A stretch of 52,629 nt of DNA from positions 1 through 52,629 of the forward strand of contig ONLH01000024.1 in assembly GCA_900318645.1 (NCBI GenBank). Direction: 5' to 3'. This stretch comes from an uncultured Prevotellaceae bacterium. Its GTDB lineage: Bacteria; Bacteroidota; Bacteroidia; Bacteroidales; Muribaculaceae. Below, one piece after another: positions 1 through 52,629 of the stretch. The notes beneath the pieces were generated by a model. That model made no database searches and was not told the DNA's origin. It saw only the letters and a program-made list of their open reading frames with translations. The translations under genes were made by a program, and so were the position numbers. Numbering within the stretch: the first letter of the stretch is position 1; each line of letters opens with the position of its first letter.

Positions 1-1556
1 ATGCGCCAGGTAAAGATGGGCCACTCGCTGTAGTTGGTGCCATAGAAATAAACCACATGGTCGGTAATGTCATAGCCATCGGAGTAAATACTGTAGGGTA
101 TTTCAGTCATGTCGTCCTCAATGTCATAGTCATAGTCCCAATAATCAAAGGTGTAGATTTGGTCATCATCAAGGAAGATGCTGTAACTCAGCCTAGTAGG
201 ATCAAGGGGATTGCCTTCTGTATCGGTGGTGGGCAAGGTGAAATAGAACTTGCTGGTGGCCCAGTCGTTACCGCAGTCATACCACTCGTCGGCAGTGGGA
301 TTAGCAGGAATGATGGGGTTCTCGTCATTGAGAACGGCAACCGTGTTGAACTGCAGCACATTGGCCCACTCATGATTATCGGTGTATATCAGGCAAGGCC
401 CCGTGGTGTTTCCCCACTCGGGATAGGGAGCCCACACATCGCCCTGGCCATCGAGCAGCGTGATGGTATTGCCCTCAACCTTGTAGCGGATTTCGGTCAC
501 ATCAGGGTCGTAGGCACCATAGAGCCAATAGACAGGCTCGTCGTAGTCATCCCACCCGATCTGCTCAAACCAGGTGTGGCCCCACACCAGCAGACCGCCA
601 TAGCCGTAATTGGCCATCCACGAAACGCATTGGCCGGTGGGGATGCTGATGATACCGGTTTCCTCGTTATAAGTACCCTCTACCCAATTGCCATTGGTGA
701 GCGTGGCAATGGGATTCTGGATGTAAACCTTTCCATCCTCGGCGAACACGACGTTCATGACATCTTCAAACTCGGTGATACCTGTTTCCATGAACTTGTG
801 GTAGATGTAACCGCCCGAGCGGTAATAGGTGAGCAATGTGCCTTCAGGAGTCTCGGAAATCACGGTGGGCACATCAATGGGGTCATCTGGCTGTGACGGA
901 ATCTCGGTGAGCACAGTGTGCATGTCCAGGTCACCTGACCAGCTGTTGATGTCATTCCATTTACCGGCAAGACCAGTAGCGATGTAGGCATCATCGCCAT
1001 CGGCATAGACATCGCCAGCCGAACCGTTGAGGCTGATGGTATTGCCATCGATAGTAAAAGTGGCTACTTCATAACCGGTATCATCGACCTCGATATATTT
1101 ACCTCCATTGTCGTAATAGTAATAGGTAGTGCCGAAGGTCAGCACCACATAGGCATCATAGTAACTGTCATACTCAAGTTCTTGTCCTAGGGGCACCGTG
1201 ATCGTGTTGCCGTCGATGGTTCCCTCGACCCATGCGCCGGTCTTATAGCCCGAGATGGGATCCTGCATGTAGATGGTCACGCCATCGGGGGCATAGACGA
1301 TGTTGCACTCACCGCTCTGGGTGGTCGGGGTCACATAGCCGCCATTGCCGTCAAGCGTCTGGCCCGAACGTTTGTAAACTTTCAACTCGCCCTCGGGTTG
1401 GGTGGTAATCATGTTAAGACTGTTACCCCTTGCAATCTTCTCGTTATGAGAAAGGGGACGATGATTCTTGAGGGCACGTTGGGATTTCACCTGCACACTG
1501 GCCGATGAACCAATGGCCAGAATCATTGCTGCTAAAATTAATAAAATCTTTTTCAT
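1..1556 (-). CDS. Secreted repeat-containing protein, 3' end outside window
   Basis: The frame opens with ATG at 1554-1556 and stays open for about 518 codons to the window edge, so the C-terminus is missing. Residues 1-18 form a signal peptide (MKKILLILAAMILAIG), so export is likely. The rest is rich in Asp, Gly, Tyr and Thr and contains repeated beta-type segments: a WVEGT motif followed by an I-x-(V/I)-P-x-GQ tail occurs near residues 108 and 292. I do not recognise a named family; similar repeat proteins of unknown role occur in gut Bacteroidales (recollection). Many exported proteins in this window end in dockerin-like modules, and this one may too, but the end is not visible. The next gene upstream (AraC/TPR regulator) is separated by three hairpins. 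Confident as a gene, unknown in function. Confidence 0.85.
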   Translation of the reverse strand, partial: MKKILLILAAMILAIGSSASVQVKSQRALKNHRPLSHNEKIARGNSLNMITTQPEGELKVYKRSGQTLDGNGGYVTPTTQSGECNIVYAPDGVTIYMQDPISGYKTGAWVEGTIDGNTITVPLGQELEYDSYYDAYVVLTFGTTYYYYDNGGKYIEVDDTGYEVATFTIDGNTISLNGSAGDVYADGDDAYIATGLAGKWNDINSWSGDLDMHTVLTEIPSQPDDPIDVPTVISETPEGTLLTYYRSGGYIYHKFMETGITEFEDVMNVVFAEDGKVYIQNPIATLTNGNWVEGTYNEETGIISIPTGQCVSWMANYGYGGLLVWGHTWFEQIGWDDYDEPVYWLYGAYDPDVTEIRYKVEGNTITLLDGQGDVWAPYPEWGNTTGPCLIYTDNHEWANVLQFNTVAVLNDENPIIPANPTADEWYDCGNDWATSKFYFTLPTTDTEGNPLDPTRLSYSIFLDDDQIYTFDYWDYDYDIEDDMTEIPYSIYSDGYDITDHVVYFYGTNYSEWPIFTWR

Positions 1557-1672
1557 AAATACTTAATTAAAATGGTTAGAAAATGGTTACTATTATGTTT
1601 ATGTTTAGAATTTCACCACAAGGCTTGGCGTTGCAGACATGAGACGGATGACGGCCTCAAGATTTTGTATCG

Positions 1673-1704
1673 CAAAATTAAAAAAGGCCATTCTCTTTGG
1701 CAAG
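1673..1704 (-). promoter_or_regulatory. Possible promoter of the secreted repeat protein
   Basis: On the minus strand TAATTTTG (1673-1680) fits the Bacteroidetes -7 consensus TAnnTTTG, and CTTG (1701-1704) lies 20 bp upstream. It would give a leader of about 110 bases. It overlaps the T-tract of a terminator-like hairpin, so the match could be chance. Confidence 0.35.
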
Positions 1705-1711
1705 AAAATGG
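1678..1711 (-). terminator. Rho-independent terminator after the AraC/TPR gene
   Basis: On the minus strand a 10-bp stem (CCATTTTCTT pairing with AAGAGAATGG, one G-U pair) is followed directly by a T-rich run. It lies about 90 bases after the regulator's stop codon. Confidence 0.65.
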
Positions 1712-1722
1712 TCAGTGCCTGT

Positions 1723-1788
1723 GTTCTGTTTCACTGAAACAGAACTAAAAACCGTGTATTGATGGGCTTCTTTCAGTGAATCAAGCCC
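1723..1788 (-). repeat. Two further hairpins in tandem downstream of the AraC/TPR gene
   Basis: A perfect 10-bp inverted repeat with a 3-base loop (GTTCTGTTTC / GAAACAGAAC, 1723-1745) sits next to a second hairpin (GGGCTT / AAGCCC, 1764-1788). Both have a TTCA(G/C)TGAA core at the loop. Neither is followed by a strong T-run, so they may be an operator or an RNA 3' structure rather than simple terminators. Confidence 0.6.
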
Positions 1789-1800
1789 TCTGTCACCTGC

Positions 1801-3498
1801 TTATTTTCCCTTAGCCATCTTCATGAAATCAGATGGCGAAATGCCTGTGATGCGCTTGAATGTTACCGTGAAATTGCTGCGGGAATTAAAACCCAGATTT
1901 GCGGCGATGGCCTCAATGGTCAAGTTACCATACCGCTCGGTATCGTTAAACATGCGGCACGCCTCTCGCACTCGCTGCTCGTTGAGCACCTGCTTGAAAC
2001 TCTTGCCGTAGCACTCGTTGACGACCTGGGAAACATACTTGTAGTTACTCCCCACTTCTTCGGCCAACGACTGGAGTGAGAAATCGGTTTTACAGATGAT
2101 GTTCATGTCCTCCATGACACGCTTGATCTGATTAAACAAGCGGTCCTTGCTCTCCTGGTCGAGCATGCCTTGATACTTAGGAGCAGAATCATCGAGGGGT
2201 ATGTGTTCTTGAGGAACCGATGGGGAAACCGTCTCGCTTGTGCCAAGCAACTGCACGTTCTTCTCATACAGGTGCCTGATGTAGTCTCGCTGCTTGAGGT
2301 AACTGCGCACTAACAGCACCAAAGCCGTCAGAATGATGGCAGCGATCAGACTCATCATGAGCAACAATTGATGGGCACGCTCATGCTTGGCACGAATCTG
2401 CGCCACCTGCTCGTTGACACGGCGCATCTCGTTGAGGAAACGGGACTTCTCCAAACGCACGGCATGACTCTTATGGATGAATTCCTCCTTTGCCTTGAGA
2501 TACTTATAGTCAAACTGGTCAGCCTTATGCTTGTTTCCCATCGCCGTATAGACTTGAGCTATAGTCCGATAGGTATTGATGAGTTCACTCTGCATTCCTT
2601 GTTCCCGAGTGATTGTCTCCACCTCATACAGGCAGGCAAGAGCCTCATCATAGCGTTTCATGGCGGCGAGTACAATTCCCCTTTGCAGTTTGGCCTTGAT
2701 AATGCACTGCAGGCGGTTGGTGGTGACCTCCTGAGCCTTGAGCTCCATCTGGTTGTAGTATTCCAACGCTTGAGCATATTGTCCTGAGACATAGGCCTCG
2801 GTGGCCTGGCAAAACATACGTGTGCACTGCCACATCTCCACACTATCGTTCAGTTGCAGACGTTTGAAGTGGTCAAGTTCCGACTTGATCGACTCCATAT
2901 CCTTCTTGCCGCGCATCATTTCCAACATATTGTAGATACAGGTCACTGCAACGTTCCACTCATTGGACTTGACAGCTTCGACAAAGGCCATCTTGGTATT
3001 ATCCAAGGCCTCGGTCAACATAGATTCATCGTCATACAGTTCATTACGGTTTTCAGTGATAGACGCTAAGTTCAAGTAGGCATAAGCACTGAGGTCATCA
3101 AATCTGTATTGCTTCGCTATATCCAGAGAGTTGTTGATACACTCATAGGCCTTCTGGTAATCATAATAATAGGTTGCATAGATGTAACCCAGGTTATTCA
3201 TTGATTTGGCTATCTGGCACATGGCCTTACTATCCTCGCTGTTCTCCCGTGCTCTGCCAGCCACAATGCTATAGCATACCACAGCGCTATCGACCTGTCC
3301 TAGATCCTGCAGAAAATGCTGGCCTCGTCGCATCAGTTCATCGGTAGAGTGGTTTGCCCAACGGTTGTATTGATTGACGTTATAAGCTGCGTGAGCATTC
3401 CCTGCCAATGCAAGCACCAGCAGCATCAACAACATGATATAACGCCGTTTAAACCTCATGATAAACATCCAGTATCCTCTATGATAGACTTGTTGCAT
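1801..3498 (-). CDS. TPR-containing AraC-family transcriptional regulator, membrane-anchored
   Basis: A 565-residue protein with an N-terminal hydrophobic segment (about 15-38), tetratricopeptide-like helical repeats (about 40-350), a second membrane segment (about 380-400) followed by basic residues, and a C-terminal AraC-type double helix-turn-helix (about 460-560) with the typical GF-x-SRSNF-x-x-x-FK and G-x-SPSDF signature. The layout suggests a periplasmic TPR sensor region and a cytoplasmic DNA-binding domain in one chain, as in several Bacteroidetes regulators (family knowledge). No histidine kinase or receiver domain is present. ATG codons at 3466-3468 and 3457-3459 are plausible alternative starts; an AGAGGA stretch precedes the first of them. 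Targets are unknown; the secreted protein just downstream is an obvious candidate. Confidence 0.88.
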   Translation of the reverse strand: MQQVYHRGYWMFIMRFKRRYIMLLMLLVLALAGNAHAAYNVNQYNRWANHSTDELMRRGQHFLQDLGQVDSAVVCYSIVAGRARENSEDSKAMCQIAKSMNNLGYIYATYYYDYQKAYECINNSLDIAKQYRFDDLSAYAYLNLASITENRNELYDDESMLTEALDNTKMAFVEAVKSNEWNVAVTCIYNMLEMMRGKKDMESIKSELDHFKRLQLNDSVEMWQCTRMFCQATEAYVSGQYAQALEYYNQMELKAQEVTTNRLQCIIKAKLQRGIVLAAMKRYDEALACLYEVETITREQGMQSELINTYRTIAQVYTAMGNKHKADQFDYKYLKAKEEFIHKSHAVRLEKSRFLNEMRRVNEQVAQIRAKHERAHQLLLMMSLIAAIILTALVLLVRSYLKQRDYIRHLYEKNVQLLGTSETVSPSVPQEHIPLDDSAPKYQGMLDQESKDRLFNQIKRVMEDMNIICKTDFSLQSLAEEVGSNYKYVSQVVNECYGKSFKQVLNEQRVREACRMFNDTERYGNLTIEAIAANLGFNSRSNFTVTFKRITGISPSDFMKMAKGK

Positions 3499-3562
3499 CT
3501 CTCAATTAGACGTAGGATTTGATAGTAGTTATTGAGTAATATTGTAGAATTCCTTTGTGCTA

Positions 3563-3570
3563 CAAAGGTA
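3563..3570 (-). promoter_or_regulatory. -7 promoter element of the AraC/TPR gene
   Basis: TACCTTTG on the minus strand matches TAnnTTTG exactly, 65 bases before the start codon. No clear -33 TTTG is seen at 19-20 bp. Confidence 0.55.
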
Positions 3571-3654
3571 GATTTTTTATTAGGAATAAACATTAGATTG
3601 ATCTAGAAACCATTTTAAATTAACTGCTTTCGGTAGGAAAGCGATTAACAGATA

Positions 3655-3690
3655 TTCAAACAAAAAGAGAGACTTCTCATGAAGCCTCTC
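3655..3690 (-). terminator. Terminator of the TonB-domain gene
   Basis: On the minus strand a 10-bp stem (GAGAGGCTTC / GAAGTCTCTC, one G-U pair, loop ATGA) is followed by TTTTTGTTTG. It begins 37 bases after the stop codon. Confidence 0.8.
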
Positions 3691-3726
3691 AGTAAGTATC
3701 GTGTATAATCGTATGGTCTATCGCTT

Positions 3727-4173
3727 CTACAGCCTGAAATTGATGGGCAACACGACGCGGACGGGAACCGCATGATCGCCAACCTTGCCAACGCTCCACT
3801 TGGGCATCTTGCTGATGACCCTGATAGCCTCGCGATTCAGGCTCTCATCACCAGCGCCGCGAATCACACGTGCATCCATGACTTTGCCGTCAATACCCAC
3901 AATAAACGAGCACAACACACGGCCCTGAACGCGGTTCTTGTAGGCGTGATAGGGATACTCACGGTTCTTGTTGATGAAGTTGATGAGGCCACGCTCACCG
4001 CCAGGGAACTGAGGTTGGATGTCCACATAGTCATACTCATAAACCTCCATGTAGGATTGCTTAGACATGGGATTGACGGTAGTCACATGACGCACTTGTG
4101 CTACCATGGGCAACACGGTCATCATGGTTAACAGTGTGAGTAATCCTAAGCGTAATTGTCTGAGCATAGGCAA
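3727..4173 (-). CDS. Small TonB C-terminal domain protein
   Basis: A 148-residue protein with an N-terminal signal-like hydrophobic segment (about 8-25) and a TonB C-terminal domain (about 56-147): FPGGE, the YP..A..N...G.V...F.V...GKV.D..V.RG motif and the terminal PV.V..PI.F strand. Unlike true energy-transducing TonB it lacks a long Pro-rich periplasmic spanner, so it may be a periplasmic TonB-like partner rather than a full transducer. It is a single gene with its own promoter (4227-4258) and terminator (3655-3690). Domain assignment is strong; the physiological role is unknown. Confidence 0.85.
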   Translation of the reverse strand: MPMLRQLRLGLLTLLTMMTVLPMVAQVRHVTTVNPMSKQSYMEVYEYDYVDIQPQFPGGERGLINFINKNREYPYHAYKNRVQGRVLCSFIVGIDGKVMDARVIRGAGDESLNREAIRVISKMPKWSVGKVGDHAVPVRVVLPINFRL

Positions 4174-4226
4174 TTTAAATTATTCATCAAGTAAGAAATA
4201 CGGGCGTCTCCCGAACTTTCACCCCG

Positions 4227-4258
4227 CAAATATAGAGTTACAATTGCAAACCTCAAAA
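4227..4258 (-). promoter_or_regulatory. Promoter of the TonB-domain gene
   Basis: On the minus strand TATATTTG (4227-4234) is preceded, after 19 bp, by TTTTG (4254-4258). This is the expected Bacteroidetes sigma-ABfr layout. Confidence 0.7.
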
Positions 4259-4378
4259 TGATTTAATTTAATTTTGCAAACAATTAGCATTGTTTCAGTC
4301 TTTTTGGCTAAAATGACCCCTATATCAAAAAAATTGTAAATATTTTCGGTTTTTTAGTTCTTAGCTGATAGCAAAAAT

Positions 4379-6004
4379 TCAAAAATCGGGAGCACATTCA
4401 AAGGTCACCGTTTGGCCAGAGGCCGGATGAATAAACTTTATCGACTGTGCGTGCAACATCAATCGGCTACCGGCGTTACCATAAAGTCTGTCACCCACAA
4501 TGGGACAATTCAACCCCATGGGATGCGACGCATGGACACGCAACTGGTGTGTGCGACCCGTCTGCGGTTCAAACAGGACCCGTGTCATGCCGTCCTTACG
4601 TTCCAATACATGATAGCGGGTCACAGCCGGTTTGCCGTTTTCATTATCTACCCGTTGGCGCGGCCGATCTTCCACATCAGGCCTTATCGGCAAGTCAATG
4701 ACACCTTTATCCTGCTGGACGATGCCTTGGAGCAAGGCGATATAGTGTTTCTCGATGGTATGGTTCTCAAATTGCTGCTGCAAAGCCTTGTGGGTCGCTT
4801 TGTCCTTGGCAAAAATGACAAGTCCTGATGTTTCCTGATCCAGGCGATGTACCACGATGGGGCCACTAGCTTCGGGGTGAGCGTCCTGATAGCGGGTGAG
4901 CAAGCTGTCCTCCAGCAACTTGCCTGGCACGGTCAGCATTCCCGATGGCTTGTTGATGACGGTTAGCCACTGGTCATCATAGACCACATCAAGGTCGGTT
5001 CCTTCCATTGGCTGCCCGAGCCGATTCTCCTCCACGTCAAGCCCTTGAAGCATAAAGTCGAGGATGGGTTTGCACTTGCTGCGGCAAGCAGGATAAAAAT
5101 GACCATGATGCCGCACCTCGCCGACAGGCGATTCCCCCCACCAAAATTCCGCCATACATAGGGGGTGCAAACCGTTGACAAAGGCGTAATTGAGCAATCG
5201 CGGGGCACAACACTCCCCTGCCCCAGCAGGGGGCAGGGTGCCCAAAGGCCTGAAGACCTCGACCAAGTCACGTCGCTCACCACGGGCATTGGCCACGATA
5301 AAAAGTCGGAATATGCGCTCCTGTAGCGCCTCACTCATGGCCTTACGACGAACTTTCAAAATGTCAATGCGGCGTTGAAAAGCTCCCATTTCATCGGAGA
5401 TTTCGGTCAATTCCACCTCATGGCGTTGCCTGATTCGCTTCAATTCGGCCTTCTCAAACCGACTCTGGTTCAAGAGTGCTTCCTGCTCCTCGGGTGAGAA
5501 ATCTGCAGCCTTACGGCGCTCGTCCCGCTCACGCTTGTGATGTGCCATCATCTCCTTGAAATTGTCAATTTCATCGGCTTTTTTCCGCATGGCATCGGTC
5601 AAGTGCTGCTGCAAACGTGCCAATTCCGGGGACGATTCCAACCGTTCCACCTCATGGTTGATGGCGGTGATTTGCGCCTCGCCCTGCTTGAACTCTCCCT
5701 GGGGGTCAAGCAGGTCATAGACCGGTGGCACAAAATAGTCATGATGCACCTTGCCTGCCAGATTGCCCGAGAAAGCCGCGAGAAAGCCCAATCGGCCCTC
5801 ACCATCCTGGGCAACGAGGACTCCCAGCATCTTGCCGGCGCCCAATTCAACGGCGCAATCGGCTCGCGTGGCGACATACCGTTGCACCTGCTCAACCGCC
5901 ATGAGCGCCAACGGATGCGGCTCATAGCAGAACGGGCAAGTGAATTGCTGCGGCAACTCCAGCAGTGCTGCATCATTCCCCAACAGATGAAATTTGCTCA
6001 TCAT
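4379..6004 (-). CDS. RluA-family pseudouridine synthase with long N-terminal extension
   Basis: The chosen start is the first of two adjacent ATG codons (6002-6004, 5999-6001), giving 541 residues; an in-frame extension to 6199 would overlap the divergent DUF4250 gene and reads as non-coding. The last 210 residues are the RluA catalytic domain: INKPSG near 349, and the catalytic Asp near 388 in HRLDQETSG, then RTHQLR. These enzymes isomerise uridine to pseudouridine in rRNA or tRNA. The first 330 residues hold a Cys-containing segment (FTCPFCYEPHP), a charged coiled coil (about 115-235) and a second Cys-rich segment (YPACRSKCKPIL). Such long Rlu homologues are known in Bacteroidetes and some gamma-proteobacteria; the extension's role is unclear. 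The target base cannot be read from sequence. Confidence 0.88.
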   Translation of the reverse strand: MMSKFHLLGNDAALLELPQQFTCPFCYEPHPLALMAVEQVQRYVATRADCAVELGAGKMLGVLVAQDGEGRLGFLAAFSGNLAGKVHHDYFVPPVYDLLDPQGEFKQGEAQITAINHEVERLESSPELARLQQHLTDAMRKKADEIDNFKEMMAHHKRERDERRKAADFSPEEQEALLNQSRFEKAELKRIRQRHEVELTEISDEMGAFQRRIDILKVRRKAMSEALQERIFRLFIVANARGERRDLVEVFRPLGTLPPAGAGECCAPRLLNYAFVNGLHPLCMAEFWWGESPVGEVRHHGHFYPACRSKCKPILDFMLQGLDVEENRLGQPMEGTDLDVVYDDQWLTVINKPSGMLTVPGKLLEDSLLTRYQDAHPEASGPIVVHRLDQETSGLVIFAKDKATHKALQQQFENHTIEKHYIALLQGIVQQDKGVIDLPIRPDVEDRPRQRVDNENGKPAVTRYHVLERKDGMTRVLFEPQTGRTHQLRVHASHPMGLNCPIVGDRLYGNAGSRLMLHAQSIKFIHPASGQTVTFECAPDF

Positions 6005-6010
6005 CAAGTG

Positions 6011-6018
6011 CAAAATTA
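6011..6018 (-). promoter_or_regulatory. Possible -7 element of the pseudouridine synthase gene
   Basis: TAATTTTG on the minus strand fits TAnnTTTG and ends only 7 bases before the first ATG, which would give a nearly leaderless message. No -33 TTTG is at the usual spacing. Confidence 0.4.
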
Positions 6019-6062
6019 CTATTTTTATCATCCAAAATAGTGAATTAGCACAAGATTTGCAG

Positions 6063-6070
6063 TATATTTG
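6063..6070 (+). promoter_or_regulatory. -7 promoter element of the DUF4250-xth operon
   Basis: TATATTTG matches the Bacteroidetes -7 consensus and lies 22 bases before the DUF4250 ATG at 6093. A clear -33 element is not seen. Confidence 0.55.
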
Positions 6071-6092
6071 CAACTTAATAAACCAAATTGCG

Positions 6093-6272
6093 ATGAATCT
6101 ACCTGCAGACCCGTACATGAAGTCACAGTACGTGAACATGATGCTCAAAGCCAACAATATGGACTTGGAGACCTTCTGCACCAGCGCAAACATCAACATG
6201 ATTGCGCTGTTGAACGACCTGGGTAGAGCCGGTATCTCTTATGATCCCGCAATACGACAATTCAAAATATAA
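6093..6272 (+). CDS. DUF4250 family small protein
   Basis: A 59-residue protein beginning [15 protein letters not shown], which matches the DUF4250 pattern (MNLP-x-DP-x-(M/I)LLS-x-(I/V)N, a helical middle, and a final (Y/F)-x-x-x-x-x-(Q)F). An upstream extension to 5994 is possible in frame but would run through the promoter and the divergent gene, so the MNLPADP start is chosen. The middle ([23 protein letters not shown]) looks like a short helix-turn-helix-type fold, by inspection only. It lies 11 bases before xth and is probably cotranscribed with it. Function unknown in the family. Confidence 0.8.
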
Positions 6273-6283
6273 AGCATATTGCA

Positions 6284-7042
6284 ATGAAATTCATCTCATG
6301 GAACGTGAACGGACTGAGGGCCGTGGTGGGTAAAGGCTTTGGTGAAATCTTCAAAGAGCTGGATGCCGACTTCTTCTGCCTGCAGGAAACCAAGATGCAA
6401 GCGGGGCAACTGGACCTGGAATTTGAAGGTTACCGCTCCTATTGGAACTATGCCGAGAAGAAAGGCTACTCGGGCACTGCCATCTTTAGCCGACATGAAC
6501 CGTTGAACGTGACCTACGGCTTGGGGATTGAGGAGCACGACCACGAGGGTCGCGTCATCACGCTGGAAATGCCCGATTTCTATCTCGTGACCTGCTACAC
6601 GCCCAACAGTCAGGATGAACTGCGCCGCCTGGACTACCGCATGACCTGGGAGGACGCCTTCCGTGCCTACTTGCTGGAACTAGACAAGAAGAAACCCGTC
6701 ATCGTGTGCGGTGACCTGAATGTGGCTCATCAGGAGATAGACCTGAAGAACCCCAAGACCAACCGCAAGAATGCCGGTTTCACCGATGAAGAACGCGAGA
6801 AAATGACCGTTCTGCTCGGTTCAGGTTTCACTGACACTTGGCGTTTCTTCAACCCCGATGTGGCCGATGTCTATTCGTGGTGGAGCTACCGCTTCAGGGC
6901 TCGCGAGAAGAATGCCGGCTGGCGCATTGACTACTTCCTGGTGAGCAACCGCCTGCAAGAGCGCTTGACCGATGCCAAAATCCATACCGAGATCTACGGC
7001 AGCGACCACTGTCCCGTCGAGGTGGATATCAATTTTCAGTAA
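6284..7042 (+). CDS. xth: Exodeoxyribonuclease III (AP endonuclease)
   Basis: A 252-residue protein of normal length for the ExoIII/APE1 family. Visible signatures: [10 protein letters not shown] at the N-terminus (metal-binding Asn), CLQETK (catalytic Glu), [16 protein letters not shown] (catalytic Asp/Asn), the NAGFTDEER and DTWRFF segments, YSWWSYR, and GSDHCPVE (catalytic Asp-His). The enzyme cuts DNA 5' of abasic sites and removes 3' blocking groups in base-excision repair in the cytoplasm. It follows DUF4250 by 11 bases and precedes an AI-2E permease by 52, in a same-strand run. Confidence 0.95.
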
Positions 7043-7059
7043 ATCAAAAGAGGCCATCG

Positions 7060-7094
7060 CCCTTTAAACTCTAAACATTAAACTCTATACTTAC
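7060..7094 (+). repeat. Array of five degenerate heptamers before the AI-2E permease start
   Basis: Five consecutive 7-bp units, best described as AACTCTA with variants (units at 7060, 7067, 7074, 7081, 7088; two are exactly AACTCTA). The array ends at the base before the ATG at 7095. The same AACTYTA word recurs at 28660-28694. Confidence 0.75.
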
Positions 7095-8288
7095 ATGCCA
7101 CAGACAGTACAGAAGAAATATGACTTTGACCGCGTGGTCAGGATGGTGTTGACCGTCCTCACTATCGCTGTTGGCGTGTGGCTCGTCAACTACCTGAGCC
7201 CAGTGCTGATGCCTTTTGTCGTTGGCTTTATTCTAGCCTATATCATTGAGCCACTGGTGGAGTGGCTGCAACGCAAGATGCGCATCAAGACACGCGGCAT
7301 TGCTGTCGTGCTCGCCCTGATTATCGTCATTGCAGTGATTACGGGTTTGTGCTGGCTCGTTATCCCTTACCTGATTGACGAGTTCGGCGCGATGTCCAAG
7401 CAACTTGCCGCCTATGCCAAATCCTCACTTAGGATTCCGTATGTCCCCTCCGAAATCAACGAGTTCATCCAGCGCTACATTGATTTAGAGAAGCTCAATG
7501 AGCTCTTCTCCAAACAACAGTGGATGGATATTATCAATAAGGCAGCATCGGGTGCATGGTCGGTAGTTGGCGGAACGATGAGCGTTATCTTCAGCATCGT
7601 GTCGTGGTTTATCGTGCTGTTGTACATGTTCTTCATTCTGCTGGATTTCAACAAGTTGTCACGCGCCTTCAAGGCTGCTATTCCTGCACGCTATCGCCGC
7701 ATGGCACTGCGCATCTTCGGTGACGTTGCCGACACCATGAGCCGCTACTTCCGCGGTCAGGCGGCAGTATCCTTCTTTGTGGGCGTAATCTTTGCCATCG
7801 AGTTCTACATCATCGGTCTGCCGATGGCGATTGCCTTCGGTCTGTTTGTCGGGTTGCTGAACATGGTTCCCTATCTCCAGCTCATCTCCATCCCCATTGC
7901 CGCCTTCCTGTGCCTAGTGGCTACAGCGGCTACGGGCGGCAGTTTCTGGGTGATGTTCGGCTGGGTCATCCTGGCTTACATCATCTGTCAAGTCATCCAG
8001 GATATGGTGCTCATCCCCACCATCATGAAGAACCAGATGGGCCTGAACCCTGCCATCATCTTCCTGTCATTGTCGTTGTGGGTCTATGTGATGGGCTTTA
8101 TCGGACTGATTATCGGTCTGCCGTTGACGACGCTCATCATCAGCTACTACTGCGAGTTTGTGCTCCATCAGCCCAATCCGCTGAACAAGAGTAAGAAAAA
8201 AGAGGTCCAAGACAAGAATGCTCCGCTGGCGCTGACTTCATCCTTCATCAGCAAGTATCACAACGAGAACCATCAGGATAAACACTAA
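7095..8288 (+). CDS. AI-2E family transporter (PerM/YdiK type)
   Basis: A 397-residue inner-membrane protein with about eight hydrophobic segments: a pair near 18-60, one near 70-95, a soluble region (about 95-150) rich in amphipathic helix, then segments near 155-185, 215-250, 255-285, 290-315 and 320-355. The signatures PFVVGFILAYIIEPLV, the LLNMVPYLG-like motif (LLNMVPYLQ) and VQGxxL-like region (VIQDMVLIPTIM) fit the AI-2E/UPF0118 family. Members have been linked to autoinducer-2 export or Na+/H+ exchange, but substrates are mostly unproven. The C-terminus is polar (KKKEVQDKN). Likely in one transcription unit with xth and miaA. Confidence 0.9.
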   Translation: MPQTVQKKYDFDRVVRMVLTVLTIAVGVWLVNYLSPVLMPFVVGFILAYIIEPLVEWLQRKMRIKTRGIAVVLALIIVIAVITGLCWLVIPYLIDEFGAMSKQLAAYAKSSLRIPYVPSEINEFIQRYIDLEKLNELFSKQQWMDIINKAASGAWSVVGGTMSVIFSIVSWFIVLLYMFFILLDFNKLSRAFKAAIPARYRRMALRIFGDVADTMSRYFRGQAAVSFFVGVIFAIEFYIIGLPMAIAFGLFVGLLNMVPYLQLISIPIAAFLCLVATAATGGSFWVMFGWVILAYIICQVIQDMVLIPTIMKNQMGLNPAIIFLSLSLWVYVMGFIGLIIGLPLTTLIISYYCEFVLHQPNPLNKSKKKEVQDKNAPLALTSSFISKYHNENHQDKH

Positions 8289-8314
8289 ATCAAGCGACAG
8301 TTTTTCAACCTCAA

Positions 8315-8349
8315 ATAGCTAATGGCCATAAGCCAAGAGCTAATAGCTA
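8315..8349 (+). repeat. Array of five degenerate heptamers before miaA
   Basis: Five 7-bp units with consensus NNRGCYA (starts 8315, 8322, 8329, 8336, 8343; first and last are ATAGCTA), ending three bases before the miaA ATG at 8353. Same length and position as the array before the AI-2E gene but a different word. Confidence 0.75.
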
Positions 8350-8352
8350 AAC

Positions 8353-9246
8353 ATGGACAAGACGTTGATTGTCATCACGGGCCCTACGGGCGTGGGCAAG
8401 ACGGCTGCAGCCATCCAATTGGCGCAGCAGCTCCACTGTGACATCATCAACGCCGACTCCCGCCAAATCTACCGTGGTATCCCCATCTGCACCGCAGCCC
8501 CAACCCCCGAAGAACTCGCGGCGGTGCCTCATCACTTTGTGGCATTCAAGGACTTGGATGAGAATTATAGCGCAGCACAGTTCGAGAGCGATGTCATGAC
8601 CTTGCTTCCCACGCTGTGGCAACAGGGTGACTATGCTGTACTGTGTGGCGGCTCGATGCTCTATGTGGACGCCGTGTGCCGAGGCATTGACCAGTTACCA
8701 GACATTTCGCCCGAGGTGCGCTCGGCAGTCAAGGAGAAACTGGCCAACGAGGGACTGGAGAGCCTCATGAAGGAATTGGAGCAGTTAGATCCGCAGTATG
8801 CCGCGACAATTGACCCCAAGAACACCAGCCGCGTGTGCCACGGTGTGGAAATCTGCCGCCAGGCGGGTGTACCCTACTCCACCCTGCGCACCGGCACCAC
8901 CAAGCAGCGTGGTTTCCGCATCATCAAGTTGGCGCTCAATATTGAGCGCGAGCAACTGTTTGCCCGCATCAACCAGCGCGTGGACCGCATGGTTGAGATG
9001 GGACTGGAGCAGGAGGCCCGCTCGGTCTATCACCTGCGTCACCTCAACTCGTTGAATACCGTAGGCATGAAGGAGATGTTCGCCATCTTTGACGGCACGA
9101 TGGACCGCCACACGGCCATCGAACGGATGAAGAAAAACACCCGCGTGTATGCCAAGAAACAACTCACCTGGTACCGCCGTGACCCCGACATCACCTGGGT
9201 CACCCCCGACGCCGCCGTCACCACAGCCCTTCACATGCTAAAATGA
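8353..9246 (+). CDS. miaA: tRNA dimethylallyltransferase
   Basis: A 297-residue protein of normal MiaA length. It has the P-loop GPTGVGKT (10-17), INADSRQIYRG (substrate-binding Asp/Ser), the CGGSMLYVDAV motif (catalytic region), DPKNTSRVCHGVEI (in place of the usual R..RALE) and the C-terminal KK.TR.YAKKQLTW.RRD motif. The enzyme adds dimethylallyl to A37 of tRNAs that read UNN codons. The usual VGYKE motif reads VGMKEM here. It is last in the plus-strand run; a palindromic element follows two bases after the stop and separates it from the convergent C10 peptidase gene. Confidence 0.95.
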   Translation: MDKTLIVITGPTGVGKTAAAIQLAQQLHCDIINADSRQIYRGIPICTAAPTPEELAAVPHHFVAFKDLDENYSAAQFESDVMTLLPTLWQQGDYAVLCGGSMLYVDAVCRGIDQLPDISPEVRSAVKEKLANEGLESLMKELEQLDPQYAATIDPKNTSRVCHGVEICRQAGVPYSTLRTGTTKQRGFRIIKLALNIEREQLFARINQRVDRMVEMGLEQEARSVYHLRHLNSLNTVGMKEMFAIFDGTMDRHTAIERMKKNTRVYAKKQLTWYRRDPDITWVTPDAAVTTALHMLK

Positions 9247-9248
9247 CT

Positions 9249-9278
9249 AGTAGAGACACAAAATTTTGCGTCTCTACT
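9249..9278. repeat. 30-bp dispersed palindrome, copy 1 (possible bidirectional terminator)
   Basis: AGTAGAGAC and GTCTCTACT arms (9 bp each) enclose CAAAATTTTG, itself palindromic; only one position pair (9258/9269) mismatches. It lies between convergent genes. Related copies are at 24011-24041 and 24068-24094. Confidence 0.8.
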
Positions 9279-9320
9279 GGCATCATGGGTGCTCATTCAC
9301 CTATGCTCAAATTTTACACT

Positions 9321-11885
9321 TTAGTTCAAAATTATATCGATGAGGGCATTGATGTCGGCGATGTTGATTTCGCCGTCACCGTTTACATCGGCTGCTGGCA
9401 GCAAAGCAGACGATAGGATGGTGTCGATGACAGTGTTGACATCGGCAATATTCACCTCACCGTCAACGTTCACATCACCAACGGCAGACTCGATATAATA
9501 CAGGGTAAAGTCATCGATATAGGTCGCTGCCGAACCCACAATCATAGCCACACGGAAGTTGACTGGCTGGGCAGGAAGTTGATCTAGCGGCCAGTAGGCG
9601 CTCACTTGCCTTCTTGCCGGTGCATCGACGCCATCAAGACCATCAATAGTATTGAGCCTCTGCCAAGTAGAGCCACCGTCAATTGAATAGTCCAACGTAT
9701 ATTTAGCCGCACTCGCTGATTGGTTAAAGATTATCGCCTCGGCCATTAAGAAGTTGTGATGTAAGGGCTGGGTACTATAGAAAGTGCTGCCTTTCTTCAT
9801 CATGATGGCATTGGTGCCATTGCAGCGGCCCTCTCCTGGGGCACGAACACCGCATTTGCTAAAGGTCCACGTGGTAAACTGTCCCGCGACGTTCTTGTCA
9901 CTGGTACTGTTGTTGGCGGTCATGGCCTCAAAGTCCTCATACAGTTCAGGGCAGTCAGGCAAGACATAAACAGGGACAATGACTTCGCCAGTATGATAGT
10001 ACCAGTCAACCATATCCGTCAAGTGGTTGCCGCCCTCGTCGTTCAAAGCCAATTCATAGCGTCCCCATTCAGATGGAGCAGTGAGCTGCATCACATAATT
10101 TTTTGCCTGTAGGGCAGGCACCATCACCTCCCACATCGGGCTGAAGGCGACCTCGACGCCATCCTTCATCAATGACAAATAGACATTACCTATAGGTCCA
10201 TTGAAATAAGCATCCTGTGGCAAATAATCTACCTTGTAAGAGACACTCACGCCGACGTTGAAACTGTTATTAACCTTAATGCCTCCCGGAATTGTGAACG
10301 CCTCCACACCATAGGTATTATGCAGGAAACAATCCTTCACATACGCCGAATCACCCAGTACAATGACCTTAACAAAGGACTCCTTGCCGCCATAATCCCG
10401 CATCCGATAATCATAATTCTCCCCACCATCAAGAGAAGCCGACAATTTGAGGTAGTACTCGCCCTCCTCAAGCGACTGTGGCAAGTCAATGAATAATTCC
10501 TCGTTTAACCATGGTTGACGAAGTTCCATAAACTTCTTCACAAAGAACACTTCGCTACTACACTCCGCCCCATTCTTGTCATACAAACTGAATTTCATCG
10601 GAAGCAGTCCATAGTGAAGAGTTCCAACATTCCATTCTTCAGTACCGACTGTGTCCAACTTTATGGTACCTTCTGCTACACATTCCATCGGTATGATGAC
10701 ACGAGAGCCCAACGAGACAGAAGATTCAGTAACATAGAATTGGCCATGGAGGTTCAAGAAATCATCAATGGCATCGGCCTGCGTCTCGGGAAGCAGACCG
10801 AAAAGGCCGCGCTGATTATACTTGAAATTATAACTGGCAGGGGCCAGAAAAGAAACAAGGAAATAGCCATCATAGCGACCGCCCCAACCCCAATTGACAT
10901 GAAAATAGCCGTCGGTATCAAAGCCATCGAGCACAAAAGCATGTCCGGAAGTGTTGGTATTCCCGACATACATGACCGGGCGGTTCAGGCTGAGTTCATC
11001 AACCAGTAATTGGTCCCACTCAGCTGCACTGCAGTAGTCACGGTTAAGCCAATAGCACTTGTCACCGTAACCGAAATAACGGATCAAAGCCGAAGTAGCG
11101 TCATACTCCCACGCGCCGCTGCTGCTACCGTACTGCATATCCATTGAGATGCCCACATCAGACATCAACCTCGCAACAGCGTCACAAGACTCGGAGCTAC
11201 TGTTCTCATCATAGTCATCAAGCATCAGGTCCCAACGATAGACCGACTGACTGAAGTCGGCACTGAGTTCGGTCGTTGTCACACCAGCCACATCCCAAAC
11301 ATAGGAGTGGCTCCCCCTGCCGACAGGAGGCCACTGATAATAGTTCATGATCTGGGCAGTGGCGGTGGCCACACATCCCGTTACAGCACGTTCGGTCGTT
11401 CCATCTGATAGCGTATAGGTGGGACAGTAGTTGTTGTAGGGTGCCTCCTGATTCCATCGGGTCGTCAAGAGAGGGCCAACTGCTACCTCCCGCTTGGCAG
11501 GGCAATGGGCGGTCACATTACCATGAGATAGCAGGAAGGCTATCTGCCTGTTCATCTCATCCAACCAATATTGCACCGAAGGGGGCAGCGAGTTCACCGA
11601 AAAATCGCCCTCTTCACCATAGCCCAATACCGGCGGCAGGCGGTCATCACCAGCCACGATGACGAAACCGCCAGCAATGCCACGGTCAAAAACATAAAAG
11701 CGCTCGTGCTCGGCAGTATAGGCAAGCCGCGTTGCCGACGGGCTTGAAGGTGCCGTGAAGCGTGACGCCTTAGCACTAAAGAACTCGTCGGCGACATGAC
11801 GGGCTGACGCCTCACCGACGTGGGCAGCCTGCAGGCTGCCAGCCATCGACATAGCGATGACAAGAAAAGACATGAATCGTTTCAT
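9321..11885 (-). CDS. Secreted C10 (streptopain-like) cysteine peptidase with dockerin-like C-terminus
   Basis: An 854-residue exported protein. Residues 1-20 form a signal peptide; about 25-130 resemble the Spi/C10 propeptide (YVFDRG..GGFVIVAGDDRLPPVLGYG). The peptidase domain (about 135-375) shows the catalytic Cys171 in GCVATATAQIMNYYQWP and His315 in SGHAFVLDGFD, followed by HVNWGWGG. A long beta-rich region (about 380-800) resembles carbohydrate- or adhesion-type modules. Residues about 800-854 hold two dockerin-like Ca-binding repeats (DVNVDGEVNIADVN and DVNGDGEINIADIN). C10 members include streptopain and the Bacteroides fragilis fragipains. It is closely similar along its whole length to the C10 gene at 14224-16791. 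Confidence 0.92.
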   Translation of the reverse strand: MKRFMSFLVIAMSMAGSLQAAHVGEASARHVADEFFSAKASRFTAPSSPSATRLAYTAEHERFYVFDRGIAGGFVIVAGDDRLPPVLGYGEEGDFSVNSLPPSVQYWLDEMNRQIAFLLSHGNVTAHCPAKREVAVGPLLTTRWNQEAPYNNYCPTYTLSDGTTERAVTGCVATATAQIMNYYQWPPVGRGSHSYVWDVAGVTTTELSADFSQSVYRWDLMLDDYDENSSSESCDAVARLMSDVGISMDMQYGSSSGAWEYDATSALIRYFGYGDKCYWLNRDYCSAAEWDQLLVDELSLNRPVMYVGNTNTSGHAFVLDGFDTDGYFHVNWGWGGRYDGYFLVSFLAPASYNFKYNQRGLFGLLPETQADAIDDFLNLHGQFYVTESSVSLGSRVIIPMECVAEGTIKLDTVGTEEWNVGTLHYGLLPMKFSLYDKNGAECSSEVFFVKKFMELRQPWLNEELFIDLPQSLEEGEYYLKLSASLDGGENYDYRMRDYGGKESFVKVIVLGDSAYVKDCFLHNTYGVEAFTIPGGIKVNNSFNVGVSVSYKVDYLPQDAYFNGPIGNVYLSLMKDGVEVAFSPMWEVMVPALQAKNYVMQLTAPSEWGRYELALNDEGGNHLTDMVDWYYHTGEVIVPVYVLPDCPELYEDFEAMTANNSTSDKNVAGQFTTWTFSKCGVRAPGEGRCNGTNAIMMKKGSTFYSTQPLHHNFLMAEAIIFNQSASAAKYTLDYSIDGGSTWQRLNTIDGLDGVDAPARRQVSAYWPLDQLPAQPVNFRVAMIVGSAATYIDDFTLYYIESAVGDVNVDGEVNIADVNTVIDTILSSALLPAADVNGDGEINIADINALIDIILN

Positions 11886-11931
11886 TTTGTTTAAATTTTA
11901 AATAATTAGGTAACTATATCGTAAAACTTTG

Positions 11932-11962
11932 CAAATATAATACTTTTTTAAGAATTTGCAAC
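11932..11962 (-). promoter_or_regulatory. Promoter of the first C10 peptidase gene
   Basis: TATATTTG (11932-11939) with GTTG (11959-11962) 19 bp upstream on the minus strand. The start codon is 46 bases downstream of the -7 element. Confidence 0.65.
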
Positions 11963-12006
11963 ACTTTAAAAGCAAAACTATCGCTTTCGGTCAGCGCTGA
12001 GACTGA

Positions 12007-12045
12007 AAATGGCTGTGAACAATGATGAATCATTCACAGCCATTT
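12007..12045 (-). terminator. Hairpin downstream of cutC
   Basis: A 13-bp perfect stem (AAATGGCTGTGAA / TTCACAGCCATTT) with further pairing ATGAT/ATCAT inside, 21 bases after the cutC stop. The following T-run is short (TTTT), so termination strength is uncertain. Confidence 0.7.
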
Positions 12046-12066
12046 GTTATCAAGATGTCCTATTGG

Positions 12067-12819
12067 TCAGTCGAGAAGTTGGGCGATGGTGTCCTTGACA
12101 CGGCGGGCGGTGGTGTAGTCGAGGGCGGCTTCGTTGGCACCTGGGCGACCCATATAGAGGTTAGGATTGACGTATTGCATTGCGCTGAGTTGCTGCTCGC
12201 GAGCCGAGAAATGGAACTCATGCAACCCCGTTGCCTCTTGCAACTGGCAGATGTTCTGCTCGGTCACGCCGCTGCCAGCCATGAGAATAATGCGACCAGC
12301 CGCCTGTCGGTTGAGACGAGCCAAGAGGTCTGCGCCCTGGATGGCTTTGGGTTGCTGTCCCGAGGTGAGAATACGGTCAAAACCAAGTTCAATAACCGTT
12401 TCCAAGGCCTGCTCAGGATCGGCGGCACGGTCAAAGGCCCGATGGCAGGTCACACTCATGCCCTTGCTGCACTCCATCAGATAACGGTTCTTCTCGATGT
12501 CAAAGGAGCCGTCAGCATTCAGGCAACCGAACACCACGCCATCCACGCCCAAGTCGCGGCACACGGCAATGTCGGCTGCCATGCGCTCCACTTCCAGGTC
12601 GGTATAGAGAAAGTCACCACCACGGGGACGGATAATCACGTGCAGGCGCGTTGTGGTCAACACACGCCGTGCCACCTTGATTTCGCCATAACTGGGCGTC
12701 GTTCCACCCTCGGGGATGCCGGCACACAGTTCCACACGGTCGGCTCCCCCCTCTTGTGCCGCAATGCAGGATTCCACCCCATTGGCGCACACTTCTACCA
12801 TAAATTCTTCTCGTCTCAT
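12067..12819 (-). CDS. cutC: CutC family TIM-barrel protein
   Basis: A 250-residue protein with CutC signatures: VEVCANGVES, GADRVELCAGIPEGGTTPS, IIRPRGGDFLY, DGVVFGCLN.DG, TCHRAFD, RILTSGQ, and IILMAGSGV, with a conserved FHFSA near the end. CutC was named for copper handling in E. coli, but the biochemical role is still not settled; the fold is a cytoplasmic TIM barrel. ATG at 12799-12801 (MVEVCAN) matches the usual family start better than the ATG at 12817-12819, so the true protein may be six residues shorter. It lies 34 bases after the MBL-fold gene and may be cotranscribed with it, although base composition differs strongly. Confidence 0.92.
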   Translation of the reverse strand: MRREEFMVEVCANGVESCIAAQEGGADRVELCAGIPEGGTTPSYGEIKVARRVLTTTRLHVIIRPRGGDFLYTDLEVERMAADIAVCRDLGVDGVVFGCLNADGSFDIEKNRYLMECSKGMSVTCHRAFDRAADPEQALETVIELGFDRILTSGQQPKAIQGADLLARLNRQAAGRIILMAGSGVTEQNICQLQEATGLHEFHFSAREQQLSAMQYVNPNLYMGRPGANEAALDYTTARRVKDTIAQLLD

Positions 12820-12853
12820 TATTCAAACGTTGTTAACCAGATTGCTTTCACTT

Positions 12854-14077
12854 TCAATCTTTTGTAGCATGAAATACTTTAATTGTACTCATGTTTTCGT
12901 TAACTATAAATGGCTCACATCCCATTTCCTTAATTCCCATGAGTGTCTCTATATTAGGATGATGATATTTATTCCCTTCACCTACAGAGATAAACCCAAA
13001 TTGGGCAAACTTATATAAATCGTTTAAATGATTATAACTTGAGCCATGATGAGGCACCTGCACCTGTCCTATTATATTCCAAATTGGGTTATAGTATCTC
13101 TTCAACGATTTCATATGTTTTTTAGTTTCAAAATCACCCATATATAGACAGTTGGGATTTAAACAACAATAATAGGGGGGAAGGAACGAGTATCTTTTAT
13201 TATAGATATTTTCCATTGTAGAATTTATAAAACGCAACGTATCGTCAACAGTTACAACGCCTGAAAAGAGGGTCATTGAATAAGAATTGTGATCATTCCC
13301 GAAATAGTCGGTATATACTTTCTTACATTTTCTGATGCCTTTTGCTTTAATGATCGCAGGAAGATTTTCTAAAGTAACTTTTCTTAAACTTAATTGATTT
13401 TTAAAAAAGTCAATGAATGAACCTTTTTGTTCAGGCTTTGGCTTCACAGGCGGATTAAATGGGATATATACCCATCTTCTGTCAAAGTGAACTTTGGCAT
13501 CGGTAGATAACAAATATACTTTAGTGTTTTCTTCGTCAGCTAAATTTAAATCACGATTGTCATCAAACTCTATTTTTGTTGAGTCGCCATCATCATTAGG
13601 AGCCTCATTTAAGTCTGAATTATGATGCTGCACTAAGATAATCCGAGTTCTACTATTGAGATAATAAGAAAAATCTCTATTATAGATATCTCGCATCAAT
13701 TGATTGCCTACTGACTCTGGACTCTTGAAATAATTATATAAAAATGCTTCAAGTTTCTCGTCCTCTTCCAATTCTGGAAGTATCAAGTATTTTACATGAA
13801 ATTGATTTAATAAATAATTTAAACCATTTACATGATCTTCATGCATGTGCGAAATGAAAACAGCATCAATAGTTTTTTCTGATTCAGATTGTTCCTGGTT
13901 ATTATTTGTTGGTTTCTCATCTATTTTGGGAAAATAATTCTCAAGATAATTCTCCATAAATGGTTTACTATTACCACCACAGTCATAAACTACAGTGATT
14001 TCTTGACCACCTTCTTTCAAAGTCTCAGAATAAAAACCTCCTTGCCCAATTGGGTGAATAATCCTTGTTATTTTCAT
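12854..14077 (-). CDS. Metallo-beta-lactamase-fold hydrolase (ComEC/Rec2-like group), AT-rich
   Basis: A 407-residue soluble protein without a signal peptide. The zinc-binding motif SHMHEDHVNG (about residues 76-85) follows VYDCGG, and later metal-ligand-like segments are MGDFE and PHHGSSYNH near the C-terminus, the pattern of MBL hydrolases related to the ComEC C-terminal domain. The middle is Lys-rich and has no recognisable domain. The DNA is visibly much more AT-rich than cutC and the C10 genes on either side and uses A/T-ending codons, which suggests recent acquisition. Relatives appear in varied defence or conflict loci (recollection), but no partner gene is present here. Substrate unknown. 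Confidence 0.82.
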   Translation of the reverse strand: MKITRIIHPIGQGGFYSETLKEGGQEITVVYDCGGNSKPFMENYLENYFPKIDEKPTNNNQEQSESEKTIDAVFISHMHEDHVNGLNYLLNQFHVKYLILPELEEDEKLEAFLYNYFKSPESVGNQLMRDIYNRDFSYYLNSRTRIILVQHHNSDLNEAPNDDGDSTKIEFDDNRDLNLADEENTKVYLLSTDAKVHFDRRWVYIPFNPPVKPKPEQKGSFIDFFKNQLSLRKVTLENLPAIIKAKGIRKCKKVYTDYFGNDHNSYSMTLFSGVVTVDDTLRFINSTMENIYNKRYSFLPPYYCCLNPNCLYMGDFETKKHMKSLKRYYNPIWNIIGQVQVPHHGSSYNHLNDLYKFAQFGFISVGEGNKYHHPNIETLMGIKEMGCEPFIVNENMSTIKVFHATKD

Positions 14078-14223
14078 AATACAACAATTAAAAATATATT
14101 ACTTAGTAACCCTGTATCTCAAAGAGAAGCATTTTTCGCAATAGACTTAATAAACGGAAATCACCCTAATTGCTTCACGGATACTTAGGACGACCTCCGT
14201 TTTAATCTTCTGATGAGAGAACA

Positions 14224-16791
14224 TCAAGATAAACCCATGATCATGTCGATGAGGGCATTGATGTCGGCAATGTTGATCTCACCGTCACCGTTCACGTCGG
14301 CAGCAGGCAAAGTGTCAACTGTCAAGATGATGTCGATGACCGTGTTGACATCTGCAACATTGACTTCACCGTCGCAGTTCACATCTCCGATGGCCGATTC
14401 GGTATGATAGAGGGCAAAGTCATCAATATAGGTAGCTGCAGAGCCGGCTGTCATGGCGACACGGAAGATGGCAGGCTGGGCGGCCGTCAGATGAAGCATC
14501 CACATGGCGTTGACTGTGCTCTTCTCGGGCACGTCAATGGCTTCGCGGTCATCAATATCATAGGCCCTCTGCCACGAATTTCCACCATCAAGTGAATACT
14601 CCAGCGTGTACTTGGCTGCACTGGCCGATTGGTTGAAGATATTCGCCTGAGCCATAAAGAAGTTGCCACGAAGGGGCTGATCGTTGCAGAACGAGCTGGC
14701 CTTCTTCATCATGATGGAGTGTTCGCCGTTGCAGCGGCCCTCTCCGGGTGCACGAACGCCGCACTTAGTAAAGTTCCATGTAGTAAACTGGCCCTCGACA
14801 CGTTTAGCGTTTGTGCTGCTGTTGGCTTCCATCGACTCAAAGTCCTCGGCAAGTTGTTTGCAGATTGGCAGAACAAAGACGGGCACCTTGTACTCGGAAC
14901 CGCCACTGTACCAATCTTCCATAAAGAGCAAATCATTGCCGCTCTCGTCTTTCAGAACCAAGTCATAGCGTCCCCATTCGGCGGGGGCAGTGATCTGCAT
15001 CGGATAGTTCTGCACCGTATTGCTGGGAATCATTACCTCACACATTTCGCTGGTAGTCACTTCGCTGCCATCCCGCATCATTGCCAGATAAACATTACCC
15101 ACTGGGCCATCCTCATTATACCAAACATGATAGGTCATGTTGACATCCACATCAATCGTCTCGTTGACCATGATGCCGCCAGGCACGACAAATGAATCCA
15201 CAGTATAGGTGTTAGACAAGAAGCAATCCTTCAGATAGGCCACGCCATTGCTCACCAGCATCTTGACATACAATTCCTTGCCGCTGAAGTCCAGCACTTT
15301 CTGGTCATAGTGCTCACCGCTATCGATGGAATAAGCCAACTTGATTTTATACTCACCATCCTCCAGCGAATTCAACACATCAAGGTACAGAGTTTGTCCT
15401 GAGGACCACCAACGGTCGTCCAGGTATTTCTTGTAATCAAAGTGCAGATTCTGACGTTCCACACCATTCTCGTCAAAGACGCCTAATGACATCGGAATCA
15501 AGGCATAGTACATCTTACGGTTGTCTCGCTGATCGTAACCTGCCGTATCCAACATATTGCCCACAGCAGTGAAGTTATCCATAGTCAGGGTGATTGTGCT
15601 ACCCAACGACACCGAAGGTGTCTTGGGCACCAACTGGCTGCGGACGTACAGGACTTTGTTGACGTCATCATTCTGCGTCTCGGGGACAAGGCCGAGAACT
15701 GCATCCTGTATGTAATTGAAATTATATTTTCCGGGATTAAGCACCCAGAAGAGGAAATAGCCGTCATAGGAACCACCCCAACCCCAATTGACATGATAAT
15801 AGCCATCGGTGTTAAAGCCATCGAACACAAAAGCATGTCCTCCAGCATCCTGACCTGAAAGATCATAGCCACAATAGACGATAGGCCTGCGGGCGCTGAG
15901 TTCATCCGTCAGCATCTGATCCCATTCAGTAGCGCTAAAGTAGTCACGCTCAACTAGATAACAGTTGTCACCATACTTGAAATAACGCTTCATCGCATTC
16001 ATGGCGGCGCGCTCAGAAGCGCCACTACTGCTGCCATAGCCCATATCCATCGAAATGCCCACATCTGACATCAGCTTGGCTACAGCCTCACAGGACTCTG
16101 GACTGCTGCTGGCATCATAGCTGTCAAGCATCAAATCCCAACGGTAGTGTGACTGGCTGAAGTCGGCACTGAGTTCAGTGACGGTCATGTCGTTCACATT
16201 GCAGACGTAGGAATGGCTACCCTGACCGACCGAGGGCCACTGGTGATAATTCATCACCTGAGCAAAGGCGGTTGCCACACATCCTGTCACGGCACGGTTG
16301 GTAATGCCATTACCATCGGTATAGGTCGGACAGAGGTCATTGTACGGAGTAGTCTGATCCCAAATGGTAGTCATGAGGGGACCGACAGCCGCAGCCCGCT
16401 TGACAGGCTGGTAAGCCATCACGTCCTCATGTGACTGCATGAATGCGATTTGCCTATTCATCTCTTTCATCCAGTACTGCACTGATGAAGGCAAAGCGGA
16501 AGTTGAAAAATCTCCCTTATCGCCATAGCCCAACACTTGTGGCAAGCGGTCATCGCCGGCAATAACCACAAAACCTCCGTTACGGCCACGATCATAGACA
16601 TAAAAACGGTCATTCTCGGCAGTATAAGCAAGATGTACCCCTGCAGGAGTAGCAGGTGCCATCATCCGCGATGACTTGGATGAAAAGAAATCGACAGCCA
16701 CTTGGCGGGCTTCAGTCTCGTTGATTGAAGCCGCTTGCAGGCTGTAAAACGTTGCCATCGCAATGGCTAAGATGAATAGTATTCGCTTCAT
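14224..16791 (-). CDS. Secreted C10 (streptopain-like) cysteine peptidase with dockerin-like C-terminus, paralogue
   Basis: An 855-residue paralogue of the 9321-11885 product with the same architecture: signal peptide (1-20), C10 propeptide (FVVIAGDDRLPQVLGYG), catalytic Cys171 in GCVATAFAQVMNYHQWP, His319 in GGHAFVFDGFN, then HVNWGWGG, beta-rich modules, and two dockerin-like repeats at the end (DVNCDGEVNVADVN, DVNGDGEINIADIN). Gene length differs by one codon. The two C10 genes flank cutC and the AT-rich MBL gene, as would result from a tandem duplication followed by insertion between copies, or independent placement. The protein has its own promoter element at 16833. Substrates unknown. 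Confidence 0.92.
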   Translation of the reverse strand: MKRILFILAIAMATFYSLQAASINETEARQVAVDFFSSKSSRMMAPATPAGVHLAYTAENDRFYVYDRGRNGGFVVIAGDDRLPQVLGYGDKGDFSTSALPSSVQYWMKEMNRQIAFMQSHEDVMAYQPVKRAAAVGPLMTTIWDQTTPYNDLCPTYTDGNGITNRAVTGCVATAFAQVMNYHQWPSVGQGSHSYVCNVNDMTVTELSADFSQSHYRWDLMLDSYDASSSPESCEAVAKLMSDVGISMDMGYGSSSGASERAAMNAMKRYFKYGDNCYLVERDYFSATEWDQMLTDELSARRPIVYCGYDLSGQDAGGHAFVFDGFNTDGYYHVNWGWGGSYDGYFLFWVLNPGKYNFNYIQDAVLGLVPETQNDDVNKVLYVRSQLVPKTPSVSLGSTITLTMDNFTAVGNMLDTAGYDQRDNRKMYYALIPMSLGVFDENGVERQNLHFDYKKYLDDRWWSSGQTLYLDVLNSLEDGEYKIKLAYSIDSGEHYDQKVLDFSGKELYVKMLVSNGVAYLKDCFLSNTYTVDSFVVPGGIMVNETIDVDVNMTYHVWYNEDGPVGNVYLAMMRDGSEVTTSEMCEVMIPSNTVQNYPMQITAPAEWGRYDLVLKDESGNDLLFMEDWYSGGSEYKVPVFVLPICKQLAEDFESMEANSSTNAKRVEGQFTTWNFTKCGVRAPGEGRCNGEHSIMMKKASSFCNDQPLRGNFFMAQANIFNQSASAAKYTLEYSLDGGNSWQRAYDIDDREAIDVPEKSTVNAMWMLHLTAAQPAIFRVAMTAGSAATYIDDFALYHTESAIGDVNCDGEVNVADVNTVIDIILTVDTLPAADVNGDGEINIADINALIDMIMGLS

Positions 16792-16832
16792 AATCTGAAT
16801 TCAAATAAATGTCCTAAGGTCAAATAATGGCG

Positions 16833-16840
16833 CAAAGGTA
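16833..16840 (-). promoter_or_regulatory. -7 element of the second C10 peptidase gene
   Basis: TACCTTTG on the minus strand, 42 bases before the start codon; the upstream sequence is a T/A-rich tract with only a weak TTG. Confidence 0.55.
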
Positions 16841-16864
16841 GTAAAAACAATTTAAAAAGCCCTC

Positions 16865-19228
16865 TCATGAGAGGATGATGTCAATGACGGCATTAATGTC
16901 AGCAATATTGATTTCGCCGTCCCCGTTCACATCGGCAACAGGCAGCAAGTCGCCCGACACAATCACGTCGATGACGGCGTTGACATCGGCGATGTTCACC
17001 TCGCCATCAACATTCACGTCGCCAGCGAGCGGGTGCTCATCGGGCGGCATGCTGGCATAGACGAGCTCCATGCCAGGAATCTGCAGGCTATATTGCGCTC
17101 CAGAGGTGACGGCGCTATAGGTGATGTAGTAATACACCAGATGCAGGGGAAAATTTCCCAAGTCGGCAGCATCGCACAAGCTGTTGACTGCGGCATCTAT
17201 CGTAATCTCGTCGTTGGTACCCTCAATGGGAAGCTCGGCGGTAACACGCTCTCCGTAGGCTGTCTCGACCAGTATCTTGACTGACTTGAGCTGAATGTCA
17301 CCAGGTCTCATTCTCAGGCGCAAGGTATCGGGCAGTCCCCACATCTGAACCGGTTTGGCAATTTTGAGGTAAGGATTGCGGGATGACGAGCCAGTGAAAT
17401 CTATCTGCATGCCATTGCCAAGTGCTGTTACCACCCTATCCTTTCCACCGCTCTGGGTAATCTCCCATGTGGCGGGGTCGATGGGTGCATTTTCTATTGT
17501 GGTAATGTGCCCTGTAGGGTTCTCGACACGGACCAGCAGAGAATCGGCAAGCAGGGGATGGCTTGAGCCGACAAAGGTCTGACCATCAGCGACAGCAGTG
17601 ATAATACCCTGTTCGTCAACCGTGCACACCTCTTCATTGGACGAAGCCCAAGCCACTACCGAAGGGTCCACCTTGTCCAGTCCATAGCCGCTGATGCCGT
17701 TGATGTTGATGGCATAGGGATGAAAACGGTCAAGCACCACACTGTCGCTTACCAGTTGCCACTGTGCCTCCATGATGGTGACAGGCTGTGTGGCCGTGAC
17801 ACCATTGTAGGAGACATAGAGGTTACCCGTGGCAGGTGTTGACACCGCATGGAAGTTGCCCTGTTCATCAAAGTAACCTACCTGCTCGTCACATGAGAAA
17901 GTGCAGCCCTGCAGGTTACGCGTCTTCAAGACGCCATACTGGTTATAGCCCCACACGTCAAATGCCGTGGTCGCCGAAATTGACAAGTTGTAACAACGAG
18001 GCTCAAAACTGATGATGCCTATCTCGTCGTCCTCGGGGGCCTTAGATACAAACAAGCAACCGTTTCCCACGGCACGCACGGGTCCGTCACTGGGATGATT
18101 CAACACCTCGTCATTGACCAGGATGCACGATGAACCACCACCATCCAGGTTCACAGCATTGACGGCACCCAAAGCTTCGAAGATACCTTTCATCTCAGAG
18201 AGTTTCACACCGATTGACGACATGTGACGACCATCTACCACGACAAAGTAGAGTCGTGTGCTGTCGGCATTAAAACCGATGGCCGTGCGGGGATGGCGCT
18301 CGGCCCAGTCATCCATGAACTGACCGTTCTGCATGATGATATGGTCACTGCCACCGATTAGTTGTTGTATCTTCACATCTTGCGGGCCGTTGTTGAGCGT
18401 CTGTCGGAAACTGATGTCCATCTGGTCGCCCACGTTCATCCATTCGGTCTGATTGGCGTAGGTACCCTTGAGCCACAAGATGGCCTTTCCGTCGGGAATG
18501 GTTCTTGAACCTTGAGCATCAAAGATGTCCTCAATGATGCAGTGCTCCACGCCGATGGCATTCCAGCGAAATTCACCCTCGGCAGGACGAAGCAACACCA
18601 TCTTACCCGAGTTGGAGCCGTCATAGGTCTTAGGGCCGTAGCTGCGGGTAAAAAGGAAAGACTGGTTGGCGGCAATGTTCTCGTAACCATAACGCATGCG
18701 GTTAACCAGATTGAGCGCAAACGAATGGTCGCCACTGGCTACCATACCAGAAAATGTCAAACGATCAATATAGGGACGGTTGTCATCGTCCAACACCAGA
18801 CACGCGCGGTTATGGCTACTTAGCACCAGTTCATCGTTGCGCACCTGCCCGCTCAAGGGAAGGCCCACCTCGTTGGACGGTGCCGTCATGAAGAAGTCGC
18901 CGTTCATGGCACCCACCACTTCATGGCCGGGACGGTTGTTGCGTATCGCCATATTGACGGGCGTCTCACTGCCCACCGACTTGTCGGCGCCCAAGCAGGT
19001 CTCCATCATGATATAGGGGTTGGTCAAGTCCATCTCGACCACGCTTATCTTGAGCGGCAATGCCGGGATGTCATATTTGGCAGCCGTCACACCCGGTCCT
19101 GCCAGATGCGGGAAGATGAGCGTGTCCACATCGTAGGCCTTGTCACCAATCACCCACTGGTCACGGGCAGTGCCTGCTGCCGTTGCCAGCAGCAGGACAA
19201 AGACCGTTAAAAAGAACTTTTTTCTCAT
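16865..19228 (-). CDS. Secreted phosphodiester glycosidase (NAGPA domain) with dockerin-like C-terminus
   Basis: A 787-residue exported protein: signal peptide (1-22), a phosphodiester glycosidase/NAGPA-type domain (about 75-395) with VGAMNGDFF (105-113), RHPRTAIG (311-318) and NLDGGGSS (360-367), a bacterial Ig-like segment (about 490-570, VVAWASSNEEVCTVDEQGIITAV), a beta-rich segment, and two dockerin-like repeats (about 730-787). The family removes sugars from phosphodiester-linked glycans; in animals it uncovers mannose 6-phosphate. Here a role on phosphoglycans or teichoic-acid-like polymers is inference. Its start codon overlaps the stop of the upstream gene in an ATGA quartet, so translation is probably coupled. 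Confidence 0.88.
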   Translation of the reverse strand: MRKKFFLTVFVLLLATAAGTARDQWVIGDKAYDVDTLIFPHLAGPGVTAAKYDIPALPLKISVVEMDLTNPYIMMETCLGADKSVGSETPVNMAIRNNRPGHEVVGAMNGDFFMTAPSNEVGLPLSGQVRNDELVLSSHNRACLVLDDDNRPYIDRLTFSGMVASGDHSFALNLVNRMRYGYENIAANQSFLFTRSYGPKTYDGSNSGKMVLLRPAEGEFRWNAIGVEHCIIEDIFDAQGSRTIPDGKAILWLKGTYANQTEWMNVGDQMDISFRQTLNNGPQDVKIQQLIGGSDHIIMQNGQFMDDWAERHPRTAIGFNADSTRLYFVVVDGRHMSSIGVKLSEMKGIFEALGAVNAVNLDGGGSSCILVNDEVLNHPSDGPVRAVGNGCLFVSKAPEDDEIGIISFEPRCYNLSISATTAFDVWGYNQYGVLKTRNLQGCTFSCDEQVGYFDEQGNFHAVSTPATGNLYVSYNGVTATQPVTIMEAQWQLVSDSVVLDRFHPYAININGISGYGLDKVDPSVVAWASSNEEVCTVDEQGIITAVADGQTFVGSSHPLLADSLLVRVENPTGHITTIENAPIDPATWEITQSGGKDRVVTALGNGMQIDFTGSSSRNPYLKIAKPVQMWGLPDTLRLRMRPGDIQLKSVKILVETAYGERVTAELPIEGTNDEITIDAAVNSLCDAADLGNFPLHLVYYYITYSAVTSGAQYSLQIPGMELVYASMPPDEHPLAGDVNVDGEVNIADVNAVIDVIVSGDLLPVADVNGDGEINIADINAVIDIILS

Positions 19229-20613
19229 GCTTTCAATATCAAATCTAACACAGCATTGACATCGGCAATATTCACCTCGCCATCACCGTTCACATCTCCG
19301 GCAACCGAAGTCTTACCCGACAGAATCAGGTCAATCACGGCATTGACGTCGGCAATGTTCACCTCGCCGTCACCGTTCACGTCACCAGGTTTACCCTGGG
19401 GTTCCTCGCCGGCACTCACGTTGCGGCCGATTTTATAGACTGCCATGCCGTTATAGGCCTTGAAGGTGAGCAGCGTCACTTCCTCATAGCCCTCGTCATC
19501 AACACTATAGTCCACAGCAAAGCAGTGTACGCGCAGGCCGCTGTCGTTCACCTTACCCAGACTGTCGGCCGGAATCTTCCAGTACTTGGTCATGCCGCCC
19601 AGGGACTGTCCCTCGCCCAACTCACAGATGTTGGCCTGGCAGCCATGGCCGTTACCGTTCATATCGGCATTGACATACACGAGGAAGTCACGACCTTCCA
19701 GCTTAAACTCGATGCAACCGTTGGGCTGGGACTGGGGCCACAATTCAGGATCGGTATCTTCAAACGAGTCAATGACTGAACCCGAGAAGTCATACACCAC
19801 CGGTGCCGTGTCAAAGCAGTCGATATAGAACATCTCGCCGCTGTAGCGCGAGTCCTCGTCTGGACCCTCAATCATCTTGATGACAGGAGCCAGGGAGAAG
19901 CCCGTCTTGGTCTCGGGGTAGAAATTGATAACGTCCATATAGGGATCGCCGTCAAAACCGCCTTCCCACTCACCTCCTTGGTCGGCATGCATGCGGTACA
20001 AGGTGGGGAAACCCGGATCGGCAGTTGAACCAGACACCGTCATGATGTTGCACTCGGCCTCTTCAAGCGTCAGGTCGCCGATGATGTCCAAATAGTCGGT
20101 GCGCTGGGGAGCATCACCCTTATCCATCTCCACTACCAAGGTCAATTCGCCCGTCTCGGTATCCACCAGATAAACAGGCACATACTGCTGAGCCGTACTT
20201 GTCATGGGAGCCACCCAGATGTGGTGGAAACTGTCCCTACCGATGCTCGCTACACCCAGGAAACGACCATAAGGCTGACCATCAAGATACAAGGGCAGAT
20301 CCTCGAGCTGATGGCCATCGGCCACCGAGAAACGGTGAATGACAGACTGGGAAATGGTATCATTGCCGATAATGACGGCCTTTTCCTCGCTGCGTGCCAC
20401 ATAGATGATGCCTTGATCCATCGTCGCGGTGCGGGCACGCTGATTGCAGATGACATTATCGGTATAAGCGGTACCGCAATGTACGCGGTCAAAGATCCAT
20501 TGATTCACGATTTTGATGCCGTTCACTTCGGGATAGGTCTGACCATCGGTCTTGGCCATCATGCTCAAAGCTGCGACGAGCATTGTGACAGAAAGAAGTA
20601 ATAATTTTTTCAT
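19225..20613 (-). CDS. Secreted dockerin-like protein, propeller-like N-terminal region
   Basis: A 462-residue exported protein with a signal peptide (1-20), about 370 residues of repeating beta-type segments with the pattern D..G.(I/L)Y.A....., such as GIIYVARS and HHIWVAPM, and two dockerin-like repeats (GDVNGDGEVNIADVNAVID twice, about 408-462). The repeating segments suggest a beta-propeller-like fold, but this is inference and no named family is recognised. It is a paralogue of the next gene upstream (20741-22135) and a distant relative of 47563-49341. The stop overlaps the start of the phosphodiester glycosidase gene (ATGA), suggesting a shared operon and perhaps a shared target. Confidence 0.85.
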   Translation of the reverse strand: MKKLLLLSVTMLVAALSMMAKTDGQTYPEVNGIKIVNQWIFDRVHCGTAYTDNVICNQRARTATMDQGIIYVARSEEKAVIIGNDTISQSVIHRFSVADGHQLEDLPLYLDGQPYGRFLGVASIGRDSFHHIWVAPMTSTAQQYVPVYLVDTETGELTLVVEMDKGDAPQRTDYLDIIGDLTLEEAECNIMTVSGSTADPGFPTLYRMHADQGGEWEGGFDGDPYMDVINFYPETKTGFSLAPVIKMIEGPDEDSRYSGEMFYIDCFDTAPVVYDFSGSVIDSFEDTDPELWPQSQPNGCIEFKLEGRDFLVYVNADMNGNGHGCQANICELGEGQSLGGMTKYWKIPADSLGKVNDSGLRVHCFAVDYSVDDEGYEEVTLLTFKAYNGMAVYKIGRNVSAGEEPQGKPGDVNGDGEVNIADVNAVIDLILSGKTSVAGDVNGDGEVNIADVNAVLDLILKA

Positions 20614-20654
20614 TGCAGTGAAGAATTTTGGATTTACGTTGTTGATTTAAAAAC

Positions 20655-20702
20655 GCCCACGGATTGACGCGGATGTGGTATACACCCCGTGCAATCCGCG
20701 GG
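20655..20702 (-). repeat. Hairpin-forming spacer repeat with ATCCG words
   Basis: GCCCACGGATTG (20655-20666) pairs with CAATCCGCGGGC (20691-20702), 11 of 12 bases, and the interior repeats the CGGAT word. It fills the 127-base gap between two paralogous genes. No T-run follows, so it is not a typical terminator. Confidence 0.65.
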
Positions 20703-20740
20703 CAATAGTATTATCATGCCACTCTCAGGCGGCATTCATG

Positions 20741-22135
20741 TTATGCGTTCAGAATGATGTCAAGGACGGCATTGACATCGGCGATGTTCACCTCGCCGTC
20801 ACCGTTCACGTCGCCCGAAGCCGAAACAACATTTGACAGAATCATATCGATTACGGCATTAACGTCAGCGATATTCACCTCACCGTCACCGTTTACATCA
20901 CCAGGCTTGCCGGGCTGCGGCTCGTCGCCAAAGACGTTGCTGCCAATCTTGTAAACGGCCATACCGTTATAGCACTTGAAGATGAACAGGGTCACTTCCT
21001 CGTTACCCTCGGCATCAACGCCATACTCAACGTTCATGCTCTGGACACGTGTACCACCATCGCTCACGGCACCCAACTCATCAGGTACCATCCAATAGCG
21101 CTGCATGCCTTCAAGAGTCATGCCCTCACCTAACTCACAGATGTAAACCTGGCAAGCCTTATTGACCATGGTTGCCTCATCCACACCAGTATATTGGGCT
21201 GCAACAAAGACGATGAAGTTGCGGCCATCGAGGGTGAACTCACACACACCGTTAGCACCAACGTCCATGGGCCAGAAGGCAGGATCCACATTCTCGAAAT
21301 CCTCTACCTTGTTGCCTGTCACATCATAGAGGATGGGAGCGGTGGTAAAGCCGTCAATATAGAACAACTCACCGCTGTAGCGTGTATCCTCGTCCTCGCC
21401 AAGCACCATCTTGACAACGGGAGCATAGCCCCATTGTACAACTGTCTCGGGATAGAAGTCCAAAATAGCGAGATAGGGGTCACCGTCAAAGCCACCATAG
21501 AAATCGTCACCCTGGTCGGCATGCCAGCGGTAGATATACTCTGAGCTGGCGCCTACAGTCATGATGTTGCACTCGGCCTCCTCACGCGTGATGTCACCCA
21601 TCACGTCGATGTAGTCGCAACGCTGCAAGGCGTCACCCTTGTCAAGCTCGGCAATCAATGTCAATTCGCCTGTCTCTTTGTCCACCATGTAAACCGACTG
21701 GGTCGTAGCCAGGTTGCTGGAGAAGGGAGCCATGTACAGGTGACCAAAATTGTCCATGCCTACCGTGTTGCTGCTCAAGGTGGCACCTCCGTAGATTTCG
21801 CCGTCCAGTGTCAAGTCCAATTCCTTGACCAACTCGCCGTTGGCAGCATTCACTTTGTAGATTACACTCTGAGCCAATGTGTCGGTGCCCAAAATGACGG
21901 TATTGGCATTGGAGCGTGCGATGTAGATAAAGCCGTCCTTCATCACCGCAGTGCGGGCACTGGTGTTGCAGTAGGGCATGTTGGACCACACATCAGGCGT
22001 ATGGGCGCGATCCTGAATCCACAGGTTCTTGATACCGATGTCATTAACGCGATCATAGGCGACACCATCGGTCACAGCCCCTGCTGTGGCCAAGCCTGAA
22101 ACAATTAAAAGAAACGAGAGTAAAAATTTCTTCAT
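20741..22135 (-). CDS. Secreted dockerin-like protein, propeller-like N-terminal region, paralogue
   Basis: A 464-residue exported protein with a signal peptide (1-20) and the same layout as its downstream paralogue: beta-type repeats (GFIYIARS, GHLYMAPF), a conserved REEAECNIMTVG segment, RYSGELFYIDGF, and two dockerin-like repeats (about 410-464). The two genes are tandem duplicates with clear protein similarity throughout (for example KAYNGMAVYKIG / KCYNGMAVYKIG before the dockerin region). It is first in the apparent unit of three genes (22135 down to 16865) and has the best promoter in this cluster. Function unknown; binding of an extracellular polymer or partner is inference. Confidence 0.85.
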   Translation of the reverse strand: MKKFLLSFLLIVSGLATAGAVTDGVAYDRVNDIGIKNLWIQDRAHTPDVWSNMPYCNTSARTAVMKDGFIYIARSNANTVILGTDTLAQSVIYKVNAANGELVKELDLTLDGEIYGGATLSSNTVGMDNFGHLYMAPFSSNLATTQSVYMVDKETGELTLIAELDKGDALQRCDYIDVMGDITREEAECNIMTVGASSEYIYRWHADQGDDFYGGFDGDPYLAILDFYPETVVQWGYAPVVKMVLGEDEDTRYSGELFYIDGFTTAPILYDVTGNKVEDFENVDPAFWPMDVGANGVCEFTLDGRNFIVFVAAQYTGVDEATMVNKACQVYICELGEGMTLEGMQRYWMVPDELGAVSDGGTRVQSMNVEYGVDAEGNEEVTLFIFKCYNGMAVYKIGSNVFGDEPQPGKPGDVNGDGEVNIADVNAVIDMILSNVVSASGDVNGDGEVNIADVNAVLDIILNA

Positions 22136-22194
22136 AAACGATTGTTTTTTAGTTAGTTATGTTACGCTTAATATATTTCAATCCTTAAAACAAG

Positions 22195-22225
22195 CAAAGT
22201 TATATAAAAAAACTTTACGCTCAAA
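22195..22225 (-). promoter_or_regulatory. Canonical promoter of the three-gene dockerin operon
   Basis: On the minus strand TTTG (22222-22225), 19 bp, then TAACTTTG (22195-22202). This is an exact fit to the Bacteroidetes consensus. The leader to the ATG is about 55 bases. Confidence 0.8.
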
Positions 22226-22291
22226 GTGCTGAACCACTTTTATTCTATTTTTCGATTGCCTGAAGAACAATCAATAGATTCTTGCCAACGG

Positions 22292-23884
22292 CTAAGAACC
22301 GACAATCAAATCAATCAGCGCATTGACATCGTTGATATTGACCTCTCCGTCGGCGTTCACGTCGGCCCTACTCCACACCTCATCACTACTGTTGCCACCA
22401 AGGATAAGATCTATCAGCATATTGACATCATTAACCCCTAATTCTCCGTCGGCATTGACATCACCATGCAATTCAGGGACATACCCCAGTTGCTTGTCCA
22501 TCCACATGATGCGTTCAATGAGCCAACGCTTGAGAAACGCGATTTCATCGGCAAAATCCTTGGCGACATAGTAATTGGGCCAGACATATATGCCCCAGAC
22601 CGGATAGGCCCTGCTGTTGCGAGACTCTGCGCCACGGACAGTGAGCACCCGAGCCAACGAGTCAATCTTCGCCATCAGGCTATCAATGCGCAGATTACTG
22701 CTTCGATATTCTGCCCATCGCTCCTTGAGGTGCTGCTTGTATTTGGCCTCTTTATTGAGTTTATACCACCAGAAGGGGACCATATCGGTTGATGCTTTCT
22801 CAGGCAGGATATCATTTATCTGATAGGCCCATGTGTCAGTGCGAAAACCATCTTGATAATTGGCATTACCGTAGGCAAGGTTCATATCCCAAACGACCAA
22901 CTTAAATCGCGGGTCAACGCTATCGCGGCGCTTGTAGAACTTGCAGCTCAATCGGTAAGCATCAATATTGTGACTGATTTCCATCGCTAACTGATAATCG
23001 ATAAACGACATCTCGTCAATATACAAGCTCTCGCCCGTCCTGCTGTCACGGAAAGTATAATTGGCCAAGTTAAACTCCATCTGATTGATACAGTCTTGAA
23101 TATAGGCCATCTGTGCGGCAGTAATATCGTCATATTCAGGATACTCATATTGGAAATGAATCAGTGTCGTCGGGATGCTGCTACCGTTGCTGCGAACAGG
23201 CAGATACATTGAGTTATAACAATGTCCGTCATCACGGTCCACCTCCAAGAGATACCCTCCGGTGAGTTCATCGCCCTCCTCACCAGGGTCCTCGAGGTTG
23301 AGTCGGTATGCCCCCTTGGACACCACTTCGCACAAGAGGAAAACGCCGTAATAGACATCATTGCAGATCACTTCGCAGAAACGTCCCTGCGGTGTATATT
23401 CCATCCATGGTCTGGAAATCTCAAACGCCAAGATGTCTCGTATCATGCTCTTGTCGTTATAAGGAGCGAGCAGGGCCCAAGTGTTGTCCCGAGGCATTCC
23501 CAGGATCGACACCCGTTTCCATGAGCCGCCCTCCTCCAGAGGACGGTCCAAGGGCCGGAAAGAATACGGTTTCTTGGCACTATACTCATAGGACGACCTA
23601 CCCCTATAACGCAGGCCTACAAACCCCTCATAATCAATATGTTGATTTGGATGTAAAACTGTGTCGGCATAATTAATGCGGCCTGTTCCATTGTGAATGA
23701 TTTTCATGCGAGCCGTGACCCTTTTGTCACGCTGCACCACGCTATCCACAGTAATCCAGACGATGGGCAGATTGGTCGATGTGAGTTTCACCCTCGGATT
23801 CATCGGTTCAAAGACATACTGTGCGTTGGCAGGGAAACATCCAGCCAACACAACAATCAATGCCAGTTGCAACAATCGTCTCAT
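22292..23884 (-). CDS. Secreted CotH-like protein kinase-fold protein with dockerin-like C-terminus
   Basis: The chosen start is ATG 23882-23884 (530 residues): it opens a signal peptide MRRLLQLALIVVLAGC with a lipobox-like LAGC, although cleavage after ANA is also possible. An extension to 23977 is open but lacks export features. The central region (about 45-430) matches the CotH family: FVGLRYRGRSSYEY..KKPYSF, LLAPYNDKSMIRD, a pair of Asp in HNIDAYRLSCKFYK (near 309) and VVWDMNLAYGN (near 333) that fit the kinase metal-binding positions. CotH in Bacillus spores phosphorylates coat proteins. Two dockerin-like repeats (GDVNADGELGVNDVN, ADVNADGEVNINDVN) close the protein. Extracellular phosphorylation or an adhesion role is inference. 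Confidence 0.87.
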   Translation of the reverse strand: MRRLLQLALIVVLAGCFPANAQYVFEPMNPRVKLTSTNLPIVWITVDSVVQRDKRVTARMKIIHNGTGRINYADTVLHPNQHIDYEGFVGLRYRGRSSYEYSAKKPYSFRPLDRPLEEGGSWKRVSILGMPRDNTWALLAPYNDKSMIRDILAFEISRPWMEYTPQGRFCEVICNDVYYGVFLLCEVVSKGAYRLNLEDPGEEGDELTGGYLLEVDRDDGHCYNSMYLPVRSNGSSIPTTLIHFQYEYPEYDDITAAQMAYIQDCINQMEFNLANYTFRDSRTGESLYIDEMSFIDYQLAMEISHNIDAYRLSCKFYKRRDSVDPRFKLVVWDMNLAYGNANYQDGFRTDTWAYQINDILPEKASTDMVPFWWYKLNKEAKYKQHLKERWAEYRSSNLRIDSLMAKIDSLARVLTVRGAESRNSRAYPVWGIYVWPNYYVAKDFADEIAFLKRWLIERIMWMDKQLGYVPELHGDVNADGELGVNDVNMLIDLILGGNSSDEVWSRADVNADGEVNINDVNALIDLIVGS

Positions 23885-24010
23885 ATCAAACTGCAAATTT
23901 ACTTCAATCCTCCGTAGTGTCCAAATGGAGAACGCAAGATTTAGCGACCGAAACAAATGTGAATTCAACGAGAACATACCATAGAATCAACTGATTAGCC
24001 TGCTGAAACT

Positions 24011-24094
24011 TGTAGAGACGCACGATTTTTGCGTCTCCTATTTTTAAACATTACCAAATGCTAACCCAGAGACGCAAGATTTTGCGTCTCTACA
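24011..24094. repeat. Two copies of the dispersed GAGACGC palindrome, nested
   Basis: Copy 2 (24011-24041) and copy 3 (24068-24094) each form a GAGACGC/GCGTCTC hairpin. The outer arms of the pair (TGTAGAGACGC at 24011, GCGTCTCTACA at 24084) also pair with each other, so one large or two small hairpins can form. The 324-base gap 23885-24208 holds only this and the terminator below. Confidence 0.8.
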
Positions 24095-24144
24095 TGGTGG
24101 ATGAATTGAGTATCAGCACTATAACCTTTATTGAACTCACATTA

Positions 24145-24185
24145 AACAAAAAAGTGTGACCAGGTAAGTCCTGCTGTCACACTTT
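24145..24185 (-). terminator. Terminator of the GHL10 gene / operon end
   Basis: On the minus strand AAAGTGTGAC and GTCACACTTT (10 bp) enclose CAGG/CCTG pairing, then TTTTTTGTTT. It starts 23 bases after the stop codon. Confidence 0.85.
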
Positions 24186-24208
24186 CTTATTCAGACCGTT
24201 AGTGGCGA

Positions 24209-26779
24209 TTATTTGAGAATGATATCAATAATTGCATTGATGTCGGCAATGTTGATCTCACCATCACGATTCACATCGGCAAGTGGAGTAGATGTCATCG
24301 GACCACTAAGGATAATGTCAATGACCGTATTGATGTCGGCAATATTGACCTCGCCGTCAGTATTGACATCACCGGCGACGACCTCATGATAGACGAACGA
24401 ACGGATGTCACAGTAATCGGTGTACTGTACCGTCGTGCCAGTGGCCAACATGCGGTAAGCATAGCGGGCACGGATGTAGTAAGTCTTGCCATCGGTGAGT
24501 TTTCCAGTGCCCTTGATAGTTCCCAATTGAGGGGTCTCAAACGTGCCTTCGAGCGTGCCGTTGTAAGACGTACGAGTGGGGAACGATTCCGAACTGCTGA
24601 TTTGCACTCTCAATGACCCGGCACCCTCAACGGGTTCAAAGCTCACCACATCGGTACTGTACAGCACTGTATCAGCCTCACTGGGAACGACATATACGGG
24701 CACGGGAGGGATGACCTCAAGGGTAGTAAACGACGATACAGGGGTCACTACCGTGGAACTGCCATAGGTAGCCGTCACACGGGCATAATAGGTTGTGGCT
24801 CCTGCCAGCCTGTATTTGGGAACCTGCCATTGCGCCTCGGCCAAGCAGATGGTGTCGGGATTGTTCATCGTCGCTAGGGTGGACAGTTCAAGCACATAGG
24901 AAGTGCCTGGCGCTCCCGATGTCCATGTGATGACAGGCGTCAAGGAGACGGACGTGGCAGTTGCGGCAGGGGAAGTAATGCGCATCTGCCCCAAGGTGAA
25001 TTGCCGTAGGTCGCTGGCATTGTCCCACTGGTTGAGGCCGCGTGCTACCACTCGCCACCAGTAGGAACCGGCTTTAAGACCCGGAACCTTGGTAAGGGGG
25101 CAATTCAACGAGTCCACCTCGACCTGTGCCACAAGCGTCTCCATCTGCTCATCGGCAAAGACCTGCACCACATAGTTGATGCCGTCACCATCCCATTGCA
25201 GGGACGAGAGTTCCGATACTTCAGCACCATCCTCGGGATAAAGAAGAATGGGTTTGCTCGCTTGGCTCGGCACAACGCCAGGCATCACCGGAGCATATTC
25301 ATTCTCCCAGCGGTCAAGAATGGTCACAGCATAGCGGTAACCCTCTCGTTTGTTTTTCGGCATCGTGTATGAGGCCCAGTAACTCACGCCATCGATATAC
25401 TGCTGTTGGCAATGGAAGTCCTTATCCTCCACACCCTCGGGGATGGCATAGACAACATAGCGCACATTGGGGATGCTGTCCCATGAGAGCATGCCGTCGC
25501 TATAGGTAAGATTGGTCACCGTCTGATAGGTCTGCTCCGGTCTGAGCCAAGCGGGAGCGGGGTTCAAAGCTACAGATGAATAGAGGCTGTCCTTGAGCCA
25601 TGTGCGCAACTGGCGCACCTTGCCGTCGATAACCTCCTTCTTGTTACGCCACGTGCCGTAGCGAAAATAGACCATACCAGGATTGCCGCCTGCTGCCATC
25701 GCTTCACGCATGACATGTCCCTGCTTGACAAACTCGGCCAAGGTCCAACCTTCTTCATCGGGAATCCACTGGCTGATGAAGATGTGGCGGTTAAAGCGCG
25801 CTGCCATCTTGCCCCACCATGTAGTGACACCGGTAAATGTGCCTGTCGTTTTCCAATAGACCTGCGGGGCTAGGAAATCGATGGTGCCTCGGGTCACCCA
25901 TGCCATCGGGTCACTATAAATCTGGTTATACTGCCAGTCGCTGCCCACGGGGCAAGGCTCCACACCGTATTTGTCGGCTACAGCCTGAGAGGTGCACGCC
26001 ACACCGGCAGGACCGATGCCGAAGCGCACCCACGGCTTGGTCGCCTTGACCATGTCGTTGACGTCCTTGACCATCTGGTTGACATTCTCGCGCCGCCAGT
26101 CGCCCTGCGACATGGTGCCGCCAGCGGCCTTGTAGTCACTATAGAGGTCGGCATCGAGCGAGAACGACGGGTTGTCCTGATTGTAGAAATAATCGTCAAA
26201 CACCAGACCGTCAACATCATACTTGTCCAAGATGTCCTTGCACACGTCCACCACACGCTGGCGAACTTCAGGGATACCTGGATTGAGCACGGTTTCATAA
26301 CTTGTGGTCAAGAGCCACTCGGGATGGGTGTGGATGTAGTCCAATTCACTCTGTCCCCACATGTTGTCACCATGGCCATAGCGATAAGGGTTGACCCAAG
26401 CATAGACCTCGATGCCCCGCTTGTGGGCTTCGTCAATCAGGTAGCCGAAGGGGTCAAACGCAGGTGCTACGCCACGCGTTCCCGAGACGTAGCTGGACCA
26501 CGGCTCGTAAGCCGAGTTATACATAGCGTCGCACATCGCCCTAACGTGGTAGTAAATCGCGTTGATGTGGTTCACACGCAGCGTGTCGAGCATCTTGCGG
26601 CAGGCATTCTGCATGATGGGCGTGTTGCTTGGCGTGATGGCTCCGCTGGGCCAGTCGTTCAGGTATGACGTAATCCACATGCCTCGCTGCTCACGCTTGG
26701 GCGGGACATCGGCAGCCGAAATCGCAAAACTGGCGACAAATGCCACCAGTAATGCTATCAGAATTAATCTACGTTTCAT
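24209..26779 (-). CDS. Secreted GHL10-family glycoside hydrolase-like protein with dockerin-like C-terminus
   Basis: An 856-residue exported protein: signal peptide (1-22), a GHL10/DUF187 domain (about 30-350) with RGMWITSYLNDWPSG, NAIYYHVRAMCDAMY, KRGIEVYAWVNPYRYG, DGLVFDDYFY and FGIGPAG, then two or more fibronectin/Ig-like beta modules (about 420-790) and two dockerin-like repeats (about 800-856). GHL10 proteins are TIM barrels thought to cut polysaccharides or peptidoglycan-related glycans; activity of most is undefined. Its start lies 90 bases after the PKD lipoprotein gene and the gap is filled by an inverted heptamer array, so it may be the last gene of the SusCD-type operon, linking the dockerin cluster to it. 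Confidence 0.88.
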   Translation of the reverse strand: MKRRLILIALLVAFVASFAISAADVPPKREQRGMWITSYLNDWPSGAITPSNTPIMQNACRKMLDTLRVNHINAIYYHVRAMCDAMYNSAYEPWSSYVSGTRGVAPAFDPFGYLIDEAHKRGIEVYAWVNPYRYGHGDNMWGQSELDYIHTHPEWLLTTSYETVLNPGIPEVRQRVVDVCKDILDKYDVDGLVFDDYFYNQDNPSFSLDADLYSDYKAAGGTMSQGDWRRENVNQMVKDVNDMVKATKPWVRFGIGPAGVACTSQAVADKYGVEPCPVGSDWQYNQIYSDPMAWVTRGTIDFLAPQVYWKTTGTFTGVTTWWGKMAARFNRHIFISQWIPDEEGWTLAEFVKQGHVMREAMAAGGNPGMVYFRYGTWRNKKEVIDGKVRQLRTWLKDSLYSSVALNPAPAWLRPEQTYQTVTNLTYSDGMLSWDSIPNVRYVVYAIPEGVEDKDFHCQQQYIDGVSYWASYTMPKNKREGYRYAVTILDRWENEYAPVMPGVVPSQASKPILLYPEDGAEVSELSSLQWDGDGINYVVQVFADEQMETLVAQVEVDSLNCPLTKVPGLKAGSYWWRVVARGLNQWDNASDLRQFTLGQMRITSPAATATSVSLTPVITWTSGAPGTSYVLELSTLATMNNPDTICLAEAQWQVPKYRLAGATTYYARVTATYGSSTVVTPVSSFTTLEVIPPVPVYVVPSEADTVLYSTDVVSFEPVEGAGSLRVQISSSESFPTRTSYNGTLEGTFETPQLGTIKGTGKLTDGKTYYIRARYAYRMLATGTTVQYTDYCDIRSFVYHEVVAGDVNTDGEVNIADINTVIDIILSGPMTSTPLADVNRDGEINIADINAIIDIILK

Positions 26780-26787
26780 CGGTTTTT

Positions 26788-26860
26788 AGTTTTCAATTGG
26801 CAGTTTTCAGTTGGCAGTTGGCGGATGCCGCTGAAAACTGTCAACTGAAAACTACCAACT
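26788..26860 (-). repeat. Paired inverted heptamer arrays between PKD lipoprotein and GHL10 genes
   Basis: Five direct units of AGTTNNC (26788-26822, for example AGTTTTC and AGTTGGC) and an inverted set (26826-26860, for example GAAAACT) are separated by 3 bp, so the 73-bp element folds into a long hairpin with few mismatches. It sits eight bases before the GHL10 start codon. Confidence 0.85.
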
Positions 26861-26868
26861 ATTATTGA

Positions 26869-28599
26869 CTAAAACAGGTTCGTCAGGCGCGGGTTGATGC
26901 ACACGCCCAGGATTCTGTCCTTGTTGCCGTTGAAGTTATAGACCTTGCCATCATCAGGATTGAAGTAATACAGTCCCGTGGTATAGGTCTTCTCGGTCGT
27001 CGCAGCACGGAAGCCGAAATAGACGTAGTGGGTCTGGGCATCCACGGCAAACTGCGTGGTGTAAACGCCCTCGGCATCGGTCGTGTTGATAGGATCAGCC
27101 TCCATGGTGATGAAGTTGATGTACTTGTCGTAGGTCACCGTGGCATTCTCGGCGGGGATGGCATACTGGGTAAAGCCCACGCCAGGCGTGGTGCCCTTGG
27201 TCATCCAAACATACAGGTAGCCGAGGTCCTCATCAAGGGTGAATGCGCGCGGCTGCGTTGTCTCGAGCACGATGGGATGCGGGATGGGAACACCAGTACC
27301 AGTCTTGCCGATATCACTCGGGCGGAAACGGTAGATACCGTTACCCGAATAATTCTTGCCCCACCAGAACATGCCTGTTTTGTCAAGATAAAGTCCCGTG
27401 TGGATTGCACCGTAGGCAATACCCTGGCCATAGTAACTCAACTGGTTGTTGACCACATAGTAACCAGCGGTGCTGTTGAAGTTGGTCTGCTCGGTCTCGC
27501 CACGTGCCGTGAGCGGCATGGTACGGATACCCGTGTTGCGGTCGGTGTAGTAGAGGGTCGTGCCATCGGTGCAGCCCTGGAAGGGATCGTTGAAGGCAGG
27601 ACCGCCCACATTGGTGACCATGACGTTGGTCGTCAAACCGTCGGCGCTCATGACGGTGATTTTGCCATCGCCCAAGTTACCAGCCTCGTCGTTGATGTAA
27701 TAGTACTGCTTGCCGCAGTCCAGGATATAGACGTTGTCCTGCTCAATGACATCAGTCTCGGTCACCGTCTTCTCGGTGGCAAATACCAGCGTAGTGGGCA
27801 TGTTGCCCGAGCTCACGCCCATGTCAAACGGCAGATTCTTGGTGCCAGCGGGCAACTTGGAGAGGTCCACCAGCTTCACGGCCATGATATTACCGCCCTG
27901 AGTGGCGTAATACAGTGTGGGCGCGGGAATTGACGAGCCCACCTGCACGTTGACGTAGCTGTCCTCCAGACGACGGTTCTCGCCGTTGATGTCAAACCAC
28001 GTCTGCAGTGTAATCTTCTGCGAACCGATGTTGCTGAAGGTCAGTTTGCCGGGGTTGTCAGTAGTACCATCCTCGTGGCTGTAGCCCTCGAAAGTCGTAA
28101 TCAGGTTGCCCTGAGCGTCACGGGTACCGTCGGGGAAGGTCCACACATACTTGCAGGTCAGATTCTCGGGGTTGGGCAACTCTATGTCAAGTTTCACTTC
28201 AACATCATTGATGACCACGGGCGAAGCACTCTGCTCAACAACGCTCAACAACGGGGCGATATCGTAAATGAGCAGCGGATAGGTGCGACTCCCCACGCCG
28301 TCAACGGTCAGCGTCACTTGATAGATGCCAGCCTTGGCATATTTGTGGGAAGGATTCATGTCGGTCGAGCTCGTGCCGTCACCGAAATCCCACTTCACCT
28401 GTCCCGACTTGGACGAGGTGTTGGTAAACTCCACAGTCGATACCACATAGAAGTCCAGACCGTAGCGATCATCGTCCACCCTATAGGTGAAATCCACATC
28501 CTTGGTGGCAAAATTGTCATAATCGGGTGTCTTATCGATACACGACACGGCCATCATCGCCATCATGAAAATGAATGCTATTTTATTGAATGTCTTCAT
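26869..28599 (-). CDS. PKD-like domain lipoprotein of a SusCD-type locus
   Basis: A 576-residue lipoprotein: signal peptide ending in AVSC with lipid-bearing Cys20, then a PKD domain (about 45-110) containing VKWDFGDGTSSTDMNPSHKY..G.Y.VTLTV, a second PKD-like segment (about 120-220) with YVWTFPDGT, and a C-terminal region of repeating beta segments (about 240-570). It is the fourth gene of an operon with SusC and SusD, where such lipoproteins usually sit on the outer cell surface and help bind the glycan or protein substrate (family knowledge). Separated from the upstream lipoprotein gene by two heptamer arrays. Substrate unknown. Confidence 0.88.
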   Translation of the reverse strand: MKTFNKIAFIFMMAMMAVSCIDKTPDYDNFATKDVDFTYRVDDDRYGLDFYVVSTVEFTNTSSKSGQVKWDFGDGTSSTDMNPSHKYAKAGIYQVTLTVDGVGSRTYPLLIYDIAPLLSVVEQSASPVVINDVEVKLDIELPNPENLTCKYVWTFPDGTRDAQGNLITTFEGYSHEDGTTDNPGKLTFSNIGSQKITLQTWFDINGENRRLEDSYVNVQVGSSIPAPTLYYATQGGNIMAVKLVDLSKLPAGTKNLPFDMGVSSGNMPTTLVFATEKTVTETDVIEQDNVYILDCGKQYYYINDEAGNLGDGKITVMSADGLTTNVMVTNVGGPAFNDPFQGCTDGTTLYYTDRNTGIRTMPLTARGETEQTNFNSTAGYYVVNNQLSYYGQGIAYGAIHTGLYLDKTGMFWWGKNYSGNGIYRFRPSDIGKTGTGVPIPHPIVLETTQPRAFTLDEDLGYLYVWMTKGTTPGVGFTQYAIPAENATVTYDKYINFITMEADPINTTDAEGVYTTQFAVDAQTHYVYFGFRAATTEKTYTTGLYYFNPDDGKVYNFNGNKDRILGVCINPRLTNLF

Positions 28600-28609
28600 C
28601 TTATTAAAG

Positions 28610-28694
28610 TTTTTAGTCCTTAGTCCTTAGTTTTAGCCTTTAGTTTGCTGGCGGGAGCCAACTCTAAACTCTAAACTTTAAACTCTAAACTTTA
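28610..28694 (-). repeat. Two heptamer arrays between the lipoprotein genes
   Basis: Array A (28660-28694) has five units AACTYTA on the plus strand and ends exactly on the stop codon of the upstream gene. Array B (28610-28643) has five units ending in TTAG (one is 6 bp). The arrays are partly complementary across a 16-bp GC-rich spacer that itself forms GTTGGC/GCCAGC pairing, so a hairpin is possible. Confidence 0.8.
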
Positions 28695-29738
28695 GTTCAA
28701 CGTTACTTCTTTGTTATCGGTCGTCACGCCCACCTTACCGTCAGTGTCATACACTCGGTATTGGGGCTCCAGGAAGTAGGTGCGGCTGAAGTTCACCGTA
28801 TAGACCTTGTCGGCCGTGTTATAAATCCACGACGTGAAGGGAATGGTCTCAATCAGGCTCTTGAAATAGGGCATGTACTGGCGACGCACCGTGGTGATCT
28901 TGCCACCCGTGTCATCGCTATAACGCGAGAAGAGCCAGAAGGCCGATTTATAAACCGGCTGCACATTGGCACCTGCCGGGGCAGTGCTCTCGTCGGCGAT
29001 CTCATGATAGACCGCCGTACCGTCCTCGGCAACCGTGATGTAGTAGTAATGATCCACTTCATCGGTGGTGTACCATGCATTGGATTTGTCGTCGGTAGTC
29101 GTGTCGGTCGGGAAATCGATGTTGTACTGGGCATTGAGCTGCTCAAACAGTTCAATAGGGAAGTTGTACTTGATATAGACGTTGCGCAGATCGTTGTAGT
29201 AGGTACTGTCCTTGGTCAACGCGTTGACCATGTAGGCCATGAACTCGTCCTGGAACGTCGAGGGATAATAACTGTCAAACTTCTCCTGGTCCCACTCCTC
29301 AGGATTGACCCAGGTCACGGGGGCCAGAGTGCGTGAGGTGGGGAAACTGTCGGTCAGCACATACTCATAACCGTCCCACTCCGCCTTGCTGTGGGGATAG
29401 GTGGCTACCATCTGGCTGGAGCGCACCGTATCGGTCAAGGAGTAGTTCTTGGTGTAAGCCAGCGACGTGGTCAACTTGCTGGTCGCCGTGGCGGTCTGCT
29501 CACGCTTGATGAGGCACCACACCTCGCTGTGGTCAATCGCTTTCTCGCTAGTGGTGTAGTACTTACCCTTGAAGGTGGCATAGCGGCCCGCCTTGACCAC
29601 AGTAGAACCTTGCTCCCAGTCCACTGTGGGCAACACCTGACCGAGCTGGCCGTTGTCGGCAAACGGGTCATGTATCGCACACGAGGTCATGAGCAGCGCT
29701 ACCAGAGCCATCAGGCCATATAATTTATATCGTTTCAT
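28692..29738 (-). CDS. Lipoprotein of a SusCD-type locus, unknown family
   Basis: The start at ATG 29736-29738 gives 348 residues and a signal peptide (MKRYKLYGLMALVALLMTSC) with lipid-bearing Cys20; four upstream codons start with TTG and are discarded. I recognise no named domain: the body is rich in Tyr, Thr and Asp and mostly beta in character. Position third after SusC and SusD, and a lipobox with an acidic +2/+3 region (CAIHDPFAD), point to an outer-surface lipoprotein that binds substrate together with SusD. The heptamer array 29749-29783 fills the gap to susD. Not a SusE/F sequence by eye. Confidence 0.82.
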   Translation of the reverse strand: MKRYKLYGLMALVALLMTSCAIHDPFADNGQLGQVLPTVDWEQGSTVVKAGRYATFKGKYYTTSEKAIDHSEVWCLIKREQTATATSKLTTSLAYTKNYSLTDTVRSSQMVATYPHSKAEWDGYEYVLTDSFPTSRTLAPVTWVNPEEWDQEKFDSYYPSTFQDEFMAYMVNALTKDSTYYNDLRNVYIKYNFPIELFEQLNAQYNIDFPTDTTTDDKSNAWYTTDEVDHYYYITVAEDGTAVYHEIADESTAPAGANVQPVYKSAFWLFSRYSDDTGGKITTVRRQYMPYFKSLIETIPFTSWIYNTADKVYTVNFSRTYFLEPQYRVYDTDGKVGVTTDNKEVTLN

Positions 29739-29748
29739 AATTGTTGTC

Positions 29749-29783
29749 AACTATTAACTATTATCTATTAACTATTCACTACT
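29749..29783 (-). repeat. Array of five heptamers between susD and the lipoprotein gene
   Basis: Units on the plus strand at 29749, 29756, 29763, 29770 and 29777: AACTATT three times, ATCTATT once, last unit degenerate. The array includes the susD stop codon and ends 10 bases before the lipoprotein ATG. Confidence 0.8.
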
Positions 29784-31692
29784 CTTGAGTCAACGAGGTG
29801 ACTTCACCATACTCGTGAGCCCAGATCATGGGTTCCTGCAACCACCTGTAGTTCTTGTAGGCACCCAGGCGCTCAAGTTCCTGGCGGTTGTACTTCTCCT
29901 CGGTCTCGGGGTCGTAGTTGATGCGCTGGATCCAGGTGTTCTCCTTCTGCTCCTCGGTCAAGCCGTCAATCCAGTAGGCTGAATAGAGGTTGTAAGGACG
30001 GCGCAGGGTCGGATAAACGATTTCCTGATTGTCGCCGATGCCGTAGTGGTTGCGGTTGTTACTGTAGTGGTAACGGCGCATGTCGGTCCACTGCTCGGGC
30101 TGCAGATACATGGCAATGTACTTCTGCTGCATCAGGTCGCTCAATGAGAACTCACTGGGATTGAAGAACCAGTGCTTGTTACCTCGGTCGGTCACCTTGT
30201 GAACGGCGACATTCTTGCCTTTGTAATAGTCCTCATTATCCAGGAAAGCGGCAATCTGTCCATCCCAGTACTCAGCAGGCTGGTAACCCGGGGCTCCGCC
30301 CGATACTGAGTTACCAGGGTACTTGTTATCGGTGGTCGCGTTGTAGTTGGGATTGACGTAGTACTTGAAGAAGGCGGCGAGGTGGCGCTGGATGTTCCAC
30401 TGTGTGGCTTCCTTAGCCAATGCACAGGCCTCGGTCTTCTTGCCCATCCAATACATGGCCTCGGCCTTGATGAAGTAGAGTTCCTCCATCGTGAAGATTG
30501 GATTATAGGCATTGGCGGCGCCAGCATAGGCACCCATGTACAGGTTGGGATAGTTGGCAATCTTGTAGGATGTTCCCATGCCGATGTTGTTCTCCAGGTA
30601 GCGCATTTTGATACGCTCATTGGCCACCGACGGACTTGCGGGACCTGTTCGGGCAATCATCAGCAGTCCGCAACGCGGGTCATTGGCAAAACCGTCGTGG
30701 GCACCCTCGGCATTGAACATGCCGCAAGTCATCTCATTGTCGGGTTTGCTGATACCCAGCAGATCGACCATGAAGAATTTGCTCGGGATAGCGCTACCCA
30801 AGAGGTTACCACGCGACTCCCACGAGTTGATGACGGGTTGGGCTACGCTCCACACGGCGTTCTGCGTACCCGTGCCACCGTCCCAGTAGTAACGCGGCTC
30901 ATTGCCAAACCATGCATCACGGCCACCCTGGTAGTCAAACACATCACCCTTGCGCCACTGGTTGATGGCTGCATCAGCAGCATCAATAATCTTCTGGCAC
31001 ATGGCCGGTGAGCGGTCCACGTTGGGGATGTTGCGTAACAGCAGACGAGCCTTGATGGCATATACAAGACCTTTCCATTTCTCAAGGTCACCACCATAGA
31101 CACGGTCCACCGAAGCGTCTATCTTCTGGTTGTCAGGGTTATTGATAATCGCGGGGTCCTCATACATCTTGATGAGGTCATCGCACTCCTGCATCATCCA
31201 CGCATAGACCGAAGCCTGGGTGTCATAGGTCGGCGCGATGCTCTTGTAAGCCTCGCTGCGGGGAATGTCACCGAAGGCGTCGGTTGTCAACTGGGTGGAC
31301 ATCAGCATAATCGTGCGCCCGATAAGCTCATAGTTGGGCGAATTGATTGCCTGTGAGTTTTTCACCAGGTTATCGGTATTCTTACCAATGTCATAGAAAT
31401 GACGGCGCCACATCGGGTGGCGGTTCATCGTCAACATCTCCCACTCGCACTTGTAGCTGTAGGCACCCACCGAACTCTTACCGCCGGTGGTGAGCATCTG
31501 GGAGAAGTAGGCGTAATATTCGCTGTGGTCATAGACCACCTGCTGAGCATAATAGATAATGACAGCCAAGCCATCCTTGGCCTCAATGTTATGGGCCCTG
31601 TCAGGGTTGATGTTATCGTCGAGGATATCATTGCAACCCACCGACAGCAGGCCAACCAGCATCAATAATGCTAAAAATTTAATCTTTTTCAT
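29779..31692 (-). CDS. SusD/RagB-family nutrient-binding lipoprotein (SusD-like type 2)
   Basis: A 637-residue lipoprotein: signal peptide with lipid-bearing Cys20 (GLLSVGC), then a SusD-like fold, of the second SusD-like group: the N-terminal NDILDDNINPDRAHNI, YFSQM, the TPR-like helical core including TTDAFGDIPRSEA and WKGLVYAIKARLLL, and a late FIKAEAMYW (YFIKAEAMYWMGK) repeat with RRYHYS and R.LYPT-like (YPTLRRPYN) ending. SusD proteins cap the SusC beta-barrel from outside and capture ligands before TonB-dependent import. It starts 17 bases after susC, as in typical SusCD pairs. Ligand not predictable. Confidence 0.93.
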   Translation of the reverse strand: MKKIKFLALLMLVGLLSVGCNDILDDNINPDRAHNIEAKDGLAVIIYYAQQVVYDHSEYYAYFSQMLTTGGKSSVGAYSYKCEWEMLTMNRHPMWRRHFYDIGKNTDNLVKNSQAINSPNYELIGRTIMLMSTQLTTDAFGDIPRSEAYKSIAPTYDTQASVYAWMMQECDDLIKMYEDPAIINNPDNQKIDASVDRVYGGDLEKWKGLVYAIKARLLLRNIPNVDRSPAMCQKIIDAADAAINQWRKGDVFDYQGGRDAWFGNEPRYYWDGGTGTQNAVWSVAQPVINSWESRGNLLGSAIPSKFFMVDLLGISKPDNEMTCGMFNAEGAHDGFANDPRCGLLMIARTGPASPSVANERIKMRYLENNIGMGTSYKIANYPNLYMGAYAGAANAYNPIFTMEELYFIKAEAMYWMGKKTEACALAKEATQWNIQRHLAAFFKYYVNPNYNATTDNKYPGNSVSGGAPGYQPAEYWDGQIAAFLDNEDYYKGKNVAVHKVTDRGNKHWFFNPSEFSLSDLMQQKYIAMYLQPEQWTDMRRYHYSNNRNHYGIGDNQEIVYPTLRRPYNLYSAYWIDGLTEEQKENTWIQRINYDPETEEKYNRQELERLGAYKNYRWLQEPMIWAHEYGEVTSLTQE

Positions 31693-31709
31693 AATCAGTC
31701 GGCCTTTAT

Positions 31710-34700
31710 TTAGAATGATAATTTAAGCGTGAAATTGAAACTGCGCGTGCTGGGCACGTTGTAATTATCGATGCCAGCACTACCCGTACCGCCGCCAGTG
31801 CCTGCCAGCACGGCAGGGTCATTACCTCGGTACTTGGTCAGCAGCAACAGGTTGCGGCCTGTAGCGGTCAGGGTCAAGCCTTTTACGGGCCAAGTGCGCT
31901 TGAAGTGCTTACCGACGTCGTAGCTCAGCGTCACATAACTCAAGCGGATATAGGAACCGTCCTCAATGAAGTTGGACGAAACAGTGGAATAATAGGTATT
32001 GATGAAGTAGGAATCAAGCACGATAGGGGTCGTGTTCTTGACATAGGACACCGTGCCATCGGCTCCTGTAACAGCCTGCACACCGTCGATGATGTACTCG
32101 CGGTTGCGATACTTGTCATAGAGGCTGCTCATGCCGTTGGTAATCTGGCTGCGGCCCGTGACGTTGACCACGTCACCACCCTTGCGGCCGTCGAACAGGA
32201 AGGAGAGGCTCGCGTTCTTGTAACGCAAGGTGCTGCCCACACCCAACAGCCAGTCGGGCTCGCGGTTACCGATATAGAGACCCTTGGCGCTGTCGATGAT
32301 GGGATAACCGTTCTCGTCACAGATAACGTTTCCGTCCGGGTCACGCACATAGTCCTTACCCGAAATACCCGTCGAGGATTCATGCAGGCGTGCAACCGGG
32401 AAGATATCACCGTACTGGGTACCTTGAATCTCGGTCAACTCGTTGGGCAGGTAGAGCACCTTGCTGCGGTTGAACGAGAAGTTGGCCATGGCTGTCCATG
32501 AGAAATCATTGGCCTTGATGATGTCCTGATTCAACGAGATCTCCATACCGTGGTTCTTCAAGCTACCCTCGTTACGGGTCTGAAGAATCACACCCGAGGC
32601 GGGCGACACGCGCACCGTTACAATCTGATCATCGACTGTGGTCGAGTAGTAGGCGATGTCCAGTCGGGTCCAGTTGCGGAAGAAGCGCAGGTCGGCGCCA
32701 ATCTCCCACGACTTGGTCATCTCGGGTACCAGGTCAACAGCGCGTGACACGGTGGGATCCACGCCATAACCGCCGTCGGGGAAGAGGGTCCACTGCTTGT
32801 AGGTATCGGTGTACAGGTAGGCCTGGCAGTCCTTACCGACCTTAGCCCAGTTACCGCGAAGCTTACCGTAGCTGAACCAGTCGTTGCTCAGGTGGAACAG
32901 TTCACTGAAGATGATACCTGCGGTTACCGAGGGGTAGAAATAGGTTGTCTTGGTGGACTGTCTCACGCGAGAGGAACCGTCAAGACGTCCTGTGACGGAC
33001 AACTGTGCCATACCCTTGTAGTCAAAACGCAACTCACCGAAGTGGCCGTAGATATTGCTCTCGCTATGGTAGAGCGTGGGACGATTGGCAATCAGCAGGT
33101 CACCATTGGTGAAGTCTGTGTTATTGAAACTATAGAACTCGCCACCCAGCTTGAAGTGCTCATTATAGATGGAAGCCTCCAAGCCGCGGCGCTCCTTGTA
33201 CTCAAGACCATAGAGGGCGCTCACGGTGTAGTCCTCGGCAAAGGTATGCTGGTAGGTCGCCAGCAGCTGCATGTTCAGCATCGAGCCGCGCGAGGGCTGG
33301 AAACTGTAAGAACCGAATTTTGACTGCATGTCGCTGAGCTTGGTCTGCACGTCCTCGGCATTGGGATCCACCAGGTCGCCGTCATAGATGCGAGGCACTG
33401 TGTAGGAGTCATACATCGAGTAACTCTTGTCATAACCCATCTTGCCGGTAATAACAAAATTCTTAATCGGCTCGTAACTAATCTGACCGTTGATAAGGAA
33501 ACGGTTACCCTCGGTCTGGCTCCAGTCCATGTAGCGGCCGAAGTAGGGCGACACGGCACCATTGATGCGCTCGGTGTCAAGAAGGTTCTCCCAGTGGTCG
33601 TAGTAGGCCCACCAGTTCACGTGACCCTCCAGAGTGCGGTAGTCACTCATATCCTTGTTGATACCCCAGTTATAAATGGTGGACATTGAGTTACCGAATC
33701 CGCGTGACTTGCGATTCATAAAGTTGGCACTCAACATGATCTGCACCTTATCGCTGGGCTTGTAGGTACCCTTGATGAGGGCGTTGACCTGCTTGCGATA
33801 ATCCTTGGGGACAATACCCTGGTTGTCGCTGTAAGACAGTGAAGCATAGGAAGAGAATTTCTCTGTACCGCCGCTCACGCTCACGTCATACTTCTGCAGG
33901 ATACCCGTTTTCAGGAATTGATCCACGTTGTTGTAGTACTGGTCATCCTTGCCCATGTAGGGGCCCCAGCCACCACTGCCCATGTTCTCCTTGTACATAC
34001 CCTTGGCACCGGGAATGAAGGTGGACTGGATCTTGGGTACGCGGTAGGGAGTATTGATCTCGAGCGTAGCCGATGCGTTGACATTGATTTCACCATTCCG
34101 ACCACCGTTCTTGGTGGTAATCATGATGACACCACTACCAGCCTCCTGACCGTATAGGGCCGAGGCTGCAGCACCCTTGAGCACGGTGATGTTCTCGATG
34201 TCGTTGGGGTTCAGGTCGCCCAGCGACGAAGCAGTACCGCGATAGGCCATGCCATCCACAATCAACAACGGCTCGTTGCTCATCGAGTTGTTCATCGACG
34301 AGATGGCACGGATGATGACCTGGGTCGATGAGTTGGGCGAGCTACCGCCCGTGCTCACCTGCAGACCAGCGACCTTACCCTGTAGCGAGTTGGCAAAGTT
34401 GGTGGAACCGCCAGCGGTCACCTGTTCCTCGTCAAGGGACTGAACAGCGAAGTTCAGTTTCTTTTTCTCCTGGGTCTGGCCCATGGCGGTCACCACGACC
34501 TCACCCAGCACTTGAGCGTTCTCGTCAAGAGCGATGTTGACCACGGACTGTCCCGGGCCGATCTTTACGCTCTTGGGATTCATGCCCACGTAGCTCACAT
34601 CGAGCACGTCGCCATCGTTAGCCTCAATCGAGAAACGGCCGTCAAAGTCGGTCGCCGTGCCGCGCGTCGTGCCGTGCACCTTGACCGACGCGCCGATGAT

Positions 34701-34805
34701 CGGCTCGCCGTCGCTCGACTGCGTCACCACACCTGTCACCACACGGGCCAGTCCCGGCAGCGACAAGAGGCTCAACAGCAGTAGCAGTAGTAACTGTTTT
34801 CTCAT
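31710..34805 (-). CDS. SusC/RagA-family TonB-linked outer-membrane transporter
   Basis: The start at ATG 34803-34805 gives 1031 residues; an extension to 34859 has no export signal. Signal peptide (1-21), carboxypeptidase-regulatory-like domain (about 22-100; VTGVVTQSSDGEPIIGASVKV), TonB-dependent plug (about 110-225; ALYGQEAGSGVIMITTKNG), and an outer-membrane barrel ending in an aromatic terminal strand (FNFTLKLSF). No N-terminal STN signalling domain is present, so anti-sigma-type sensing is not expected. It is the first gene of a minus-strand operon with SusD, two lipoproteins and GHL10. No dedicated regulator adjoins it in this window. Confidence 0.94.
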   Translation of the reverse strand: MRKQLLLLLLLSLLSLPGLARVVTGVVTQSSDGEPIIGASVKVHGTTRGTATDFDGRFSIEANDGDVLDVSYVGMNPKSVKIGPGQSVVNIALDENAQVLGEVVVTAMGQTQEKKKLNFAVQSLDEEQVTAGGSTNFANSLQGKVAGLQVSTGGSSPNSSTQVIIRAISSMNNSMSNEPLLIVDGMAYRGTASSLGDLNPNDIENITVLKGAAASALYGQEAGSGVIMITTKNGGRNGEINVNASATLEINTPYRVPKIQSTFIPGAKGMYKENMGSGGWGPYMGKDDQYYNNVDQFLKTGILQKYDVSVSGGTEKFSSYASLSYSDNQGIVPKDYRKQVNALIKGTYKPSDKVQIMLSANFMNRKSRGFGNSMSTIYNWGINKDMSDYRTLEGHVNWWAYYDHWENLLDTERINGAVSPYFGRYMDWSQTEGNRFLINGQISYEPIKNFVITGKMGYDKSYSMYDSYTVPRIYDGDLVDPNAEDVQTKLSDMQSKFGSYSFQPSRGSMLNMQLLATYQHTFAEDYTVSALYGLEYKERRGLEASIYNEHFKLGGEFYSFNNTDFTNGDLLIANRPTLYHSESNIYGHFGELRFDYKGMAQLSVTGRLDGSSRVRQSTKTTYFYPSVTAGIIFSELFHLSNDWFSYGKLRGNWAKVGKDCQAYLYTDTYKQWTLFPDGGYGVDPTVSRAVDLVPEMTKSWEIGADLRFFRNWTRLDIAYYSTTVDDQIVTVRVSPASGVILQTRNEGSLKNHGMEISLNQDIIKANDFSWTAMANFSFNRSKVLYLPNELTEIQGTQYGDIFPVARLHESSTGISGKDYVRDPDGNVICDENGYPIIDSAKGLYIGNREPDWLLGVGSTLRYKNASLSFLFDGRKGGDVVNVTGRSQITNGMSSLYDKYRNREYIIDGVQAVTGADGTVSYVKNTTPIVLDSYFINTYYSTVSSNFIEDGSYIRLSYVTLSYDVGKHFKRTWPVKGLTLTATGRNLLLLTKYRGNDPAVLAGTGGGTGSAGIDNYNVPSTRSFNFTLKLSF

Positions 34806-34867
34806 TGCAAATAGGTTTTTATTGATTAGGTAATAATAGTTTCTGAAACGGGTTACCATTTAAACTA

Positions 34868-34905
34868 CAAACATACACATTTTTTTTCAATCATTATATA
34901 TAATG
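34868..34905 (-). promoter_or_regulatory. susC promoter -7 element with upstream 14-bp palindrome
   Basis: TATGTTTG on the minus strand (34868-34875) fits TAnnTTTG; the perfect palindrome CATTATATATAATG (34892-34905) lies where the -33 element would be, so a repressor or activator site is plausible. Confidence 0.5.
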
Positions 34906-34955
34906 TGCGTTTTTAACACTCAAAACTCCAAAATTTTTGATTCAACAACAACTTT

Positions 34956-35426
34956 TCAGTAATTTTTACATATTAAACCAAAGAAATTTACTTCCTTGCG
35001 GATCAGCCGTACAATCCTGGTGCCCTCGGCATTGAGGATGACGACCGAGACGCAGAAGGCGAAGTGCTTGAAGTCCTGGCACACACCGAGGAAGTATGAG
35101 GGCAAGGCGTTGTCGAGCAGGAAGTCCTCGACCTCCCGCTTGACATCGCCGCCACACGAGTCGGTGTTGTACTGCAGCCCGCTGCCGTAGCACACCTCGG
35201 GATTGAACATCTGACAGGTGGCGAGGGTCCCGTCACTCTCGATGAGGTTGATGATGTGGTACGGCATGTTGTTATCGCTTCCCCATGGGATGTAGGACAG
35301 CGATTTATCGATGATCGTCGGCACGATGTCCACGTCTTCCTTGAACACCTTGCCGCTGTCGGTCTTGAAAGCGGCCGATGCGTTGAGCACCGGGATGGTT
35401 TCTACACTATTAAAATTTAACTCCAT
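34956..35426 (-). pseudogene. Truncated phage portal-like gene (N-terminal fragment)
   Basis: A 156-codon frame. Residues about 1-145 resemble the N-terminus of portal proteins of Bacteroidetes phages (ALF by memory: SYIPWG.DN.MPY.II.LIESD.TLATC..FN.EVCYGSGLQYN). After RLIRKE the frame continues for a few codons of AT-rich sequence and stops, so at least two thirds of a normal portal protein is missing. The DNA of the coding part is GC-rich, the flanks are AT-rich. No terminase, capsid or tail gene follows. The start codon lies in a long hairpin (35421-35461). The portal call is moderate; truncation is inference from the abrupt change of composition and length. Confidence 0.55.
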
Positions 35427-35461
35427 AATCTCGCGGTTTAAGTTTCCGCAAAATTATGGAG
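35421..35461 (-). repeat. 41-bp inverted repeat containing the start codon of the portal-like gene
   Basis: CTCCATAAT (35421-35429) pairs with ATTATGGAG (35453-35461) and GCGG (35433-35436) with CCGC (35446-35449), leaving a 9-base loop. The initiator ATG (35424-35426) lies in the outer stem, so the RNA could hide it. Confidence 0.8.
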
Positions 35462-35547
35462 CCTATTTGGTTGTCTAAAAGACAATATACTTGCCCATGA
35501 AATCAGGTAATCCGAGGTTCATCAACAAAAGATAGCGCCATGGATAT

Positions 35548-36372
35548 TTACTTATTCTCAAGTCCAACTAATTCTATAGTGAAAAATAAATCCTCATTGG
35601 GACTAATTACTCCTTCCAAACCTTCTACTCCAAAGCCTTCAGACGATGGAATTAAAATTGACCATTTTGAACCGACGGACATGTTTTTAACTGCCGAGGC
35701 AAATCCAGAGATAGTATGTTGTAAGTTAAAAGTAATAGTTTTTCCTTCGCTATCATCATATTCTCTTCCATCTGAATGATAAGCAGTATAAATGACCTTT
35801 ACAAGCTGGTTTTCGTTTACGATTGGACCTGTTCCTTCCTTAAGGATTTTATAAAGAACACCATTGCTATATGGCAATTCAATGAAGCCTCTATTGATTG
35901 CCTCAGTCCTAGCTTTTGCGTTATTTTGAGATATCTCTTGTTGTGTTAGGGGCCTATAGTATTTTGCCCATTTTGCATATGACTCTCCCACAGTTTCAGG
36001 AATAATATTCTTCATCTCAACATAATCAGAGTAATCATCAGAGTCAATGACATCCCCATTTTTGCGATAAAGGGCGTATTGAATTGTTCCAATCTTTGAC
36101 CAGTCGTCTGAAAATGCATATAAAATTTTCTCCTCAAAAGGAGTATACTTTCTGTTTCCTTTTCTATCGGCTCTTGCAGCTTGTGTATCATATGTTATTT
36201 TAACCCAAGCTGTATATGAATACCTATAGTGGCTTACTTTATTAACCTTCTTGTAAAGATAATATGTCCTACCACCATTAGTAAACATTTTATACCAATT
36301 CTGAGCACTAGCCTGAAATGGAATCAAAAGGAATAGAAATATAAGAATAATTATATACTTAGCTTTTTTCAT
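35548..36372 (-). CDS. Secreted FKBP-type peptidyl-prolyl isomerase with adhesin-E-like N-terminal domain
   Basis: The start at ATG 36370-36372 gives 274 residues; three further codons upstream begin with TTG. Signal peptide (1-24, FQASAQ). Residues about 25-135 resemble the surface-adhesin E fold (W..... YYLYKKVNKV......WVKITYDTQ..., IQYALYRKNGDVIDS, IIPETVGESYAKWAKYY); residues about 160-274 are an FKBP domain with YKILKEGTGP, V.YTAYHSDGREYDDS, and the closing DLFFTIELVGL strand. FKBPs speed proline isomerisation in periplasmic or surface protein folding; the tail of the motif lacks some usual aromatic binding residues, so activity is not certain. The gene is AT-rich and lies between phage-like remnants. 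Confidence 0.8.
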   Translation of the reverse strand: MKKAKYIIILIFLFLLIPFQASAQNWYKMFTNGGRTYYLYKKVNKVSHYRYSYTAWVKITYDTQAARADRKGNRKYTPFEEKILYAFSDDWSKIGTIQYALYRKNGDVIDSDDYSDYVEMKNIIPETVGESYAKWAKYYRPLTQQEISQNNAKARTEAINRGFIELPYSNGVLYKILKEGTGPIVNENQLVKVIYTAYHSDGREYDDSEGKTITFNLQHTISGFASAVKNMSVGSKWSILIPSSEGFGVEGLEGVISPNEDLFFTIELVGLENK

Positions 36373-36420
36373 ATTTGCCAATAATTTAACTCCTGTTTTT
36401 TGATATTATAATGAATATCA

Positions 36421-36428
36421 CAAAAGTA
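36421..36428 (-). promoter_or_regulatory. -7 element of the FKBP gene
   Basis: TACTTTTG on the minus strand matches TAnnTTTG and lies 49 bases before the ATG; a CTTG is 22 bp upstream. Confidence 0.5.
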
Positions 36429-36456
36429 CAAATTATTTATTATATAAGACCAAGTA

Positions 36457-36690
36457 TTATAAAAAAACTTCCAGGCCGTTAATCTCGAAAATGCAGCAGA
36501 TGCGGGCCTGGCGTATCTGGTGCGAGTCGAGCAGCTTGAACTGCTGGGTGCCCTGGTAGAAGTTGTAGCGCAGGGGGATGCAGTTGCGCCAGCACTGGAT
36601 CTCCCCGCTCTTGGTCCAGAGCTTGATATCAACCGGGTCTCCGGCCTTGAGCAACCTGCGAAGGGTGCTGATGTGGATACTTTGTGCCAT
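36457..36690 (-). CDS. Small phage-type protein, unknown function
   Basis: A 77-residue protein starting MAQSIHISTLRRLLKAG (ATG 36688-36690); a longer frame begins at 36714 but overlaps the upstream gene's end. The text LWTKSGEIQCWRNCIPLRYN and the C-terminal ICCIFEINGLEVFL suggest a compact beta protein. I do not recognise the family. It follows the next gene by four bases and shares its GC-rich composition, which fits an operon from a mobile element; the portal-like fragment on the other side of the FKBP gene may have been the next member. No signal peptide. Confidence 0.6.
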   Translation of the reverse strand: MAQSIHISTLRRLLKAGDPVDIKLWTKSGEIQCWRNCIPLRYNFYQGTQQFKLLDSHQIRQARICCIFEINGLEVFL

Positions 36691-36694
36691 AGGT

Positions 36695-36919
36695 CTATTG
36701 GAATGAGGGGTCAAACTGCTCAGTGAAGATGCGGTCGTGATCCACTGACAGGTAGTCTGTCGGCAGATACGTCCGCCTGTCTTGGTACTGATAGGTGAAC
36801 TTCACGGTGTTGAGTTCACCGTCCGCGTCGCTGATCTCGCAGGTCGGCTCGGTGATGAGCACAATCGGCATGCCTTGCGGAGTGTAACCCTGCGAGAAGT
36901 CGGTGCGCTTGGTCGCCAT
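36695..36919 (-). CDS. Small phage-type protein, unknown function
   Basis: A 74-residue protein starting MATKRTDFSQGYTPQ (ATG 36917-36919; GTG two codons earlier also possible). The body is acidic and beta-like (ITEPTCEISDADGELNTVKFTYQYQDRRTYLPTDYL). No family recognised and no export signal. It precedes the next small gene by four bases. Together with the portal-like fragment these look like the left-over of one structural gene cluster of a phage or related element. Confidence 0.55.
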   Translation of the reverse strand: MATKRTDFSQGYTPQGMPIVLITEPTCEISDADGELNTVKFTYQYQDRRTYLPTDYLSVDHDRIFTEQFDPSFQ

Positions 36920-36996
36920 GCACACGTCATGGGACTAGAATAGCCAAGACTATTATATCATCCGTTGGCATCACAATGATGTGGCATCACTAGATC

Positions 36997-37034
36997 AAAT
37001 AAGAGAGCCTGGATTTCTCCAAGCTCTCTTATTT
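36997..37034 (-). terminator. Hairpin terminator of the GH20 gene
   Basis: AAATAAGAGAGC and GCTCTCTTATTT (12 bp) with additional GGA/TCC pairing inside. It starts 18 bases after the GH20 stop and could act in both directions. Confidence 0.75.
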
Positions 37035-37052
37035 AGTTTTTCCACTTCGGCG

Positions 37053-39530
37053 TTACTTGAACAGGTATGTCGTCACACTCTCGTGGCCCAGGTAGAAGGC
37101 TTTGGCCTTGATGACCTGGGGCTGAGTTTTGATGGAGACGGGGGCCGTCCAGCGGGGTGAGGCGATGGTGGGCTCGCTGCCGTCGAGGGTGTAAGTCACC
37201 AGCTCGTCAGGATACTGGGTATTGATGAGCAGTTTGCCGTCTTCGAACTTGATGCCCGGAGGTCCCACACGGAAGTTGAAGCCCATGTTCTTCAACAGCG
37301 GCAACTCACGGGTACCGATCTTGAGGTTATACTGGTGACGAGCCTCATTATAGGCCTTGAGGTCGGTCAAATCCTTGCTCCACTCGGGAATAGCGGTCCA
37401 AGCACGCTCGCTCACACCCATCATCTTGGGCAGTAACAAATACTGCACCTCATCAAATGAGCGCAGGGTCTCGCCCCACAACTGAGCCTGCACACCGATG
37501 ACATTCTCGGGCTTCTCCAGTTTTGCTTTACCATCACCTGCGGTGGTGATGTTGATGGGGGTGCCATCCACATTGGTGCGGGCAGTGGCGTAGATGTTGG
37601 CAGGCAATGCACTCCAAGCGTCAAATTCATCTACCTTGCCACCCCAGTGCAGTCCCTGCTCATTCTGATGCCAGCTGTAAGCCATATCCATATAGAAGTT
37701 GGTCACGTTGGACAGGATGACAGGATAGCCGTCATTAGCCAAACGGTAGGGCACATCGGCTCGTGAGCCCACGGTACTCCAAGCATTCACGCCAGCGACA
37801 CGGGGAGCCACCACAGCGTTAAATTCAGGCTTGTGATCCAGCGCCACTTCCTGCCAACCCTCGATTTTAATATTACGGAGGGCAAGCAATTCACTGATGC
37901 GCTTGACGTAGTACTCGCTCACCTCATGCTGGCTCGACAGGTGTTCACGCTGCATGAGTGCCTGCACATCGGGGCTCTTGGACCAGGCGTTGTTGGGCAC
38001 CTCGTCGCCGCCCAAGTGGACGATTTCGAGTTTGAGGCCAGCCTCCTTGTACATCAACTGCAGTTCACCAACTACACGGTCAATGAAGCGGTAAACGTCG
38101 TCACTGGCGACATTGAGCACATTGTCATGGTAGCTCTGGGCCGAGGTATAGACACTCTCGTTCTTCTCGTCCCACAAGCGGAACTGCTCGGCCGTGGGAT
38201 TACTCATGGCACGGTTCTTCATGGCCACGATAGCGGCACGGGCATGTCCAGGAGTCTCAATCTCGGGAATGATGCGGATGCCACGATGCCAGGCATAGCG
38301 CAGCAATTCAATAAACTCGGCACGGGTGAGGTAACCATTGGCACACTGCGACAAGTCATCGGGATTGCCGTTGCCGTCAAATATCTGCGCCAAGTAACCC
38401 TTCTCGTCGAGGGTGGCGCCACGACGGGCTGCTACCTGCGTCAGTTCGGGGAAACCGGGAATTTCCAGTCTCCATGCCTCGTCATCGGTGAAATGGAACT
38501 GGATGACATTAAACTTATAGTAGGCTAGCAGATCAATGAAACGCTTCATTTTATCGGCATTGACCACATAGTTGCGGGCGATATCGAGCATCACACCACG
38601 GTAGCCAAAGTCGGGCCAGTCAATGACGAAGCAATTCTGCAGGCGGTGGCCCTTGCTATGGTCCAACGCGGCAATCAAGGTCTTCACACCGTTCATCAAG
38701 GCAGCTTGGGTCCTGCCCAGGATAGTGATTTTACCATTATGTACGCGCAGGCTGTAATACTCACGGTTGTCGCTCAATTTCTTGTCTAACAACAGTTGAA
38801 TTACAGTACCCTGGCCACTGGTATTATAGATACCGCGCTTCTTCAACTCATTGGTCAGCAGATTTTTGGCACGGCGATAACCACCCCACTGGAAGAATTT
38901 ACCGGTCTTGATGGTGACGATGCTGCCCACCTGGGTAAAACCTTCCTCAATATCGACCTGCTTGGGAGCGGGGAAGATGTCATAGTCGTTGCCCGTATAA
39001 CCATCGCCGAAGCCGTTGATGGCCTCGTTGTAGCTGTACATGTAGTTACCGTCAGGGTAATCCTTGTGGTCACGCCACTGGCCAGGTTTGTCAAGCGGAG
39101 CACAGTTAATATTCACAGCAATGGGATGAGCCATATCTCCACCCATCACCACGTGACCTCCTGCAGGCACATAGTTCTTGTTGACCAACGCGCCGCCCAT
39201 CACCAGGTCAACTACCAGCGAGTCGCCAGCAGCGAGAGCCTTGTAATTGGCATTAGGCTTGACACGGTAATAGGTTGTAGAAATTTCTTCTACATCTACC
39301 GGACATCCAGCGGGCAAAACCACCGAGCGCGAGAACTGGTTAAAAAAGAACTGCCAGTCACTGCCCAAGGTCTGCTTGGAGACGTTCTTGATAACAAAGC
39401 GGGAACTGTAATTGCCAGCCGCCGTGTTGTTTTGACCCATCTGCCAATCCACGGCAATCGGGGACTGGGCGCTCAACGTCATGGCACCCAACATGCTCAA
39501 TAGTAGCGTTATTAACTTGATTCTCTTCAT
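37053..39530 (-). CDS. Beta-N-acetylhexosaminidase, GH20
   Basis: An 825-residue exported enzyme: signal peptide (1-21), a chitobiase-type N-terminal beta domain (about 25-150; AVDWQMGQNNTAAGNY), a GH20b-like domain (about 180-295), the catalytic GH20 barrel (about 305-680) with GYRGVMLDIARN, QFHFTDDEAWRLEI, PEIETPGHA, the catalytic Asp-Glu pair 509-510 in HLGGDE, and a C-terminal module with TLDGSEPT (about 740-825). It removes terminal GlcNAc or GalNAc from host glycans or chitin fragments. Its start codon overlaps the stop of the phosphatase gene in ATGA, so it is translated from the same message. Confidence 0.95.
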   Translation of the reverse strand: MKRIKLITLLLSMLGAMTLSAQSPIAVDWQMGQNNTAAGNYSSRFVIKNVSKQTLGSDWQFFFNQFSRSVVLPAGCPVDVEEISTTYYRVKPNANYKALAAGDSLVVDLVMGGALVNKNYVPAGGHVVMGGDMAHPIAVNINCAPLDKPGQWRDHKDYPDGNYMYSYNEAINGFGDGYTGNDYDIFPAPKQVDIEEGFTQVGSIVTIKTGKFFQWGGYRRAKNLLTNELKKRGIYNTSGQGTVIQLLLDKKLSDNREYYSLRVHNGKITILGRTQAALMNGVKTLIAALDHSKGHRLQNCFVIDWPDFGYRGVMLDIARNYVVNADKMKRFIDLLAYYKFNVIQFHFTDDEAWRLEIPGFPELTQVAARRGATLDEKGYLAQIFDGNGNPDDLSQCANGYLTRAEFIELLRYAWHRGIRIIPEIETPGHARAAIVAMKNRAMSNPTAEQFRLWDEKNESVYTSAQSYHDNVLNVASDDVYRFIDRVVGELQLMYKEAGLKLEIVHLGGDEVPNNAWSKSPDVQALMQREHLSSQHEVSEYYVKRISELLALRNIKIEGWQEVALDHKPEFNAVVAPRVAGVNAWSTVGSRADVPYRLANDGYPVILSNVTNFYMDMAYSWHQNEQGLHWGGKVDEFDAWSALPANIYATARTNVDGTPINITTAGDGKAKLEKPENVIGVQAQLWGETLRSFDEVQYLLLPKMMGVSERAWTAIPEWSKDLTDLKAYNEARHQYNLKIGTRELPLLKNMGFNFRVGPPGIKFEDGKLLINTQYPDELVTYTLDGSEPTIASPRWTAPVSIKTQPQVIKAKAFYLGHESVTTYLFK

Positions 39531-40027
39531 TTTACTATATTGTTTTGTTCTATTATTCTGTCAAGCAAGTTGTCGCAGGCATCCTCCAGCAGGTCGAGCA
39601 CCAACTCAAAACCCTCGCTGCCCTCATAGTAGGGATCGGGCACATGGTCATAGTTAGGATACTGACGGATGTAGTCGCCCATCATCACCACCTTGTCTTG
39701 TTGCTCCAGAGTCATGGCCAGGTTGCACAAGTCATCAACATTGGAGGCATCCATGCCAACAATCAGGTCAAAGTCCTCAAAATCACTTGACTGCACTTTG
39801 CGGGCACGATGGGTCAATTCATAACCACGAGGTCGGGCATGAACACGCATTCGCTTGTCGGGCAGGTCACCGATGTGCCAACCACCAATACCTGCCGAGT
39901 CAATGTAGAAGCGGTCTGTCAAGCCCCGCTCATCCACCATCGCTTGCATCACCGCCTGGGCCGCCGGAGACCGGCAAATGTTGCCCAGACAGATGAAAAG
40001 CACGTTATATTTTCCTGTCTTACTCAT
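39527..40027 (-). CDS. Low-molecular-weight protein tyrosine phosphatase
   Basis: A 166-residue protein of normal family length. The P-loop CLGNICRS (Cys13 nucleophile, Arg19) is followed by SP..Q, and the general-acid loop DPYYEG lies near residue 128; the N-terminus VLFICLGN is typical. Cytoplasmic enzymes of this family remove phosphate from phosphotyrosine and, in polysaccharide loci, control Wzc-type kinases; here no kinase or exopolysaccharide gene is nearby. It shares a message with the GH20 gene by an ATGA overlap, an unusual pairing. A -7 element (40058-40065) precedes it. Confidence 0.93.
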   Translation of the reverse strand: MSKTGKYNVLFICLGNICRSPAAQAVMQAMVDERGLTDRFYIDSAGIGGWHIGDLPDKRMRVHARPRGYELTHRARKVQSSDFEDFDLIVGMDASNVDDLCNLAMTLEQQDKVVMMGDYIRQYPNYDHVPDPYYEGSEGFELVLDLLEDACDNLLDRIIEQNNIVK

Positions 40028-40057
40028 TTTGAAGGTGCAATATTACAAAAAAAGTAG

Positions 40058-40065
40058 CAAATTTA
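40058..40065 (-). promoter_or_regulatory. -7 element of the phosphatase-GH20 operon
   Basis: TAAATTTG on the minus strand, 31 bases before the start codon at 40027; no clear -33 element. Confidence 0.5.
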
Positions 40066-40100
40066 ATGCTTGAGAAGAAGGATTTTTCATTATTAATGTG

Positions 40101-40108
40101 TATCTTTG
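40101..40108 (+). promoter_or_regulatory. -7 element of the DUF5715-HAD operon
   Basis: TATCTTTG on the plus strand, 36 bases before the ATG at 40144; divergent from the phosphatase promoter. Confidence 0.55.
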
Positions 40109-40143
40109 CTTGCTGAAACAAGAAAAGACTATTCATAGTATAG

Positions 40144-40902
40144 ATGAACCTGAACATCTTACGCCTGCTGCCACTGCTGTTGCTGATGGGACTTGCCCTA
40201 GCAAGTGCCACATCCTGCGGCCGCTGCAGCAGGGGAGAGCAACAAGATACCACGGCATGGGACTACAAGGCACCACCAGCCATGCCAATCAACCGCAGCA
40301 TCACTGGCGACAGCATGGGACTCATCTCCGATGCTGATATTCATCGTCTACCCACTTACATCGAGCAACGTCCCCTCAAGGAAATCTTCAACGACAGCAA
40401 CGCGCTGCAACTTGTCGCCGCCGAACAGAACGGCTTCAAGCCCGTTACCAGCCTGCGCGATGCCTATCATATCGACCGACCGTTGATCAGGATTTTCTCC
40501 TGTGATGCCTATATGCTTGATGACCTGAGTGCATCGGTGCCCTATCTGGTACCTAAAGCGGCACAACTGCTTAAGGAAATCGGCTATGCCTTCCAGGACA
40601 GTGTCAAGAAACGCGGGGGCAAGGCCTACCGCATCAAGGTGACCAGTGTGACCCGCACCGACTACAGCGTGTCCAAACTCATGCGCCGCAACCGTTCAGC
40701 AACCGAAAACTCCTGCCACCGCTATGGCACCACGGTAGATATCAGTTGGGTAAAGTTTGACTGTCTGGACCCAAGCATGGTGGTCTCGCTTGAGGACTTG
40801 AAGAATATCCTCGCCGAGGTCGTGCAGGATTTCCGTAAGCGAGGCCTTTGCTATGCTATCTTTGAACGCAAGTCAGGATGCCTGCACATCACCGTTAGAT
40901 AG
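40144..40902 (+). CDS. DUF5715 family lipoprotein
   Basis: A 252-residue protein with a hydrophobic signal (about 5-22) and a lipobox-like ATSC with Cys25. The C-terminal half carries RIKVTSVTRTDYSVSKLMRRNRSATENSCHRYGTTVDISW, characteristic of DUF5715, a family whose conserved His/Asp pattern (H-x-x-G-x-x-x-D) recalls M15-type murein D-Ala-D-Ala peptidases. A peptidoglycan-directed role on the periplasmic side is inference. The gene starts a plus-strand pair with the HAD phosphatase, 38 bases apart. Confidence 0.85.
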   Translation: MNLNILRLLPLLLLMGLALASATSCGRCSRGEQQDTTAWDYKAPPAMPINRSITGDSMGLISDADIHRLPTYIEQRPLKEIFNDSNALQLVAAEQNGFKPVTSLRDAYHIDRPLIRIFSCDAYMLDDLSASVPYLVPKAAQLLKEIGYAFQDSVKKRGGKAYRIKVTSVTRTDYSVSKLMRRNRSATENSCHRYGTTVDISWVKFDCLDPSMVVSLEDLKNILAEVVQDFRKRGLCYAIFERKSGCLHITVR

Positions 40903-40940
40903 AAAACATTAAGATCACATTTTATATAAATTCCAAACCA

Positions 40941-41681
40941 ATGACCTTACAACAGACGATAGCCGAGCACCTGAAATATACAGGGCAAAAAGGCTTAGAC
41001 ATCAGCGCTGCACTCATTGACTGTGACGGCGTACTCTATGATTCAATGAAGTACCACACCCAAGCATGGGTGAAACTCATGAAGAAGAACGGCATCAAGT
41101 GTACACGCGACGAGTTCTACGAGATGGAAGGAATGACCGGCAGCGAAATCATCAAGATGAAATTCAAGACCGGAGCCGGCAAGAACATCACCGACGACGA
41201 GGCACATGCCCTGTATGGCGTGAAGACCCGTTACTTCCGTGAACTGGGTGAGGCTCCCGTGATGCCCGGTGCCGTGCGCGTGCTCGAAGCGCTCAAGGAT
41301 GCAGACGTGCAACGTGTGCTGGTGACCGGCTCTCAGCAGGACACCTTGCTGGAACGCATTGAGAAGGATTTCCCAGGACTCTTCGGCGAAGTGAAGGTAA
41401 CAGGACATGACGTGCGCAAGGGTAAACCCAACCCCGAACCCTTCCTCAAAGCCATGGCTAAGGCTGAGAAGAAACCCAACCAGTGCCTCGTCATCGAGAA
41501 TGCTCCCCTCGGCGTCCAGGCAGCCCATGCCGCAGGCTGTTTCACCATCGGCGTGACCACGGGCCCCATCCCCGAGAAAGACCTCTACAAGGCTGGTGCC
41601 GACCTTGTCTATAAGAACATGGACGAGTTGGCTGCTGCACTGCCCTCGCTGCTTGTAGCATTGTCGCTCGTCAAAGCTTAA
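40941..41681 (+). CDS. HAD-superfamily phosphatase, beta-phosphoglucomutase-like
   Basis: A 246-residue cytoplasmic protein. HAD motifs in order: LIDCDGVLYDS (nucleophile Asp and acid Asp), VTGS (motif II), the Lys in RKGKPNPEPF (motif III), and LVIENAPLGVQAAHAAG (motif IV; the usual second Asp position reads Asn). The alpha-helical cap (about 40-110) fits class C1, as in beta-phosphoglucomutase and sugar-phosphate phosphatases. It likely dephosphorylates a sugar phosphate; the substrate is not predictable. Motif IV with ENAP recurs in some family members, so it need not be inactive. Followed by a large hairpin, then aroB. Confidence 0.9.
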   Translation: MTLQQTIAEHLKYTGQKGLDISAALIDCDGVLYDSMKYHTQAWVKLMKKNGIKCTRDEFYEMEGMTGSEIIKMKFKTGAGKNITDDEAHALYGVKTRYFRELGEAPVMPGAVRVLEALKDADVQRVLVTGSQQDTLLERIEKDFPGLFGEVKVTGHDVRKGKPNPEPFLKAMAKAEKKPNQCLVIENAPLGVQAAHAAGCFTIGVTTGPIPEKDLYKAGADLVYKNMDELAAALPSLLVALSLVKA

Positions 41682-41686
41682 ATATA

Positions 41687-41763
41687 AACTACGAATTGAT
41701 AAACTACGAATTATACAAATCAGCAGCCTCTTTCTTGATTTGTGTAATTCGTAGTTTTTTTTG
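41687..41763 (+). terminator. Large terminator-like hairpin made of heptamer words, abutting aroB
   Basis: About five 7-bp words (AACTACG, AATTGAT, AACTACG, AATTATA, CAAATCA, one extra base) are followed by an inverted set at 41736-41756 (TGATTTG, TGTAATT, CGTAGTT) and eight Ts. The 21-bp stem plus T-run fits a terminator; the T-run ends four bases before the aroB ATG at 41767. Confidence 0.85.
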
Positions 41764-41766
41764 ATT

Positions 41767-42801
41767 ATGGGACAGAATCTCATCTTCACCAACGATGTTG
41801 AGGAGGCCATTGAACGCTTAAAGGCAAAGCTGGCCCCCAATATGACCATATATATCGCTGATGTCAACACGGCCCGCTTTGTCCTGGGGCAAGAGCGCCT
41901 CATCATCATTCCCGATGGGGACACCGGCAAATCTCTGACATCGGTCTGCCACGTGTGGGACACGATGGAGCGATTGGGCGCGACACGCCGTTCGCTCGTC
42001 ATCAACTTGGGGGGCGGCATGGTGACTGATTTGGGGGGATTTGCCGCAGCGACCTTCAAACGCGGCGTGAGATTCATCAATGTCCCCACTACCCTATTAG
42101 GCGCAGTCGATGCTGCCGTGGGCGGCAAGACAGGCTTCAATTACAATGGGCTGAAAAATGAGATTGGAGCCTTCGCTCCTGCCAGCGATGTGATAATCTC
42201 TACGCGCTATTTCGACACCTTGCCCGTCAAGGAGATGAAATCGGGCTTTGCCGAGGTTCTAAAACATGCCATGTTGAGCGACCGCGACGAGTTCCTGCGC
42301 CTGATTGACCATGATTTCAACACACCCATCAACCATGACGACCTGCTGGAAAGGCTGCGCCGCTCGGTACAGGTCAAAGTGGATATCGTAGCCCGCGACC
42401 CCAATGAGCAGGGCGAACGCAAAGCCCTTAACCTGGGTCACACCATCGGGCACGCTTTCGAGAGTCTGGCGATGAAACGGGGAAAACCCGTACCCCATGG
42501 CTATGCCGTAGCCTGGGGTCTGGTCACCGAGGCCGTTCTTTCGCATCTGCTCTTGAGATTTCCCAGCGAGGATGTACATCTGCTGGGCAACTTTGTGCGC
42601 GACAATTACCGTGATTTCCCCTTTACCTGCGACGACTATGATGAATTGCTGGAACTGATGCGCCACGACAAGAAAAGCCGTGCCGGCGAAATCACCTGCA
42701 CCCTGCTCGCTGCCATCGGCAACTACCACATCGACCAGACCGTCACCCCCGACGACGTCACCGCCGCGCTCGACATCCTGCGCGACCACCTCGGTCTTTA
42801 G
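41767..42801 (+). CDS. aroB: 3-dehydroquinate synthase
   Basis: A 344-residue protein (ATG 41767; a TTG-led frame adds two residues). NAD-binding segments GGGMVTDLGGFAAATFKRG and the PTTLLGAVDAAVGGKTGFN block, zinc and substrate ligands in SGFAEVLKHAML and LNLGHTIGHAFES, and the KKSRAGEITCTLLAAIG region are all present. The enzyme makes 3-dehydroquinate from DAHP in the second step of the shikimate pathway. No dedicated promoter was seen after the upstream hairpin, so expression may depend on read-through or on a promoter inside it. Confidence 0.95.
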   Translation: MGQNLIFTNDVEEAIERLKAKLAPNMTIYIADVNTARFVLGQERLIIIPDGDTGKSLTSVCHVWDTMERLGATRRSLVINLGGGMVTDLGGFAAATFKRGVRFINVPTTLLGAVDAAVGGKTGFNYNGLKNEIGAFAPASDVIISTRYFDTLPVKEMKSGFAEVLKHAMLSDRDEFLRLIDHDFNTPINHDDLLERLRRSVQVKVDIVARDPNEQGERKALNLGHTIGHAFESLAMKRGKPVPHGYAVAWGLVTEAVLSHLLLRFPSEDVHLLGNFVRDNYRDFPFTCDDYDELLELMRHDKKSRAGEITCTLLAAIGNYHIDQTVTPDDVTAALDILRDHLGL

Positions 42802-42851
42802 ACAAGCCCCAAAACACCTGAATATCTCCTTTTTGTAAATTTTTCACGACT

Positions 42852-42914
42852 TTTTGTTAAGTTTACTTGTCGTTTTGAAAAGTTTACTTTACCTTTGTCG
42901 CCGTAATCGATTAC
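42852..42914 (+). promoter_or_regulatory. Promoter and candidate operator of the membrane-protein/Xre operon
   Basis: TACCTTTG (42890-42897) is the -7 element; CTTG (42866-42869) is 20 bp upstream. Two 17-bp direct repeats (TTTTGNNAAGTTTACTT at 42852-42868 and 42873-42889) are set 21 bp apart, two helical turns, over the -33 to -7 region. A perfect 12-bp palindrome GTAATCGATTAC (42903-42914) lies at the expected transcription start. Confidence 0.75.
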
Positions 42915-42952
42915 AAAGACAACATGTTAAACGATTTAAAGAGGTTTTGATT

Positions 42953-43414
42953 ATGAATTACAATTATTTATTCCCACCTGTATTCAAGAAAATCGGTTGG
43001 GTTTTGTTTGTGATCTTCGCAGTACTGAATGTACTGTGGATGACAGGTGATATTGAGGGATTATTACCTGCGTGCAAAGTGTTTAGCATCTGGCCAGACG
43101 AGGGGAAATTCATCATGACTAATGACGACTGGACCGATGAGATATGCATCGTTGGCATGATCTTATCGCTGCTCTTTATCACATTTGCCCGTCTCAAGCA
43201 GGAGGACGAATACACTATCAACCTGCGCATGAAGTCAATGGCATGGGCCGTCAAGGGTTATGGCCTCATCATCATGATGACAACGCTGTTTGTCTACGGC
43301 ACCAACTGGCTGTATATCATGCTGCTATCGATCTACCTGGTATTCTTTCTGTTTATTATCAAATTCTATTATGAACTAGAAAAGTTTAGAAAGGAGGTCC
43401 CTCATGAAGAATAA
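42953..43414 (+). CDS. Four-TM membrane protein paired with an Xre regulator
   Basis: The chosen start (ATG 42953, MNYNYLFPPVFKK) gives 153 residues; an extension to 42854 runs through the operator. Hydrophobic segments at about 14-30, 63-79, 102-118 and 119-138 predict four membrane spans. No named family is certain. The last 11 bases overlap the next gene, a small Xre regulator, a pairing (membrane protein plus HTH) common in Firmicutes and found here in a Bacteroidetes. It may sense an envelope or small-molecule signal that the regulator responds to (inference). Confidence 0.82.
   Translation: MNYNYLFPPVFKKIGWVLFVIFAVLNVLWMTGDIEGLLPACKVFSIWPDEGKFIMTNDDWTDEICIVGMILSLLFITFARLKQEDEYTINLRMKSMAWAVKGYGLIIMMTTLFVYGTNWLYIMLLSIYLVFFLFIIKFYYELEKFRKEVPHEE
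43391..43398 (+). promoter_or_regulatory. Perfect Shine-Dalgarno site of the Xre gene
   Basis: AAGGAGGT is complementary to the 16S rRNA 3' end; GGAGG ends six bases before the ATG (43404). Bacteroidetes rarely use such strong sites, so it decides the start and hints at a transferred gene pair. Confidence 0.85.
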
Positions 43415-43604
43415 TGTCAGAGTGGAACGAGCCATACACCACATGACCCAGGCCCAACTGGCCGAGCTAATCGGAGTGAGCCGTCAGACTATCAATGCCA
43501 TCGAGAGCGGCAAATATGTCCCATCGACGGTATTAGCGTTAAAAATGTCTGCCGTTTTCAACAAGCCCGTCAACGAAATCTTCCTCCTTGAGGAGAACGA
43601 TTGA
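43404..43604 (+). CDS. Small Xre-family helix-turn-helix regulator
   Basis: A 66-residue protein made almost only of a Cro/C1-type HTH: MTQAQLAELIGVSRQTINAIESGKYVPS.. ALKMSAVFNKPVNEIF. It lacks any effector domain, as in the short regulators that accompany membrane proteins. It overlaps the upstream gene by 11 bases and has its own strong ribosome-binding site. It is the likely binder of the repeats at 42852-42889 (autoregulation), which is inference. Confidence 0.92.
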   Translation: MKNNVRVERAIHHMTQAQLAELIGVSRQTINAIESGKYVPSTVLALKMSAVFNKPVNEIFLLEEND

Positions 43605-43610
43605 TCTACA

Positions 43611-43797
43611 GCAAGAGGCTATGTCATAATTGGCATCTGGAACCTTTGATCGAGCATCGCTCGAGAAATTTAACAAAATTATTGATAAAATTAAAATAAA
43701 AACTTATTTTATTTAATTTTTATACAAATTTTTGCTTAATTTCTCGGCCGATAGGCCGATTAAAAAGCCAGCATCCGAATGATGACATAGCCTCTTG
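43611..43797. repeat. 187-bp near-perfect palindromic element (MITE-like or bidirectional terminator)
   Basis: The first and last about 90 bases are reverse complements with scattered mismatches. The ends read CAAGAGGCTATGTCAT and its complement; each arm holds its own small hairpin (CGAGC/GCTCG on the left, GGCC/GGCC on the right). The element fills the gap between convergent genes. No target-site duplication is evident. Confidence 0.8.
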
Positions 43798-43806
43798 ATT
43801 ATCAGG

Positions 43807-44733
43807 CTACCGCCAGTGCCACAGGCGGGAGACGGCGTGGGTGATCGTGCGCAGGTGCAGGTCCTTGCCCAGCACGACGAGCATCACGGCGAAAAGGATG
43901 AAAAGGATGCCGACGATGAGGCGTGGCGTCAACACTTCACCAAAGACCACCACACCGATGGCTACGGCAGTCAAGGGTTCCAAAGCGCCCAAGATGGCGG
44001 TGGGCGTCGCACCCACATGATGCACGGCCACGGTCATAAATACCAGCGAGAGAATCGTGGGCACAATACTCAACCAGACGGCAAATGACCACGCACGGGC
44101 CGACGGCAGGGCATGGAGATACAATTCTGGTGAGGTGAAGGAATAGAGTATCAGCGTAATCTCACACACCAGCATGGCATAGAACGTGACCTTGAACGAA
44201 GACATCTTGATGCTCGACTGGTTGACCACGATGATATAGACCGCATAGGCCAAAGACGACAACACACACAGAATGATGCCCACAGCACTGAGCGAGGCAC
44301 CAGTCTCACCCTTGTACAGCAAGCCGATACCCACCAGCGACATCACGATAGCAATGACCGTCATTGCCGTAACACGCTCCTTGAAGAACATCGCCATAAT
44401 CACAGCCACCATGACGGGATAAACAAACAGAATAGTTGAAGCAATGCCCGCATCCATGAAATGGAAACTCTGGTAATAGGTAATGCTCGAAGCGGCGAAC
44501 AAAATTCCCAGAGAGAACAGCACCTTAAATTCATGGCGAGTCACTTTGAAATTCTCCCGCTTGATGAGCATAACCACAGCTAACAGGATGACTGCGAGTC
44601 CGAAACGATGAGCTAGCACCGTTGCCGTATTGACGCCTTCCTCATACAGAGGCAGCGCACCGAACGGGTTCGTGCCGTAACACACGGCCGAGAGGATGGC
44701 ACACAGGATGCCAATGGATTTACTCTTTTTCAT
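43807..44733 (-). CDS. EamA-family (drug/metabolite) transporter
   Basis: A 308-residue inner-membrane protein with ten predicted hydrophobic segments in two five-helix halves. EamA signatures include GTNPFGALPLYEEGVNTATVLAHRF near the start, ITYYQSFHFMDAGIASTILFVYPVMVAVIM in the first half and HHVGATPTAILGALEPLTAVAIGVVVFGEVLTP in the second. These carriers export or import small organic molecules; the substrate is unknown. The gene is 31 bases downstream of the GH53 gene on the same strand and is likely cotranscribed with it, though an obvious functional link is missing. Confidence 0.92.
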   Translation of the reverse strand: MKKSKSIGILCAILSAVCYGTNPFGALPLYEEGVNTATVLAHRFGLAVILLAVVMLIKRENFKVTRHEFKVLFSLGILFAASSITYYQSFHFMDAGIASTILFVYPVMVAVIMAMFFKERVTAMTVIAIVMSLVGIGLLYKGETGASLSAVGIILCVLSSLAYAVYIIVVNQSSIKMSSFKVTFYAMLVCEITLILYSFTSPELYLHALPSARAWSFAVWLSIVPTILSLVFMTVAVHHVGATPTAILGALEPLTAVAIGVVVFGEVLTPRLIVGILFILFAVMLVVLGKDLHLRTITHAVSRLWHWR

Positions 44734-44764
44734 CTGTATTATGATTTAAAGTTCTTGATGACGG

Positions 44765-45862
44765 CTAGCGCTTGAAGCGGCTCATCTCATAGAGGGCAGG
44801 CAGCGCCTGGCCGTTGGCGCTGTTGAACAGGCCTCGGTTCAGTCCCCAGTTGCTATGCTCAAAGCGGGTGCCGTAGCGGTTTTCCTCGGGATACCACCAG
44901 AACAGGCCCTTCACATTGTCATGACGGTTGAGCTCCCGTACCAACTGGGCGGTGAATTCACGCTGACCCTCGATGGTGCCTGGTAGACATTGGGAAAAAT
45001 CCTCCTCACCACGGTTCACACCGTCGTGCAGATAATAATAGGCCGCCTCAACAATCATGACAGGCTTACCAGGATAGCGTTCGGCCAGTGCATTGAGTGT
45101 GGCGCCCAAGTTGGGTATCGTGCCGTGCCACATGGGATAGTAACTCAAGCCGATGATGTCGTAGTCCACACCAGCACTAGCCAAGCGATCATAATAATTA
45201 CGTGTCATCTCCCACACGCCAGCCTTCTCGGTGTGGATGATAATACCTGATGACGGGCAAACCTCACGGCATGCCTTACAACCGGCCTTGAGCAGACTGG
45301 TGAAAACGTCCCAATTGTCCGCACTCATCGGGTCAACACGTCCCACAGGCCAGTCCATGCCGAAGGTGATCTCGTTTCCAACCTGAATGGTTGCTGGAGT
45401 AACTCCTGCAGCCTTCAGAGCCATGAGGCAATGGCGAGTGTAACGATAAATGCTGTCGGCCAGCACATTAGCGGCCAGTCCTTCCCAACGTTTGGGAGTG
45501 AACTGCTTGGCAGGATCAGCCCAAGTGTCGCTGTAGTGGAAATCAAGCATCACCTCAAAGCCACGTGCCTTGATGGTCTTGCACAACTGAACCACATAGT
45601 CTAGGTCCTGGCACACGCCCTCGTCGTGATGACGCCCCGGGGCATTCTGCGGATCCACAAACAGGCGCACGCGCATCATATTCCATCCCTGCTGCTTGAA
45701 CAAGTCATAGGGGTCAACAGTCACGCCACACGAATCCTTGTAAATCACGCCATTACGGGCATTGGACGTCATCATTGAAATGTCACCTCCCAGCCACGAC
45801 TGAGCCAACGTTGACATCACTGCCGCCAACGCAAGTATTACTAATGCTATCCGTTTCATCAT
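44765..45862 (-). CDS. Arabinogalactan endo-beta-1,4-galactanase, GH53
   Basis: Start at ATG 45860-45862 (an adjacent ATG follows), giving 365 residues and a signal peptide (about 1-20, ALAAVMSTLAQ); a TTG-led frame adds eight residues. GH53 signatures: GGDISMM, the MMRVRLFVDP segment, DFHYSDTWADPAKQ, the acid/base Glu in QVGNEITFG, and the nucleophile Glu in MIVEAAYYY, with GLFWWYPEE near the end. The enzyme cleaves beta-1,4-galactan side chains of pectin outside the cell or in the periplasm. It starts only 24 bases after the tRNA-Pro terminator and no separate promoter is evident. Confidence 0.94.
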   Translation of the reverse strand: MMKRIALVILALAAVMSTLAQSWLGGDISMMTSNARNGVIYKDSCGVTVDPYDLFKQQGWNMMRVRLFVDPQNAPGRHHDEGVCQDLDYVVQLCKTIKARGFEVMLDFHYSDTWADPAKQFTPKRWEGLAANVLADSIYRYTRHCLMALKAAGVTPATIQVGNEITFGMDWPVGRVDPMSADNWDVFTSLLKAGCKACREVCPSSGIIIHTEKAGVWEMTRNYYDRLASAGVDYDIIGLSYYPMWHGTIPNLGATLNALAERYPGKPVMIVEAAYYYLHDGVNRGEEDFSQCLPGTIEGQREFTAQLVRELNRHDNVKGLFWWYPEENRYGTRFEHSNWGLNRGLFNSANGQALPALYEMSRFKR

Positions 45863-45885
45863 CTTGACAGAATTAATTGAAATCA

Positions 45886-45928
45886 AATTAAAAAAGTGCC
45901 GACAATCAACAGATCATCAGCACTTTTT
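45886..45928 (-). terminator. Terminator of the tRNA-Pro gene
   Basis: On the minus strand AAAAAGTGC / GCACTTTTT (9 bp) followed by TTTTTTAATTT, seven bases after the tRNA 3' end. Confidence 0.85.
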
Positions 45929-45934
45929 GCGTTG

Positions 45935-46009
45935 TCGGGGTGACTTGATTCGAACAAGCGACCCCACGCCCCCCAGACGCGTACTCTAACCGGACTGAGC
46001 TACACCCCG
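45935..46009 (-). tRNA. tRNA-Pro (anticodon GGG)
   Basis: 75 bases. Acceptor stem CGGGGTG / CACCCCG with discriminator A, D-stem GCTC, anticodon stem CGCGT/GCGTG with loop CTGGGGG (anticodon GGG, reading CCC/CCU), variable loop GGGTC and T-loop TTCGAAT. CCA is not encoded. It has its own promoter and terminator. Confidence 0.95.
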
Positions 46010-46048
46010 AACGCACTTTCCGAAACACAATAATTTCGTAAAGCGGTG

Positions 46049-46080
46049 CAAAGGTAATGCCGTTTTGGGAACTGACCAAA
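46049..46080 (-). promoter_or_regulatory. Promoter of tRNA-Pro
   Basis: TACCTTTG (46049-46056) with TTTG (46077-46080) 20 bp upstream on the minus strand. Confidence 0.75.
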
Positions 46081-46177
46081 TTTTTTTGCGACTTTTTTTA
46101 AATTATTTTTTCTCAAAAACACGTAAAAACCAATCTATCAGCACTTTAACGAGTTCTTAAATTTAGTGCTTTATTGC

Positions 46178-46228
46178 AAGCAAGGTCTTTTGCAGTCCTT
46201 TTAGTCGGGCTGCAAAAGACCTTTGCTT
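46178..46228 (-). terminator. Large hairpin after fba
   Basis: AAGCAAGGTCTTTTGCAG (46178-46195) pairs with CTGCAAAAGACCTTTGCTT (46210-46228) with one extra base. It begins 19 bases after the fba stop; the following T-run is weak. Confidence 0.75.
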
Positions 46229-46247
46229 ATTCTTTTCTATTGGCGTT

Positions 46248-47249
46248 TTACTCGGCCTTGCCGTCGCTACCAAGCACCTCGATGATTTTGTGCTTGTAGA
46301 GCTTGGTCATTTCGTCGCGAGCGGGACCGCAATACTTGCGGGGGTCAAACTCACCGGGCTTCTCAGCTAAGACCTTGCGAACGGCAGCGGTGAAGGCCAG
46401 ACGGCTATCGCTGTCGATATTGATCTTGCAAACAGCGCTCTTGGCGGCCTTGCGCAGCTGATCCTCGGGGATACCTACGGCATCGGGCAGATTGCCACCG
46501 TGAGAGTTGATAATGTCAACATACTCCTGGGGCACGCTTGATGAGCCATGAAGCACGATGGGGAAACCGGGGAGTCTCTTCTCTACTTCCTCGAGCACGT
46601 CAAATGCCAGGGGAGGAGGAACGAGCTTACCAGTCTTCGGGTCACGGGTGCACTGCTCGGGTTTGAACTTATAAGCGCCATGGCTGGTACCGATGCTGAT
46701 GGCCAGTGAGTCGCAACCAGTGCGGGTAGCGAAGTCGATTACCTCTTCGGGCTTAGTGTAGTGCGATTCCTCGGCTACTACATCATCCTCAACGCCAGCG
46801 AGAACGCCGAGCTCAGCCTCAACGGTCACATCATACTGGTGAGCATAGTCCACAACCTTCTTGGTCAAAGCGATGTTCTCCTCATAGGGGAGCGAAGAAC
46901 CATCGATCATAACCGATGAGAAGCCGAAGTCAACGCATGACTTGCACAGTTCAAAGGTGTCACCATGGTCGAGATGGAGGCAAATCTGGGGATGCTCCCA
47001 GCCCAACTCCTTGGCATACTCTACAGCGCCCTCAGCCATGTAACGCAACAGCGTCTGGTTGGCATACTTGCGAGCACCGCTGGATACCTGCAGAATAACA
47101 GGCGACTTTGTCTCGGCACAAGCCTTGATGATAGCCTGTAACTGCTCCATGTTGTTGAAGTTGAATGCGGGAATGGCATAGCCGCCATCTACTGCCTTGG
47201 CAAACATCTCACGGGTGTTTACGAGGCCTAAATCCTTGTAATTTACCAT
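46248..47249 (-). CDS. fba: Class II fructose-1,6-bisphosphate aldolase
   Basis: A 333-residue protein of normal length. Visible motifs: PAFNFNNMEQL, CLHLDHGDTFELC (zinc His and catalytic Asp region), SSVMIDGSSLPYEEN, EAELGVLAGVEDDV, SIGTSHGAYKF (zinc His) and VLHGSSSVP (zinc His). The enzyme interconverts fructose-1,6-bisphosphate with dihydroxyacetone phosphate and glyceraldehyde-3-phosphate in the cytoplasm. It is a single gene with a canonical promoter and a hairpin terminator. Confidence 0.96.
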   Translation of the reverse strand: MVNYKDLGLVNTREMFAKAVDGGYAIPAFNFNNMEQLQAIIKACAETKSPVILQVSSGARKYANQTLLRYMAEGAVEYAKELGWEHPQICLHLDHGDTFELCKSCVDFGFSSVMIDGSSLPYEENIALTKKVVDYAHQYDVTVEAELGVLAGVEDDVVAEESHYTKPEEVIDFATRTGCDSLAISIGTSHGAYKFKPEQCTRDPKTGKLVPPPLAFDVLEEVEKRLPGFPIVLHGSSSVPQEYVDIINSHGGNLPDAVGIPEDQLRKAAKSAVCKINIDSDSRLAFTAAVRKVLAEKPGEFDPRKYCGPARDEMTKLYKHKIIEVLGSDGKAE

Positions 47250-47297
47250 AATTCTTAGTTATTAATATTGGGTCTAAACGATTTTAATTCTGTGCTG

Positions 47298-47328
47298 CAA
47301 AGGTAAGTGAATTTTGTGGTCTCGCAAA
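47298..47328 (-). promoter_or_regulatory. Canonical promoter of fba
   Basis: TTTG (47325-47328), 19 bp, TACCTTTG (47298-47305) on the minus strand; the leader is about 48 bases. The 313-base gap 47250-47562 also holds a short coding-like stretch (47330-47407) and the next gene's promoter. Confidence 0.8.
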
Positions 47329-47475
47329 GCGCAAAGGTGATTATTTTTCAACACATCCCATCATCGAGCATGTCAAGATGAAGGTCAACAGTGAAAACTA
47401 CCGCTAAAAGTGATAAAAATAATTGGTACACCTGTACAAAAATTCGTTTTTCTTTTACAGTTTCTAATTTTTTGT

Positions 47476-47483
47476 TATTTTTG
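47476..47483 (+). promoter_or_regulatory. -7 element of the 47563 dockerin-like gene
   Basis: TATTTTTG on the plus strand with a T-rich stretch 19-20 bp upstream; the leader would be about 73 bases. Confidence 0.55.
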
Positions 47484-47562
47484 CGACAGAAAAAGATTTC
47501 GTTTCAGAACTAATAATCCGTTTAATTATCCGTTGTATTAACTTTTTAATTCTTAAAACTTT

Positions 47563-49341
47563 ATGAAGAAATTTTTACTGATCGCTGCTATGGCAGCATT
47601 AGCCCTCGGTGCAAGCGCCGACGGCTACAAGTTTGAGAAGGTGTGGAGCAACACCGACGTGGCTTCCCTTTGGCTGACTGGTGTGCGTCAAGGCTTCGGT
47701 ATGGGCGGCAAATACTACATCAACGACACGCAGTTTAACGGAGAGGGAACTCCCACCATTTATATCTATGGTGAGAATGGTCTAGAAGGCACGATGCCTG
47801 GCTCCGCCAACGAAGCATTTACCCGTGACGAGGCCGGCAACTTGGTTTATATGAACAACGTTGCCTTTGCTGCTCACACCAATGATGAGCCCTGGCCGCT
47901 AGGCGCATCCATTGTGGTAGTCAACCCAACTACTAACGAGAGCAAGGAGTATGTGATTCCCGAGGATGCTCTTCCCTCAGGACGTATGGACTGCTTAGGC
48001 TTCCCCAAGGGTGACCTGATGGAGGATGGCCAAATCTTCTTTGTCGGTGGTAAGAACACCACTATGTTCTGTGTGATGACTATCACTGGCGGTGAATTGG
48101 ACAAGGACGAATGCTATAAGGTCAATAATGATTTAGTGAACGCGACAACGAGCTCCGTCATCAACTACTACACCGACGTTAACGGCGAAGAGGCACTCCT
48201 CTATGTTACCCGTAACGCCCAAATCGTGAAGATTCCTTATGATGACATGACCGCTGGTGCTATTATCCAGTTGCCCGGCAGAGCTCCGAGCAACGGTGCA
48301 TACTCCTTCGTTTGGGACGGCAAAGAGTTCTTCGTCTATCCTTACAAGGCTGCAACAGATGCCAACTATCTGGATGCCTTCGCTATCGCTGAGGCTGGTG
48401 CCGCTGAACCTCTCGTATTAGTTCCCTCAACCGTTACAGCTCCCGCCAACGGCTACCAGAGCAACTGGGTAGATGCCGAGGTTGACGATTTCGGCGTGAC
48501 CATCTATCATTACTATCCCGGTGGTTATATCGAGGTTTACCGCCTGACCAAGGTTTACACCGTGGCTTCCAATATTCTCAATAACTGGGCAATCAGCGAA
48601 GAGAACAACATGGAGCTCGGTGAGGATGGCATTTACTACCTGGCCAAGGACAGCGTTGAATTCACTGGCAGCATGGTGATCGAGTACAAAGTCACCTCTA
48701 ACGGTACTTGGTGGCCCACCGATTACAATGCTGAGTACTACATTGGCGAGGCAGGCCTTTACAACCTGGTATTTACCTTCGATCCCGGAGCTGACATCGT
48801 TGGCATCCAGGTAACCAAGCTCGAGGAGCCGCAGCCCGAGATGATTTATACAGTTGTTGGACCTGCTCATGTCTTCGGGACCGAATGGGATCCCACCGAC
48901 GTGAATAACGACATGGTAAAGGGTGAAGATGGCATCTACACCTGGACCAAGGAGGGTGTTCAGCTCGACGACTTCTTCGGCTTCAAGGTAGTGGGCAACC
49001 ATAGCTGGGACTATGAGTGGCCCATCGGCTATGAGAACAACTGGAACGCTTATCTGCCTGACGGCGCTGGCGTTTACAACATCGTGATCACCTACGATCC
49101 CGCACAACCCGATGAGAAGATCACCTGCACACTCACCAAGCAGACCTTCCTGCGTGGCGACGTTGACAACAGCGGCGATGTGAAGATCGGTGACGTAACC
49201 GCTCTGATCAACTACCTGCTCAACGGTGATGCAACCGGCATCAACCTGCAATCTGCCGACTGCGACATGAGTGGTGACGTCAAGATTGGTGACGTAACGG
49301 CGTTGATCAACTACCTGTTGAGCGGCGTTTGGGCTGAATAA
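47563..49341 (+). CDS. Secreted dockerin-like protein with SusE/F-like beta modules
   Basis: A 592-residue exported protein: signal peptide (1-20), a propeller-like N-terminal region (about 25-330) related by pattern to the 19225 and 20741 products (KFEKVWSNTDVASLWLTGVRQG), two similar beta modules (about 335-425 and 427-525) with W-x-(P/T)... W-P-(T/I)-(D/G)-Y and F.F.PGAD/TYDPAQP endings that recall SusE/F-type starch-binding modules, and a divergent dockerin-like pair (532-592; DVDNSGDVKIGDVTALINYLL, then DMSGDVKIGDVTALINYLL). It is the only such gene on the plus strand and lies apart from the cluster, next to fba and speA. Ligand unknown. Confidence 0.85.
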   Translation: MKKFLLIAAMAALALGASADGYKFEKVWSNTDVASLWLTGVRQGFGMGGKYYINDTQFNGEGTPTIYIYGENGLEGTMPGSANEAFTRDEAGNLVYMNNVAFAAHTNDEPWPLGASIVVVNPTTNESKEYVIPEDALPSGRMDCLGFPKGDLMEDGQIFFVGGKNTTMFCVMTITGGELDKDECYKVNNDLVNATTSSVINYYTDVNGEEALLYVTRNAQIVKIPYDDMTAGAIIQLPGRAPSNGAYSFVWDGKEFFVYPYKAATDANYLDAFAIAEAGAAEPLVLVPSTVTAPANGYQSNWVDAEVDDFGVTIYHYYPGGYIEVYRLTKVYTVASNILNNWAISEENNMELGEDGIYYLAKDSVEFTGSMVIEYKVTSNGTWWPTDYNAEYYIGEAGLYNLVFTFDPGADIVGIQVTKLEEPQPEMIYTVVGPAHVFGTEWDPTDVNNDMVKGEDGIYTWTKEGVQLDDFFGFKVVGNHSWDYEWPIGYENNWNAYLPDGAGVYNIVITYDPAQPDEKITCTLTKQTFLRGDVDNSGDVKIGDVTALINYLLNGDATGINLQSADCDMSGDVKIGDVTALINYLLSGVWAE

Positions 49342-49368
49342 TCAGTTCAATCAATCATCTAAGACAAA

Positions 49369-49410
49369 AGGCAGGGATCCTCGCTCAGACAGGTCCCTGC
49401 CTGTTTTTTT
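49369..49410 (+). terminator. Terminator of the 47563 gene
   Basis: AGGCAGGGA / TCCCTGCCT (9 bp) with a 16-base loop, then seven Ts, 28 bases after the stop. Confidence 0.9.
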
Positions 49411-49442
49411 GTGCAATAGCAGGATTTTCAAGAGGCATATTA

Positions 49443-49473
49443 TTGCCATAATCAATAAAAACCGTTACCTTTG
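49443..49473 (+). promoter_or_regulatory. Promoter of speA
   Basis: TACCTTTG (49466-49473) with TTG (49443-49445) 20 bp upstream; start codon at 49520. Confidence 0.7.
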
Positions 49474-49519
49474 CACTCACTTTTATCAGCATTGTATAAC
49501 AAACTAAATAAACTGAGCC

Positions 49520-51436
49520 GTGTCAGCAATCAACAAGTGGCGCATCGAGGATAGCGCTGAACTCTACAACATCGGAGGTTGGGGCCTCAAGTACTTTTCC
49601 ATCAACGAGAACGGTCATGTCACTGTCACGCCCAAGCACAGTTGTGTGCCTGTAGATTTGGCAGACGTGATGGACGAGCTCCACTCGCGCAAAGTGACAG
49701 CCCCCGTGCTGCTGCGTTTCCCCGATATTCTGGACAACCGTATCGACAAGATTTCCAGCTGCTTCAAGAAAGCCGCCAAGGAATATGAGTACCAGGGAGC
49801 CAACTTCATCGTCTATCCCATCAAGGTCAACCAGATGCGTCAAGTGGTGGAGGAAATCATCGGACACGGCAAGAAGTTCAACATCGGTTTGGAAGCAGGC
49901 AGCAAGCCCGAACTGCATGCCGTGCTTGCGAGCAACATGACCGACCTGAATGCCAATCCGGTCATCATCTGTAACGGTTATAAGGACGAGGGCTATATCG
50001 AACTGGCCCTATTGGCACAGAAGATGGGACGTCGCATCTTCGTCGTCGTTGAGAAGCTCAGTGAGTTGGAACTCATCGACGAGGTGGCAAAGCGACTACA
50101 CATCAGGCCCAACATCGGCTTCCGTATCAAACTATCGAGCAGCGGCAGCGGTAAGTGGGAAGAAAGCGGCGGCGACAGCAGCAAGTTCGGTCTGAACACC
50201 AGCGAACTGTTCAGCGCCATCGACTATATGCACGAGCACAAGCTCGAGGATTGCCTCAAGCTCATCCACTTCCACATTGGCAGCCAGGTCACCAAGATAC
50301 GCCGCATCAAGAACGCCCTGCGCGAGGCGGCACAGTTCTATGTACAACTGGCCAAGCTGGGCTTTGAGGTGGAATACGTTGACATCGGTGGCGGCCTTGG
50401 CGTGGACTACGACGGCACGCGCTCCAGCGGCAGCGGTCACTCGATGAACTACAGCATCCAGGAGTATGTCAATGACGCAGTCTATACGCTCGTCGATGCC
50501 AGCAACAAGAACGGGCTTAAGCATCCCAATATCATCAACGAGAGCGGACGCTCTCTCACGGCCCATCACTCGGTGCTCGTCGTGGACGTGCTCGAGACCA
50601 CTACCCTACCCGAGTGGGATGACAAGGTGGATACCGTCAGCGAGAACGATGACGAGCTGGTACGTGACATCTACGAAATCTGGGATAAGATCAACCAGGC
50701 TCGTCTGCTTGAGGACTGGCACGATGCCTTGCAAATCCGTGACGAGGCACTGGACCGCTTCTCGCTTGGCCTGATTGACCTGCGCACCCGCGCCATGGTC
50801 GAGAAACTTTTCTGGTCCATCGCCCGCGACGTTGACGACATCGTTCGCAACATGAAGCATGCTCCCGACGAGTTGCGCTCCGTGAGCCGCATGCTGCCTG
50901 ACAAATACTTCTGCAACTTCTCCCTGTTCCAGTCCCTGCCCGATGCATGGGCCATCGATCAGGTCTTCCCCGTGATACCTATCGATCGTCTTTCTGAGCG
51001 TCCCACGCGCTTCGCCACGCTTCAGGACATGACCTGTGACAGTGACGGCAAGTTGACCAACTTCATCTCGGCCCAGGGCGTTGCCCACTCCCTGCCTGTC
51101 CATAAGCTCAAACCCGGCCAGCATTATTACTTGGGCATCTTCCTCGTGGGTGCTTATCAGGAAATCCTGGGCGATATGCACAACCTGTTCGGTGACACCA
51201 ATGCGGTGCACATCAACGTCTTCAAGGACCACTACGAGATTGACCAAGTGATTGACGGCGAGACCGTTGCCGAGGTACTCGACTATGTTGAGTTCAACCC
51301 CAAGCAGCTGGTGCGCAACGTCGAGACGTGGGTGAGCGAGTCCATCCGATCAGGCAAAATCACCAGCGAGGAGGGCAACGAATTCGTCCGCAACTTCCGC
51401 AGCGGCCTCTACGGCTACACTTATCTGGAGAAGTAA
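49520..51436 (+). CDS. speA: Biosynthetic arginine decarboxylase
   Basis: A 638-residue protein of normal SpeA length. The GTG start (49520) is needed to include INKWRIEDSAELYNIGGWGLKYF, which is typical at the N-terminus; no ATG precedes it. Motifs: PIKVN with the PLP-binding Lys, NIGLEAGSKPEL, FHIGSQ, EYVDIGGGLGVDYDG (phosphate-binding Gly loop), and the C-terminal HNLFGDTNAVH. The enzyme decarboxylates arginine to agmatine in polyamine synthesis. It lies directly upstream of truA (36 bases), with a TCTAGA array between them. Confidence 0.95.
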   Translation: MSAINKWRIEDSAELYNIGGWGLKYFSINENGHVTVTPKHSCVPVDLADVMDELHSRKVTAPVLLRFPDILDNRIDKISSCFKKAAKEYEYQGANFIVYPIKVNQMRQVVEEIIGHGKKFNIGLEAGSKPELHAVLASNMTDLNANPVIICNGYKDEGYIELALLAQKMGRRIFVVVEKLSELELIDEVAKRLHIRPNIGFRIKLSSSGSGKWEESGGDSSKFGLNTSELFSAIDYMHEHKLEDCLKLIHFHIGSQVTKIRRIKNALREAAQFYVQLAKLGFEVEYVDIGGGLGVDYDGTRSSGSGHSMNYSIQEYVNDAVYTLVDASNKNGLKHPNIINESGRSLTAHHSVLVVDVLETTTLPEWDDKVDTVSENDDELVRDIYEIWDKINQARLLEDWHDALQIRDEALDRFSLGLIDLRTRAMVEKLFWSIARDVDDIVRNMKHAPDELRSVSRMLPDKYFCNFSLFQSLPDAWAIDQVFPVIPIDRLSERPTRFATLQDMTCDSDGKLTNFISAQGVAHSLPVHKLKPGQHYYLGIFLVGAYQEILGDMHNLFGDTNAVHINVFKDHYEIDQVIDGETVAEVLDYVEFNPKQLVRNVETWVSESIRSGKITSEEGNEFVRNFRSGLYGYTYLEK

Positions 51437-51437
51437 C

Positions 51438-51473
51438 TCTAGATTTTCTAGATAGTCTAGAGCATCTAGATAT
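51438..51473 (+). repeat. Four-copy 9-bp array TCTAGANNN before truA
   Basis: TCTAGA at 51438, 51447, 51456 and 51465, an exact 9-bp period; three bases between copies vary. It fills the gap between the speA stop and the truA start, the last unit running into the ATG. Confidence 0.9.
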
Positions 51474-52212
51474 GCGGTATTTCATGAGATTGGGTTACAG
51501 GGGAGCCTCTTTCCACGGATGGCAGGTGCAGCCCCACGACACCTCGGTGCAACAGGTCATTGAGGAAGCTATGGCTACGTTGCTGCGTGTGCCTACACCT
51601 GTTACCGGAGCTGGTCGCACAGACGCCGGGGTCAATGCCCGCCTGATGGTGGCACACTTTGATGCTGATCAACCGATTAAGGATGTTGACCGCTTGGTTC
51701 ACAGCCTAAATGCCTTGCTGCCGCCCGACATCGCCATCTACGGCATCACGCCCGTCCATGACGATGCCCATGCCCGCTTTGACGCCACCAGCCGCACCTA
51801 TAAATACTTCGCCGTCACCCGCAAGGATCCATTCCTGTATCCCCTGAGTTGGAAATGTCCTCCAGACCTTGACTTCGACCTGATGAACCAAGCCGCCGCC
51901 CGTCTGCTGGACTATACCGACTTCACTTCCTTCTCCAAGCTCCACACCGACGTCAAGACCAATAATTGCCGCATCACCCATGCCCAATGGGCCCAAGAGG
52001 GTGACCAATGGGTATTCACCATCACTGCCGATCGATTCCTGCGCAACATGGTGCGCGCCATCGTCGGCACCCTCGTCGAAGTCGGCCGCCACAAGATGAC
52101 TGTCGAAGAATTCTGCCAAGTCATCGAGCGCAAAGACCGCTGCGCCGCCGGCACCTCCATGCCTGGCCACGCCCTCTTCCTCTGGGACATCACCTACCCC
52201 TACAACTTCTAG
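51472..52212 (+). CDS. truA: tRNA pseudouridine(38-40) synthase
   Basis: Start at ATG 51472 gives 246 residues (MRYFMRLGYRGASFHGWQVQ); a frame extending to 51328 overlaps speA. The catalytic Asp is in GAGRTDAGVNA (the more common VHA reads VNA), with RTYKYF, SFSKLHT and FLRNMVRAIVGTLVEVG following. The enzyme modifies U38-U40 in the anticodon arm of many tRNAs. It is bracketed by TCTAGANNN arrays on both sides, the second overlapping its stop codon. Confidence 0.95.
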   Translation: MRYFMRLGYRGASFHGWQVQPHDTSVQQVIEEAMATLLRVPTPVTGAGRTDAGVNARLMVAHFDADQPIKDVDRLVHSLNALLPPDIAIYGITPVHDDAHARFDATSRTYKYFAVTRKDPFLYPLSWKCPPDLDFDLMNQAAARLLDYTDFTSFSKLHTDVKTNNCRITHAQWAQEGDQWVFTITADRFLRNMVRAIVGTLVEVGRHKMTVEEFCQVIERKDRCAAGTSMPGHALFLWDITYPYNF

Positions 52213-52252
52213 ATTTTCTAGACGATCTAGAGAATCTAGAGGATCTAGAAAA
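52208..52252 (+). repeat. Five-copy 9-bp array TCTAGANNN after truA
   Basis: TCTAGA at 52208, 52217, 52226, 52235 and 52244, an exact 9-bp period. The first copy overlaps the truA TAG stop (52210-52212). The first two units match the first two of the upstream array. Confidence 0.9.
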
Positions 52253-52283
52253 TACCAGAATTTAAAAAAATCTGCTTGAGGTG

Positions 52284-52314
52284 CTTGTCAGTTCGGGAAA
52301 TTGTATTACCTTTG
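52284..52314 (+). promoter_or_regulatory. Promoter of the rplU transcript
   Basis: TACCTTTG (52307-52314) with CTTG (52284-52287) 19 bp upstream; leader of about 90 bases before the ATG at 52408. Confidence 0.75.
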
Positions 52315-52325
52315 CACCCGCATTA

Positions 52326-52380
52326 GTGCCCAGCAGGCCTAAGAAAGCGTTGGATAATTGATGCCATCCGCCTGTGGGAC
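52326..52380 (+). promoter_or_regulatory. Structured rplU leader (candidate ribosomal-protein autoregulatory element)
   Basis: GTGCCCAGCAGGC (52326-52338) pairs with GCCTGTGGGAC (52370-52380) leaving two bulged bases; inside, GGAT (52352-52355) pairs with ATCC (52366-52369), next to the outer stem. It ends 27 bases before the start codon. Confidence 0.5.
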
Positions 52381-52407
52381 AGTTATTTAAACTACAAGAT
52401 TAAACAA

Positions 52408-52629
52408 ATGTACGCAATTGTAGAAATTCAGGGACAACAGTTCCGTGTCGAGACCGGCAAGAAGTTGTATGTCCACTATCTCGGCGACGAGCGCAAGGAA
52501 GGTGACTCTGTAGAGTTTGACCGCGTCCTTCTCGTAGATGCCGACGGTGCCGTTAAGGTTGGCGCACCTACCGTCGAAGGTGCAAAGGTTGTTTGCGAGG
52601 TAAAGGCTCCCCTCGTGAAAGGTGAACAC
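52408..52629 (+). CDS. rplU: 50S ribosomal protein L21, 5' part (runs off window)
   Basis: ATG 52408 opens a frame that stays open to the window end (74 codons). It begins [19 protein letters not shown], then [21 protein letters not shown], and [13 protein letters not shown], all typical of bL21. The C-terminal third lies outside. The 5' leader is long and structured, and its promoter is canonical. rpmA usually follows in Bacteroidetes but is beyond the window. Confidence 0.96.

Follow-up and report, generated by a model that had tools for sequence, protein, structure and literature searches.

The window, i.e. the whole stretch of 52,629 nt that was analysed, holds short arrays of seven-base units in the spacers between its genes, and in one spacer two such arrays stand as inverted partners on either side of a hairpin tip. 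The sites are given below with their strand, their period-7 score and the number expected per window or found in shuffled spacers.

7060..7094, + strand: weak heptamer array of AACTCTA type, an AC-type start arm that abuts the ATG of the AI-2E transporter gene 7095-8288 (score 7.4, expected 0.34 per window)
8315..8349, + strand: weak heptamer array, AGCTAAT-like, 3 bp 5' of the ATG of the miaA-like gene 8353-9246, Pfam IPPT (score 8.6, expected 0.10)
26788..26822, - strand: AC-type start arm with AACTGCC and AACTGAA alternating, upstream of the glycosyl hydrolase-like/dockerin gene 24209-26779 (-) (score 10.6, expected 0.007)
26821..26831, - strand: hairpin tip GCGGCATCCGC, the centre of the two-arm element (exact match)
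26831..26860, - strand: GU-type stop arm, AGTTTTC/AGTTGAC, forming an inverted pair with the 26788 arm and separating the tip from the stop codon of the PKD gene 26869-28599 (-) (sequence, TRF)
28610..28643, - strand: AC-type start arm, CTAAGGA, upstream of the PKD gene 26869-28599 (-) (score 12.0, 0 in 300 shuffles)
28660..28694, - strand: GU-type stop arm, sense TAAAGTTTAGAGTTTA..., running over the stop codon of gene 28692-29738 (-) (score 20.2, 0 in 300 shuffles)
29749..29783, - strand: array of sense GTTAATA type that takes up a 40-bp spacer; it overlaps the stop codon of the SusD-like gene 29779-31692 (-) and leaves 10 bp to the ATG of gene 28692-29738 (-) (score 18.6, 0 in 300 shuffles)
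41687..41722, + strand: no heptamer array; two 15-bp copies, then, by inspection, an inverted copy and a T tract

Arrays were scored at lag 7 with +1 per match and -1.6 per mismatch, and 300 shuffles of the 30 spacers of the window served as control. The first-pass annotation had listed seven sites as heptamer arrays, of which four are strong and two are weak, while 41687-41722 drops out. Neither 7060-7094 nor 8315-8349 is individually beyond chance; the former is present in the nearest relative found (L029), one unit shorter. The 26788-26822 arm scores higher as a 14-bp two-word repeat (period-14 score 15.4). Lag-7 scoring found no 7-bp periodicity at 41687-41722, which resembles a terminator hairpin and separates a HAD hydrolase gene from a 3-dehydroquinate synthase gene. 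Rfam gave 0 matches in the window above the gathering score, and a known RNA family was rejected as the identity of the arrays there.

The genome sample consisted of 837 kb including the window and a further 400 kb, in all 1.24 Mb of 3.60 Mb (34%) of a metagenome assembly in 75 contigs, with genes called by a longest-ATG-ORF script at a minimum of 80-100 aa. It contained 123 intergenic period-7 arrays (86+37) vs 7 lying mostly in predicted ORFs (3+4), and dinucleotide shuffles gave 0 arrays, with 1 in another shuffle run. It should be noted that the ORF script would take as coding any start arm that has an ATG in frame but lacks a stop, a bias that is small since only 7 of the 130 arrays are mostly coding. 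Other repeat periods were rare, save 9 and the harmonics 14 and 21. The arrays are real, and the proposed period-7 spacer architecture held against shuffled spacers as well as coding sequence, the comparison that had been set as its refutation. The five-unit length claimed as constant did not hold, as lengths run from 18 to 79 bp (median 34, middle half 30-40; 83 arrays). A fixed position at gene ends was likewise given up: in codirectional spacers the distance to a gene end is at most 15 bp for 45 of 68 arrays, only modestly above the approximately 37 under uniform placement. Per kb, arrays are denser in codirectional than in divergent spacers in each comparison (1.30 vs 0.29, 1.11 vs 0.09 and 0.93 vs 0.20).

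The strict property of the arrays is their polarity, which the first-pass annotation did not mention. Read from the spacer into the gene, C exceeds G at a ratio of 85:11 arrays (59:7 in the first sample and 26:4 in replication), 28:5 in a third sample, and 37:8 in 69 loci of relatives. Loci used as close relatives have 85-95% identity in the AI-2E gene, which does not imply membership of the same genus. The same polarity is seen in distant Bacteroidota; the ratio of 8:1 in other Bacteroidota loci is biased, since these were found by a CTAA-type pattern. Of 90 intergenic arrays, 56 are close to a single gene end, and among these the start-adjacent ones carry AACT in 18 of 25 cases and AGTT in 0 of 25. 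The full element has a GU-rich arm at the stop-codon end, a tip that is often GCGGCATCCGC-like and an AC-rich arm at the start-codon end, and the GU-AC order was kept in 31 of 31 two-arm spacers (17/17, 8/8 and 6/6).

Of 123 arrays, 43 have the tip, at up to one mismatch, no more than 22 bp away, vs 117 of 3660 random intergenic points (about 3%). The corresponding counts are 6 of 34 vs 23 of 1140 in the nearest relative found (G061) and, for close relatives (38 loci), 12 of 29 vs 61 of 2280. No recognisable tip was found beside 80 of 123 arrays here and 28 of 34 in G061; as about two thirds of the arrays are without it, the tip does not establish common descent of all copies. Over 101 genomes of the genus, whose species are not independent data points, tip and array counts correlate with a Spearman coefficient of 0.53 vs -0.10 for the backward control. 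The array measure in this count sums forward and reversed YTRA matches; the reversed pattern also matches the AGTT/AATC phases of the same arrays and is therefore unfit as a null control. Across the phylum the exact 11-mer of the tip resembles, by eye, chance plus GC content, and we therefore treat the tip as a feature of the genus.

The words of the arrays had been described as locus-specific, which the genome sample contradicts: 28 of 130 arrays share the commonest word, vs at most 8 in the permuted control, and the dominant word is common to at least two other arrays in 94 of 130. A heptamer present in at least three arrays occurs in 126 of 130, but column-permuted arrays give 86 (range 73-99), so this sharing is weaker than it appears and the argument rests on word frequency. 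The prevailing form is YTRA followed by NNN (CTAANNN, CTGANNN), and YTRA is in phase in 93 of 130 arrays vs 23.4 in column-permuted controls. CTAACTC was found in 28 arrays, CTAAACT and CTAACTT in 24 each, CTGAAAA and CTGACAA in 23 each, and TAACTGA (listed as CTGATAA) in 4; AACTRAM is among the recurring consensus forms. By eye, words vary from species to species, each with a lexicon of its own.

Comparisons between species, made with one genome per species, indicate how the arrays change. Among 158 orthologous spacer-species pairs arrays were present in 17 and absent in 141, and array-bearing spacers were longer than array-free orthologues by a median of 64 bp (17 vs 103 pairs, P=1.5e-7). 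Pairing this genome with the nearest relative found (G061/L029) succeeded for 96 of the 529 spacers; 13 carry arrays in both, 4 in one only and 79 in neither. In one spacer of this comparison 3+3 units stand against 11+16 units of the same words, flanking an unchanged centre. The slippage proposed at the outset is consistent with such whole-unit length change between orthologous spacers, and the longer spacers together with the change in unit number between close species indicate that arrays are added DNA growing by whole units. No array was detected in 400 kb of a same-genus species, hence the arrays are dispensable; none was detected in 50 kb of E. coli K-12.

Start arms of this genome contained stop codons in all three frames in 25 of 34 cases in sense, vs 9 in antisense and 14.5 when permuted. 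For stop arms the figures were 57 of 68 in sense vs 39.8 permuted, with antisense nearly as common (52 of 68). Start codons per 7 nt amounted to 0.03 vs 0.13 in start arms and 0.20 vs 0.65 in stop arms. Array-free spacers showed little of this stop-rich, start-poor pattern, and GU arms of the AACTGAN dialect have, by eye, few sense stops. Of 68 stop ends, 19 have an array that overlaps the coding sequence by at least 4 nt, as against 0 of 34 start ends. In relatives three-frame stops occurred in 15 of 21 start arms in sense but in 17 of 21 in antisense, and the avoidance of start codons was not significant (136 of 500 permutations as low). Distant genomes had three-frame stops in 6 of 14 start arms vs 4.6 permuted and 11 of 16 stop arms vs 8.3, and start codons at 0.15 vs 0.15 and 0.75 vs 0.56, while the polarity persisted. 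Two of these genomes (G297 and G419) had been selected after pattern searches had already given matches there; the other two held 2 arrays (G285; 1 near a gene, with C over G) and none (G191). Strong in this genome, the stop/start filter weakens in relatives and is unclear in two other families; as the polarity holds where the filter is unclear, the filter is not its general cause. Fail-safe stops as a general bacterial rule were rejected as well, since Ho and Hurst (PMC6764699, available passages) report no selection for them and the filter fades outside this genome.

We suggest, as a reading that falls just on the probable side, that the arrays belong to a mosaic palindromic repeat with heptamer arms, dispersed through the spacers of a rumen Bacteroidales genus and filtered by translation. 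The element would be a non-coding dispersed repeat with the arrays as its arms, laid out in gene direction as stop codon, GU arm (TTAG/AGTT), short centre, AC arm (CTAA/AACT) and start codon; in many copies a single arm is visible. The gain and loss of whole seven-base units is observed and may proceed by replication slippage or unequal recombination, while a spread of words inside each genome would lead to the species lexicon seen by eye. Arrays would insert or grow in otherwise compact spacers, and translation would select the surviving copies, which would stay outside reading frames and may enter a coding sequence at its stop codon, never at its start codon. The arrays of this genome would accordingly be those with stop codons in all frames and few start codons, the stops falling in all frames because seven is not a multiple of three. 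Further, we speculate that stop-rich, start-poor arrays would suit a lineage that initiates without Shine-Dalgarno pairing; any benefit to the host would be secondary.

A functional RNA hairpin, in which the arms pair in the operon transcript as stabiliser, attenuator or cistron boundary and their complementarity is selected, seems rather improbable to us. Mean folding z-scores vs shuffles do point that way, being -4.5 for two arms with tip (n=6), -4.2 for two arms without tip (n=7), -3.5 for the AC arm (n=13) and -5.2 for the AC arm with tip (n=3) vs -2.1 for array-free spacers (n=45), but for spacers with only a GU arm folding does not exceed the array-free level (z -1.7, n=14). Both arms switched words together in one orthologous spacer (L015 5501), and the preference for codirectional over divergent spacers suits a transcript, yet pairing alone leaves the order of the arms unfixed and most orthologous spacers do without arrays. 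The RNA pairing put forward in the first-pass annotation finds slight backing in two samples, where arm complementarity exceeds that of swapped arms (P=0.036 and 0.033), and none in the third (P=0.78). Purely local neutral slippage, in which chance duplications near stop and start codons extend by a polymerase-favoured step of seven bases and never disperse, we regard as unlikely. It would account for the differing unit numbers of orthologues, the coding ends overlapped by stop arms and the part of word sharing that survives permutation, and in several bacteria no other long repeat unit is as common as the heptamer (PMC4679880 and PMC4692102, available passages). Local seeds should however yield locus-specific words, which disagrees with the recurrence of the commonest word, and neither the lexicons that differ between species nor the tip linked to arrays would be expected.

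Arrays that bind a sequence-specific protein or RNA, with one unit per monomer, and so regulate translation or mark gene ends, are quite an unlikely alternative. The conserved YTRA core, the tolerated NNN and recurring forms such as AACTRAM would fit binding; a phase relative to the ATG that is uniform, words that vary between species and the array-free species of the same genus would not. RRM proteins, the best candidate thought of and prompted by joint occurrence in cyanobacteria and Bacteroidetes, are rejected for this genus as RRM_1 is found in 0 of 101 genomes; a control search over 14 named genomes was positive in two, Bacteroides ihuae and Synechococcus elongatus. MacGregor 2015 (PMC4679880, available passages) proposed that a protein binds TAACTGA. 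The uniform phase (62 of 84 arms with clear phase, P=0.62) lends no support either to the ribosome role offered in the first-pass annotation, and a register function was rejected. It seems decidedly improbable that a dedicated enzyme, a templated end-extension system in Bacteroidota, writes the arrays, which would then be its scars or substrates with possible analogues in Xanthomonas, Nostoc and Beggiatoaceae. In all scored genome sets the G-strand mostly points 5'->3' away from the gene edge, and it is the C-strand that enters the following gene, the polarity expected if both 3' ends of a break underwent telomere-like templated extension before being joined. The arms often differ in words, as expected of independent additions from separate templates, and the species lexicons differ as templates would. 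The best-documented growth left the spacer centre unchanged, which argues that later growth, at least, was internal. A G-quadruplex function, as for GGGAATC/GGGGAYT heptamers in vitro, is extremely unlikely: the polarity rule equals that in Xanthomonas and Nostoc (PMC4692102, available passages), but the common words AGTTTAGAG, GATTAGTG and AGTTGTC have by inspection no run of two G and would themselves contradict quadruplexes as a general cause, although GTTAGGA-type words do contain GG. That the arrays are a chance or low-complexity artefact has next to no likelihood, the two weak sites and the one without heptamers being outweighed by 123 intergenic arrays vs 0-1 in shuffles and by the array-free sequence of the same-genus species and E. 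coli K-12.

In cyanobacteria, STRR are degenerate heptamers in spacers, and the present arrays resemble them in this; an intergenic excess and whole-unit length variation between relatives place them among the intergenic heptamer repeats (STRR/heptamer SSR). REP/BIME elements are dispersed palindromes between co-transcribed genes with mosaic combinations of modules. The present elements may likewise be dispersed palindromes between genes with mosaic modules, the tip standing beside some arrays and not the others, but their arms are variable heptamer minisatellites and no link to a Y1 transposase is visible. Paludibacter is a genus of Bacteroidales. The statement that such arrays were undescribed in Bacteroidales is therefore not quite right, as the available passages of MacGregor 2015 (PMC4679880) list the TAACTGA direct repeats known from marine Beggiatoaceae for 15 Cyanobacteria and five Bacteroidetes as well, including two sets of arrays in Paludibacter. 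By the same passages, the Beggiatoaceae repeats resemble ours in being AACTGA heptamers, mostly intergenic and mostly forward just before start codons, in scattered species; they are one fixed word with related heptamers seldom repeated, whereas here the forward orientation towards start codons is found with degenerate YTRANNN words whose lexicon differs by species, stop codons are followed by a second, inverted arm, there is a hairpin tip, and across the genus the matches in a genome number up to hundreds. For Xanthomonas and Nostoc, the available passages of PMC4692102 place the G-strand of GGGAATC/GGGGAYT on the coding strand close after stops and on the non-coding strand close before starts, with some overlap of stop codons, under-representation in divergent spacers, and mostly the same gene pairs with variable length between two species. 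Intergenic heptamers, G-strand polarity and avoidance of divergent spacers are thus common to both systems, but their words form quadruplexes in vitro and the common words here, by inspection, cannot, so a different cause must underlie the polarity they share.

One polarity rule at gene edges is apparently common to unrelated bacteria with unrelated seven-base words. It was published for quadruplex-forming words, and that it holds for words incapable of this removes the quadruplex as a general explanation and asks for a common cause. This is a widespread but little-studied growing repeat, and it bears on the reading of gene ends and spacers across a large part of the rumen flora. Species of the genus span 0 to 728 pattern matches, the 12 poorest having 0-5 summed matches, which together with the linked tip makes the cause searchable: a spreading or stabilising factor should occur in array-rich species and be absent or broken in poor ones. 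Neither an insertion boundary nor a mobilising enzyme was found for the arrays, and mobilisation by a RAYT/Y1 transposase was rejected, as Y1_Tnp bears no relation to array abundance in tables judged by eye. It is missing from three genomes with 94-151 YTRA matches (G015, G073 and G120), and it is found in 92 of 101 genomes of the genus, with 12 and 8 in the array-poor G091 and G031.

For the seven sites that the first-pass annotation had listed as heptamer arrays, period-7 self-similarity was compared with that in 300 dinucleotide shuffles of the 30 spacers in the window. Four of them stood (28610, 28660, 29749 and 26788), two were weak, and the site at 41687 was rejected, since its 15-bp repeat, accompanied by an inverted copy, is no heptamer array.

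28610, minus strand: array, score exceeding all 300 shuffles
28660, minus strand: array, score exceeding all 300 shuffles
29749, minus strand: array, score exceeding all 300 shuffles
26788, minus strand: array, rare by chance, scoring higher if read as two words alternating with a 14-bp period
8315, plus strand: array, weak period-7 score
7060, plus strand: array, weak period-7 score
41684-41763: 15-bp repeat AACTACGAATT... with inverted copy and T tract, HAD hydrolase and 3-dehydroquinate synthase genes on either side
51438-51470 and 52207-52249: period-9 arrays of TCTAGANNN in spacers between same-strand genes

Judged from its sequence, the hairpin at 41684-41763 is terminator-like. The strong arrays sit in spacers of a polysaccharide-utilisation-like cluster at 24209-31692 (glycosyl hydrolase-like with dockerin, PKD, SusD-like). 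The source genome comprises 3.60 Mb in 75 contigs, of which the window is C53. By the AI-2E gene its nearest named relatives come from rumen and gut metagenomes, among them genomes deposited as Prevotellaceae RUG362, at 95% identity, and as Muribaculaceae RGIG2290, at 89%.

A period-7 scan independent of any word returned 86 intergenic and 3 mostly coding arrays in the first 837 kb, and 37 and 4 in a replication set of 400 kb more of the same genome. Shuffled own-genome DNA held none in one run and one in another. The shared period-7 spacer architecture, for which the annotation had itself proposed this comparison with shuffles and coding sequence, is thereby upheld. The constant length of about 35 bp is not, as 83 arrays spanned 18-79 bp (median 34). 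Periods 5, 6, 8, 10 and 11 gave 0-11 arrays apiece per sample, coding ones counted in, and periods 14 and 21 are harmonics of period 7. Period 9 forms a smaller second class with TCTAGANNN among its words, whose units join a palindromic six-base core to three variable bases and also occur in other stretches and species. Four tandem AACTNNN units matched 133+94 times in the own genome, and the backward pattern 0 times. At the same threshold no period-7 arrays were detected in 50 kb of E. coli K-12, nor in 400 kb from the same-genus genome G065 (one contig, 3.34 Mb, 98% complete), which is a natural negative for a driver search.

The arrays are oriented relative to the genes. The first own sample and the relatives together held 90 intergenic arrays, of which 56 adjoin exactly one gene end. 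On the sense strand, AACT was found in 18/25 start-codon-adjacent arrays and AGTT in 0/25, while the 31 stop-codon-adjacent arrays had TTAG in 22, AGTT in 14, AACT in 2 and CTAA in 1. Within codirectional spacers GU-type arrays (TTAG/AGTT heptamers) occupied the first half by 39:2, by 16:3 in the replication set and by 11:1 in the nearest relative found (G061), and AC-type arrays (CTAA/AACT) the second half by 29:5, 15:1 and 16:0, respectively. All 31 two-arm spacers (17 own, 8 replication, 6 nearest relative) had the order GU then AC. On the strand that runs out of the spacer into the nearest gene, C exceeded G by 59:7 in the first own sample, 26:4 in the replication set, 28:5 in the nearest relative and 37:8 in 69 loci of relatives, and in convergent spacers alone by 6:2 (first own sample), 5:1 (G061) and 5:1 (relatives). 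Array-free flanking DNA at stop ends had no such skew.

The centre of an array pair is often a GCGGCATCCGC-like hairpin. Its 8-base tip core, with at most one mismatch and within 22 bp of the array, lay beside 43/123 own-genome arrays vs 117/3660 random intergenic points, 6/34 vs 23/1140 in G061, and 12/29 vs 61/2280 in 38 close-relative loci; a second palindrome, GCTCGC..GCTCGC, lay beside 16/123 arrays vs 15/3660 points. Intergenic DNA held 3.5 exact tip cores per 10 kb in the own genome and 0 in the G065 sample; the whole G065 genome has the 11-base tip twice. Across 101 genus genomes, in which species are non-independent, tip and array counts were correlated (Spearman 0.53, P=1.5e-8; backward 11-mer -0.10). 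We read part of the arrays as the arms of a mosaic palindrome at genus level, whose polarity is strict. Large spacers in three fetched stretches (L104 6271-6836, L111 16286-16526, L118 9478-9931) contain several modules made up of the TGCTCGC..GCTCGCA palindrome, an array of AGTTTAGAG type and a tip of GGCATCCGC type, and this combination is a dispersed module. A further palindromic repeat, of the GAGACGCAAAATTTTGCGTCTC kind, lies between genes of the own genome (e.g. L015 14153-14519), and GAGACGCAA is among its commonest intergenic 9-mers (45 intergenic, 17 coding).

Against the nearest relative (anchors about 91% identical, 367 kb fetched) 96 of 529 spacers were paired: 13 had arrays in both, 4 in one only (1 own, 3 relative) and 79 in neither. 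Shared arrays mostly kept their word family and differed in unit number and NNN positions; one orthologous spacer had 3+3 vs 11+16 units flanking an unchanged centre, and in another the words had changed in both arms. In 39 close-relative loci (array score at least 9) 17/158 orthologous spacer-species pairs had arrays, and array-bearing spacers were longer than array-free orthologues by a median of 64 bp (P=1.5e-7), hence the arrays are added DNA that is absent at the site in most relatives. The arrays are dispensable, and any function is putative.

The words are not locus-specific as postulated. CTAACTC, the commonest, occurs in 28/130 arrays, followed by CTAAACT and CTAACTT (24/130 each) and CTGAAAA and CTGACAA (23/130 each), while permuting the seven columns of every array left the commonest word in at most 8. 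The 130 arrays use 38 dominant words, and 94 arrays have a dominant word in common with two or more further ones; YTRA in phase was found in 93 (permuted mean 23.4, maximum 34, 50 runs). Judged by eye, the lexicon varies between species. A heptamer present in at least three arrays was found in 126/130, with a permuted mean of 86 (73-99), so some of this overlap in words is to be expected. This speaks for local slippage with no dispersal, which we consider unlikely, though slightly less so given this control. By the same control we hold a little less firmly to the best explanation, which we still judge narrowly probable, of a dispersed mosaic palindromic repeat with heptamer arms, filtered by translation. 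Growth by whole units is well supported, and for part of the copies the data support a dispersal to which the tip is linked.

The translational filter is supported for the own genome and near kin.

Arms with stops in all three frames (sense; antisense; column-permuted)
Own 1.24 Mb, start arms: 25/34; 9; 14.5
Own 1.24 Mb, stop arms: 57/68; 52; 39.8
G061, start arms: 13/15; 10; 7.4
G061, stop arms: 17/18; 16; 9.0
Relatives, start arms: 15/21; 17; 9.4
Relatives, stop arms: 22/25; 19; 14.6

In array-free spacers the effect was slight, such stops occurring in 46/239 start ends vs 37 shuffled and 38/239 stop ends vs 26. Start codons in the own genome came to 0.03 per 7 nt for start arms, where permutation gave 0.13, and to 0.20 for stop arms, where it gave 0.65; in the relatives' start arms this avoidance was not significant. 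Overlap of at least 4 nt into coding sequence occurred at 19/68 stop ends and 0/34 start ends, and five arrays touched the start by 0-3 nt. Bacteroidetes are described as starting translation without Shine-Dalgarno pairing, favouring adenines and avoiding extra AUG near the start (PMC6847099). A leader devoid of start codons and rich in stops and in A would presumably be tolerated well in them.

Folding z against shuffles was -4.5 in two-arm spacers with the tip (n=6), -4.2 without it (n=7), -3.5 in AC-arm spacers (n=13) and -5.2 in those with the tip (n=3). Own array-free spacers are also structured (-2.1, n=45), and GU-only spacers gave no improvement on these (-1.7, n=14). Arm complementarity slightly exceeded that of swapped arms (P=0.036, 0.033 and 0.78 in three samples).

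These heptamer repeats are genuine and widespread, and their general kind is known. Four tandem YTRA units were found in 95/101 genus genomes, with a median of 109 matches per genome (range 0 to 728), and in 238/296 sampled phylum genomes, where small counts are possibly chance; the RRM_1 domain was found in 0/101 genus genomes. TAACTGA arrays aimed at start codons are described from Beggiatoaceae, some cyanobacteria and five Bacteroidetes (MacGregor 2015, PMC4679880), besides which our search, mostly outside subscription journals, met no title or abstract opening on Bacteroidales heptamer arrays. The G-rich heptamers of Xanthomonas and Nostoc share the present polarity, avoid divergent spacers, overlap stop codons and vary in length between species, and the study describing them found no role (PMC4692102); unlike these, the common words here would be unable to form a quadruplex.

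By a periodicity-only scan C also exceeded G in the distant Bacteroidota genomes G297 (13:1) and G419 (12:3); of two further ones, one gave 1:0 and the other had no array. The stop/start filter is not clearly seen in distant genomes despite this polarity, which counts against it as the general cause. In the G419 stretches L204-L209 (120 kb), from which this 12:3 comes, heptamer arrays are long and densely spaced, 15 of them intergenic and 4 mostly coding, and their words are different ones (GGATGAC, GGATGTT, GTGAGAC).
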